From a virus, in the IMG/VR virus record IMGVR_UViG_3300030406_004542, positions 1 through 36,990 of that record: a DNA stretch of 36,990 nucleotides; one strand, given 5' to 3'. Position 1 is the first letter of the stretch; each line of letters begins with the position of its first letter. Below the pieces are notes generated by a model, which saw only the letters and a program-made list of their open reading frames with translations, did not search any database and was not told the origin of the DNA. The position numbers and the translations under genes were made by a program. Shown in pieces: positions 1 through 36,990 of this stretch.

Positions 1-51
1 ATAGCTCTTTTGTACAAAGTTAGATAGCTATTTTGGGGGGTATAGGCAATT

Positions 52-75
52 AAAAAACCCCCTATTTAAGGGGGT
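52..75 (-). terminator. Rho-independent terminator of the late operon
   Basis: On the minus strand a 7-bp stem (ACCCCCT / AGGGGGT, plus positions 69-75 and 57-63) encloses the loop TAAAT and is followed by a run of T (plus-strand A 52-57). It lies about 40 nt after the stop of the last minus-strand gene, so it should end the 25-kb late transcript. Confidence 0.85.
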
Positions 76-112
76 CTATAGAGGTCCGTTTGTAGGCTCT
101 TAGAGGGCCGTC

Positions 113-481
113 TTACGCTTCAAAGCAGTACGTCTCTACTTTGACTGCTGCCGTGTTTGCACGCCCGTATACGGTTACTGCGGGGCTCAGACGCATTGTT
201 GCGGATTCTCCAGCACCCAGCTTGATCAATGGGTAGAATGTAGACGAAACCTCTACACCAATCTCAACGTAGTTGGCGGTATCTAGGTTGCCGAAGTAGA
301 CAAAGCCCTTATTGGTAATATCGGTAATGCTGATTGACTCGTAGCTAGTGCCAATCTCCTGTACGCCGTTGCTTGGTCCTCCAGCGGCTGATTGATCTGC
401 CGTGTAGCTGTCCCTCTTGACAAAGGACATGTTACCGTTGTTGACCTGGAGACTGACTGACACAGATACTTCATTCGCCAT
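113..481 (-). CDS. Hypothetical protein, last gene of the late operon (122 aa)
   Basis: The ATG follows AAGGATAAAACA, an acceptable ribosome site, and lies 5 nt after the previous gene. The protein is beta-rich and soluble, with no signal peptide or membrane segment: an N-terminal run of alternating hydrophobic residues (SVSVSLQVNNG), then a segment with YFGNLDTANYVEIGVE and a C-terminal MRLSPAVTVYGRANTAAVKVETYCFEA. This pattern is common in small phage structural or decoration proteins with a beta-sandwich fold. Being the last gene after the distal tail genes supports a virion or tail-tip accessory role. I do not recognise a named family, so the function is inferred from fold type and position only. 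Confidence 0.75.
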   Translation of the reverse strand: MANEVSVSVSLQVNNGNMSFVKRDSYTADQSAAGGPSNGVQEIGTSYESISITDITNKGFVYFGNLDTANYVEIGVEVSSTFYPLIKLGAGESATMRLSPAVTVYGRANTAAVKVETYCFEA

Positions 482-485
482 TGTT

Positions 486-833
486 TTATCCTTTGCTGAA
501 TGGTATTAGCTTGTTGAGGAACTTCCTACGTGCGTTGCAGTTGCACTCTTTAAGCTGGAGCACTTGTTTGAATCGCTCTTCCGTAATCCCGATCTTGTTT
601 AACGTTGCATGTATCAGGTCACCTAGACCTTCAATCTTGTTCAGGTCAGAGTCGAGGGTAACACCTGCGTTACCGAGTTCATCGACCAGTCTCTGGCCAT
701 CTTGTTTAATGTCTGCATTGTTAGCCACTTGCTCTGTCTGATTTCGAAACTGAGCTTGCAGCCTAGCAACTTGCTCTTCGTCTGGTTTGAGATGCTTGCG
801 TCTCATCTCTTCGATGTATGCTTCGTTCCCCAT
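486..833 (-). CDS. Hypothetical small helical protein (115 aa)
   Basis: Mostly helical and charged, with heptad-like stretches in the first half (EEMRRKHLKPDEEQVARLQAQFRNQTEQV). The C-terminal part has CNC at about residues 95-97, followed by a basic tail (ARRKFLNKLIPFSKG). Its ATG lies 7 nt after the stop of the cysteine-rich tail protein and is preceded by AGGATTGAT. There is no membrane segment. The last 25 residues look like a helical peptide with a conserved-looking Cys pair. The position downstream of the tail-tip genes suggests an accessory virion or assembly protein, but I do not recognise the family. Confidence 0.75.
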   Translation of the reverse strand: MGNEAYIEEMRRKHLKPDEEQVARLQAQFRNQTEQVANNADIKQDGQRLVDELGNAGVTLDSDLNKIEGLGDLIHATLNKIGITEERFKQVLQLKECNCNARRKFLNKLIPFSKG

Positions 834-840
834 ATCAATC

Positions 841-2358
841 CTATGGTGGGCATGTTGTTGGAGTAATGGTTACGTCAGATATACTGTGCTTCACTCGACA
901 GTGAAACTCTTCCGCTCTTGTTGTTGGAAAGGACATTGTTGCAGGATCGGTAAACGTGCATTGAGCACTGCCGTATGCTAAGTTCGCGCAACTCCAACCA
1001 GACACTGGTCCTGACTGATAGCCAGCCGATGCACTCAATGGTTTAAGCGGGTTTGATGAAACTGCACCGGAAGTCCAGATCTGACCAATTGGAAAACTGT
1101 TCTGGCTCATCCATGTATAATTAGCAATAACAAACCCATCGAACAAGAAGTCAGCCGCCAAGAAGAACTTGCTATCGGTAAACGGATAGCCTACTCCGTC
1201 AAACACTTGCCATATGTCGGGACAGGAGCATGAGTATCCTTTGGTATCCCAACAATCAGGGCAGTTTGAGCTTTTTCTCAAAAACCTAAACACGGGTGAT
1301 GTTGCTTCAAGAACATTTAATTGGTATCTAATTGAAACGCCACCAAACGCAGGGTCTGTTGACTGCAAAAAGAATGACTTGGCCCACCAGCATGGAACAA
1401 AATCTCCCGATGTGTCATCTGTTGCTTGCAGAATAAACGAATCCATGTTACTGCATGGCAACCCAGGATACCCAGCGGTAGGAGTTGGGTCTGGTACTGC
1501 GCCCGTTGTTGGATCGTAGTCAGTGTTGTGCCAGCCGGTGGCAAAATTAACCTCAATGCAATTGACGAAGGTTGGATCTGTCGTTGGGGTGCAGGGAGAT
1601 GTGGTTGGGCTAACAGGGTTAAACTGCCACCAGCACGCACATCCAGCCTCTCCTCCGCAGTCTACACCAAGACTATTTCTGTATTTGGTTACTGGTTCTA
1701 GCGTCATTCGAATATCTGAAAAGTCCAAGATGACATTGCCGTCATCGCACAATACTTGATTCAAATGCTGAAACTTGTAAGTCGTTGCAGGGTCAACAAA
1801 GCAAAGTCTTGTTCCACTGCTATTGGCTTCATCTATCCCTAGATCGCATCGCTCGCTGTCAATCTCTTGTTCAGCTACTGCAAACCACTCTTCGTAAGTT
1901 TGCGAGGCGTTACCTGCAACTAGTGGGGACACCTTAATCCGAACAGCGTACTGCCAACCGCACATCTGGCAGATGCCATTATTACCAAAGTCGTTATCAG
2001 TGCATGGAACCTGGCAGTTTGCCTGTGGGTAAATCGTTACGTCAATTTCGACAATCGTTGTATTACTTGTGGAGCATGGATCACAAGAGTAGGGGGGCGC
2101 AACTGGAGTGGAGCTTGGAGGTATAGAGATTGCTACACCATCCTGAATGACAATTACCTTGTTGCCCTTGCAAGATCCTGTAGTGTTCTGGCTAATGCTG
2201 ATAGGAACCTGCAAACCTGTAAACAAGTCATGCGGTATTAGCGAAGAACTGGAGCATTTAAAGGGAGGCACGCCGTCTAACTGAACTGTTATTCCACAAG
2301 GAAAGCAATCACAGAAAGAACAGTCAGCACCACCACAACAACATGGATACCAACCCAT
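841..2358 (-). CDS. Cysteine-rich distal tail or adsorption protein (505 aa)
   Basis: I count 33 cysteines in 505 residues, seven of them in the first 21 (the N-terminus begins MGWYPCCCGG). More pairs occur at SCDPC, NCQVPC, CQMC, CACWW, NCPDCW and SCSC. The spacing is irregular, unlike a tandem zinc ribbon, and the protein is rich in T, S, P and aromatic residues, as in extracellular beta-structured adhesins. There is no signal peptide. It is translationally coupled to the Gly-rich gene upstream (TAATG overlap). Position after tape measure and two other distal tail genes suggests a tail-tip or host-recognition role. Disulfides would form only after release, or the cysteines bind metal. Role inferred; the reading frame is certain. 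Confidence 0.8.
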   Translation of the reverse strand: MGWYPCCCGGADCSFCDCFPCGITVQLDGVPPFKCSSSSLIPHDLFTGLQVPISISQNTTGSCKGNKVIVIQDGVAISIPPSSTPVAPPYSCDPCSTSNTTIVEIDVTIYPQANCQVPCTDNDFGNNGICQMCGWQYAVRIKVSPLVAGNASQTYEEWFAVAEQEIDSERCDLGIDEANSSGTRLCFVDPATTYKFQHLNQVLCDDGNVILDFSDIRMTLEPVTKYRNSLGVDCGGEAGCACWWQFNPVSPTTSPCTPTTDPTFVNCIEVNFATGWHNTDYDPTTGAVPDPTPTAGYPGLPCSNMDSFILQATDDTSGDFVPCWWAKSFFLQSTDPAFGGVSIRYQLNVLEATSPVFRFLRKSSNCPDCWDTKGYSCSCPDIWQVFDGVGYPFTDSKFFLAADFLFDGFVIANYTWMSQNSFPIGQIWTSGAVSSNPLKPLSASAGYQSGPVSGWSCANLAYGSAQCTFTDPATMSFPTTRAEEFHCRVKHSISDVTITPTTCPP

Positions 2359-3077
2359 TACGGAGTTCCTCCACCACCTGGAGAACCTCCTCCACCTCCT
2401 CCACCACTTCCACCACTTCCACCACCGCCGTCACCTCCACCGTCACCGTCACCACCATCATCTCCACCGCCAGTGGTGTCAGGGCATTCGATCTGGATGA
2501 TTCGGTAGTTGGTTGTCTCGTCCCACATGGCCAGTCCAGCGTCACCGCTATTTCCCTCAAACACGAAAGTACCAGCAGATGACGTTTCCAAGTTATGCAC
2601 TGTAATGCCACCGGAAGCTGTTGTGTTGTCTACGCCAGGACCATACTGATTGGTGATGGTTGCGGTCTGTGATGCGTCAGATGTCGTCAAGGCAGAGTTG
2701 AGGGTAAACCTAACGAGCGATCTAACCTCATTGATTCCCTGACCTATACACCATTTACCACCTTGGAAATTAGCAATTACCTCCATCCCTATTTCTAGGT
2801 CAATCTTCATTAGATTGTGGACGGTTATCTCTGGCAGTGTATTCCCAGTAATGCTGCTAACATTTGACCAACCCGTAGTGTTCAGGTTTACCCTTTGTGC
2901 CTTGCCCTTGTTGGGGAATGATGCTCCATTCCATGCTGATATTACTTCTTTTATTTCGCATGGATAAAAGTAGACCGCGGTTGGCTTTCGATTTGTCGGT
3001 GTATATTCATCCCCACCAACCATTGCAGCTAACGCTTTGGCGGTTTTAGCATCGCTGAATCCGTATGCTTTAGGCAT
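2358..3077 (-). CDS. Tail protein with glycine-rich C-terminal tail (239 aa)
   Basis: Residues 1 to about 200 form a normal mixed-composition domain that starts MPKAYGFSDAKTAKALAAMVGG. The last 35-40 residues are nearly all Gly, Asp, Ser and Pro, a flexible linker-like tail. The segment from residue 50 on (ISAWNGASFPNKGKAQRVNL) resembles phage proteins of unknown function that are often coded near tail tips; that match is from memory and weak. The SD (AGGAATAAAA) lies inside the end of the previous gene, and the stop overlaps the next ATG. The Gly tail makes the opposite strand an artefactual Thr/Ser-rich ORF. Probably a minor structural protein whose tail joins or spaces it from the Cys-rich partner. 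Confidence 0.75.
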   Translation of the reverse strand: MPKAYGFSDAKTAKALAAMVGGDEYTPTNRKPTAVYFYPCEIKEVISAWNGASFPNKGKAQRVNLNTTGWSNVSSITGNTLPEITVHNLMKIDLEIGMEVIANFQGGKWCIGQGINEVRSLVRFTLNSALTTSDASQTATITNQYGPGVDNTTASGGITVHNLETSSAGTFVFEGNSGDAGLAMWDETTNYRIIQIECPDTTGGGDDGGDGDGGGDGGGGSGGSGGGGGGGSPGGGGTP

Positions 3078-3079
3078 TT

Positions 3080-4270
3080 TTATTCCTCAATACCTAGACG
3101 ACCCAAGGCGGCAATATGGTTATGCATAAAGTATGGAGGCTCAAAGATATACCAATGCAAAACACCGGGATACACCTTTGGAAGGTAGTTTCCTTCTCCG
3201 TCAAGTGGAACCCTCTGTGGTTGATCAGCATCATCGTAGAGAACTTCTTGATTAGAGTTGCCATTGTAACCACCAGGATAATACCAATCGCCCTCATCGT
3301 AGAAACCAGCCCTAAATCCACCGACCTTGAACGTTGTGTCGAACTGAATACTCAACTCAAAGTACTGCTGGTCTTGCCAGTATTTTTCTGATACTGAAAG
3401 GTCGCTGTACCTTACCTGTAAAGGATTGTACTTAAAATTTAAAATTGGCATCCTCAACGTTCGTTCGTTCATTCCACCAACGTAATTAGTCCAAGTCATT
3501 GAATTTAAAGAGCCAGGTAACACTGCTTTTGTGCATGAGTATTGCAGCTTAGGCATGTCGCGTTTGTAATTGGTTATCAATTGACCGTTTGAAACCTGGA
3601 ATGGGTGTCCTCCAACGGGGTAACCTCTAGGGCCAATATTTAGTTTTCCAGATGTATTGAAAGCGTTCATGACGGCGGTGCCGGTGTTTGTTGTTACAGC
3701 ACTCCAGTCATTTGCAAAATATTGATTGAAGCCTCCAGTAAATCCACAATACCAAGCGATCCCAGGACTGACGGCCTCGGTGGTTGTTTGCACTTGCCAT
3801 TCAGCGGCCTTTAACCATGGTGCTTTATCACCGTCATCTTCTTTACCTTCCGGTTCATCGGGTAGGTGTTCATATTCGGGGTCATCTTGGTCCCGTATTG
3901 GCAGTAGTGGGTCTAGTGGCTCGGGCGGTTCCCCCCTACTACCTTGAGGGCTACTCTTACCAGAGCTACTAGAACTCTTAAACTTCTTAATATCAGTCGT
4001 CCATCCCACAGTTACCGTGTACAAACCTTCAGCACTGGAGGACTCAGCAAACTCACGACTTTCGCAAATCCACGTTATATCGCCAGATACTTCTCTTTGG
4101 CCAACGTAGGGCAAACCTGGTGCAGTACCGACATACCCCTCTTCGGTGCATGGGTCATCAAGTTTGATTAACCATGTTTGAGTGTAGTTCTGCACTCTTC
4201 TTGGTGGAGTACCTTCAAGACTAACAGAGATAGAACTCTGGTGAGTCCGACCTAGATTTGTTATTGGCAT
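3080..4270 (-). CDS. Probable distal tail protein (396 aa)
   Basis: It starts at an ATG overlapping the tape-measure stop (TAATG). Residues 1-90 look like a compact beta domain. Residues about 95-150 are a low-complexity acidic, Pro/Ser-rich hinge (SSSSSGKSS, then EPPEPLDPL and DEPEGKEDDGDK). Residues 155-396 form a second domain rich in Tyr, Trp, Asn and Gly (WYCGFTGGFNQYF, DEGDWYYPGGYNG). The first gene after the tape measure usually codes the distal tail or hub protein, so that role is likely. I do not see a family signature that would prove it. The two-domain architecture with an acidic linker is the notable feature. Confidence 0.75.
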   Translation of the reverse strand: MPITNLGRTHQSSISVSLEGTPPRRVQNYTQTWLIKLDDPCTEEGYVGTAPGLPYVGQREVSGDITWICESREFAESSSAEGLYTVTVGWTTDIKKFKSSSSSGKSSPQGSRGEPPEPLDPLLPIRDQDDPEYEHLPDEPEGKEDDGDKAPWLKAAEWQVQTTTEAVSPGIAWYCGFTGGFNQYFANDWSAVTTNTGTAVMNAFNTSGKLNIGPRGYPVGGHPFQVSNGQLITNYKRDMPKLQYSCTKAVLPGSLNSMTWTNYVGGMNERTLRMPILNFKYNPLQVRYSDLSVSEKYWQDQQYFELSIQFDTTFKVGGFRAGFYDEGDWYYPGGYNGNSNQEVLYDDADQPQRVPLDGEGNYLPKVYPGVLHWYIFEPPYFMHNHIAALGRLGIEE

Positions 4271-5739
4271 TAGTACGTCTCGATTTGAATTTGATCTCTT
4301 GTGTTTCTTTCAATACGATCAAGGGTTCTTGCCATCTGTGCGGCACGCCTGTTTTCTTCAAACTTTTGCTCAGAAGCAAATCCATCGAACTGAATCGCTT
4401 GACCCCGAAAACTTTCTAAATGTTGCTTAATCTTTTTGACGTTGCTTTCAACACCACCCGTGTTTTCTTCTAGCCTTTTAGATTCTTCTCTAGCACGCTC
4501 AATTTCAGTTTTTGTATTGCTCCAAGCGTTCCATACTTTTGCTGAGTTCGAAACAATGCTTCCAGTTGAATCTTTAATTTCACCAATAATTGCTCCGGTG
4601 TCGGAAACGGTGCTGCTTAAAACTGACCAACTGCCTGATGTCAATGCTGTAGAAAAATCCATTAAAGAATCTGCAAACATTGAAATGTCATTGCCAAGAG
4701 CACCAAAGCTAATCGCCTTTATCAATTCACCAAACACCTTAAGAAGGCCAGCAGCAACTGTTGAGGCAGTACCGGCAGCCAATGTAAAAGCCGCAACACC
4801 ACCGGCTGCAACTCGCAAGCCTGCTGCAAATGCAAGCACTCCAACAGTTAAGGCTCCTGTGAGTACGGTCATTTGGTCAATACCAATGTTTGCTTCCATT
4901 AGTCCCGAGAACATTTTCTCAAAATCCATTTCTTTAAGAGCATGCGCAGCGGCAATCATGGCCAGCGTAAATACCCTTATGATGTCAGTAAACTGAGCAA
5001 AGAACTCTGCTTGTGCTATATTCCCCGTCTCTCCAAGTAATGCCAGAAGATCTTTAATTTCGACCAGTCCAGATACAGCACCCTCGCTAAGTTCTCCAGT
5101 GAGGATGGATACATTCCGTGTAAGTTGCTGGATTCCCTCCGATCCCTGGTTAAGGAATGGCAGCAATCGCATGCCACCTTCACCAAAGATCTTCATCGCC
5201 AATGCACCTTTCTCTGCGGGTTCAGAGAATTTGTTTAGTTCATCTGCAATTATGCCAATTTGCTGGAGTCCTGTTTTACCTTCGAGGTCACGAACGGACA
5301 GGCCAAGTTGACGGAATGCTTCTTTTGCTTCACCAGTACCCATAGCAAGCATACCGATGTTGCGTTGCATTGAGGCGAAGCCGGTTTGCAATTGTTCAAA
5401 CTCGACACCTGCCATCTTGGTTGCAATCGACAATTGCTGAAACTCTTGGACGGTCAAGCCTAATCGCTTAGATGCTTTGTCTAGTTGATCCATAGCATCA
5501 ACGGTAGACATCAATGCACCTGCAAACTTATTGATATTCCGTTGAATGATATTAATAGCTACCAGTGCGGCCAGTGCTCCTCTGGCCATCTTTGTAGCTT
5601 TCGCCATGACAGAGGTGTTTTTAGCGGTCTTGCGCATACTCTTGTCTAGACGACCAAGATCAGCAACCGCTTTGTTAATTCCTTTAATCTCAGCTAGGAT
5701 CATAGCCTGTCCAGCTATGATGTTGTTGGCTGCACTCAT
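4270..5739 (-). CDS. Tape measure protein
   Basis: 489 residues of mostly alpha-helical, Ala/Leu-rich sequence, with an N-terminal helical region (ILAEIKGINKAVADLGRLDKSMRKT) and the typical tape-measure passage FQQLSIATKMAGVEFEQLQTGFASMQRNI followed by FREL/FGEGGMRLLPFL-like text. Hydrophobic helices occur at about 55-68 and at 290-335 (GALTVGVLAFAAGLRVAAGG). The length is short; at roughly 0.15 nm per residue, tail length would be near 70 nm. The start codon overlaps the previous stop (ATGA). The C-terminal 100 residues form a coiled coil. The family is well known to set tail length and to be ejected with the DNA. Confidence 0.93.
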   Translation of the reverse strand: MSAANNIIAGQAMILAEIKGINKAVADLGRLDKSMRKTAKNTSVMAKATKMARGALAALVAINIIQRNINKFAGALMSTVDAMDQLDKASKRLGLTVQEFQQLSIATKMAGVEFEQLQTGFASMQRNIGMLAMGTGEAKEAFRQLGLSVRDLEGKTGLQQIGIIADELNKFSEPAEKGALAMKIFGEGGMRLLPFLNQGSEGIQQLTRNVSILTGELSEGAVSGLVEIKDLLALLGETGNIAQAEFFAQFTDIIRVFTLAMIAAAHALKEMDFEKMFSGLMEANIGIDQMTVLTGALTVGVLAFAAGLRVAAGGVAAFTLAAGTASTVAAGLLKVFGELIKAISFGALGNDISMFADSLMDFSTALTSGSWSVLSSTVSDTGAIIGEIKDSTGSIVSNSAKVWNAWSNTKTEIERAREESKRLEENTGGVESNVKKIKQHLESFRGQAIQFDGFASEQKFEENRRAAQMARTLDRIERNTRDQIQIETY

Positions 5740-6620
5740 ATGTTGATTCCTTTTCCGCTTGTCAATTTGACAAACTTTCTTGCATACTTGGGGAAGTATT
5801 GTTTTGCAGCTTGCAACTTCTTCCTAGCTCTAGTAGATGCCTTCTTAAGGCCCCTGACCATGAATGACTTCTTGCCCTGCTTGAAGAGACCCTTTTGCCA
5901 CGGAATGTTGTGATAAGCAGTCCAGTCCCTTGCTCCGGTATCGGTTTTTTGCCAAGGTATCCAGCCCTTCTGGGCCAACATTAAGTAACGAAGTCTCTTG
6001 GTTTCCGGCTTGTCTGCTCTAGGAGTTTTCTTGATGTCCCAGAACTCCGTTCTCCATTCTCCGTCCCAGTATGCGTTTCTTTTGCCACGCTGCTTAATAG
6101 CTGGAACCTTTCTCCATTTTCGTAGTTGGCTACCGCCCTTCTCTTGTTTTTTGGCAACAGTCATTGAACCGATCTTGTTCCTTGGAGTCGGTCCTAGCCC
6201 ACCGTTTACAGGTCCGACAATCCATGTCGGAACTCTATAGTTCTTCGTGCCACTGGAGTTTTTGAAACGGACGATTGCATTCTTAAGAACCTGGCCTTGC
6301 TTGCCACGTACTCGATCCATCTCAATAACGTTAAGTGATGCGCGGCGATAAAACTTAGCTGCCTTGTCACCTGGTCTTGCTACAGAGTTCTTTCTGAATT
6401 GACCAGTGCTTTTTGCTAAGACATCTTGAGGGAATGGTTTGCTGTCTGGTCTCTTCCCTTTAATGTAGTTTCTAGACTTCTCCCTAATGTCAATAGCGAA
6501 CAGGCGATTGGCTTCGTTAACAGACTCCATCAAAGCCATTCCAACGTCACCGGTTGCCCACCAGATCTTGGCCTTGATGAAGTTCTTCTTGTCTCTACCC
6601 GTCAACCTTTTCCTTGACAC
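5736..6620 (-). CDS. Basic tail-module protein of unknown function (294 aa)
   Basis: Starts with GTG, chosen because AGGGGG lies 6 nt upstream. It is strongly basic along its whole length (many RK pairs; RDKKNFIKAKIWW near the N-terminus; KKASTRARKKLQAAKQYFPKYARKF near the end) and carries several Trp-Gly and Pro segments (GPVNGGLGPTPRNKIG). Its place between the tail assembly chaperone and the tape measure is where some phages code a minor tail or chaperone partner. The -1 frameshift extension of the upstream gene overlaps its first codons. No membrane segment. I cannot assign a family; a nucleic-acid or tape-measure binding role is only suggested by charge and position. Confidence 0.75.
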   Translation of the reverse strand: MSRKRLTGRDKKNFIKAKIWWATGDVGMALMESVNEANRLFAIDIREKSRNYIKGKRPDSKPFPQDVLAKSTGQFRKNSVARPGDKAAKFYRRASLNVIEMDRVRGKQGQVLKNAIVRFKNSSGTKNYRVPTWIVGPVNGGLGPTPRNKIGSMTVAKKQEKGGSQLRKWRKVPAIKQRGKRNAYWDGEWRTEFWDIKKTPRADKPETKRLRYLMLAQKGWIPWQKTDTGARDWTAYHNIPWQKGLFKQGKKSFMVRGLKKASTRARKKLQAAKQYFPKYARKFVKLTSGKGINI

Positions 6621-6672
6621 TGAAAGCCCCCTTCAGGATTGAGAGGTTGTTTCTATCGAGTCTGACTTTTTG
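6595..6672 (-). promoter_or_regulatory. Candidate -1 programmed frameshift site and extension
   Basis: Near the chaperone 3' end the zero frame reads AAC AAA AAG TCA; the heptamer C AAA AAG lies at plus positions 6666-6672. A one-base backward slip at AAG enters an open frame that adds 23 residues (VRLDRNNLSILKGAFSVKE, then KVDG) and stops at 6595, inside the start of the next gene. A short stem CTGAA/TTCAG sits about 30 nt downstream. The heptamer is not fully canonical (C instead of A or G first), so this is a prediction. Confidence 0.4.
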
Positions 6673-7187
6673 TTTGCCACTCCCTTGAACGCCTCTAACA
6701 TTAAATCCATCATCTGATGGGAGTCTTGATCTACAAAGTTCTCCAAGTTCCCAGGCAGTGAATCGCCAAGGCTCGACGCCGCAGAAGCCAGCAAGGTTAA
6801 GCAACGTTCGTCTGAGATTAATTCTAGATGCTCCTCCATCATTCCGCTCAGGCTCTTCCGAACCTTCTGCATCATCCGTAGAATTTGGGCCTGTTGCGGA
6901 GACAGGCCCTCGTAGAAAAAAGCTATTGCCTCGAGGAGGGCATCGCAGAGATCTTCCATTTGCTCACCAGCAACATTCTTGCCGAAATCTTCTGGATCAA
7001 CTCCGAGCTTCTCCGCACGCTCTTCAATGAGTGTCCAAACCATTTCAACGCAATGTCTTGGTGAGAAACTGACTTCGTTTAGATTAGACAGAATTGGGAT
7101 ATCCAACTCATCTTCTATCTTTGTCGCAAGATAGTAGTCCATCTTCAAAAACCATTCTCTGCCCTTGCCGTCCTTAAACTTTGCCAC
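6633..7187 (-). CDS. Tail assembly chaperone (gpG-like)
   Basis: The GTG start overlaps the tail-tube stop (TAGTG) and has GAGG 7 nt upstream. The opening residues MAKFKDGKGREWFLKMDYYLATKIEDELDIPIL match the usual start of phage tail chaperones (a short beta hairpin followed by a helix). Most of the rest is acidic helix. Position between tail tube and tape measure is diagnostic. Like other gpG/gpGT pairs it may be extended by a -1 frameshift close to its 3' end (listed separately), giving a 197-residue form beside the 184-residue form. It would coat the tape measure during tail assembly and be absent from the finished tail. Confidence 0.85.
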   Translation of the reverse strand: MAKFKDGKGREWFLKMDYYLATKIEDELDIPILSNLNEVSFSPRHCVEMVWTLIEERAEKLGVDPEDFGKNVAGEQMEDLCDALLEAIAFFYEGLSPQQAQILRMMQKVRKSLSGMMEEHLELISDERCLTLLASAASSLGDSLPGNLENFVDQDSHQMMDLMLEAFKGVANKKSDSIETTSQS

Positions 7188-7645
7188 TACGGAACCTCAT
7201 ACCAGGTTGGAGGTGCGTGAGCACCTGAGTTTGCAGTATTTACCACTGGCCTCAAAGATACATCGACATTAAGTGCTTCGCCAAGTGACTCATTCCGAGT
7301 AAAGGAACGAACCATCATGACTGCTCGCAAACCTTCGTTGCCACTCGTTGTGATGTCACCATCCATGACTGCAAGTTCAACATTGGTCTTGTTGAAGAAG
7401 GCATCCTGGAAAGCAGTGAACGCTGCATCGTCATTATCGTAGAGCATCTTGAACTCTACGCCTGCATCGATCAAACCATTGAGGTAGTCCCTAAATCCTC
7501 CAGAGCAGCGGCGAGTAACTTCTACTTCACTTTGCTCCAATGAGAGAGTCAGGTCCATTACGTTGCAGATTTCAACCCATGTCGGGGAAGCATACGTCCC
7601 CGTATTGCGATAGAGCTTGGCATCTTCAGCCAAAATAGCTGCCAT
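7187..7645 (-). CDS. Major tail tube protein
   Basis: 152 residues; opens MAAILAEDAKLYRNTGTYASPTWVEICNVMDLTLSLEQSEVEVT, the typical siphovirus tail-tube start in which a 'sample/parameter' strand is followed by the T-R substitution motif (EVTRRCSGGFRDYLNG). This is followed by a loop and strands ending in VDVSLRPV. Position after the tail terminator and before the chaperone agrees. The ATG overlaps the preceding stop (TAATG) with AAAGGAA upstream. The product polymerises as hexameric rings around the tape measure. The C-terminal tail (NTANSGAHAPPTWYEVP) is Pro-rich and probably exposed. Confidence 0.88.
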   Translation of the reverse strand: MAAILAEDAKLYRNTGTYASPTWVEICNVMDLTLSLEQSEVEVTRRCSGGFRDYLNGLIDAGVEFKMLYDNDDAAFTAFQDAFFNKTNVELAVMDGDITTSGNEGLRAVMMVRSFTRNESLGEALNVDVSLRPVVNTANSGAHAPPTWYEVP

Positions 7646-8109
7646 TAAACCATTCCTTTATAGGTGAAGCTAAGGCTGGAGATAAACGTACTGCTCTCCA
7701 ACAAAAGCGAGTAATCGTATAGCGGATCATGAACGATGTCGTCTAGAACAAAAGAAATCCCGCCAGCAGACAACTGATAGTAATTTGCTCTGATGTGGTC
7801 TTTGATCTCTTGGCATACCGTCAACAGAACATCGACTTCAGCCTCTTGACCATCAGCAACGTCCAGATCGCCTCTCACAGGAACGAAATCCCTGACGAGC
7901 ACTCGCAATTCAACAGACTTCATCCATGAACTACAACGTGCCACCTTGGAGTCTTCTACTGAGGCAGGATTTACTACACAGACAAATGGTTGGTTGTCAC
8001 CTTCGTGTTGAGGGATGAAGTCCCTGAAAACTTCAGAGGGGTGCTTGGTATAGCTACCAACCTTGATCGCATTGACCAACTCATTTTGAAGTTCTTTCAC
8101 GTACTGCAT
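7645..8109 (-). CDS. Tail terminator / head-tail completion protein
   Basis: 154 residues from the ATG at 8109, which overlaps the connector stop (TGATG) and has AAAGGTG 8 nt upstream; a TTG one codon earlier is less likely. N-terminal helix (MQYVKELQNELVNAIKV), then strands with EVFRDFIPQ, FVCVVNPASV and VELRVLVRDFV, a helix near residue 90-105 (EVDVLLTVCQEIKDHIRAN) and final strands SSTFISSLSFTYKGMV. This alternation and the gene order (connector, this gene, tail tube) match tail terminator proteins that cap the tail tube and join it to the head. Identity rests mainly on context. Confidence 0.7.
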   Translation of the reverse strand: MQYVKELQNELVNAIKVGSYTKHPSEVFRDFIPQHEGDNQPFVCVVNPASVEDSKVARCSSWMKSVELRVLVRDFVPVRGDLDVADGQEAEVDVLLTVCQEIKDHIRANYYQLSAGGISFVLDDIVHDPLYDYSLLLESSTFISSLSFTYKGMV

Positions 8110-8471
8110 CAACCAACACCTTTACAGTGAACCCTAATTGTCTTCTTGCTTTGATCTGTGAACTTAAACATAGCGTCACCACCTTCAGACAGAACAACGT
8201 AGGTCACTCCATCATCGGTAATTGTATCTCCCCTTGCGGGCAGAAACGTGCTACTTCCATCTCTCATGTCCGAGGCAAGGAATATGAAATCGTTTGATTC
8301 CATAAATAAAGTCTCACCGTCAATCGCAGAAGTCTGATTAAACTGGGTTTGGCCCCGTACAGCCCGAAGGGAAAGAGTATTTCCCCCCGAGCGTTTGTAC
8401 GAGACATTTACGCCTGCGGCTTGACTAAGAGTTTTAAACAAGGCCCTACTAGCCGAGTCAAAGGCGTTCAT
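8109..8471 (-). CDS. Head-tail connector (gpFII-like)
   Basis: 120 residues. A short helical N-terminus (FDSASRALFKTLSQAAG) is followed by strands with the passage PARGDTITDDGVTYVVLSEG, the pattern 'G-D-x-I-x-x-D-G-x-x-Y-x-V' seen in lambda gpFII-type connectors. The start follows AGGTGATTT and is 10 nt after the capsid gene. Gene order capsid, connector, terminator, tail tube supports a role in closing the head and presenting the surface for the tail. The family call is moderate; the position is strong. Confidence 0.7.
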   Translation of the reverse strand: MNAFDSASRALFKTLSQAAGVNVSYKRSGGNTLSLRAVRGQTQFNQTSAIDGETLFMESNDFIFLASDMRDGSSTFLPARGDTITDDGVTYVVLSEGGDAMFKFTDQSKKTIRVHCKGVG

Positions 8472-8481
8472 AAATCACCTA

Positions 8482-9411
8482 TTAGGTAATTGCAGTTTCG
8501 TTTTGTGCCAGACTTTCCACGGTGATAATTTCCGTGTTGAATGCCGTAGCAGGGAACGGGGCTGGAGCACCAGTTGGGTTCGTGGCAGTCCGGCTCTGTT
8601 GGAGACGATGCTGTTGTGCTCGACCCGCAACGATCATGTTTGGCTTCTGATCCACGGGGAACAGTGCCATTGCTTGTGCAATAAGATCGTCAGTCAGGCT
8701 GTTGCTTGAAGCATCCTCTAGGTTGGCGATACGGCAAACAGAGAGGTCATGACCTCGCTTGAGTCCGCAGTAGCCGCCGATCATGTGAGAGTAAGCCTTG
8801 AAGGACTGCTGGTTCGTTCCATCGGGACGATCAACAATCTGGCGAGGACCAACAGTGAATTCACCACCGCGGCCCCAAACAATTTCAACACCTTGCTCAC
8901 CAGCGTGAAGCAGGTAGACGCTAGAAACATCTGAACCCGATCCACCACCGTCAATGACCATGGTATCGGCCAGAGCATTCAAGTTGGCAAGGTCTTCAAA
9001 GCCATCAAAGCCAGCACCGATGTTGTTGGTGCCTCGCAGGATTTGCTCTTCGACTTCTCGCATAGCTTGACGCAAGTGGCCAACCGCTTCAACCAAGATG
9101 GCGTGATCCGCACCCCGTTGGTCAGTATCAGCAACAGCAACGTCAACCCAGAACGAAGCATCAAGATACTTCAGGGTCACAACGATTTGTTCGTATGTTC
9201 CCCGAGTTCCTTCGATACCCGCATTGGTAGCCCTAAATCCGACCGAAGGGTTAGCGGTCTTGTTCGTGTACTTGAACAAGTCACTCGTTGCAGTCTTCGC
9301 AGGAAGAGCAGCAAGGAAGGGAGCGGAGTCCAATACTTCGGAAAGCATTGCGTCCATATCGACGTTGTTGAACGTCAGGACATCGGAAGTTCTTAAGTTG
9401 GCATCAGCCAT
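8482..9411 (-). CDS. Major capsid protein
   Basis: 309 residues; it has the strongest ribosome site of the region (AAGGAGA, 6 nt before ATG), as expected for the most abundant protein. The sequence has features of the HK97 fold: N-terminal arm, a helix with ILVEAVGHLRQAMREVEEQILRGTN (spine-helix like, residues about 105-130), a P-domain with strand SSVYLLHAGEQGVEIVWGRGGEFTVG and a C-terminal A-domain ending FPATAFNTEIITVESLAQNETAIT. It directly follows the protease/scaffold gene. No cleavage site can be fixed by eye; the short N-terminal arm suggests that the scaffold is supplied in trans by the upstream gene. Confidence 0.85.
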   Translation of the reverse strand: MADANLRTSDVLTFNNVDMDAMLSEVLDSAPFLAALPAKTATSDLFKYTNKTANPSVGFRATNAGIEGTRGTYEQIVVTLKYLDASFWVDVAVADTDQRGADHAILVEAVGHLRQAMREVEEQILRGTNNIGAGFDGFEDLANLNALADTMVIDGGGSGSDVSSVYLLHAGEQGVEIVWGRGGEFTVGPRQIVDRPDGTNQQSFKAYSHMIGGYCGLKRGHDLSVCRIANLEDASSNSLTDDLIAQAMALFPVDQKPNMIVAGRAQQHRLQQSRTATNPTGAPAPFPATAFNTEIITVESLAQNETAIT

Positions 9412-9436
9412 TTCAGTTCTCCTTGGAGATTATTAG

Positions 9437-10747
9437 TTACTTAATAGAAGCGAGGGCGGAAGCGGCACGGGCCATGTCAGGAGTAATACCTCGCTTCATG
9501 TCTTCTCGTTCTCGCAGTTGTTGTTCATGAGCGCGAATTTGCTCTTCTGACAATTCCACAGAAGGTTCGGCAGGTTGCTCTTCACCTGAAACTGGAGCAC
9601 TTTGCTCCTCTTCGAGGGTCAGCGTTTCAACATGGCTTTCCAGTTCTGCAATCTTCTCTTGAGCAACGGAAAGTGCTTCACGATAACATTCGTTGAGACT
9701 CTTACCCTCAAGGAACCACATGGCACCTTGATTACCAAAGACCTCAACATATTCGGCATGGTCAGCAGACTTCTCAAGGGTTTCGACAACCACTTGGTCA
9801 TCAACCTTTTCTTCAGCCAACTCGACCACTTCTTCTACCGCCTCAACAGCGGTTTGCTCTTTACTCATCTCAGACTCCTCATCTGATTTAGAGAATAAGC
9901 CACCTCGAGTGGCGGCAGGTTCCGAAACTACATCGACCGCGTAAAGATGCGAGAAACGTAGTGGTGCGACACCGTCATCATCTGACATTTCAATCATCGC
10001 AGGTTTATCAAGGATGGTAGCAACACTCATCCCCAGACTTTCCGAATCTTCCTCGGCAAGGGTCATAACGTAGTTTGCAATATCACCTTTCGGTGAGATC
10101 GCTGCTGCACTAGCAAAATGAACGTCAGTCCTCACCATCGGACCATCCAAACGAAAGTCCTTTGCTCGCCCCAAATGCAGGCCCATCGAATCGCCATCAG
10201 GGTGAGTGAGACGAACTTTGACGCCCTTGTTAGGTTTGTTACCGTAGTCCACAACCTGTTCAAGAGTTACATCGTCCACCTCGTATGGCCGGTCGTCATT
10301 AAGCGGTCCTTCTTCGATGACCTTGGCACCGTAAATGACACCCTTCTCACGATCAATTTCCCCGACCGAGATATCAATCGACTCCAGGCAAAATACCTTT
10401 TCCATTTTATTGCTCATACTATTCTCCGATTTGTTTGCTCGTTCAACGATTCGCTTGGCCCATGACCTACCTGGAGCACCACCCCACAAGAGAAAAGCAA
10501 TGTAGCCTTTGTCTTTACTGCGGTCCTGTCCCGGTGAAGCCTTCTCATTGCCCTTGTGACGCGAGAAAAACGAGTTCATGCGTTTTACTGTGGATAGACT
10601 TAGATTCTTCTTATTGGCGATGTCTCGCGCTCTAGCAACGCCCACTGCTGTACCACCTTTGCCGCCGTTCTCTTTGCGTAGTTCCAGTCCACGCCTAGCA
10701 GCATTGGCCATCGCGTCAGTTGGTTTGTAACCTTCGTTCTCAGGCAT
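9437..10747 (-). CDS. Prohead protease fused to scaffold, with N-terminal 'GYKPTDAM' domain
   Basis: I choose the ATG at 10747 because GGAGG is 9 nt upstream; the ATG at 10756 abuts the SD. Three parts are visible. Residues 1-105 have GGTAVGVARARDIANKKNLSLSTVKRM and YIAFLLWGGAPGRSWAKRI, a domain often fused to phage head proteases. Residues about 115-270 are protease-like, with a probable catalytic His in RLTHPDGDSMGLHLG (about 182) and Ser in SLGMSV (about 241). Residues 290-436 are acidic and coiled-coil (EAVEEVVELAEEKV; EEQIRAHEQQLREREDMKR), as in scaffolds. It overlaps the portal end and precedes the capsid gene. It would shape the prohead and then process itself and partners. Confidence 0.85.
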   Translation of the reverse strand: MPENEGYKPTDAMANAARRGLELRKENGGKGGTAVGVARARDIANKKNLSLSTVKRMNSFFSRHKGNEKASPGQDRSKDKGYIAFLLWGGAPGRSWAKRIVERANKSENSMSNKMEKVFCLESIDISVGEIDREKGVIYGAKVIEEGPLNDDRPYEVDDVTLEQVVDYGNKPNKGVKVRLTHPDGDSMGLHLGRAKDFRLDGPMVRTDVHFASAAAISPKGDIANYVMTLAEEDSESLGMSVATILDKPAMIEMSDDDGVAPLRFSHLYAVDVVSEPAATRGGLFSKSDEESEMSKEQTAVEAVEEVVELAEEKVDDQVVVETLEKSADHAEYVEVFGNQGAMWFLEGKSLNECYREALSVAQEKIAELESHVETLTLEEEQSAPVSGEEQPAEPSVELSEEQIRAHEQQLREREDMKRGITPDMARAASALASIK

Positions 10748-12140
10748 CCTCTTCATCCTCCACTACTGGAGCACTTGGCTGTTGTGGGGCTACTGCTGCA
10801 CCGTTCAAACCAATCTCTTCTTTAAACTGTTGTTCCTTGGCCAGTGCTTCCGCAACTTGATACCAGTCATCACCGTATCTCTCACGACGAATCTCAGCAT
10901 GTGTCTTTAGCCCAGCATTGATTGCGTCAATGTCAGCACGCAGTTCTTTGCTAGGGTCAAACCAGGGTATGCCATCGGGAATCCACTCATACTTGACGCG
11001 CGGCATTCGCCATCCGCGGGGTAGGCGTAGTACTCCAGTTGAGATCCATTGCTGGATTTTCCAGCTTGTGATGTTGTAAAGCAAATCCTTTAGCCCTTCC
11101 TGTTTAGCGACACAAGACTTTCGGTACTGGAGTAGGGCAATCCGACTGCCCGAGTAATTCGTATGAGACGAATCGAACATGCTCCAGTCTAGGTCCAATG
11201 CCTTTAGTGCAACGTCAAGACTCATCTTCATGAAGTCCTGAAACTCAGTGGACGGGGTTTTGGATTCCAGAAACTCTGCCTTGTCGCCAGGATCAAGATC
11301 CAACATGATTGGACCTTTACCAAAGTTCTTTAGGTCGTAACCTGGTGCATCGTAGTCCTCGGCAAAGTCAGGTGAATCTCGGCTAATCGTCAGTGCAAAC
11401 AACTGAGATACCTTAGCTTTGAGGCGAGCATACTCGGTCACTTCCAAGATGTCATGGAATGGTGCAATGGCCGAAGCTAAAGGACTGACACCTCGGATCT
11501 GATCAAAGCTATCGAAGTACCCACAGTGGTAGATGTTCTCAGCACGTAGCTCGCGGTCATAGTTGTAGTGGTATTGCGGCGTCTTGTTCCACAGTGAGTA
11601 GGCAAGCGGTTGAGCACTGGCATTGATGGTAATGCCGTGTACCTTCCTCAGACCGTTACCTAGGTCCATTATCGGAGCATAGGGGTTTCGAATGCGATCT
11701 GCCTCAAGACCTTGCAGACGGCCATCCTGTAGCTTGATAATAAACACATCACCGTCAATGACTCGCCTGGTTTCGATCAACCTGACGAACTGCCGGAATG
11801 AGTGTTTGCCCATTACTTCACAGTTGCCGCATCGTGACCACATTTCCATCAATGCTTCTAGATCGGCATCAAGCCTAGCATCGCCCGTCTTGGGATGGAA
11901 GTTGAATGAGGCAACGTAATCAAGGTGTTTGCGTATTGCCCAACTAGCGGCAGAGAAGTTACGCCATAGGTCACGGCCAGACTCCATCATCTTGCGACGA
12001 TCTTGATCGTCCATCAAAACGTCAGAACTCTTGACCTCGTAACCAGAGTTGCGTCTCTTGGCTTTGGGATTAATCGCGTCATATCCAGTCACATCGTAAC
12101 TGAATAGCGTCTTTGCAGCTTTGGTGATTGCGTTAAACAT
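10740..12140 (-). CDS. Portal protein (lambda gpB-like)
   Basis: 466 residues with the lambda-type portal pattern: YDAINPKAKRRNSGYEVKSSDVLMDDQDRRKMMESGRDLWRNFSAASWAIRKHLDYVASFNF near the N-terminus, a wing region with RRVIDGDVFIIKLQDGRLQGLEADRI, and NIYHCGYFDSFDQIRGVSPLASAIAPFHDI followed by the stem helices. The C-terminus is acidic (VVEDEEDA). The order terminase, gpW, portal, protease is that of lambda A-W-B-C. TAATG coupling to gpW and AAAGGT upstream support the start. The portal forms the dodecameric DNA channel at one capsid vertex. Confidence 0.92.
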   Translation of the reverse strand: MFNAITKAAKTLFSYDVTGYDAINPKAKRRNSGYEVKSSDVLMDDQDRRKMMESGRDLWRNFSAASWAIRKHLDYVASFNFHPKTGDARLDADLEALMEMWSRCGNCEVMGKHSFRQFVRLIETRRVIDGDVFIIKLQDGRLQGLEADRIRNPYAPIMDLGNGLRKVHGITINASAQPLAYSLWNKTPQYHYNYDRELRAENIYHCGYFDSFDQIRGVSPLASAIAPFHDILEVTEYARLKAKVSQLFALTISRDSPDFAEDYDAPGYDLKNFGKGPIMLDLDPGDKAEFLESKTPSTEFQDFMKMSLDVALKALDLDWSMFDSSHTNYSGSRIALLQYRKSCVAKQEGLKDLLYNITSWKIQQWISTGVLRLPRGWRMPRVKYEWIPDGIPWFDPSKELRADIDAINAGLKTHAEIRRERYGDDWYQVAEALAKEQQFKEEIGLNGAAVAPQQPSAPVVEDEEDA

Positions 12141-12382
12141 TACAGACCTTTACCGAGATCAATGGACTTGTAGTAGCTCGAACCTTGCAGTTGCTGCAAA
12201 CGCTTCTCGTAGTACCGCAGTTCCTTTCGGACTGATGCACTGCCTGTTGCGTAGGTTACGCTCAAACCATCAACACTCATCGACTGCATACCTGCCGACT
12301 CTAAAAGCCGTTCTCGCAGGGTGTCAATCATCTGCTGACAAAACGCAATCTCTCGTTGTTTATCTGCATTGTGACAAGTCAC
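12140..12382 (-). CDS. gpW-like head-tail joining protein
   Basis: 80 residues. GTG is the start, with AAGGGGG about 9 nt upstream; no ATG lies nearby in frame. Two helices (ADKQREIAFCQQMIDTLRERLL and ASVRKELRYYEKRLQQL) flank a hairpin with the gpW-like passage SMSVDGLSVTYATG. Length, fold pattern and gene order (between large terminase and portal, as in lambda) agree. One copy of the CTGGAGNAC word (in reverse, 12382-12390) lies between its SD and start codon. It should seal the packaged head below the portal. Confidence 0.82.
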   Translation of the reverse strand: MTCHNADKQREIAFCQQMIDTLRERLLESAGMQSMSVDGLSVTYATGSASVRKELRYYEKRLQQLQGSSYYKSIDLGKGL

Positions 12383-12394
12383 TGGAGTACCCCC

Positions 12395-14443
12395 TTATAA
12401 AAGAACCGCTTTCTTAGGCGAGCGAGGTGCCTTCTGTTCCTGTTGTTTGACTTTCTTCTCCCCTCGCATTTTGACGCCCTCCATGTTGGCAACGACGCAA
12501 CATCCGACGACGCAGTCCCACCAGTGATTGTCTTGCCCAGGTTTGAGTTTCCATTCCTCAACCGTTCTGCCTCGCCCCTCAACCCGGACAGGGTATTCTG
12601 CTATGAGGTTGTCTACGAGTGCCTTGTGTTCTCTTGGATTCTGTTTTGGTATTGAGATACTGCCCTCGGTTCCTGCTGGGCATTTCAGACGAGCCGCCGT
12701 GTAACTCTTCCAAAGGTTTGCATCGTACAAGCAATACCGAATCGGCATTTCTTTAGACGTTTCGACTCTCCAGTGAGATCCGATCTTTACACCACCCTTT
12801 TTACTCTTTCCATGATTCAGTGGTTGACTACTAGCACCAATACCGCGACCGTGACTTGGCATCACGTATGCTTTCCATTTGCTAGTCCTGCACCAGTTGT
12901 AAACAACATCCCGTGTTTGTCCCCAGTTGGCGTCAATCATTAACCTAGATACTGCGAGTTCAACGTTGTCTTCTCTCTTGAAGTTGACATCCAGAATGCT
13001 CTGACTAAGCCCTGTCAGTGCTTCTCGCAGTCGGTGCTCCAGTGTTGTGTCTGGGTATAGCTTGGACAATGTGGTGCGTAGGTTACGCAGCGTAATGTTC
13101 TTATCCTTCTGCTCTGGCCATTGCCCATAGTCAATAATATAGCCGGTAAAGTTGTCGGTGAAACCTATAACCATCCAATACAAACACTCTTTTTGAACGT
13201 CTGCAAAGGCAACGACCTTTTGCACATCGAGGGGAACCAAGCCAGGTTCACAATGGTGCATGTTGTCTAGTAGGAACTCTGCCTTCAAACTCTCCGAGTC
13301 ATCATTCTCGCTAGGTTCGTTCTGGTATTCTGCCTGATAAGCCTCCCAGTCGCGAAACTGAAGGTTCATTGCGTGCTGTATCGCCGAATGCTCATCATCG
13401 GTGTAACGTTGTTTCCAGCCCGCTGTCAGGCCCTCATCCATAGCGTCACGGTTCTCCAGATAGAAGTTGCTGTACAACTCCGAGTCCAGATCGTTTCGCA
13501 ATGCCTCATCTCTCAATTCCCGGTACTTCTCCCACATTTCAGGATGTTCGGGTTTGCCATACATCATCTGTGTCTTCGTAGCTTTCCAGTCCAAGAACTC
13601 TTCTCTCTTGAGCAGTCTATCGGCAAGATCGTACTTCTTGACAATCGTACAGGGCAGGATGCAGCTAATCTTCTTTCCAGGGCCGCTGAGACCCAATATA
13701 TCGCCTTGTATGATCCTTAACCTAGTTTCTGTCTGTGATGGTGAAGAAGCACTCTCGCGCGTCTGTGGGTCGTCTACAATGCACATGTCAGGACGGATAA
13801 TGCCGCCTTCAGGCAACGTATGCTGTTGACCGCGGATGTCTCCAGTAATGCCCGCAACCGAGATGATTGATCCCGAGGACTTCGATCCTTCAATTGATGG
13901 GAACACTAGCTTGTCGGCTAGCCATTGCATATTGGTGGGTACACCATTTGTCGTTTGCCCGTTAGCCCGGGTCGCGCGACCTTCTAATTGAGTGATCGGG
14001 TAGCAGACTTCAGGAAAGTCCTCATTGAGTTGTGGGTTGAATCGTAGTTCAGTCTTGATTGATTTGAGTAGGTCTTCTGCTTTACCTGCGGTAGCTCCTA
14101 CCAGACAGACAAACTGTCGATGGCCATAAAGCAAAGCCCACATAGCAGCAGTGATTGAGATGGTCGTTTTGCCATTGCCTCGAGGCATTGCTACTGCATA
14201 CAGGCCACCCCGTAAGGTAACGTCCTCGGTAATCTGGAGTACCTTCAAATGATCTTCTGACCAATCAAACGTAAACACATCAGATCGGTAGGTTTCGCAG
14301 AACTTACGCAGGTCGTCTTTGCATGATTGGCGACGTTCCCAGTTCTCGCATTCTGGGATATCACCAATGTCGGCTTGCCGAGCACGTATCTCACGCATTC
14401 GGTCGCGCTGACCTTCTCGAATTGTCTTTCCGCTGTTAATCAT
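12395..14443 (-). CDS. Terminase large subunit
   Basis: 682 residues from the ATG at 14443, which overlaps the preceding stop (ATGA). The Walker A-like segment is AMPRGNGKTT (about 85-94), the Walker B region MCIVDDPQT (about 221-229), and a C-terminal nuclease region follows with acidic positions in VVAFADVQKE and LMIDANWGQTRDVV. The length fits the large-subunit range with a late C-terminal region of basic residues (GEKKVKQQEQKAPRSPKKAVLL). No small terminase gene is recognised immediately upstream; the 117- or 52-residue products are possible but unproved candidates. It translocates DNA into the prohead and cuts it; the packaging mode (cos or headful) cannot be read from the sequence. Confidence 0.93.
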   Translation of the reverse strand: MINSGKTIREGQRDRMREIRARQADIGDIPECENWERRQSCKDDLRKFCETYRSDVFTFDWSEDHLKVLQITEDVTLRGGLYAVAMPRGNGKTTISITAAMWALLYGHRQFVCLVGATAGKAEDLLKSIKTELRFNPQLNEDFPEVCYPITQLEGRATRANGQTTNGVPTNMQWLADKLVFPSIEGSKSSGSIISVAGITGDIRGQQHTLPEGGIIRPDMCIVDDPQTRESASSPSQTETRLRIIQGDILGLSGPGKKISCILPCTIVKKYDLADRLLKREEFLDWKATKTQMMYGKPEHPEMWEKYRELRDEALRNDLDSELYSNFYLENRDAMDEGLTAGWKQRYTDDEHSAIQHAMNLQFRDWEAYQAEYQNEPSENDDSESLKAEFLLDNMHHCEPGLVPLDVQKVVAFADVQKECLYWMVIGFTDNFTGYIIDYGQWPEQKDKNITLRNLRTTLSKLYPDTTLEHRLREALTGLSQSILDVNFKREDNVELAVSRLMIDANWGQTRDVVYNWCRTSKWKAYVMPSHGRGIGASSQPLNHGKSKKGGVKIGSHWRVETSKEMPIRYCLYDANLWKSYTAARLKCPAGTEGSISIPKQNPREHKALVDNLIAEYPVRVEGRGRTVEEWKLKPGQDNHWWDCVVGCCVVANMEGVKMRGEKKVKQQEQKAPRSPKKAVLL

Positions 14444-14793
14444 TGGCAAGGATAATCAAAGTGAACGAAAAGGTAATCAACTAGTGTCTGGCCATCGCTC
14501 GTATCCTTTTCGCAGGACAACTTAAGCAGGTAACTGTCAGACGTTGTTGACGATGTGCTAATTCTAAACTTGATTGCCTGGTTGATACCAAAGCCATTGA
14601 CCGTATCGGCTACAGCATTTAGCGTCGTGCCTGCAATCGTAAGTTCTCCAGTTGCGGAACCAGCATCGGTTACGTCTGTCACCACTGGAGTACCTGTTAA
14701 TGCTTCACCAGAAGCCAGTCGGGGTTTTAGGTTATGTGTCACGACTTCTGTCGATGCTATCGGCAAGAAGACATGAGCGTACTCAGTTCCCAT
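14440..14793 (-). CDS. Hypothetical beta-rich protein upstream of terminase (117 aa)
   Basis: Good SD (GGAGACTAAGT) before ATG. The sequence alternates strands and loops (TEVVTHNLKPRLASGEALTG; GELTIAGTTLNAVADTVNGFGINQAIKFRISTSSTT; SYLLKLSCEKDT) and resembles the small Ig-like or decoration-type proteins of marine phages. This suggests a capsid or fibre accessory role and makes a small-terminase role unlikely. Its stop overlaps the terminase ATG and its start lies inside the end of the 52-codon gene. I do not recognise a named family. Confidence 0.7.
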   Translation of the reverse strand: MGTEYAHVFLPIASTEVVTHNLKPRLASGEALTGTPVVTDVTDAGSATGELTIAGTTLNAVADTVNGFGINQAIKFRISTSSTTSDSYLLKLSCEKDTSDGQTLVDYLFVHFDYPCQ

Positions 14794-14941
14794 ACTTAGT
14801 CTCCGAGATTGGAGTCTTTAGTTTTGTTTTAGTTATCTGTTCTTTATGCTTTGTCACGCTCAGAATCGTTGTGGGTGTCCCACTGATGTCGATTGCAGTT
14901 GCTTTCTTAAACCACCCTAGTGGCCATTCAAATACCCACAT
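14783..14941 (-). CDS. Small protein (52 aa), overlapping both neighbours
   Basis: The ATG overlaps the stop of the fibre-like gene (TGATG) and the stop lies 11 nt inside the next gene, so it is translationally coupled at both ends and fills the only gap in this part of the operon. The product begins MWVFEWPLGWFKKATAIDIS and continues with a Thr/Lys-rich half (TPTTILSVTKHKEQITKTKL). The N-terminal 11 residues are aromatic and amphipathic. It has no recognisable family; it may be a small structural or assembly factor. Confidence 0.65.
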   Translation of the reverse strand: MWVFEWPLGWFKKATAIDISGTPTTILSVTKHKEQITKTKLKTPISETKYGN

Positions 14942-16086
14942 CAATCAACTCCGATCACTGGGTCCGCTGTACTGTCAAGAGTCAACGTTTTTGTAGCGTG
15001 AGTTGTTACGCCGTCTGATCGTTTAATCGTCCAAGTTGTAGATGATCGACTACTCTCTAGTAGGCACAGGATAATTGTGGCCAGCGTATGCTCGTTTGCT
15101 GTAGCCTCAACGTTGTCTACGTCGCGTTTGAGTATAGTGTCTGCAATGGACTCCAGGGTTGCGGTAGACAGTACAACGCCGTCAGTTCCCGTGTCGGCAA
15201 GTATGGAATCGGCAACAGTGTCGAGTGTATCAATCTTGCCGTCTACGGTTGACAATGCACTTGCTGTTGCAAGCCCAGACACATCGGCTTTAAACGCATC
15301 CTCATTCGACCCAGACGTGAACTCAGAATAGATATCCGCTGCCGTAGGCGCTGCAGTAGTAACCGCACCATCTGTTCCACGCATGGCTGCACCGTTCAAG
15401 CCAGTTACGTCCTCGGTGATTTCTGCAAGGTTGTCTGTGCTTGTCCATCCTGCACCTTTTACATCTGTCAAATGGTTGATGATCGTTGATTGGTTTGCCG
15501 CCGTAGCATCACTGCCACCCGTCAGGGCATTTGCATCTACTTGATTAGAAACAGTAAATGTCAGTTGGTCTGTCTTAGCCTTAATCTGTCCCACTTCGGT
15601 GTCTACTACTGTCAATGCACTAGCAGTTGCGAGGCTGGATACGTCCGCTTGAGATGCAGTGCGGGAAGCAGCATCAGTTGTAACCGTGTCAGTTGAGGCA
15701 TCAAACGTCGAAAAACCTGTTGCCTTAAAATCAGCAACGCCAGATACACTTGAGCCAGTAACCTTTCGCACATCCGCAATGCTTGTTTCTGTAACAATAC
15801 TGATTGCCTCATCTACAACATCGGCAGACGCTGCGTTAATAACAACCACAACCTCATCGGCAGTCATTTCTGAGGCACTTAGGTCAAACTGAAAGACCCC
15901 TTCGTACTTATGTGTAGGAAGCGTTGTAATATTGACCGACGCCGCTGTTGTCGTCCCAGTACGCTTTACAACCTTAACATCGCCTGCCGTAAATGTTCCT
16001 GTGAAGAACTCGGTTGGCGAAGAGGCTTTGACAAGAGCGTATGAAAAAGAAAAGCTGCTGCCTGATATTGCGCCGCTAGTTGCCAT
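14941..16086 (-). CDS. Fibre-like or baseplate protein with repeats (381 aa)
   Basis: Residues 1-100 form a beta domain (FTAGDVKVVKRTGTTTAASVNITTLP; YEGVFQFDLSASEMTADEVVVVI), the arrangement of the N-terminal module of many marine phage fibre proteins. Residues 130-330 contain imperfect repeats, for example DVSSLATASALTVVDTEVGQIKAKTDQL and DVSGLATASALSTVDGKIDTLDTVADSIL, suitable for a trimeric coiled coil. A small C-terminal domain has TWTIKRSDGVTTHATKTLTLD. Thr and Ala make up much of the protein. The TAATG overlap with the LamG gene shows co-expression. Probably a shaft or adaptor for the adhesins coded just upstream. Confidence 0.75.
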   Translation of the reverse strand: MATSGAISGSSFSFSYALVKASSPTEFFTGTFTAGDVKVVKRTGTTTAASVNITTLPTHKYEGVFQFDLSASEMTADEVVVVINAASADVVDEAISIVTETSIADVRKVTGSSVSGVADFKATGFSTFDASTDTVTTDAASRTASQADVSSLATASALTVVDTEVGQIKAKTDQLTFTVSNQVDANALTGGSDATAANQSTIINHLTDVKGAGWTSTDNLAEITEDVTGLNGAAMRGTDGAVTTAAPTAADIYSEFTSGSNEDAFKADVSGLATASALSTVDGKIDTLDTVADSILADTGTDGVVLSTATLESIADTILKRDVDNVEATANEHTLATIILCLLESSRSSTTWTIKRSDGVTTHATKTLTLDSTADPVIGVD

Positions 16087-18359
16087 TATCCTAGCCTCCT
16101 AAAACGTTCTGTTCTGAATATGTAGTTGTAGAGTGGCGTTGAGCCAGACGCCAATTTGTAGTTTGAGCCTAGCCACGGATTCGCGTAGATACTCCAGATT
16201 TCATCTGCCGACAACACGCGACTCCAGACTCTGACGTTAGCCACGTTACCCTCGAAATCCTCAATCGAACTTGGCGGGGTTGAGGTTGACAGCGTAGCCG
16301 CTCCAATCATCGGAATACGAGAATTAGAATCGAGCGAACCCGTGCTTCCGCCGCTGTAAACAGACACGCCATCAACATACGCCTGAATTCCGGGGCTTGT
16401 TGCCTGTTGCACCAGAACCAAGTGATGCCAATCAGCAATGCTAGCTACGTCATGATCAATCCGCAAAAGGGAACCACCTTTTTTTGTGGCAAAGCGAATC
16501 CCGTCTGAACTGTTCGTTCCCAGCCACCAAGTACAACCGTTGCTTCTACCTTTGCAGAAAGCTGGCTGTTCAACGCCAGTTCCATCTGAACGCATCCAAC
16601 AGCTTACCGTCAAATCAGTAGTGTACGAGAAAGAGTCTGCTAGCCAGTGAAAAGATGATGAACCGTCATACTCTGCTGCTACGCCTAAGCTGGTAGTTTC
16701 GAACGTCGCACTTCCAGCGGCAGTGCCATCATTGCTGCCTGAGCTAATATCTACGAGGCTGCTTCCTGATCCGTCAGTGCAGGGCCACCAGCCAATTTGA
16801 TTAGTATTAACTGAATCGCTCGTCAGCGGCAGCATGCTCGCAGGAGCGGGAGGGTCGTGGTGGAAAGTGTCGCCGTATTCAATGCCCTCCCACGGACGTT
16901 CGTAGAGCGTGCTGACTTCAGTTGCAGACAGGCATCTAGAATAAAGCCTGACATTTTGCATAGAGCAAGTAAGACCTCTGAAGTCCTCGACTTGATTTAA
17001 TGCTATTTTCTTTCCAGTTGTCGATATTGGTGCCGCAAGTGTACCTGAAGTTGCTTTGAGTGAACCATTTTTGTATTGCCGAACATTTGTGCCATCATAA
17101 GTTATCGCCCAAAAAACCCAATTATTATTGTCTGCCTGTTTTTCACCGGCAGAAGCACTGAATTGATGTGTCTGTTGTGTTCCACCATTGGCACGGTTGT
17201 GAACAATTTGGTGATATTGACTAGTGCTTGCAAAAGAGTTTGTGTAGATTTCGAGGTCAGAAACGAGTGAAGGTCCATATGTCAAACAAATTGCCCCACC
17301 GTAATTGTTTGTCCCCGAATAAAGCTCTTCATGCCTAACCCAAAAACAAGCGGTATATGTAGATAGGTCCAGTTGAACATTTGCTGTTGAGGCGTTATTC
17401 CCTCTTGTGGTGTCGTTATCAAATCTATTAACAGTACCAAGCGTTTTAGTTTCCCAAGTGCTAGTGCCAACGAGCGTTGCATCTCGACCGTTGCCTGATA
17501 TGTCGGTAAGAGTCGTACCGCTGCCATCAGTCATCACCCACCAGCCCTCAATGTCTGCCATAATCGAGGTCGCTGCCGTATCGGTGGACAACGTCATGGA
17601 CGCAGAGGCTGGAGGACTGTAGGGCCAGAGGTCGCCGTAGTTGGTGCCTTCCCAAGGGCGGTGGTACAGAGTGGTTACTTCTGTGGCGGACAAGGCACGG
17701 TCGTAAACTCTAAGGTTCTGTATCTGTCCGTCAAAGTAATACGAACCGTGACCGCCAATGCCACCGATGACCTGATTAAGTGAAGCCGTATCAGGAAATC
17801 CATCACCAGTATTGTCAGACGAAGCCGTGACATCTACGCCATCGAGGTAGACCTTGCATCCGCCGCCTGTTGGGTCAAAAACTGCAACAGCGTGCTGCCA
17901 TACCCCCGTTACAACAGTGCCGGTGTTGGACTGTGCAAAACGAGTAAAACTATCACCGTCATCGTCTCGACCGACGCATTCAATGCGACCACCGTCAACC
18001 CTAAGGCCAAACCGTGTCTGATGCGTCGTGGTGCCATTCTCTTCATAAAAAACAAAATTATTTCCACTGACGCTGTCTGGCTTAATCCATGCCGAACAAC
18101 TGACCGCTGTTTTGTTGCGACTAATGTCGCTGGTGAAATCAACTTCTGAATTTCCATCGAGTTCCAAAACGGTGCCAATGTCGCTTGACGCCCACGACGC
18201 TCCACTCTGAAGCGTTCCATTATGCGATGCGTGAAAGAGGCAAGGTGCTGATGTCCCGCTGCCAGTGGTAAACGGAAACCACAACTGCATACCCGTCACA
18301 AGCGAGTTTGTGCTGTCCACCGTTAATCGGCTTGCAGGATAGGGATTTGTAAAACCCAT
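16086..18359 (-). CDS. Triple LamG-domain receptor-binding protein (757 aa)
   Basis: Three concanavalin-A/LamG-type domains lie in tandem (about residues 25-240, 265-495 and 520-740). Each has a strand-rich core with WHHLVLV or WQHAVAVF and 'VYLDGV/AYVDGV', and closes with the typical sequence R-x-LSA-x-E-(I/V)-x-x-(L/I)Y followed by PW-E/L-G-x-x-Y. The domains are separated by Pro/Ser linkers (PPASASMTL; PPAPASMLPL). The C-terminus ends FRRLG, like the two proteins coded just upstream (FTRLG, FTRLE). The next gene's SD (AGGAGG) is inside those last codons. It probably binds a surface glycan. No catalytic residues are evident, so binding seems likelier than cleavage. Confidence 0.85.
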   Translation of the reverse strand: MGFTNPYPASRLTVDSTNSLVTGMQLWFPFTTGSGTSAPCLFHASHNGTLQSGASWASSDIGTVLELDGNSEVDFTSDISRNKTAVSCSAWIKPDSVSGNNFVFYEENGTTTHQTRFGLRVDGGRIECVGRDDDGDSFTRFAQSNTGTVVTGVWQHAVAVFDPTGGGCKVYLDGVDVTASSDNTGDGFPDTASLNQVIGGIGGHGSYYFDGQIQNLRVYDRALSATEVTTLYHRPWEGTNYGDLWPYSPPASASMTLSTDTAATSIMADIEGWWVMTDGSGTTLTDISGNGRDATLVGTSTWETKTLGTVNRFDNDTTRGNNASTANVQLDLSTYTACFWVRHEELYSGTNNYGGAICLTYGPSLVSDLEIYTNSFASTSQYHQIVHNRANGGTQQTHQFSASAGEKQADNNNWVFWAITYDGTNVRQYKNGSLKATSGTLAAPISTTGKKIALNQVEDFRGLTCSMQNVRLYSRCLSATEVSTLYERPWEGIEYGDTFHHDPPAPASMLPLTSDSVNTNQIGWWPCTDGSGSSLVDISSGSNDGTAAGSATFETTSLGVAAEYDGSSSFHWLADSFSYTTDLTVSCWMRSDGTGVEQPAFCKGRSNGCTWWLGTNSSDGIRFATKKGGSLLRIDHDVASIADWHHLVLVQQATSPGIQAYVDGVSVYSGGSTGSLDSNSRIPMIGAATLSTSTPPSSIEDFEGNVANVRVWSRVLSADEIWSIYANPWLGSNYKLASGSTPLYNYIFRTERFRRLG

Positions 18360-19666
18360 TAGCCAAGCCTCGTGAAGTTAGCAACGTAGGAGTAGACAGC
18401 AGCAGCAGCAGCGGCAGCAGCATCCAGCCAACGGAAAGGACGGGTATCTGTAGAGTCCACGGTAAAAGAATCTGCGATAAGTTCCGCACCGCCACCGCTC
18501 GTACTGTTAAGTGAGTAGTCGTCACTTGCTGAGTCAGTAAAAATATCCGCAGTGAGAAGCGTGACATCAGAACCGATATCAAAATTTGTATATGTGGCTG
18601 ATGACTCCGAAAAATTGCCATAGCTTTCCAACGTTCGGTCTTGTGTTGCTATTCCTCCTGATGCACTTACGAGATTTACGGCATCGCCAGTATTCCCGTA
18701 AAATACATTAGTCGCAATCACGCATTTCAAAGCACCACCAGCCTTTAGGCCATGGCTTCCGTTTTGATAAAAAATACAATTCGTAATGTTTGTGACGTAG
18801 CTATTCCAAGTGTATCCATTATCAAATCCGATGCCGCCATTGTTGGCAAAAACGCAGTTTGTAACCAAGCATCTAGTGTGCCTCGCAATTAATCCAGCGC
18901 CTCCGTTGCTATGGAAAATGCAACCGGTATAGGTGCCCATCGAAACAGGGTCGTTTTGTGTTGAGCCATAGTCAATGCAATGTTGAAACACGCAATTAAA
19001 ATAATGAAAGTTATTTCTACCATTATTTCTTTTGACGCCTCGATACAACTGGTTGGTAGAGTCACCAAAAACACAATTCGTTGCTAGTATGTCTCCGTAT
19101 GAGCCACCGATACCAAAACTGGATGTTTTCGTTCCGCTTAGGCTGTTTGTAAACTTTAATTGCGATACCGTTAAATGCTTATCAACAGTGTTTCCAAAAC
19201 AAGCAGCATCGACCGTTTGGTTGATTGTTCGCATGCCACCTGAGCCATGGATTTTTACATGCTGGTCAATGTCCAACTCGCTTGTTAACGTTTGATCTGT
19301 TTCAGTAACAATTACATGATGTTCACAGTCACTGGAAAACAAGACTCGGCTGTCGGCATTGTCGAACGTCGCCCTTTTGCCACCTATTGCCCAAGTCTGA
19401 CCAAGGCCAACGGATAGCGTATCGTCACAAGTAACCTGCGTGCCACTATCGACACTGGCAATGATTGAGAACTGGCGACCACTTGAGGTCTGCACCCAAA
19501 GCAAATCGCCAGCAGTGACGCCAGTGGTTGTGATGCCTGTGACCACCGCAGTACCGTCAGTTGTTGCACCACTGCCGTACAATGCCGTTGCAGGGCCAAG
19601 ACCACTAGCCGCAGTGTCACTGCCTGAAGTAGCGTTAAATACAATTGCACCATTTGGTGTCGTCAT
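18359..19666 (-). CDS. Beta-helix tail spike/adhesin (435 aa), FTRLG end
   Basis: Residues 1-110 form an N-terminal beta domain (NGAIVFNATSGSDTAASGLGPATAL; VTGITTTGVTAGDLLWVQTSSGRQFSIIASV). Residues 120-370 show the short repeating strand-turn units of a right-handed parallel beta-helix: VTNCVFANNGGIGFDNG, VTNITNCIFYQNGSHGLKAGG, CVIATNVFYGNTGDAVNLV. An Ala run (nine) precedes the terminal motif VYSYVANFTRLG. It is coupled to the LamG gene. Such folds occur in phage spikes that bind or cut polysaccharide; active-site residues cannot be assigned by eye. Confidence 0.8.
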   Translation of the reverse strand: MTTPNGAIVFNATSGSDTAASGLGPATALYGSGATTDGTAVVTGITTTGVTAGDLLWVQTSSGRQFSIIASVDSGTQVTCDDTLSVGLGQTWAIGGKRATFDNADSRVLFSSDCEHHVIVTETDQTLTSELDIDQHVKIHGSGGMRTINQTVDAACFGNTVDKHLTVSQLKFTNSLSGTKTSSFGIGGSYGDILATNCVFGDSTNQLYRGVKRNNGRNNFHYFNCVFQHCIDYGSTQNDPVSMGTYTGCIFHSNGGAGLIARHTRCLVTNCVFANNGGIGFDNGYTWNSYVTNITNCIFYQNGSHGLKAGGALKCVIATNVFYGNTGDAVNLVSASGGIATQDRTLESYGNFSESSATYTNFDIGSDVTLLTADIFTDSASDDYSLNSTSGGGAELIADSFTVDSTDTRPFRWLDAAAAAAAAVYSYVANFTRLG

Positions 19667-19669
19667 GCC

Positions 19670-21100
19670 TTACTCCAGGCGTGTGAATTTTGCAGATGCT
19701 GCGGGGGTGTAGGAAGAGCCGCCGCCTGCACCAGTAGGGTCAGACTGCAAAGCACCTATGTCGCCGTAGCCAACAGGCGAAACAATCGGCGTAAACTCAA
19801 ACGGATTGATTGCACCGCGACAGGCTGCACCACCACCGGCAGTGGTGTTCAAAGAATAGTCACCCGCCGATGCGTCAGTGAATGGGTCTGCTGTCAGAAT
19901 CACATCACCAGAACGACCGGACCAGTTTTGATAGTTTGCCGTGTTGTTGTAGAAGCCGTTTTTGTGATACGAGCCGGGAATATTCAGGTCGTCCAGTGTT
20001 GAGGGGAAATCAATGCCGACGTTACAATCAGCAATCAGGTTGCCTGATACGTCTTGTGCCGAGTCGTTTTGCGTAGCCGTACTACTTTTTAGCCCCTCAG
20101 CGTGATTTATAATTGTGTTATTCGTGACAGTGTTATTAAAACTAGCTGTCGAGTTCCCAAACCTTACGCCGTAACCGGCACCGTTTCCAATAATTACATT
20201 GTTTCGACAACTGTTAATTTGAGAAAGACTAATTCCACTCCCGTAAGTGTTAATGAAATTTCCGAAACACCCCCAATTATAATTTGAGATTGTTAGTGCC
20301 GGATAATCTGTAGCACCCGAAGAGCTTCCGCTGTCGTAAAAATAATTGCCAGAGGCAAAATAAGCTACTGCACATCTTCCGCCGTAACCGTTTTGGTCAA
20401 AAACACAATTTGAAATAAAGCAATCATTAACGTTACCGAAATTATTAGCAAAGCCGGAGCTTCCTGCCGAGAATTTTAAATTGCTGTACCAGTGGTACGC
20501 ACTTGAGTAAATTATTAGGTTGCTTGCACCTCGAATGTGGGGCCTGCCGTTATAGCCGACAAATTTCATGAAGTTGGTACTGGTGCCCCCCGTAAGTGTC
20601 CTGTAGTTCGAAAACGTATAATCAGGGCTTGTTGGGTTGTCAGTGCCACTGCCTCTGATGTTGACAGTATTTCCTGCCACCAATGGACTGGGCGTTGTAG
20701 TCGCGGCAGTTCCAATTACAAATTCAGGACTAGCCCAAGCTCCACCCAGCTTTCCATTGCCTGACGATATGCCGCCGCCACCATTGTCCGGGGCTCTGTC
20801 AACTGTCACGCTGCCGGAACTAGTGTAACCCGTCACAAAATAATAGCCGTTGGTCACATTTGTCCCGCTGACAATCTGAATGGCATTGCCAACCATGGCG
20901 GATGTGAATCCACCCGTTGCACTGGTCAACGTCGTGGAGCCTGCACCGGAAGTTGCAAGGTCTGTGAGCGTCAGCTGTGCCGTCGCTTGGTCGGCGTAGT
21001 TTGTACTACCATAACCACCAATCGTGCTATCAAACCCAGCACCATTTAGGTCGTTGCCATCAGTACGAATCCACCACTGGGCGTCTGCTGTGATCGCCAT
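19670..21100 (-). CDS. Beta-helix tail spike/adhesin (476 aa), FTRLE end
   Basis: It resembles the preceding entry in design: an N-terminal domain opening MAITADAQWWIRTDGNDLNGAGFDSTIGG, a segment 'SGAGSTTLTSATGGFTSAMVGNAIQI' typical of spike head domains, then repeating beta-helix rungs (CFISNCVFDQNGYGGRC, NSCRNNVIIGNGAGYGVRFG, NTVTNNTIINHAEGL, SGNLIADCNVGIDF) at about residues 200-390. A Gly/Ser segment leads to the end ASAKFTRLE. The TAAGG and CTGGAG before the next ATG are within the last codons. Two similar spikes side by side suggest gene duplication followed by divergence, and two receptor specificities. Confidence 0.8.
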   Translation of the reverse strand: MAITADAQWWIRTDGNDLNGAGFDSTIGGYGSTNYADQATAQLTLTDLATSGAGSTTLTSATGGFTSAMVGNAIQIVSGTNVTNGYYFVTGYTSSGSVTVDRAPDNGGGGISSGNGKLGGAWASPEFVIGTAATTTPSPLVAGNTVNIRGSGTDNPTSPDYTFSNYRTLTGGTSTNFMKFVGYNGRPHIRGASNLIIYSSAYHWYSNLKFSAGSSGFANNFGNVNDCFISNCVFDQNGYGGRCAVAYFASGNYFYDSGSSSGATDYPALTISNYNWGCFGNFINTYGSGISLSQINSCRNNVIIGNGAGYGVRFGNSTASFNNTVTNNTIINHAEGLKSSTATQNDSAQDVSGNLIADCNVGIDFPSTLDDLNIPGSYHKNGFYNNTANYQNWSGRSGDVILTADPFTDASAGDYSLNTTAGGGAACRGAINPFEFTPIVSPVGYGDIGALQSDPTGAGGGSSYTPAASAKFTRLE

Positions 21101-21104
21101 CTAA

Positions 21105-21407
21105 CTAAACCTTTGGTTGATAACCCAGTCCATCAAGATACCGATCCAACCAAACCTTCTGCTCTTCGGTCATCATCTCAAGCACTGGCAGGCATTCTGA
21201 AACGCTGTAATCAAACGCAGAATCAGAGTAAACGATGTCACCAGCGTCTGCCTCTGGATCAAGACCAGAGCGGAATGCTTCGTAACCAGATGCAAGTTGG
21301 TACATCATGTCAACGATTTTTTTGGCATCACCACCGTATCGACGAAGCGTTCCCAATCGTTCACCGCCAACAACGTTTGACTCGTAGTTTGAAATGTTGC
21401 TCATCAT
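21105..21407 (-). CDS. Hypothetical protein (100 aa)
   Basis: Acidic, soluble and mostly helical: DAKKIVDMMYQLASGYEAFRSGLDPEADAGDIVYSDSAFDYSVSECLPVLEMMTEEQKVWLDRYLDGLGYQPKV. No signal peptide, membrane segment or known motif. The start (ATG at 21407, or 21404) overlaps the stop of the holin-like gene and GGAACC precedes it. Its position between lysis and spike genes might fit a spike chaperone or an assembly factor, but that is a guess. Confidence 0.65.
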   Translation of the reverse strand: MMSNISNYESNVVGGERLGTLRRYGGDAKKIVDMMYQLASGYEAFRSGLDPEADAGDIVYSDSAFDYSVSECLPVLEMMTEEQKVWLDRYLDGLGYQPKV

Positions 21408-21715
21408 TTGGTTCCTTCTATTTTGTCTTCGATAATGTCAATTTCTGTTTCATGCTGACTGACAACATGTGACAGGTCTTTAACGTCTCTTTGAATCTCG
21501 TTGACACAGTGCTCCAGGTTGCTGACCCGATTAAAGTTACTCCAAACCATATCGAACAATCTGGGTTGACCAGGTTTGCGGTGATTAACTGCGTCATTGA
21601 TTTCGTCAATAGTACTGTTGGATCTTTTGCCTTGCTTATGTGCGGCATAAGCGTAGTAGCTGGCCACGATAGTTCCAAGAGCACCAAACAGTGATACTAG
21701 AACTTCAGCCATCAC
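21404..21715 (-). CDS. Holin-like small membrane protein (103 aa)
   Basis: One hydrophobic segment at residues 4-24 (VLVSLFGALGTIVASYYAYAAH) is followed by a basic turn and a long coiled coil (LEHCVNEIQRDVKDLSHVVSQHETEIDIIEDKIEGTK). This is the layout of DUF2746/holin-like proteins and of some spanin-like proteins found beside phage lysins. It overlaps the neighbouring genes by 4 nt at both ends. Together with the two other membrane proteins and the papain-like peptidase it makes a lysis block. Which of the three is the holin cannot be told. Confidence 0.6.
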   Translation of the reverse strand: MMAEVLVSLFGALGTIVASYYAYAAHKQGKRSNSTIDEINDAVNHRKPGQPRLFDMVWSNFNRVSNLEHCVNEIQRDVKDLSHVVSQHETEIDIIEDKIEGTK

Positions 21716-21954
21716 TTACACCGTAACTTTTTGAACATTTTGCGTAGTGGCTTGCGACTGAACAACCCCTTTCTGGAGGACTTGCAAGTGCTAGTCTTGC
21801 ATACGACAGGTTCGTCATAAACAAGCTCTGCCGGTTCGACTAGGTTTTCATAGACTTCAGGCTCGTAGATAGGACGAGACAGTTCGGGGTCAGGAATACC
21901 ACCAAATAGTCCTGTGCTAATTAAAAGTGCTGCAATCGCTCGCTGTAGTGTCAT
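21712..21954 (-). CDS. Small secreted or lipoprotein-like protein (80 aa)
   Basis: Residues 1-20 look like a signal sequence (TLQRAIAALLISTGLFGG) with possible cleavage near residue 20. The middle is Pro/Glu-rich (PDPELSRPIYEPEVYENLVEPAELVYDEPVV). The tail is basic with a Cys pair and a final Cys (CKTSTCKSSRKGLFSRKPLRKMFKKLRCK). Coupled to the peptidase upstream and holin-like gene downstream. A short Pro-rich, exported protein beside a holin and lysin could be an outer spanin, although the lipobox expected for a u-spanin is not evident. Role inferred. Confidence 0.6.
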   Translation of the reverse strand: MTLQRAIAALLISTGLFGGIPDPELSRPIYEPEVYENLVEPAELVYDEPVVCKTSTCKSSRKGLFSRKPLRKMFKKLRCK

Positions 21955-22763
21955 GCGGATATCCTCATGCTTCTGACGACCAACTGGCCATCGGCCAACA
22001 TCTTACTTCCTTTTAAGATGCCATAGCCTTCGTGACCCCAATCGGCCCCCCAGCTATTAGCGATCCTAACACCGAAACATCTTAGCATTTCTTTTGTGCT
22101 TGTTGATCTGGGTTTTGCAAAAACGACTACATCGACTGCACAGACCAAATGTCGCCACCAGATAAAACCACAAGGCACGGGCAGTCCTCGCAGTAAGCAG
22201 GTGATCATGCTGTCGAGGTCTTTTGGTTTAAGTTCATTCCACTGGGCGATCTTAAACTTGACTGCCTTGTCCCATGACTCTTGTTTATCGTATCGACGGT
22301 CGATTGCGTTTGCGGGCCAGAGTGACTCAGGTACTAACCCATACTGTTCAATAAACTCTGCTGCCTGATCGCCCCAACCACCCTTGTTCTTAAATCCTTT
22401 AATCTTGCTGCCGCCTGATGCTGGTGACAATTCAATATGGCGTTGTCCCTGGAGTACTCTCATTAGCTCACAGGCAAACGCGACACCGTTAATCCAGCAG
22501 TAGTTGGTAGACCCTTGCGACTTTACGTTCATGAATATTTTGGCGTTGTCACTGAGCCTTGATTTGCTTTTCTCTAGGTGCTTGGCTGCTTCGTACCAGT
22601 ACTGTCTAGGAATTAAGCTCTGTGACTCGTAGGGTGGTGCGTAATAGCCTGTTGGCTTGGAGTCGTAGTCTCGTGCCTCATAACCTTTTCCGAGGTCGCT
22701 AGGTGCAGTGCTGTACGTTACAGCGGACATTTCCTTGGGGTTAACGTCACTAATCCAAGTCAC
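21951..22763 (-). CDS. Papain-like (C1 family) cysteine peptidase, candidate lysis enzyme
   Basis: All papain-family signatures are readable: Q83 (oxyanion hole) and C89-W90 in the segment QGSTNYCWINGVAFACELM; a LSPASGG stretch after it; H205 in WRHLVCAVDVV; and N236-S-W-G followed by W-G-x-x-G-Y-G. The order and spacing match clan CA C1 peptidases. There is no signal peptide, so export would need a holin. Its neighbours are small membrane proteins and there is no recognisable muramidase or amidase in the window. This makes it the best candidate for the enzyme that opens the cell, acting on peptide cross-links or a protein layer; a capsid-maturation role is possible but the position argues against it. 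Function inferred, family strong. Confidence 0.85.
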   Translation of the reverse strand: MTWISDVNPKEMSAVTYSTAPSDLGKGYEARDYDSKPTGYYAPPYESQSLIPRQYWYEAAKHLEKSKSRLSDNAKIFMNVKSQGSTNYCWINGVAFACELMRVLQGQRHIELSPASGGSKIKGFKNKGGWGDQAAEFIEQYGLVPESLWPANAIDRRYDKQESWDKAVKFKIAQWNELKPKDLDSMITCLLRGLPVPCGFIWWRHLVCAVDVVVFAKPRSTSTKEMLRCFGVRIANSWGADWGHEGYGILKGSKMLADGQLVVRSMRISA

Positions 22764-23167
22764 TTGTAATCCTCCAGTAATTTGATGAAGGACTGTGGGT
22801 CACTCGGTAGAGGTTGTGATGTCGAACCGTCGCCACTAATTAAAACCCACGGCAAATTGCCCTTGGAGTGCTCCAGTGTTTTGACGTATGCTGTTTTCCA
22901 AGCGGGATCAATGTACTCAAAATCTGTATGCGAATCGTCCCAAATGTAGACCGCATTCGCGTTATTGGTTAGCCACTGTCTTACCTGCGTAGACAACATG
23001 ACGTTAGTATTGATTGAGTTGCCTGAACTCTTATCGGTAATGACCAAGACGTTGAGTCCTGGCAGGTCGATTGCTTGGTTGCGTTTCCAAAGTTTTGCAG
23101 GGTTGAGAAAGGCCAGGGCGAAGAGAAGTAGTGCGATCCCATATCTAATGGTGGAGGACATAGGCAC
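22760..23167 (-). CDS. Membrane-anchored protein with thioredoxin-like pattern (135 aa)
   Basis: One N-terminal hydrophobic segment (IRYGIALLLFALAFLNPAKLW, residues 7-27) is followed by a soluble domain with alternating strands and helices (LPGLNVLVITDKSS; QVRQWLTNNANAVYIWDD; NLPWVLISGDG; QSFIKLLEDYK). The strand/helix pattern is similar to thioredoxin-like folds (a PWVLIS-type strand), but no CxxC is present. It overlaps the peptidase start by 4 nt. As part of the lysis block it could be a membrane regulator or holin partner. Function unknown. Confidence 0.6.
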   Translation of the reverse strand: MPMSSTIRYGIALLLFALAFLNPAKLWKRNQAIDLPGLNVLVITDKSSGNSINTNVMLSTQVRQWLTNNANAVYIWDDSHTDFEYIDPAWKTAYVKTLEHSKGNLPWVLISGDGSTSQPLPSDPQSFIKLLEDYK

Positions 23168-23412
23168 TAATCCTTCGTCGCCTCTTTGATTGCCGCTGGC
23201 AGGATGACTTCGTCTATGGCCTTCAGAGCTTCGGGGTAGTCCGCGAGGTGCTTGCGGAGGGTTACCACATCTTCAAGGACTTGAGTCGCGCGGGGGAGGG
23301 ACAAAACCACGCCACTCAATTGACGAAAGAAGCTGGCAATCAATGGCCATGCAATCAGCAAAATGCCACCACAAATCGCTGACCATTGAAATACATTAAG
23401 TTGCGGAATCAT
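23167..23412 (-). CDS. Small membrane protein, holin candidate (81 aa)
   Basis: Residues 10-30 are hydrophobic (SAICGGILLIAWPLIASFF), then a basic/amphipathic region and two helices (QVLEDVVTLRKHLADYPEALKAIDEVILPAAIKEATKD). The size and single transmembrane helix with a charged C-terminus are typical of class III-like or accessory holins. It overlaps the upstream gene by 17 nt and abuts the next. The family is not recognised; the call rests on topology and context. Confidence 0.55.
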   Translation of the reverse strand: MIPQLNVFQWSAICGGILLIAWPLIASFFRQLSGVVLSLPRATQVLEDVVTLRKHLADYPEALKAIDEVILPAAIKEATKD

Positions 23413-23701
23413 TATCTTTAATCACCCTACGAATGGTGAACTCAATGATTTTCCAAACTGCTTCATCCACCGCGGGCTCGATCAGGAGATTAGGTACTCC
23501 AGGTATGTCGATTGGGCGGATAACCTTGTCGTAGAATGTTTTGACGGTGGCAACAACTTCATCTTCTGGAATGTCAATATCGCCAATCATATTGGCAACA
23601 ACATCAGTGACCCAGTCAATGATCTGGCCACGTTTCCACCGCTTAAATGGCTGATTAGCTGATGCAAGTTCTAGTGACGCAAGTAGTTCAGTCCGACCCA
23701 T
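23396..23701 (-). CDS. Hypothetical helical protein at head of lysis block (101 aa)
   Basis: Good SD (CAGGAGAATATC). Soluble, helical, with a conserved-looking region WKRGQIIDWVTDVVANMIGDIDIPEDEVVATVKTFYDKVIRPIDIPGVPNLLIEPAVDEAVWKII. No signal or membrane segment, no recognised motif. It is the first gene downstream of the TATAAT/inverted repeat element at 23722-23742, so it may be the first gene of a separately controlled lysis transcript. Confidence 0.65.
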   Translation of the reverse strand: MGRTELLASLELASANQPFKRWKRGQIIDWVTDVVANMIGDIDIPEDEVVATVKTFYDKVIRPIDIPGVPNLLIEPAVDEAVWKIIEFTIRRVIKDNDSAT

Positions 23702-23721
23702 GATATTCTCCTGCCAAGGTA

Positions 23722-23742
23722 ATAATACTCTGTAGTATTATA
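23722..23742 (-). promoter_or_regulatory. TATAAT box overlapping a perfect inverted repeat
   Basis: Plus positions 23722-23729 (ATAATACT) and 23734-23741 (AGTATTAT) form a perfect 8-bp inverted repeat around CTGT. The minus strand has a consensus -10, TATAAT, at 23737-23742 within its right arm. No good -35 lies 16-18 nt upstream (that region is C-rich). It sits in the only gene-free gap of this area, 20 nt before the 101-residue gene's ATG. A repressor- or activator-dependent promoter for the lysis block is a fair reading. Confidence 0.5.
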
Positions 23743-23769
23743 TACCCACGACGGGGGGAATCCGGTCAG

Positions 23770-24108
23770 CTAATCTTCAATTTGCATAGAGTTTATAGCT
23801 TTTAGAAGACTGGGCAAATTAGATAGTTCCATAACTAATACCCAATCTTTTCCATTTTGCCGAGTCAGAACCAATGGTGTTTTACCGTTGGCGTCTTCCT
23901 TAGCCTGGTTGAGCGCAGGCCACATCTGGAAGCGTTCGGTACGTTTCACCTCAATATGGGTGTCAGGAATGTCTGTAACGACATCTGGGCTATCTGGACC
24001 GCCCTGAAACTGTACTCCGCGGCGAGCACTACACTGGAGCACGTCGGCTAAGACCTTGGCAGCTTCCCTCTCGCCACGCTTACCCTTCTGCTTTGACATC
24101 CTGCCCAC
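23770..24108 (-). CDS. PDDEXK nuclease, Holliday-junction-resolvase-like
   Basis: 112 residues. GTG at 24108 is preferred because GGAGG lies 6 nt upstream (an in-frame ATG is three codons later). Motifs of the archaeal Hjc/phage nuclease group: GERE near residues 12-15, a basic patch SARRGVQFQ, then D in SPDVV, E-V-K in HIEVKRTERF and a following LNQAKEDA helix. Such small resolvases trim branched DNA before packaging. It overlaps the methyltransferase end by 29 nt. A restriction-type partner of the methyltransferase is another possibility, but the sequence is closer to resolvases. Confidence 0.78.
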   Translation of the reverse strand: MGRMSKQKGKRGEREAAKVLADVLQCSARRGVQFQGGPDSPDVVTDIPDTHIEVKRTERFQMWPALNQAKEDANGKTPLVLTRQNGKDWVLVMELSNLPSLLKAINSMQIED

Positions 24109-24856
24109 AATGCACCTCCCACAATATCTGACCGACTACATGAGCAACTTGAGGAACAACTGCGTTGCCTAAGCATCTAAGTCGGTCCACCCGTCTGGAA
24201 ACCCCATGAACCATTCGATCCAACGGGGGTTCAACTGACCACCAGTCCACTCCTGATCGACCTTCCTGCCCTCTTGCTCCATAAGGACGGTAGTCAGAGA
24301 TTTTTGAGTTCCGCAAGCGTTGGCATGTCTCGCCTGCCAACCCAGTCTCGGTTCGTGCGCTACTACGGTAGGCAAGTATGAAGATTCGGTCCCTGATATG
24401 CGGGGCACCAACTGCGGCAGCTGATATGCAGTGCCACTGGCAGTCATACCCGATCTCGGCCATTGTTCCGAGAACATCTCCCATTCCCCGATTAAGCAAC
24501 GCTGTAACGTTCTCCATGATGACGTACTCTGGTCGTACCAAGCTAACGACTCTGGCGAGTTGGTAGAACAATCTTGAGTTTTTGCCATCTAATCCCTCTT
24601 TCGTTCCAGCCGAACTGATATCGGTGCATGGAAATCCACCACAAATTACATCACATCCCCAATCGTCATCGGTTGGAAACGTACAAACGTCGTCATGCCT
24701 TCTGACATCAGGCCAGTGTTTTGCTAAGACTTTGCGAGCATAGTCATCAATCTCAACCTGCCAGACTGTTTCATAATGACCAGTGCTCTCTAAGCCCAAC
24801 TCCAATCCCCCAATGCCAGCAAACAACGATCCCACTCGAAGTTTACCCATCCCCAT
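24080..24856 (-). CDS. DNA (cytosine-5) methyltransferase
   Basis: I choose the ATG at 24856 (GGAAGG about 5-7 nt upstream). Motifs of the C5 class: AdoMet-binding FAGIGGLELGLE at the start, catalytic PC in GGFPCTDISSAG, ENV in YVIMENVTALL, RDRIF after GAPHI and the GNAVVPQV of motif X. The total is about 258 residues, short for the class, because the target-recognition part between RDRIF and motif IX is small. The WSVEPPLDRMVHGVSRRVDRLR segment is typical of phage C5 methyltransferases. No endonuclease partner is beside it, so it is more likely a solitary enzyme that protects phage DNA from host restriction than half of a restriction system. Sequence specificity cannot be told. Confidence 0.93.
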   Translation of the reverse strand: MGMGKLRVGSLFAGIGGLELGLESTGHYETVWQVEIDDYARKVLAKHWPDVRRHDDVCTFPTDDDWGCDVICGGFPCTDISSAGTKEGLDGKNSRLFYQLARVVSLVRPEYVIMENVTALLNRGMGDVLGTMAEIGYDCQWHCISAAAVGAPHIRDRIFILAYRSSARTETGLAGETCQRLRNSKISDYRPYGARGQEGRSGVDWWSVEPPLDRMVHGVSRRVDRLRCLGNAVVPQVAHVVGQILWEVHCGQDVKAEG

Positions 24857-25073
24857 TATCACCTTCCGCTAATACTTCTCCGATAAACTTGCAACGTCCA
24901 CAATTCCCACATGTATTTCCAGCGATAGACATATAGCATGGATTAGCCACCGCATGTCTTAACTTCTTCACCTGATCCTGCATCTGCTTTACTTGTTCAC
25001 GCAACCTCTGTATTTCAGCTATATTTTCAGCATATTCTTCTATGTGTTTTTCCAACGCCTTAACGTAATCCAT
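24843..25073 (-). CDS. Small coiled-coil protein with Cys cluster (76 aa)
   Basis: The ATG at 25073 is chosen because GAGGG lies 6 nt before it; an ATG four codons upstream is that SD itself. The product has a coiled coil (ALEKHIEEYAENIAEIQRLREQVKQMQDQVKKLRHAV) followed by a C-terminal cluster CYMSIAGNTCGNCGRCKF, four cysteines that could bind zinc. It overlaps the methyltransferase start. Upstream is a terminator, so transcription comes from read-through or from an unseen promoter. Function unknown; a DNA-binding or assembly adaptor role is plausible. Confidence 0.65.
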   Translation of the reverse strand: MDYVKALEKHIEEYAENIAEIQRLREQVKQMQDQVKKLRHAVANPCYMSIAGNTCGNCGRCKFIGEVLAEGDNGDG

Positions 25074-25095
25074 CTCATCCCTCATTAAGTAAAAG

Positions 25096-25118
25096 AAAAA
25101 ACCCCGACTCTCACGGGG
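25096..25118 (-). terminator. Rho-independent terminator after dUTPase
   Basis: On the minus strand CCCCG and CGGGG (plus 25114-25118 and 25102-25106) pair around TGAGAGT and are followed by six T (plus A 25096-25101). It lies 50 nt after the dUTPase stop and before the coiled-coil gene. If active, expression of the late operon needs read-through or antitermination. Confidence 0.7.
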
Positions 25119-25169
25119 CCTGCGGTTCTCGTTTTTTTCAGGATCTCTATACCGCTAATGTACGATCCT

Positions 25170-25589
25170 TCAGTTGCCTGTTGACCCGAAGCCACTGTCG
25201 CCTCTGACAGATACTCCAGGGAATTCGTCTACTTCGATCATTTGGCACAACAAGTGTTCCTGCAACACCAGTTGAGCGATCTTGTCGCCTGCCGATATGA
25301 CCTTTGTCATATCGCCGTGATTTATGATCAAAACGCCCACTTCGCCGTGATAGCCCGAGTCAATGACTCCAGCCAGGATATCTACGCCCCAGTCCTTTGC
25401 TAATCCGCTGCGAGGCCAGATAAGCCCTACGTGACCCTGCGGGATATCAATAGCTATCCCAGTCTTAATAAGGCGTCTCCTCCCCTGAGCCAGTATAACC
25501 GTCTCTACGGCCCTCAAATCCCATCCTGCGTCGAATGTATGGCCCTTTGTAGGCGTGTACGCATCCTCACGTAGCTTTTTGAATTTCAT
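25170..25589 (-). CDS. dut: dUTP diphosphatase (dUTPase)
   Basis: 139 residues with all five trimeric dUTPase motifs in order: DAGWDL (20-26), PRSGLA (59-64), the central AGVIDSGYHGEVGVLIIN with catalytic Asp, GDKIAQLVL, and the C-terminal RGDSGFGSTGN. It hydrolyses dUTP to dUMP, lowering uracil incorporation and supplying dTMP precursor. It is the first minus-strand gene, flanked by terminators on both sides (25602-25645 upstream and 25096-25118 downstream). The SD is weak (GGTGCAGG just before ATG). Length and motifs are normal. Confidence 0.96.
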   Translation of the reverse strand: MKFKKLREDAYTPTKGHTFDAGWDLRAVETVILAQGRRRLIKTGIAIDIPQGHVGLIWPRSGLAKDWGVDILAGVIDSGYHGEVGVLIINHGDMTKVISAGDKIAQLVLQEHLLCQMIEVDEFPGVSVRGDSGFGSTGN

Positions 25590-25601
25590 CCTGCACCAAA
25601 T

Positions 25602-25645
25602 AAAAAACCCGACACCGAGCGAGGGAAATCAACTCAGATGCCGGG
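25602..25645 (-). terminator. Strong terminator directly upstream of dUTPase start
   Basis: On the minus strand CCCGGCATC-T-GAG pairs with CTC-GGTGTCGGG (12 bp with one bulged T and two G-T pairs) around a 13-nt loop; TTTTTT follows (plus A 25602-25607). The dUTPase ATG at 25589 is only 12 nt further on, leaving no space for a promoter between. So the dUTPase and probably the whole late operon depends on read-through, antitermination or attenuator control. Confidence 0.75.
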
Positions 25646-25742
25646 GACAATGAGGTTTGGTTGCTTACCATTCTAGACGAAGCTATAAGATTAGCAATGC
25701 CTAATTATGAAAATAGAATCCCTGCGATAGCAAAAAGGGTTC

Positions 25743-25784
25743 TTCCCTCGCCTCCCCCTGCACCCCCTCCACTCCCATCTCCCA
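25743..25784 (-). promoter_or_regulatory. G-rich leader, potential G-quadruplex
   Basis: On the minus strand five G runs lie in 40 nt (complements of C runs 25781-25783, 25774-25776, 25763-25767, 25754-25758 and 25745-25747). It is almost pure purine. It lies in the leader between the minus promoter candidate (25851-25877) and the upstream terminator of dUTPase, so as RNA it could form a G-quadruplex and affect termination. It is not protein coding. Confidence 0.45.
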
Positions 25785-25809
25785 AAAAACCAAAGCAGAC
25801 AAACTGCAA

Positions 25810-25839
25810 TTGACAATCTGCAAACTGGAGTACTTAATA
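25810..25839 (+). promoter_or_regulatory. Candidate promoter, rightward
   Basis: TTGACA at 25810-25815 and TTAATA at 25834-25839 with an 18-nt spacer. A CTGGAGTAC word (25825-25833) lies inside the spacer. It points into the early operon. The start is 370 nt before the first plus-strand gene, so the leader is long; the nearer candidate at 26155 may be the main one. Confidence 0.45.
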
Positions 25840-25850
25840 AGGTTAAATTG

Positions 25851-25877
25851 ATTTTACAAAATCGTTTTTTCTGTCAA
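25851..25877 (-). promoter_or_regulatory. Candidate promoter for the late (minus) operon
   Basis: On the minus strand TTGACA (plus 25872-25877) is followed after 15 nt by TAAAAT (plus 25851-25856); the spacer is A/T-rich but shorter than the ideal 17. It diverges from the rightward candidate at 25810, making a divergent pair. Transcription from it would pass the G-rich leader and meet the terminator in front of dUTPase. Confidence 0.45.
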
Positions 25878-26154
25878 GCAGGTAGTCAATATTTTGTTCG
25901 AAATAGTCACTGGAGAATGCGAGGTGGTGCTCTCGGCTGCCGCCGTAAGTCTTTTTAAGCCTTCGGCTTAGGTGCTCCAGGAAAGAAGACGCTGTCGCGT
26001 GCTGCAATCCGAAAAAAGTATCTTAGTTTGCTCGCTTGGTTCATACGTTTAGATGCTAGCCTTTTAGGTGTATTCGTAACCCCTTGTTGTTAAACGACTT
26101 ACGACCGCAGTAAAAAACATCGCGTTTTTCTCGAAAAAAAGCTGCACTACTAGA

Positions 26155-26183
26155 TTGACGTTTTCATAGAAAGTCGTAAGAAT
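26155..26183 (+). promoter_or_regulatory. Candidate early promoter
   Basis: TTGACG (26155-26160) and AAGAAT (26178-26183) with a 17-nt spacer lie 32 nt before the first plus-strand ATG (26215). The SD GGAGGTCAGACG follows. The match to sigma70 consensus is moderate. Position makes it the likely promoter of the first gene of the early operon. Confidence 0.5.
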
Positions 26184-26214
26184 CTGTTCACCTTTTGACG
26201 ATGGAGGTCAGACG

Positions 26215-26550
26215 ATGGAAAGTAGATTTGGCGAACTCGATTTTATTGTGGACAGAGAAGAGATCTCGCAACGAGCGATGATTTTGTCCGACAGACTCGA
26301 ACGGGTCATTGATGAATTTATCGCTGAAGTTGGCGAGGACATCATGAACCCATCTGAAGAGTCGTTAGCTGCTATCGGCGTATCTATTGATTACTGTAAC
26401 AGTAATCACTGGGCGGGAGTCATGGAGTGGTACGGCTTCCCCTCTACCTGTGGTGCTCAGGTGTTTGAGGTGCTGACAGGCAAGGTTTACGACGGCAGTA
26501 ACCAAGCGATGCAACTGTACGCAGATAAGTATATTCGCGACAGTAATTGA
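26215..26550 (+). CDS. First early gene, unknown function (111 aa)
   Basis: GGAGG stands 8 nt before ATG. The protein is acidic (MESRFGELDFIVDREEISQRAMILSDRLERVIDEFIAEVGEDIMNPSEESLAAIGVSIDYCNSNHW) with no recognised domain. It is separated from the remaining early genes by a terminator-like hairpin at 26561. First-transcribed, acidic and small is the profile of phage early takeover or antitermination proteins, but I do not see an Arg-rich RNA-binding motif, so I infer no mechanism. Confidence 0.75.
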   Translation: MESRFGELDFIVDREEISQRAMILSDRLERVIDEFIAEVGEDIMNPSEESLAAIGVSIDYCNSNHWAGVMEWYGFPSTCGAQVFEVLTGKVYDGSNQAMQLYADKYIRDSN

Positions 26551-26560
26551 CCCATCGTCT

Positions 26561-26611
26561 AGGGAGGATCGGTTCAGTTCTGACTCATCGGGCTGGTCCT
26601 CCCTTTCTTTT
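26561..26611 (+). terminator. Terminator-like hairpin after the first early gene
   Basis: AGGGAGGA (26561-26568) pairs with TCCTCCCT (26597-26604), an 8-bp perfect stem with a 28-nt loop, followed by TTCTTTTT. The long loop weakens it. If functional, it limits expression of the downstream early genes relative to the first, as tL1 does in lambda (analogy only). Confidence 0.5.
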
Positions 26612-26626
26612 TCACTGGAGGGTGTT

Positions 26627-26776
26627 ATGGCTATTAAGGCGTTGACGCGCGAAGAGCTTGAGCAATTGGCCAAGTTGTTGGGTATTGAGATCCCACCATT
26701 GCTAGTCAAGCTCAAGATCGAAATCGATGAGGATGGTTTGGTGAAATACGAATTGGAGGGTTACGGAGAACGATGA
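26627..26776 (+). CDS. Small protein (49 aa) ahead of the exonuclease
   Basis: The ATG follows CTGGAGGGTGTT, a good SD. The product MAIKALTREELEQLAKLLGIEIPPLLVKLKIEIDEDGLVKYELEGYGER begins with a helix and ends in strands; its stop overlaps the ATG of the exonuclease (ATGA). The tight coupling and codon use like its neighbours make it a real gene despite its size. Possibly a partner or inhibitor of the exonuclease, not shown. Confidence 0.7.
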   Translation: MAIKALTREELEQLAKLLGIEIPPLLVKLKIEIDEDGLVKYELEGYGER

Positions 26777-27570
26777 TCATTCGAGACTATTACCTGGATG
26801 TCAAAGACGACGAGTATTACTCGTCCTATGACGAATACTGTAGTGCAAGCAGGTTGCACGATTTTAAATCTATGGGGCCATCAAAGTTTCATGCGTTGGT
26901 CAGCGGCGAGGTAGAAAAGCCAAAGAGTAAAGCACTGATCTTTGGGTCAGCGTTTCATACCAGAGTGCTCGAGGGCAGTAATGTTTTTCATGAGCGATTT
27001 TTGGAAACGGAGCCGCCTGTCAATCCTAAAACTGGAGAACCCTATAAGACTGGCAAAAAGGTTCAAGAGTGGCTCGAGTCGTCACCAGAAGGTGTTGAGT
27101 ACATCACTTTAGAAGAGTCTGCACGCATTTCAGAAATGAACTTCGCTATTCGCAATCATGAATATGCTTCAGTTCTTCTGTCCGATGGTGATCCTGAGAT
27201 CGTATTGCGTCAGTCGATGTACGGTGTCGAGTGCCAATCCAAAATGGATTACCTCAAACCAGTGGGTAGGCAACTGATTGACCTTAAGACGACTCAAAGT
27301 CTTGACACATTCCCTGACTGGATTGAGCGTAAGTATCTCTTTCAGATGGCGTTTTACAGGATGATGATCAAGGGAATTACTGGCCATACCTGGAATGTCA
27401 GTTTGGTGGCCATTGAAAAAGAACCACCCTACGAGATCGGCATTTGGGAACTGACAGATGACAGTCTGATCGAAGCGACTGCCGATGTGATCGCGCAGTT
27501 GCAATACTATCGCTATTGCCGTGACAAGGACATTTGGCCAGGCAAGTATCCAGAGGTGAACCGGATATGA
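26773..27570 (+). CDS. RecE-like (exonuclease VIII family, DUF3799) nuclease
   Basis: 265 residues with the PDDEXK layout of the RecE/DUF3799 group: SASRLHDFKSMGPSKFHALV near residue 28, then ALIFGSAFHTRVLE (catalytic-region His), EC-QSKMDYL, and ID-LKTTQSLDTF (the D..K T segment of the active site), then YLFQMAFYRMMI, the Q-x-x-x-Y core motif. It would resect dsDNA ends 5'-3' to give single strands for the Sak4-like protein and ssDNA-binding protein coded just downstream. It overlaps both neighbours by 4 nt. Confidence 0.88.
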   Translation: MIIRDYYLDVKDDEYYSSYDEYCSASRLHDFKSMGPSKFHALVSGEVEKPKSKALIFGSAFHTRVLEGSNVFHERFLETEPPVNPKTGEPYKTGKKVQEWLESSPEGVEYITLEESARISEMNFAIRNHEYASVLLSDGDPEIVLRQSMYGVECQSKMDYLKPVGRQLIDLKTTQSLDTFPDWIERKYLFQMAFYRMMIKGITGHTWNVSLVAIEKEPPYEIGIWELTDDSLIEATADVIAQLQYYRYCRDKDIWPGKYPEVNRI

Positions 27571-27815
27571 AGTCAGAGTACGAAGAGTTTGGTGTTGACA
27601 CTAGTGATTCAGTCAATAGGCCAAGACATTACACAAACCATCCTTCAGGGATCGAGTGTATTCAGATTACAGAGCACATGTCATTCAACATTGGCAATGC
27701 AATCAAATACCTTTGGAGGTGCGACCTGAAGCATGATGCACTGGAGGACTTAAAGAAGGCGAGGTATTACGTTGACAGAGAAATCAAACGTCGCACTGGC
27801 GAGGCAGAAGGTTAA
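27567..27815 (+). CDS. DUF3310 family protein
   Basis: 82 residues from the ATG at 27567 (ATGA overlap with the exonuclease stop). It shows the DUF3310 signature: NRPRHYTNHPSGIECIQITEHMSFNIGNAIKYLWRCDLKHDALEDLKKARYYVDREIKRR, with the conserved HY, GNAIKY-x-x-R and DL-KA-x-YY. This group is common in phages next to replication genes; some members are described as nucleotide kinase-like, but the function is not proven. A 44-nt overlap with the next gene follows. Confidence 0.9.
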   Translation: MKSEYEEFGVDTSDSVNRPRHYTNHPSGIECIQITEHMSFNIGNAIKYLWRCDLKHDALEDLKKARYYVDREIKRRTGEAEG

Positions 27816-27981
27816 TGAATTGCTGAGTCGTGAAAATCGACGCATTAGGCAGATGAAGGGTTGTGGCCCTCAGTGGCGGTACTTCAGTCCTGAGCAGGTA
27901 AAGGATCTGAGGATTCAATACGCCGAAAAGTTTCGTGATGACCTAAGAGATGTTTTATTGCTTTTACGTAGGGAGAGATGA
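27772..27981 (+). CDS. Hypothetical protein (69 aa), TTG start
   Basis: The first ATG in frame lies at 27853, so the gene starts either at TTG 27772, inside the preceding gene, or internally. The product is basic and helical (EKSNVALARQKVNELLSRENRRIRQMKGCGPQWRYFSPEQVKDLRIQYAEKFRDDLRDVLLLLRRER). Its stop overlaps the ATG of the ATPase, which supports translation here. Function unknown; the charge suggests nucleic-acid or partner binding. Confidence 0.55.
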   Translation: MTEKSNVALARQKVNELLSRENRRIRQMKGCGPQWRYFSPEQVKDLRIQYAEKFRDDLRDVLLLLRRER

Positions 27982-28733
27982 TGGGACTAAACATCAAAAA
28001 GGGACGACAGAAGACCCCACGAAGGACGCTGGTGTACGGTACTCCAGGCGTGGGTAAATCGACGTTTGCAGCAGGTGCTGTCAATCCGTTGTTCATTCCA
28101 GTGGAGGATGGAATCGATGACATTGACGTTGATCGCGTCAACAAAATTGTTGATGTAGATCAGATGATGCAAGTGTTGAGAGATGTAGTGAGTGACGAGC
28201 ATGATTACAAGACTTTGGTCATTGACAGTCTGTCAGCACTGGAGACTTTGATTCATGCAAAGGTATGCAAGAAGTACGATGTAGACAGTATCGAAGTTGC
28301 AGGTGGTGGTTACGGTAAAGGGTACGTGGAAGCACTCAACGACTTTATCAGTATCCTAAATGCACTGGAGTACATCCGACTTGAGAAGGACATGAACATT
28401 GTCTTGATTTCTCACGATACTGTTGAACTCGATCCTTCACCTTCAACAAACAGTTTTCAGAAGTACTACCCGCGACTTCACAAAAGGGCCAGACAAAAGA
28501 TTACGGAGTGGTGCGATGAGGTGCTGTTCGCCTACTTCCAAGTCTTCACTGCTCAGGAAGATCAAGGGTTTAGCAAGAAGGTTACGAAGGCAAAAGGATC
28601 TCAGCGTATGCTCTTGTGCGATGGTGCGAAGGGATGGGCAGAGGCAAAGAATCGTTTAGGTATGCCAGAGCAAATTGAAATGGCTTGGCAGGAATATCAA
28701 AAGTTTATTGACGGAGTAAGTGCAAATGGGTGA
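27981..28733 (+). CDS. Sak4-like RecA-fold ATPase (single-strand annealing/recombinase)
   Basis: About 250 residues with Walker A GTPGVGKST (near 20-28), Walker B in KTLVIDSLSALE and sensor-like NIVLISHDTVELD. A conserved region YYPRLHKRARQKITEWCDEVLFAYF follows. This is the AAA_24/Sak4 type found in many phages; it needs an SSB partner, and a DUF669 ssDNA-binding protein is coded immediately after. Start is ATG 27981 (or ATG 27978 that overlaps the previous stop); GGGAGAG precedes it. The RecE-like exonuclease two genes upstream completes the recombination set. Confidence 0.88.
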   Translation: MGLNIKKGRQKTPRRTLVYGTPGVGKSTFAAGAVNPLFIPVEDGIDDIDVDRVNKIVDVDQMMQVLRDVVSDEHDYKTLVIDSLSALETLIHAKVCKKYDVDSIEVAGGGYGKGYVEALNDFISILNALEYIRLEKDMNIVLISHDTVELDPSPSTNSFQKYYPRLHKRARQKITEWCDEVLFAYFQVFTAQEDQGFSKKVTKAKGSQRMLLCDGAKGWAEAKNRLGMPEQIEMAWQEYQKFIDGVSANG

Positions 28734-29160
28734 TTTATCAGCTTTTCAATTCGATGCAAATCAGTGGAACGACGAGCCAGCAGCTTTTGTCCAAATACCG
28801 GACGGTGAATACAATTGCGTTGTGCAGTCAGCAGAGGTGGAAGAGAATGCAAAAGGGACTCTTGTCACGCTTGTGATTCAGATCATTGACTCTGGAGAAT
28901 ACATCAACAGAACGACGAAGATGTGGATCTACTTAGCGGGGCATGCAAATGCGAAATATCAAGAGAGGTGCTCGATTCAGTTTGCTGCGCTATGCAAGGC
29001 GGTGGGAGTATTTAATCCTCAAGACACTACTGAGATTGTAGCTAAACCATTCCTGTGCGACTTGAAGACCAAGAAGACCGATGACGGCTCATCGTTCACC
29101 GAAGTCCGAAACTTTCGCAGGTCAACTGTAAAGGCAGAAACGGAGCAAGCACCGTTCTGA
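28726..29160 (+). CDS. DUF669-like ssDNA-binding protein
   Basis: 144 residues from ATG 28726 (a GTG two codons earlier is less suitable). It has the DUF669 look: N-terminal FQFDANQWNDEPAAFVQIPDGEYNCVV, a beta-barrel core with LVTLVIQIIDSGEYINRTTKMWIYL and a C-terminal acidic tail ending AETEQAPF. The final PF tip after acidic residues recalls the interaction tail of bacterial SSB. DUF669 proteins work with Sak4-type ATPases in phage recombination. It overlaps the preceding gene by 8 nt and abuts the next (TGATG). Confidence 0.82.
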   Translation: MGDLSAFQFDANQWNDEPAAFVQIPDGEYNCVVQSAEVEENAKGTLVTLVIQIIDSGEYINRTTKMWIYLAGHANAKYQERCSIQFAALCKAVGVFNPQDTTEIVAKPFLCDLKTKKTDDGSSFTEVRNFRRSTVKAETEQAPF

Positions 29161-29582
29161 TGCTACTGATGGAAGACCGATGGATCGACTCTAGAGCAAG
29201 GAAGCTCGCTTATATATGGCGGGAACCAGTCGAGGATTGCAAGCAGATGCTTGCCCTAGAACTGCTTCAGGGGCGATTGCATCAACAGGCTTTCCTGAAG
29301 GTATGGGCCAAACTTAGGAGGCAGGCTGCAAAGCGTGGCTGCGAATTACTGGAGCACCCTACACAGGGGACGAGCAGTCTGTCTCTCGAGTGGCTCGATT
29401 TTTTAGAAGAGGTGTTGAACGAGAAGGAGCAATGGTGCGTCATGATGCGTCTGAACAATATCAAGTGGGAGGACATCGGTGAAGCACTGAATTGCTCTGG
29501 CAGGACTTGTCAGAGAATACATGAAACAGCAATCAAAAAATTAAGGAGAAGACTTGATGCTGAAGATGGATCGAATCGATGA
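29160..29582 (+). CDS. Sigma-70-region-4-like regulator
   Basis: 140 residues; the C-terminal third has a helix-turn-helix of the sigma region-4 type: LNEKEQWCVMMRLNNIKWEDIGEALNCSGRTCQRIHETAIKKLRRRL (about residues 87-132). N-terminal region (WREPVEDCKQMLALELLQGRLHQQAFLKVWAKLRRQAAKRGCELL) is helical. It lacks a region 2, so it is a small sigma-like or late activator protein. Stop and start overlap at TGATG. A candidate for switching transcription to the long minus operon. Confidence 0.75.
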   Translation: MLLMEDRWIDSRARKLAYIWREPVEDCKQMLALELLQGRLHQQAFLKVWAKLRRQAAKRGCELLEHPTQGTSSLSLEWLDFLEEVLNEKEQWCVMMRLNNIKWEDIGEALNCSGRTCQRIHETAIKKLRRRLDAEDGSNR

Positions 29583-29931
29583 GGTAGGGATGCCGACTTG
29601 CGATCAGGAAACTGAATACGCAATCAGAATCATGATGAATGGTAGGGGACCACAGAGGCCAGAGGAGATTGCACTATGCGATCAATGGGTAGCTGCTAGG
29701 AGGGAGTACTTTCAAAAGTTTAAAAGGGAGTATGGTGTCGAAGCATGTCATCAAGGGAAGAGGTTTTATCGCAACAGAGAAAACATTTTTGCGATGACAA
29801 ATGAGTCATTGGCTTTGAGGTTAAAAAGGGAACGTTGCCTGATTCTTTACGAAGAAGGCGTCTCAATGAAAGAGATTTGCATGACGTTGCAATGTTCGCA
29901 CCAAACTGTCCGCAAATGGCTTGACCTGTAA
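29557..29931 (+). CDS. Second HTH protein (about 124 aa)
   Basis: ATG at 29557 with AAGGAGA 7 nt upstream; it overlaps the sigma-like gene by 26 nt. The C-terminus forms a helix-turn-helix (CLILYEEGVSMKEICMTLQCSHQTVRKWLDL), the last two helices carrying the typical 'I-C-x-x-L-x-C-S-x-x-T-V-R-x-W' pattern. The centre is basic (RREYFQKFKREYGVEACHQGKRFYRNREN). Probably a DNA-binding regulator or a small terminase-like HTH protein; the large terminase is far away, so regulator is preferred. Confidence 0.7.
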   Translation: MLKMDRIDEVGMPTCDQETEYAIRIMMNGRGPQRPEEIALCDQWVAARREYFQKFKREYGVEACHQGKRFYRNRENIFAMTNESLALRLKRERCLILYEEGVSMKEICMTLQCSHQTVRKWLDL

Positions 29932-30191
29932 TGTTTCACAAGTTGCGTCGTAAGGTCTGGGAGTTGATCTATGTCGAGATGGAGGATCTCGGCCTATGTG
30001 ACGCTCCCGACCGACGCAGCAAAAAAATCAAGATAAATAAGCAACTTAGTGGGAGGATCAAACTCGAAATCATTATTCATGAGGCCCTGCATGCTTGTGC
30101 TTGGGATCTGGATGAAGAGGCAGTATCGGAGACTGCTAAAGACATCTCAAGACTTCTCTGGCGTGAAGGGTATTTCCACAAGGATGAATAG
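29931..30191 (+). CDS. Small HExxH (SprT-like) metal-binding protein (86 aa)
   Basis: Has HEALH at about residue 50 in IKLEIIIHEALHACAWDLDEEAVSETAKDISRLLWREGY, the arrangement of minimal phage zinc proteins with an HExxH helix and a downstream Glu. The N-terminus (KLRRKVWELIYVEMEDLGLC) is a helix. TAATG overlap with the HTH gene. The family is frequent in phage early operons and its substrate is unknown. Confidence 0.7.
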   Translation: MFHKLRRKVWELIYVEMEDLGLCDAPDRRSKKIKINKQLSGRIKLEIIIHEALHACAWDLDEEAVSETAKDISRLLWREGYFHKDE

Positions 30192-30193
30192 CT

Positions 30194-30889
30194 ATGCGAA
30201 TTGGAATTGTTTCGGATCTGCACCTACCCTTCGACCACCCTGGCTACTTGCACTTCGTTATGGACACATTCGATCAGTGGCAAGTAGAACACGTACACTT
30301 CATTGGTGATGTGGTTGAACATCATCGTCTGAGCCAATGGGAAGATAATCCCGAAGGACATTCTGCCGAACGGGAAGCGGAGCTTGCCCAAGAATGCGTA
30401 CACCGATGGACTAAGGTATGGCCAGAGGCAACGGTTTCAATCGGCAACCATGACAATCGCCACTATCGCAAAGCCAGGTCAGTTGGTGTCCCTGATCGAT
30501 ACTGCAAAACATACAAGGATGTTTGGAATACTCCAGATTGGGATTGGCAGGACAGCCACATATTCGATGGAGTACTCTACGAACACGGGACAGGATCGTC
30601 AGGTAAGAACGGTGCAATTAATCGGGCAATCAATAAGCGAATGTCCGTTGTCATAGGCCATACCCATGCGTGGGGTGGCGTTGTTTATCACAGTAACGAT
30701 ACAAGCAGGATATTTGCGCTGAATGTTGGATGTGGGATCGACATCAGTGCTTATTGTTTTGCTTATGGTGCGTCGATGCCAAACAGACCAACTCTCGGTT
30801 GTGGTGTCGTCATTGATGGTTGGTTCGGAACGTTTGAACCAATGAGGTGCGGTCAAGGTGAGAAGTATCACAGGAGTAATTTTGAATGA
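30194..30889 (+). CDS. Calcineurin-like metallophosphoesterase
   Basis: 231 residues with the metal-binding motifs in order: SDLHLPF (7-13), GDVVEHH, GNHDN (about 88-92), HGTG and GHTHAWGG (about 155-162). The group includes phosphodiesterases and phosphatases; in phages they are often described as DNA or nucleotide phosphatases, but the substrate is unknown. The ATG lies 2 nt after the preceding stop and the stop overlaps the primase-polymerase ATG. Confidence 0.9.
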   Translation: MRIGIVSDLHLPFDHPGYLHFVMDTFDQWQVEHVHFIGDVVEHHRLSQWEDNPEGHSAEREAELAQECVHRWTKVWPEATVSIGNHDNRHYRKARSVGVPDRYCKTYKDVWNTPDWDWQDSHIFDGVLYEHGTGSSGKNGAINRAINKRMSVVIGHTHAWGGVVYHSNDTSRIFALNVGCGIDISAYCFAYGASMPNRPTLGCGVVIDGWFGTFEPMRCGQGEKYHRSNFE

Positions 30890-33030
30890 AGATTCCCGTT
30901 GAATTGATGGAGAGGGACCAATGGGTATTGTGGAAATACGAGGACAAAGGAGATGGCAATAAAAGCAAGATTCCTTATCGAATCGATGGGCAAAGGGCGA
31001 GTAGTGTTGACCCAACGCACTGGAGCAGTTTTCTCGATGTTTGGCAAGAATACCGTAAGGGATCTTGGTCTGGTGTTGGTTTTGTTTTTTCTGAGTCAGA
31101 TGACTATTGTGGGTTTGATTTTGACAACTGCCTGGTTGATGGGAAGCTGAAACCTTGGGCAAAGCCTATCGTTAATACCTTAAGCACCTACACCGAGATC
31201 AGTCCGTCAGGGACGGGCGTTAAGTGTATCGCTCGTTGTGCCGTTCAGGGCATGCGAGGCCGAAGGCTTAGAGTCGATGATGGCCAGATTGAGATCTACA
31301 CCCAAGGTCGTTACTTTACGATCACAGGTGATGTTCTCGGTGAAGGCACAATCAGAGACGCTACGCTCGAAGCTAAGAAGCTGATCAATACTCAAAAGAC
31401 TGCCTATCAACCGCCGAAGCCTACTGTCAACAAGAGAAGGCCAGACAACTGGGAGGAACGCGCTCAGAAGTACGTCGAGAAATATCCGCCAGCGATTAGC
31501 GGTTTTAGCGGTCATGACATGACGTTTCGCCTAGTCTGTGTTTTGATCAATGGTTTTATGGCAGACCCCGAAGAAGCAATGCTACTTCTCGAAGATTGGA
31601 ACAACCGATGTGATCCTCCATGGGAGGACAAAGATCTGGAGCACAAGATCGAGCAGGCAACGCAGGCAGGTCAACGCGAGGCAGTCTTTGGCTACATGTA
31701 CGAAGATGAGCCGGAAGTTGTTGTAGACGACTCAGAGTATGAGGTTGAGTTGGAAGGCATCATGCAGAAGATGTCGATTGAGTCCAGCCCCATGCCTAGT
31801 GAAGTTTTCCAAGTGCCAGGATTCATCGGTCAACTGATGAAGTACATCGATTCACAAAATCCGAGAGACAATCCGAGGCTTTCACTTATTGCCGCCATTG
31901 CATTTCAGGCAACACTTGCCGGTCGAAAGATCATGGACGAGTCAGGTACTCGGACCAATCTGTTTATCGTAGGTATCGCACCAAGTGGTGGTGGTAAGCA
32001 GGCACCACAGGATTGCATCAAACGTATCTCTTACTTCGCTGGTTGCGATCATATGATTCAGCCGAAGGTAACAGGTGATACGGCCATTGCACGCTGTCTA
32101 GATCGCTCTCCTAGCGTTTTACTGAATATGGATGAGTATGGACATTACCTGCGGCAGATAGGCGCAGGGAAGACATCCGGTAGTGATAGCGTCAACTCTA
32201 CGTTACTCAGCCTGTGGAACGTGCAAACGCATTGGTCACCTAAAGCCATGGCCAACAATGAATCGAACATCACCATTGAACAGCCATGTCTGTCGTTTGT
32301 TGGCTGGACAGTGCCTCACAACTTTTGGGAAAACCTCGATGAGACATTCTTGGATGATGGGTTCTGTGCTCGCCTCTTAGTGTTAGATACTGGACCTGTT
32401 GCTAAGCTAAAGAGAATCTTTTCGGATGATCCACCTGGAGAACTCATTGACCTGGCTCAACAATGGGTAGAGTTTAAAAGCGGTGAAGGCAACCTAGCGT
32501 TCAAGTATCCTAAGCCACTGCGAGTACCAGTGACTGATGATGCGGAGAAGGTGTTTGCTAGGCTTAGTGAGCAGTCTGATGCGATTGAGGTGGAGCCCAA
32601 ACGAAGTGTCTACAGTCGGGCTAGCGAGAAGGCTAGGAAGTTGTCGTTGATCTATGCTGCGAGTCGAGACATCAATAATATTGTTGTTGACCAAGAGGCT
32701 GCAAACTGGGCAGACATACTCGTACGCTGGAGCACTGATTCCTTTTGGACTCGCGTCCAGTCAGGCGTTGGGGCCAGTTCTAAGATCAATAGGATCTGCG
32801 ATAAGGTGCTTAAGTTCATCACGGAGAAGGAAGCAGAGGGTAAGCGTGTTCTACGGTCGAACATGATGCAGCAACTGAGGATCGAATCCTATGACATGAA
32901 TAAGGTTCGAGATACCTTGCTGGATCGAGATCAAATCGAGTGCGATAAGATCAAACAACCTAGCGGTCGTCCCGCGGAAGTGTATCGGAAGAGGTCACCT
33001 GGGGGTACACAGACTAGGAAGATAGACTAA
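30886..33030 (+). CDS. Primase-polymerase/helicase-like replication protein (DUF3987)
   Basis: 714 residues in three parts. Residues 1-165: primase-polymerase-like, with the acidic pair in GFDFDNC (76-82), SPSGTGVKC (106-114) and IEIYTQGRYFTITG (135-148), as in phage PrimPol enzymes such as the NrS-1 type. Residues 205-262: PriCT-like helical domain. Residues 310-714: DUF3987 helicase-like ATPase with P-loop-like IAPSGGGKQ (364-372) and LLNMDEYG (412-419). The last residues are basic (RKRSPGGTQTRKID). The P-loop has GK followed by Q, not the usual T/S. It is the only polymerase-like gene seen, so the phage may otherwise use host polymerase. Confidence 0.9.
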   Translation: MKIPVELMERDQWVLWKYEDKGDGNKSKIPYRIDGQRASSVDPTHWSSFLDVWQEYRKGSWSGVGFVFSESDDYCGFDFDNCLVDGKLKPWAKPIVNTLSTYTEISPSGTGVKCIARCAVQGMRGRRLRVDDGQIEIYTQGRYFTITGDVLGEGTIRDATLEAKKLINTQKTAYQPPKPTVNKRRPDNWEERAQKYVEKYPPAISGFSGHDMTFRLVCVLINGFMADPEEAMLLLEDWNNRCDPPWEDKDLEHKIEQATQAGQREAVFGYMYEDEPEVVVDDSEYEVELEGIMQKMSIESSPMPSEVFQVPGFIGQLMKYIDSQNPRDNPRLSLIAAIAFQATLAGRKIMDESGTRTNLFIVGIAPSGGGKQAPQDCIKRISYFAGCDHMIQPKVTGDTAIARCLDRSPSVLLNMDEYGHYLRQIGAGKTSGSDSVNSTLLSLWNVQTHWSPKAMANNESNITIEQPCLSFVGWTVPHNFWENLDETFLDDGFCARLLVLDTGPVAKLKRIFSDDPPGELIDLAQQWVEFKSGEGNLAFKYPKPLRVPVTDDAEKVFARLSEQSDAIEVEPKRSVYSRASEKARKLSLIYAASRDINNIVVDQEAANWADILVRWSTDSFWTRVQSGVGASSKINRICDKVLKFITEKEAEGKRVLRSNMMQQLRIESYDMNKVRDTLLDRDQIECDKIKQPSGRPAEVYRKRSPGGTQTRKID

Positions 33031-33202
33031 AATGAGAACATGCCCCTAGGGGGGTAGTTGGTGTGAGCGGCAGGACTCGTTGTTCTGCTGCTGGTGCTCC
33101 AGTAAGTATTGGTTTTAGGTTTTGGCCCGTATTTGCTGGAGTATTTTTATGCGCAGGCGGCAAGCCGATTTTAAACAATACCCCCCCCCTCTACTCGATA
33201 CG

Positions 33203-33235
33203 CTCCAAAGTTTCTCCAAAGTTTCTCCAAAGGTT
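33203..33235 (+). repeat. Three 11-bp tandem repeats (CTCCAAAGTTT)
   Basis: Units at 33203-33213, 33214-33224 and 33225-33235; the third has GG for GT. The period of one helical turn places them on the same DNA face, as expected of iterons or protein-loading sites. Confidence 0.75.
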
Positions 33236-33285
33236 TTTGACAGTTACCAAAACGACTTTGAGTTGATTTGCACTAATTGTAAGTC

Positions 33286-33500
33286 AAAAAAAGTTGAGAG
33301 ACTCTCTATATATGGCCAATCCTTTTTCCCGGAAAAAAAGTTGAGACGGCCTCTATATATGGCAAAACAAAATTTTTGAAAATTTAGAAATCGAGTTGAC
33401 CTTTAAAAAATTGATACCCGCTCCAATTGGTGGGTTTTTAGGATTTTTAAATTTTGATTTTTGAGTTTTTAAAAAAATTGAGACCGACTCTATATATGCA
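33286..33500 (+). repeat. Three direct repeats with GAG-N5-CTC and TATATAT
   Basis: Copies at 33286-33316, 33333-33363 and 33471-33500. Each has seven A, then (G)TTGAGA, five variable bases and CTCTATATATGGC (GCA in the third). In the first copy GAGAGACTCTC is a perfect palindrome; in the others GAG and CTC are kept. A weak fourth copy may lie near 33406. They may be binding sites of a dimeric initiator or repressor. A -35/-10 reading fails because the spacing is too short. Confidence 0.65.
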
Positions 33501-33534
33501 ATCCCCAAATTTTCGATTTTGAAATTTTTTTAGA

Positions 33535-33701
33535 CCCCCCCAAATGGGGGGGTGTACACCTGTTCACCACTCAACCAGGGGGGTTTACAACTAACCCACC
33601 CACTCGAGGGGAATCCCACCCCAACTAGGGGGTAGTAGCTAAACCAGGGGGGTGTCAAGATAGGCAAACCCCCAAACGGGGGGTAGCTCAAACGGGGGGG
33701 G
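33535..33701 (+). repeat. G-run array
   Basis: Seven runs of four to eight G, all on the plus strand, at 33546-33552, 33578-33583, 33608-33611, 33628-33632, 33647-33652, 33678-33683 and 33694-33701, several in the context AAAC(C)(A)GGGGGGT. The first is paired with C7 (33535-33541) as a hairpin with AAAT loop. The spacing is 15 to 30 nt, so it could form intermolecular or long-loop G-quadruplexes. Confidence 0.7.
33551..33569 (+). repeat. Left copy of 19-bp direct repeat
   Basis: GGTGTACACCTGTTCACCA, beginning with the palindrome GGTGTACACC. It matches 36894-36912 at 18 of 19 positions. It lies just after the C7/G7 hairpin and before the small-gene block, which the two copies bracket. Confidence 0.7.
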
Positions 33702-33864
33702 TGTTCGTTTGTTCGGTTGGTTGGTTGGTTAGAATTGACCCGGAAAAAACTTTTCTAAACTTTGAAAACTTTCACGGTTTTTTGTCGTGTTTGGGTTGAT
33801 TCGTGACGATATAGGCTTACAATGGGGGCATACGAAACACATTTTTCACAATGAGGGAAAAATA

Positions 33865-34098
33865 ATGAACTATCAAACGATTCAAATCAAAAGTCCATTG
33901 GAATGCTTTGACGATGTTTTGGGGGTTTTGGAATTCGACGAATACGAATTCACATATGGTGAATCGTTCGACGTAAAGGTTTCTGATTTTCAACAATGGC
34001 AAGTCCTCAAAAATATCTTGGTCGATGTTTTCCCGGAGTTTGCCATTGAGATATCGCCATGGATTCTAACCGATGCTGATTATGGTTTGACGGTTTAA
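33865..34098 (+). CDS. Small protein, first gene of right-hand block (77 aa)
   Basis: ATG at 33865, after the leader CACAATGAGGGAAAAATA in which GAGGG is the SD. The product MNYQTIQIKSPLECFDDVLGVLEFDEYEFTYGESFDVKVSDFQQWQVLKNILVDVFPEFAIEISPWILTDADYGLTV is acidic and may form an alpha/beta fold (strand-helix-strand). No known family. A G7/C6 terminator follows within 5 nt. Confidence 0.7.
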   Translation: MNYQTIQIKSPLECFDDVLGVLEFDEYEFTYGESFDVKVSDFQQWQVLKNILVDVFPEFAIEISPWILTDADYGLTV

Positions 34099-34102
34099 CC
34101 AC

Positions 34103-34125
34103 GGGGGGGCTTGCCCCCCTTTTTT
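34103..34125 (+). terminator. G7/C6 terminator in front of the next gene
   Basis: GGGGGG (34104-34109) and CCCCCC (34114-34119) flank CTTG; TTTTTT follows. The next start codon is 22 nt after the T run. A second, nearly identical element at 34890 has the same 22-nt distance to its gene. Confidence 0.8.
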
Positions 34126-34147
34126 GTTTGACAATGAGGGAAAGACG

Positions 34148-34321
34148 ATGATTGAAGAGCGGGTGAAGATAACCGTTAAATATCAAGGTAAAGAATACGC
34201 GCGTGTTGTTTCTATTTTCAGCGATGGGTGTTTCGATACCGTGGAAAAAAAGGTTCACGGTTTTGTAGCTCTGCAATGGGTCAACCGGTTCGTTGAATCG
34301 GTATCTTGGCAATATGTTTAA
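34148..34321 (+). CDS. Small protein (57 aa)
   Basis: ATG at 34148 after GACAATGAGGGAAAGACG. Product MIEERVKITVKYQGKEYARVVSIFSDGCFDTVEKKVHGFVALQWVNRFVESVSWQYV: strand-rich first half, then a helix. The leader ATG is followed by a 5-codon reading (M-R-E-R-R-stop) whose stop overlaps this start. No known family. Confidence 0.65.
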   Translation: MIEERVKITVKYQGKEYARVVSIFSDGCFDTVEKKVHGFVALQWVNRFVESVSWQYV

Positions 34322-34335
34322 ATGAGGAAAAGACG

Positions 34336-34611
34336 ATGGATTTATTCTGTAGACATTGTGGAGAACCGTTCGACGTGGATGAATTCCACAATCAAGAAAC
34401 CGGTTCTTGGAAAGAATGGGTCAATTCATTCCGTAGCAACGGTTGCGGCGCTGTTAATGCGTGTTTTGATGGGTTGGCGCCAAAAGATTCTGAACCGTGT
34501 TTGAATTCGCCAACAGTTGACGATGAGAGACTCTTTTTAATTGGAATGCTTGAGGCGCTGTTGGGGGATGACGTGGACGGTCTGTCGGCAATGACGGAGC
34601 GTCTGCAATGA
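34336..34611 (+). CDS. Small protein with CxxC (91 aa)
   Basis: ATG at 34336 after AATGAGGAAAAGACG. It begins MDLFCRHCGEPFDVDEFHNQETGSW with a CRHC pair, and has two later Cys (NGCGAVNAC); these could make a zinc site. Ends with an acidic helix (GMLEALLGDDVDGLSAMTERLQ). Stop overlaps the next ATG. Function unknown. Confidence 0.7.
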   Translation: MDLFCRHCGEPFDVDEFHNQETGSWKEWVNSFRSNGCGAVNACFDGLAPKDSEPCLNSPTVDDERLFLIGMLEALLGDDVDGLSAMTERLQ

Positions 34612-34883
34612 ATGAAAACGACGAAAGATTGTTTCAAGATTGGTTCAAAACGGGTCACTATGTATTGGGTCCAATTGAACACCCAATCGAACAACGAAAT
34701 CACTGTATTCAGTTTAGGGGGGGCGCCTATGTTGAATTGATCGATCAAGTAGATTATCGATTGGGTAGACCTAGGCGGTATATGGTAATGGTCACCAATT
34801 ACGGAGAGTTTTTTGACGATCTAGAAAGCGCCGCGCGTTTTTTGTTTGAGGAGTTCGCAAGATACGAGACGGATTTTGAATAG
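34608..34883 (+). CDS. Small protein (91 aa)
   Basis: ATGA overlap with the CxxC gene; both are likely made from one transcript. Sequence has two aromatic, strand-like parts (NHCIQFRGGAYVELIDQVDYRLGR; RRYMVMVTNYGEFFDDLESAARFLFEEFARYETDFE). No recognised motif or membrane segment. A G8/C7 terminator follows at 34890. Confidence 0.7.
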   Translation: MNENDERLFQDWFKTGHYVLGPIEHPIEQRNHCIQFRGGAYVELIDQVDYRLGRPRRYMVMVTNYGEFFDDLESAARFLFEEFARYETDFE

Positions 34884-34889
34884 GGTTTC

Positions 34890-34917
34890 GGGGGGGGCGA
34901 TTGCCCCCCCTTTTTTT
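34890..34917 (+). terminator. G8/C7 terminator in front of the GP88 gene
   Basis: GGGGGGGC (34891-34898) pairs with GCCCCCCC (34903-34910) around GATT; T7 follows. The GP88-like ATG is 22 nt after the T run, the same distance as at 34103. No promoter fits between, so the gene is expressed by read-through or the hairpin is an RNA-stability element. Confidence 0.85.
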
Positions 34918-34939
34918 GTTTCACAATGAGGGAAAAGCA

Positions 34940-35755
34940 ATGAGGGAATCAGATTTTGCGCCTATGTCGGCAGTTGGCCGATTTTCAGTTGAACAAGTTA
35001 GGCGCGCACGTAGGAAAGCGCGTGAATTCGGGGTCAATAGTCTTTTAACAATTGGAGACGATAACCCGAAATTCGGTAAAACGGATGCGGAATTCGCGCA
35101 CATAATCGGGTTAAGCTTGGCACAAGCAAAAACGTCGGGTTTTCAGGTCTGCCAACACGCAACGCGCGGTTGCATGCGCCATTGTGTAGGTAAACAGGGT
35201 TTGGCGCGTGTTTTTCAGTCAATACCAAAATCACGTAAGCGCAAAACCCGTTTTTTCTTCAAAGATCAAGAAAGCTTTTTGATTCTGCTTTGGTACGAAA
35301 TCGCGCGCGAATACGGGAAAGCATACGAAAAGGGAATTCCGGTTTTTTGTCGGTTGAATGTGTTTTCAGATCTAGACTGGCCGAAAATCGCGCCGTGGTT
35401 GTTTTCTGATTTTCCCGACATTCGTTTTTACGATTATACAAAAGACCCTTATCGTTATTCGAGATTCCAGCGCGGACAATTCCCCGACAATTACCACCTA
35501 ACGAGAAGTTTTACGGAGACAATGTCGAAACGTACAATTGACCGGATTCTTGGCAACGGCGGAACCGTGGCAGTAGCATTCCGAAAAGGTAGCCATCGAA
35601 TAATCCCGGAAACGTGGAAGGGGTGGCCAGTGTTCGACGGGGATTCAGACGATAGGCGCTTTCTTGACCCTGAATCTCACATTATTGGGTTGCGCGCAAA
35701 AGGGGATTCCGTAAACGATACAACCGGGTTTGTGGTTGATTGGGGGGTGGAATAA
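34940..35755 (+). CDS. GP88-like phage protein (271 aa)
   Basis: ATG at 34940 (leader CACAATGAGGGAAAAGCA). It has the pattern of the phage gene product 88 family: NSLLTIGDDNPKFGKTDAEFAHIIGLSLAQAKTSGFQVCQHATRGCMRHCVGKQGLARV with Cys71, Cys78 and Cys82 as a probable metal site, then KRKTRFFFKDQESFLILLWYEI and FCRLNVFSDLDWPKIAPWLFSDFPDIRFYDYTKDPYRY. Activity is unknown. Its neighbours are very small genes, which may be its partners. The family call is from memory of motif layout and not from a search. Confidence 0.7.
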   Translation: MRESDFAPMSAVGRFSVEQVRRARRKAREFGVNSLLTIGDDNPKFGKTDAEFAHIIGLSLAQAKTSGFQVCQHATRGCMRHCVGKQGLARVFQSIPKSRKRKTRFFFKDQESFLILLWYEIAREYGKAYEKGIPVFCRLNVFSDLDWPKIAPWLFSDFPDIRFYDYTKDPYRYSRFQRGQFPDNYHLTRSFTETMSKRTIDRILGNGGTVAVAFRKGSHRIIPETWKGWPVFDGDSDDRRFLDPESHIIGLRAKGDSVNDTTGFVVDWGVE

Positions 35756-36087
35756 TGGGAATAAACAATAAAACACTAGAAATTTGCGAAAACTACGAAT
35801 GGATTCGAGACCGATACGCTTTGCAGTCTGAAGAGGAATCTTTTTTGTTTTTCGATGCGCTATGGGAATTTTTGGGTGACCAATTTGACTTGATACGCGC
35901 GCGGGGTCAACGGTCAACTTGTGCTGGTTGGTCGGGTTTTAACTTGGGCGTCAAGATCGGTCCTGTATTGTCTTTTGATAGATTGGATGCTGAACAAATT
36001 GAGTTTGTGCAACAGGGTATCGAATACGCCGAAGACCGGGTAAGGTATTTTCGTTATCACAACAACCGTGAGGAATTCGGAAGATGA
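35755..36087 (+). CDS. Small protein downstream of GP88 (110 aa)
   Basis: ATG at 35755 overlaps the GP88 stop (TAATG) with GGGGGGTGG before it. Acidic and aromatic: NNKTLEICENYEWIRDRYALQSEEESFLFFDALWEFLGDQFDLI, then RSTCAGWSGFNLGVKIGPVLSFDRLDAEQIEFVQQGIEYAEDRVRYFRYHNNREEFGR. Helical. No known family. It is likely translated with GP88, so a functional link is reasonable. Confidence 0.7.
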   Translation: MGINNKTLEICENYEWIRDRYALQSEEESFLFFDALWEFLGDQFDLIRARGQRSTCAGWSGFNLGVKIGPVLSFDRLDAEQIEFVQQGIEYAEDRVRYFRYHNNREEFGR

Positions 36088-36188
36088 GCGCGGACGAAAT
36101 TTTTATATTGAGTGTTTGTGGTGTCTTTTTTGTGCGTGGGTTTTATTGGGCGTTTTTTGAGGGTTCAAACGATGAGGGATTGTCTTAA
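36084..36188 (+). CDS. Tiny membrane protein (34 aa)
   Basis: The ATG overlaps the stop of the 110-residue gene (ATGA). Product MSADEIFILSVCGVFFVRGFYWAFFEGSNDEGLS has one hydrophobic segment of about 19 residues and an acidic tail. It overlaps the next gene. Too short to assign; membrane-anchored micro-protein. Confidence 0.5.
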   Translation: MSADEIFILSVCGVFFVRGFYWAFFEGSNDEGLS

Positions 36189-36303
36189 CGGTTTTTTTCA
36201 GGGTTGCGCGTTGGCGTTCCTGGTTGGGTTGGCATTTGTTGCCATTGGTTTGATCGTTGCGGAATTGTGCCGTGAATTCAGTGGACAATTGGTGACGTTT
36301 TAA
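36172..36303 (+). CDS. Tiny membrane protein (43 aa)
   Basis: ATG at 36172 with GAGGG upstream. Product MRDCLNGFFQGCALAFLVGLAFVAIGLIVAELCREFSGQLVTF has a hydrophobic stretch of about 20 residues in the middle and Cys near each membrane border. An in-frame upstream start would overlap the preceding gene and is less likely. Confidence 0.55.
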   Translation: MRDCLNGFFQGCALAFLVGLAFVAIGLIVAELCREFSGQLVTF

Positions 36304-36317
36304 TGAGGGTCAATTTA

Positions 36318-36443
36318 ATGGTCGAATTGTTAGTTGTTCTCGCATTGTTCCCTCTGGTTCCGATCGGGATTGTTTTTGCTGTCCTGGTTGGTTTGGTTGG
36401 TTTGTGTTGTCGTTTATGGGGGGGGAATGATGAATTATCGTAG
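36318..36443 (+). CDS. Tiny membrane protein (41 aa)
   Basis: ATG at 36318, preceded by AATGAGGGTCAATTTA; an ATG at 36303 in frame adds five residues but is likely the SD itself. Product MVELLVVLALFPLVPIGIVFAVLVGLVGLCCRLWGGNDELS is almost wholly hydrophobic with a CC-R-x-W end. It overlaps the next gene by 17 nt. Confidence 0.55.
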   Translation: MVELLVVLALFPLVPIGIVFAVLVGLVGLCCRLWGGNDELS

Positions 36444-36666
36444 GTTTACTAGACCGTCAAAATCGGGTTGCAATGTATTTTGGGAGATTCATAGAATGAA
36501 GGATAAGCGCTCGTTATATCGTCGTTGGGGGTTTTTAAATGGTGATGGTATACGGGTTAAGATTGACCGATTCGACAGTGAAAGTGAACTGGAGAATGTC
36601 GAGACACATTTGATATGGAAGCGCTTGGTTAATGGATATCGGGAACAATTCGACCCGATAGAATAA
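36427..36666 (+). CDS. Last gene of right-hand block (79 aa)
   Basis: ATG 36427 (or 36430) directly after GGGGGGGG, an SD-like run. Product MMNYRRFTRPSKSGCNVFWEIHRMKDKRSLYRRWGFLNGDGIRVKIDRFDSESELENVETHLIWKRLVNGYREQFDPIE is basic and has a strand-like core; no known family. Followed by a terminator at 36689. Confidence 0.65.
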   Translation: MMNYRRFTRPSKSGCNVFWEIHRMKDKRSLYRRWGFLNGDGIRVKIDRFDSESELENVETHLIWKRLVNGYREQFDPIE

Positions 36667-36688
36667 ACGCAAGAATGTAAACGTTACC

Positions 36689-36717
36689 GGGGGGGGCCAT
36701 TGGCTCCCCTTTTTTTG
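36689..36717 (+). terminator. G8/C4 terminator after the last gene
   Basis: GGGG-GGCC and GGCT-CCCC (wobble in one pair) enclose ATT, then T7. It follows the 79-residue gene by about 20 nt and resembles those at 34103 and 34890. Confidence 0.75.
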
Positions 36718-36762
36718 TGCGCCCCCCCGCAAAGCATACCCCCGGTTTAACTGGCCAGCATT

Positions 36763-36791
36763 ATACCCCCCTCGAGTAGGGGGGTATTTTT
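36763..36791 (+). terminator. Second strong terminator at right end
   Basis: ATACCCCCCT (36763-36772) and AGGGGGGTAT (36778-36787) form a perfect 10-bp stem around CGAGT; T4 follows. It backs up the terminator at 36689 and would end plus-strand transcription. Confidence 0.8.
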
Positions 36792-36990
36792 GTGTCTGTA
36801 TGTTGTACGTTTGTCCATCACCCAATCGGGTTGACCCAATACCTGGTAGCTAGGATGGGGGGGGTGTACGTTTGATCACTATTTTATTGGGTGGGTGTAC
36901 ACCTGGTCACCATACTTTTAGGTGGTTTGATGATACCCCCTAGGGTGGGTGGCTGTTGGGGGGGTCCTTCCGGGGGGGTGCCAAATTGCC
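36792..36990. other. G-rich noncoding right end
   Basis: About 200 bp without a gene. It has G runs (G8 near 36857-36864, G7 near 36958-36964 and G7 near 36972-36978) and degenerate copies of TGTACGTTTG-TCA (near 36803 and 36864). The left end of the window also begins with a G6 run (35-40). So the ends could be continuous in a circular or permuted genome, or both be noncoding; not decidable here. Confidence 0.45.
36894..36912 (+). repeat. Right copy of 19-bp direct repeat
   Basis: GGTGTACACCTGGTCACCA, one mismatch from 33551-33569. Distance between the starts is 3343 bp. It brackets the small-gene block on its right side. Confidence 0.7.

Follow-up and report, generated by a model that had tools for sequence, protein, structure and literature searches.

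The word CTGGAGNAC occurs 34 times (22 copies on the forward and 12 on the reverse strand, by exact match on both) between positions 376 and 33102 of a tailed-phage contig from an IMG/VR virus record, whose 36,990 bases are hereafter called the window. This excess is real, and it recurs in diverged relatives. With its core CTGGAGNAY, the word would be a short asymmetric DNA address that selection maintains in a phage clade at a density of about one per kilobase. We regard a Chi-like site, serving a nuclease or recombinase of an unsampled host beside the exonuclease, Sak4 and SSB of the phage, as the best reading, though a tentative one.

Excess and shape of the word

The number of copies predicted for the window is 1.1 by a second-order and 1.3 by a third-order Markov model, while orders 4 and 5 predict 3.3 and 10, the last value being high because order-5 counts already hold the CTGGAG core, or most of the word. 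Within genes, 30 copies stand against 1.63 ± 1.18 (maximum 5) in 300 codon-preserving shuffles, which keep the proteins and the codon usage, and repeating the shuffles with automatic ORFs gave 31 copies against 1.5 (z = 25). In an unbiased Markov scan of the 8-mers and gapped 8-mers of the window, CTGGAGNAC ranks first by a wide margin (z 28.8); under a codon-aware null that also counts dispersion, its z is about 20, while the top words of other phages usually reach 7-12. The density is 0.92/kb, the ratio of observed to expected is above 20, and the gaps between copies are Poisson-like (mean 991, SD 942). The original prediction of an over-represented word had named a third-order Markov or codon-aware count as its refutation, and the excess survives both. 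Its expectation of about one copy also holds, whereas its tally of 33 missed the reverse-strand copy at 376-384.

CTGGAG itself occurs 64 times in the window and is followed by NAC in 34 cases (53%) and by NAY in 46 (72%). These figures replace an earlier estimate of roughly 56 copies, some 60% of them followed by NAC, of which the strong NAC excess stands. Inside genes, CTGGAG is found 58 times against 20.5 in the codon shuffles (60 against 20 with automatic ORFs). The 18 copies that lack NAY are about as many as the shuffles predict, hence it is CTGGAGNAY that is in excess and not CTGGAG as such. The word is also sharply bounded: 23 of its 24 one-base variants occur 0-3 times, which is the chance level, and only CTGGAGNAT is raised (n = 12). 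Other words that are common in a relative lack such sharpness, their neighbours being common too. A pyrimidine follows 31 of the 34 copies and an A precedes 17, while a G precedes CTGGAG in only 5. The sequence itself is asymmetric, with one free position, and not palindromic. Another word, CGCGCG, is over-represented across the window as well (24 against 3.3, Markov order 3).

All reading frames contain copies; 16 run in the sense and 14 in the antisense direction of their genes, and 4 lie in non-coding DNA. An RNA signal or a protein repeat is thereby excluded, and it is the DNA duplex that is read. The four non-coding copies and the variety of coded residues, both reported earlier from inspection by eye, were confirmed, and a protein motif is ruled out by the spread over frames and strands together with the persistence of the excess after codon-preserving shuffles. 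In contrast, the proposed two-thirds bias towards the forward strand (22:12) is not significant and was dropped, as relatives do not have it in common (9:9, 9:5, 5:9 and 6:9). The right end of the window (33103-36990) contains no CTGGAGNAC and two NAT variants only, and its ORFs are mostly without family; it is possibly a recently acquired block.

Table 1. Positions in the window of the genes discussed and of all copies of CTGGAGNAC and CTGGAGNAT.
Feature	Position	Strand	Match	Remark
RecE/exonuclease VIII-type exonuclease	26773..27570	+		DUF3799, PHROG 412; phage recombination
Sak4-like annealing/recombinase ATPase	27978..28733	+		AAA_24, PHROG 124
single-strand DNA-binding protein (SSB)	28720..29160	+		
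C5-cytosine DNA methyltransferase	24080..24862	-		considered as cause of the word, set aside
terminase large subunit	12395..14449	-		used for phage tree
CTGGAGNAC	376..384	-	exact	
CTGGAGNAC	555..563	+	exact	
CTGGAGNAC	2378..2386	+	exact	within Gly/Pro-rich coding stretch
CTGGAGNAC	4035..4043	+	exact	
CTGGAGNAC	5091..5099	-	exact	
CTGGAGNAC	8562..8570	+	exact	
CTGGAGNAC	9592..9600	+	exact	
CTGGAGNAC	10471..10479	+	exact	
CTGGAGNAC	10766..10774	+	exact	
CTGGAGNAC	11030..11038	-	exact	
CTGGAGNAC	12382..12390	+	exact	between genes, non-coding
CTGGAGNAC	13034..13042	-	exact	
CTGGAGNAC	13451..13459	-	exact	
CTGGAGNAC	14234..14242	+	exact	
CTGGAGNAC	14643..14651	-	exact	
CTGGAGNAC	14685..14693	+	exact	
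CTGGAGNAC	17609..17617	+	exact	
CTGGAGNAC	21509..21517	-	exact	
CTGGAGNAC	21773..21781	+	exact	
CTGGAGNAC	22449..22457	+	exact	
CTGGAGNAC	22868..22876	-	exact	
CTGGAGNAC	23494..23502	-	exact	
CTGGAGNAC	24034..24042	+	exact	
CTGGAGNAC	25825..25833	+	exact	divergent intergenic region, non-coding
CTGGAGNAC	25972..25980	-	exact	divergent intergenic region, non-coding
CTGGAGNAC	27032..27040	+	exact	
CTGGAGNAC	27741..27749	+	exact	
CTGGAGNAC	28039..28047	-	exact	
CTGGAGNAC	28365..28373	+	exact	
CTGGAGNAC	29349..29357	+	exact	
CTGGAGNAC	31636..31644	+	exact	
CTGGAGNAC	32435..32443	+	exact	
CTGGAGNAC	32727..32735	+	exact	
CTGGAGNAC	33094..33102	-	exact	between genes, non-coding
variant CTGGAGNAT	205..213	-		
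variant CTGGAGNAT	2249..2257	+		
variant CTGGAGNAT	7495..7503	-		
variant CTGGAGNAT	11179..11187	-		
variant CTGGAGNAT	16189..16197	-		
variant CTGGAGNAT	22769..22777	-		
variant CTGGAGNAT	25211..25219	-		
variant CTGGAGNAT	25910..25918	+		intergenic
variant CTGGAGNAT	28892..28900	+		
variant CTGGAGNAT	30528..30536	-		
variant CTGGAGNAT	33136..33144	+		
variant CTGGAGNAT	36589..36597	+		

Gene content and probable host

In addition to the genes in Table 1, the window encodes portal, capsid, tail and tape measure proteins, a primase, a dUTPase and a RusA-like resolvase, as well as sigma-region-4-like and helix-turn-helix proteins at 29160-29931. PHROG scans, in which many small ORFs of the window are without family, recognised no integrase, repressor or nuclease inhibitor. 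The window contains no tRNAs and no Rfam match, and Megablast of positions 1-25000 against named phages returned no match. Relatives of the terminase were found in prophages of Planctomycetota and Lentisphaerota, and relatives of the capsid in 9 of 392 Planctomycetota genomes; from these homologues we infer a host that is probably of planctomycete type.

Three consecutive large virion-type proteins (16086-21100) share a motif at their C-terminal ends (RLG/FTRLG/FTRLE) that may be a tag for sorting or assembly; inspection by eye points to LamG-like domains in the first of them. A GP88-family protein with no assigned function (34901-35755; PF17338, PHROG 1617) is of a type found in mycobacteriophages.

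Recurrence in related phages

Relatives were gathered from IMG/VR by searches with terminase, portal, capsid and primase, and their ORFs were called mechanically; G595, G596, G006 and G009 are partial contigs. At least four diverged relatives (G004/G005, G006, G595 and G596) also carry CTGGAGNAC repeatedly, and in them the terminase is about 50% identical and GC is 55-60%; across the phages sharing the word, GC ranges from 47 to 60%. Against codon-aware expectations, there are 18 copies versus 0.7 in G008, which is 96% identical to the window, 14 versus 2.2 in G004 and 14 versus 1.6 in G005, and on the partial contigs 13 versus 2.4 in G006, 11 versus 1.4 in L356 (part of G595) and 14 versus 1.3 in L363 (part of G596), with z at least 7.7 in all six. 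In the diverged relatives the word is looser, CTGGAGN(A/N)C(C), and in G004-G006 it reads CTGGAGNNC(C). By the same codon-aware count, G597 (L357) is not enriched (1 versus 1.9), and L358, L046, L059, L080 and L082 are at chance too; no outer group has the word in excess. Going by the sample numbers, G597 is probably marine and the other relatives are probably freshwater or estuarine. A maximum-likelihood terminase tree places the enriched phages together with the unenriched G597 in a single supported nine-member group, hence the word must have been gained once and lost once, or else gained twice.

Between G004 and G005 (85% identical), 24 of 31 CTGGAGNNC sites are intact, while composition-matched words are intact in 42% of cases (p about 1e-4). 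Between G004 and G006 (71%), only 4 of 12-18 site positions are common and yet both are enriched, which implies that site positions turn over while the density is kept. The window and G008 share 16 of 17 sites intact versus 86% (p = 0.33), a pair too similar to discriminate. In the comparisons made, several of them with partial contigs, no gene unique to the enriched phages was able to explain the word.

Other words in G597 were considered and rejected: the dense CTGTGTNAA is a tandem repeat within one gene, and TGATGGGG, TGGCTTTG and GCCAGGG are frequent but so are their neighbours. Close-pair scans of IMG/VR, of low sensitivity (about 0.4 pairs per window-like phage genome), gave no new dispersed case among the matches listed, and the many-copy cases among these were runs in collagen-like genes. 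Such (Gly-X-Y) genes with CCTGGAGNACC runs, as in L138, L174, L200, L127 and similar IMG/VR loci, are a trap for word searches. CTGGAG is nearly absent from the outer relative L046 (1 in 22 kb versus 12.5 expected in genes) and absent from 18 kb of the outer relative L047, the opposite of the window.

Search of PVC genomes

The counts of CTGGAGNAC covered 294 genomes of Planctomycetota, 170 from the order with the nearest prophages, a further class and 195 from the Verrucomicrobiota/Lentisphaerota phylum, an estimated total, after overlap, of about 620 different PVC genomes. None is rich in the word: the maximum is 0.23/kb versus 0.92/kb in the phage, and in that genome the reversed control word reaches nearly the same frequency. 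The suggestion that the word is common in the host genome is therefore unsupported in these genomes, for a host known by homology only. Genomes that stood out when the word was set against its reverse (G224, G093, G256, G129, G585, G562 and G463) showed no strong Markov enrichment and an excess that is not NAC-specific; the high-ratio genomes sampled did not exceed about 1.7 times what the Markov model predicts. An apparent strand polarity (G114, G370, G096 and G075, seemingly forward only over hundreds of kb) was likewise rejected: it came from copies being ordered by strand, and 400-kb stretches of G114 and of G370 gave 14:12 and 20:21, with no skew.

Two Planctomycetota genomes, G041 and G165, almost lack the word (a single copy in the 2.6 Mb of G041 and two in the 2.4 Mb of G165, versus 60 and 56 for controls), which suggests strong avoidance, perhaps due to a CTGGAG-type restriction system. 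The prophage region of G033 (L466-L468) carries a one-orientation, promoter- or stoperator-like repeat, TGTGGTAGGTTGC, with 9 copies in 20 kb (e.g., L467:7733-19423), as well as a dispersed palindrome, CTCGCGAG.

Possible readers of the word

If the word is Chi-like, a host end-processing nuclease or recombinase of the RecBCD/AddAB class would otherwise digest linear phage DNA. On reading the word, this enzyme would stop degrading and free a strand for repair or recombination, and a phage with no detectable nuclease inhibitor would profit from many copies in both orientations. That a nuclease reads the word and that the host carries it are what we infer under this reading. It is favoured because of the excess, the sharpness, the strand neutrality, the recurrence, the conservation in one pair and the turnover of positions at a kept density, and because the window encodes an exonuclease, Sak4 and SSB with no Gam-like match. 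The CTGGAG core is also present in the Proteobacteria Chi GCTGGAGG and in the Haemophilus site G(G/C)TGGAGG (PMC8022716), and E. coli phages with a recombinase and without a RecBCD inhibitor over-represent Chi (PMC3784561). However, Chi in E. coli phages has a density of about 0.2/kb and an observed to expected ratio of 2-3 (PMC3784561), which the window far exceeds, and the outliers among the PVC genomes vanish under Markov models. In addition, RecC is scarce (16 of 79 Planctomycetota) and was not found in G203 or G033, the carriers of the nearest prophages, and the word matches none of the known Chi sequences, with a G before CTGGAG so rarely. The features of the word are typical of a site recognised by a DNA-processing enzyme, and the Chi-like site fits best among the three options originally offered, despite its density and the lack of an enriched PVC genome. 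Because the word is missing in G597 despite the same core gene set, a host-side reader is slightly favoured over a phage-encoded one. If Chi-like, the word is a handle for finding the host, as a genome enriched in CTGGAGNAC, and to our knowledge no such site has been proposed before in phages of the Planctomycetes group, nor would any phage make denser use of one.

Its main rival is an as yet unrecognised factor, encoded by phage or host. In its general form, which is possible but doubtful, a phage-clade-specific address, selected at one copy per kilobase for as long as terminases took to diverge by 50%, would be read by a phage or host factor and would not be a copy of a host word; such an address would represent a dispersed phage signal of a new type. 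The specific version in which a clade-specific phage protein (a repressor binding stoperators, or a genome-compacting or replication protein) binds the word is unlikely: the word follows the phage clade, no sampled host genome is dense in it, and the sigma-region-4-like and helix-turn-helix proteins offer candidates, but these two lack homologues in the enriched G004-G006. Moreover, the tabulated genes that the window shares with G004-G006 all have counterparts in the unenriched G597, bar small structural ORFs, the PHROG scans gave no integrase or repressor family, and the copies sit inside genes with no orientation relative to transcription. Alternatively, the word could serve as a mark on host DNA in some other role, such as uptake or a genome-wide word, with the phage having drifted to host content; this would agree with the sharing of the word by phages of differing GC and with a density near one per kilobase, like that of uptake sequences and HIP1 (HIP1 reviewed in PMC4390886). 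We consider this decidedly unlikely, given the low maximum in the PVC genomes and a word that, unlike HIP1, is not palindromic.

Biased repair or modification could also generate the word with no selected function, by a methylation-linked ratchet as proposed for the palindromic HIP words (PMC4390886), and the window does encode a C5 methyltransferase. Such a ratchet should leave abundant one-base intermediates, whereas only CTGGAGNAT is raised; the enriched G004-G006 (G006 being partial) lack a homologue of the methyltransferase, and the sites outlast composition-matched words in one pair (G004/G005), which makes this origin very improbable. A restriction-linked word, as once suggested, is also unlikely, since a target should be depleted and CTGGAG is in excess, since the methyltransferase lacks homologues in the enriched relatives compared, and since CTGGAGNAY is selected and not the type II target CTGGAG. 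Finally, the word might be a coding or compositional artefact of repeated Leu-Glu codons or collagen-like repeats. Collagen-like genes do yield CCTGGAGNACC runs in unrelated viral contigs, but for the window such an artefact has a negligible probability and is refuted by the spread over frames and strands and by the codon-preserving shuffles.

Comparison with known systems

The type IIG restriction enzymes GsuI and BpmI recognise CTGGAG. The same six bases are contained in the window word, but only CTGGAGNAY is in excess, and restriction targets should be avoided. The DNA uptake sequences of Neisseria and Pasteurellaceae are asymmetric and occur at about one copy per kilobase; they are words of host genomes, whereas no host dense in CTGGAGNAC was found among the PVC genomes searched. 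Cluster A mycobacteriophages carry about 30 copies per genome of an asymmetric site, the stoperator (PMC9283540, PMC6550527). The window word resembles stoperators in copy number and in being an asymmetric site dispersed over one phage genome. Stoperators, however, follow the direction of transcription and depend on an immunity repressor, whereas the window word is unoriented and mostly within genes; the layout of oriented sites in short intergenic gaps is not seen in its copies, and PHROG scans, with many small ORFs lacking a family, were blank for an immunity repressor and lysogeny module.

HIP1 of cyanobacteria is palindromic, found in host genomes and tied to methyltransferases (PMC4390886). 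Like HIP1, the window word is a dense genome-wide octamer that lies in coding DNA in many frames; unlike HIP1, it is asymmetric and so far confined to phages, and the C5 methyltransferase of the window is not conserved with it in the comparison with G004-G006 (G006 partial). From Chi sites, the window word differs as another octamer with a free position, a four-fold higher density and no host excess found in the PVC genomes counted, but it shares with them the nature of a short, asymmetric and over-represented word, strand-specific by nature and built on a CTGGAG core.
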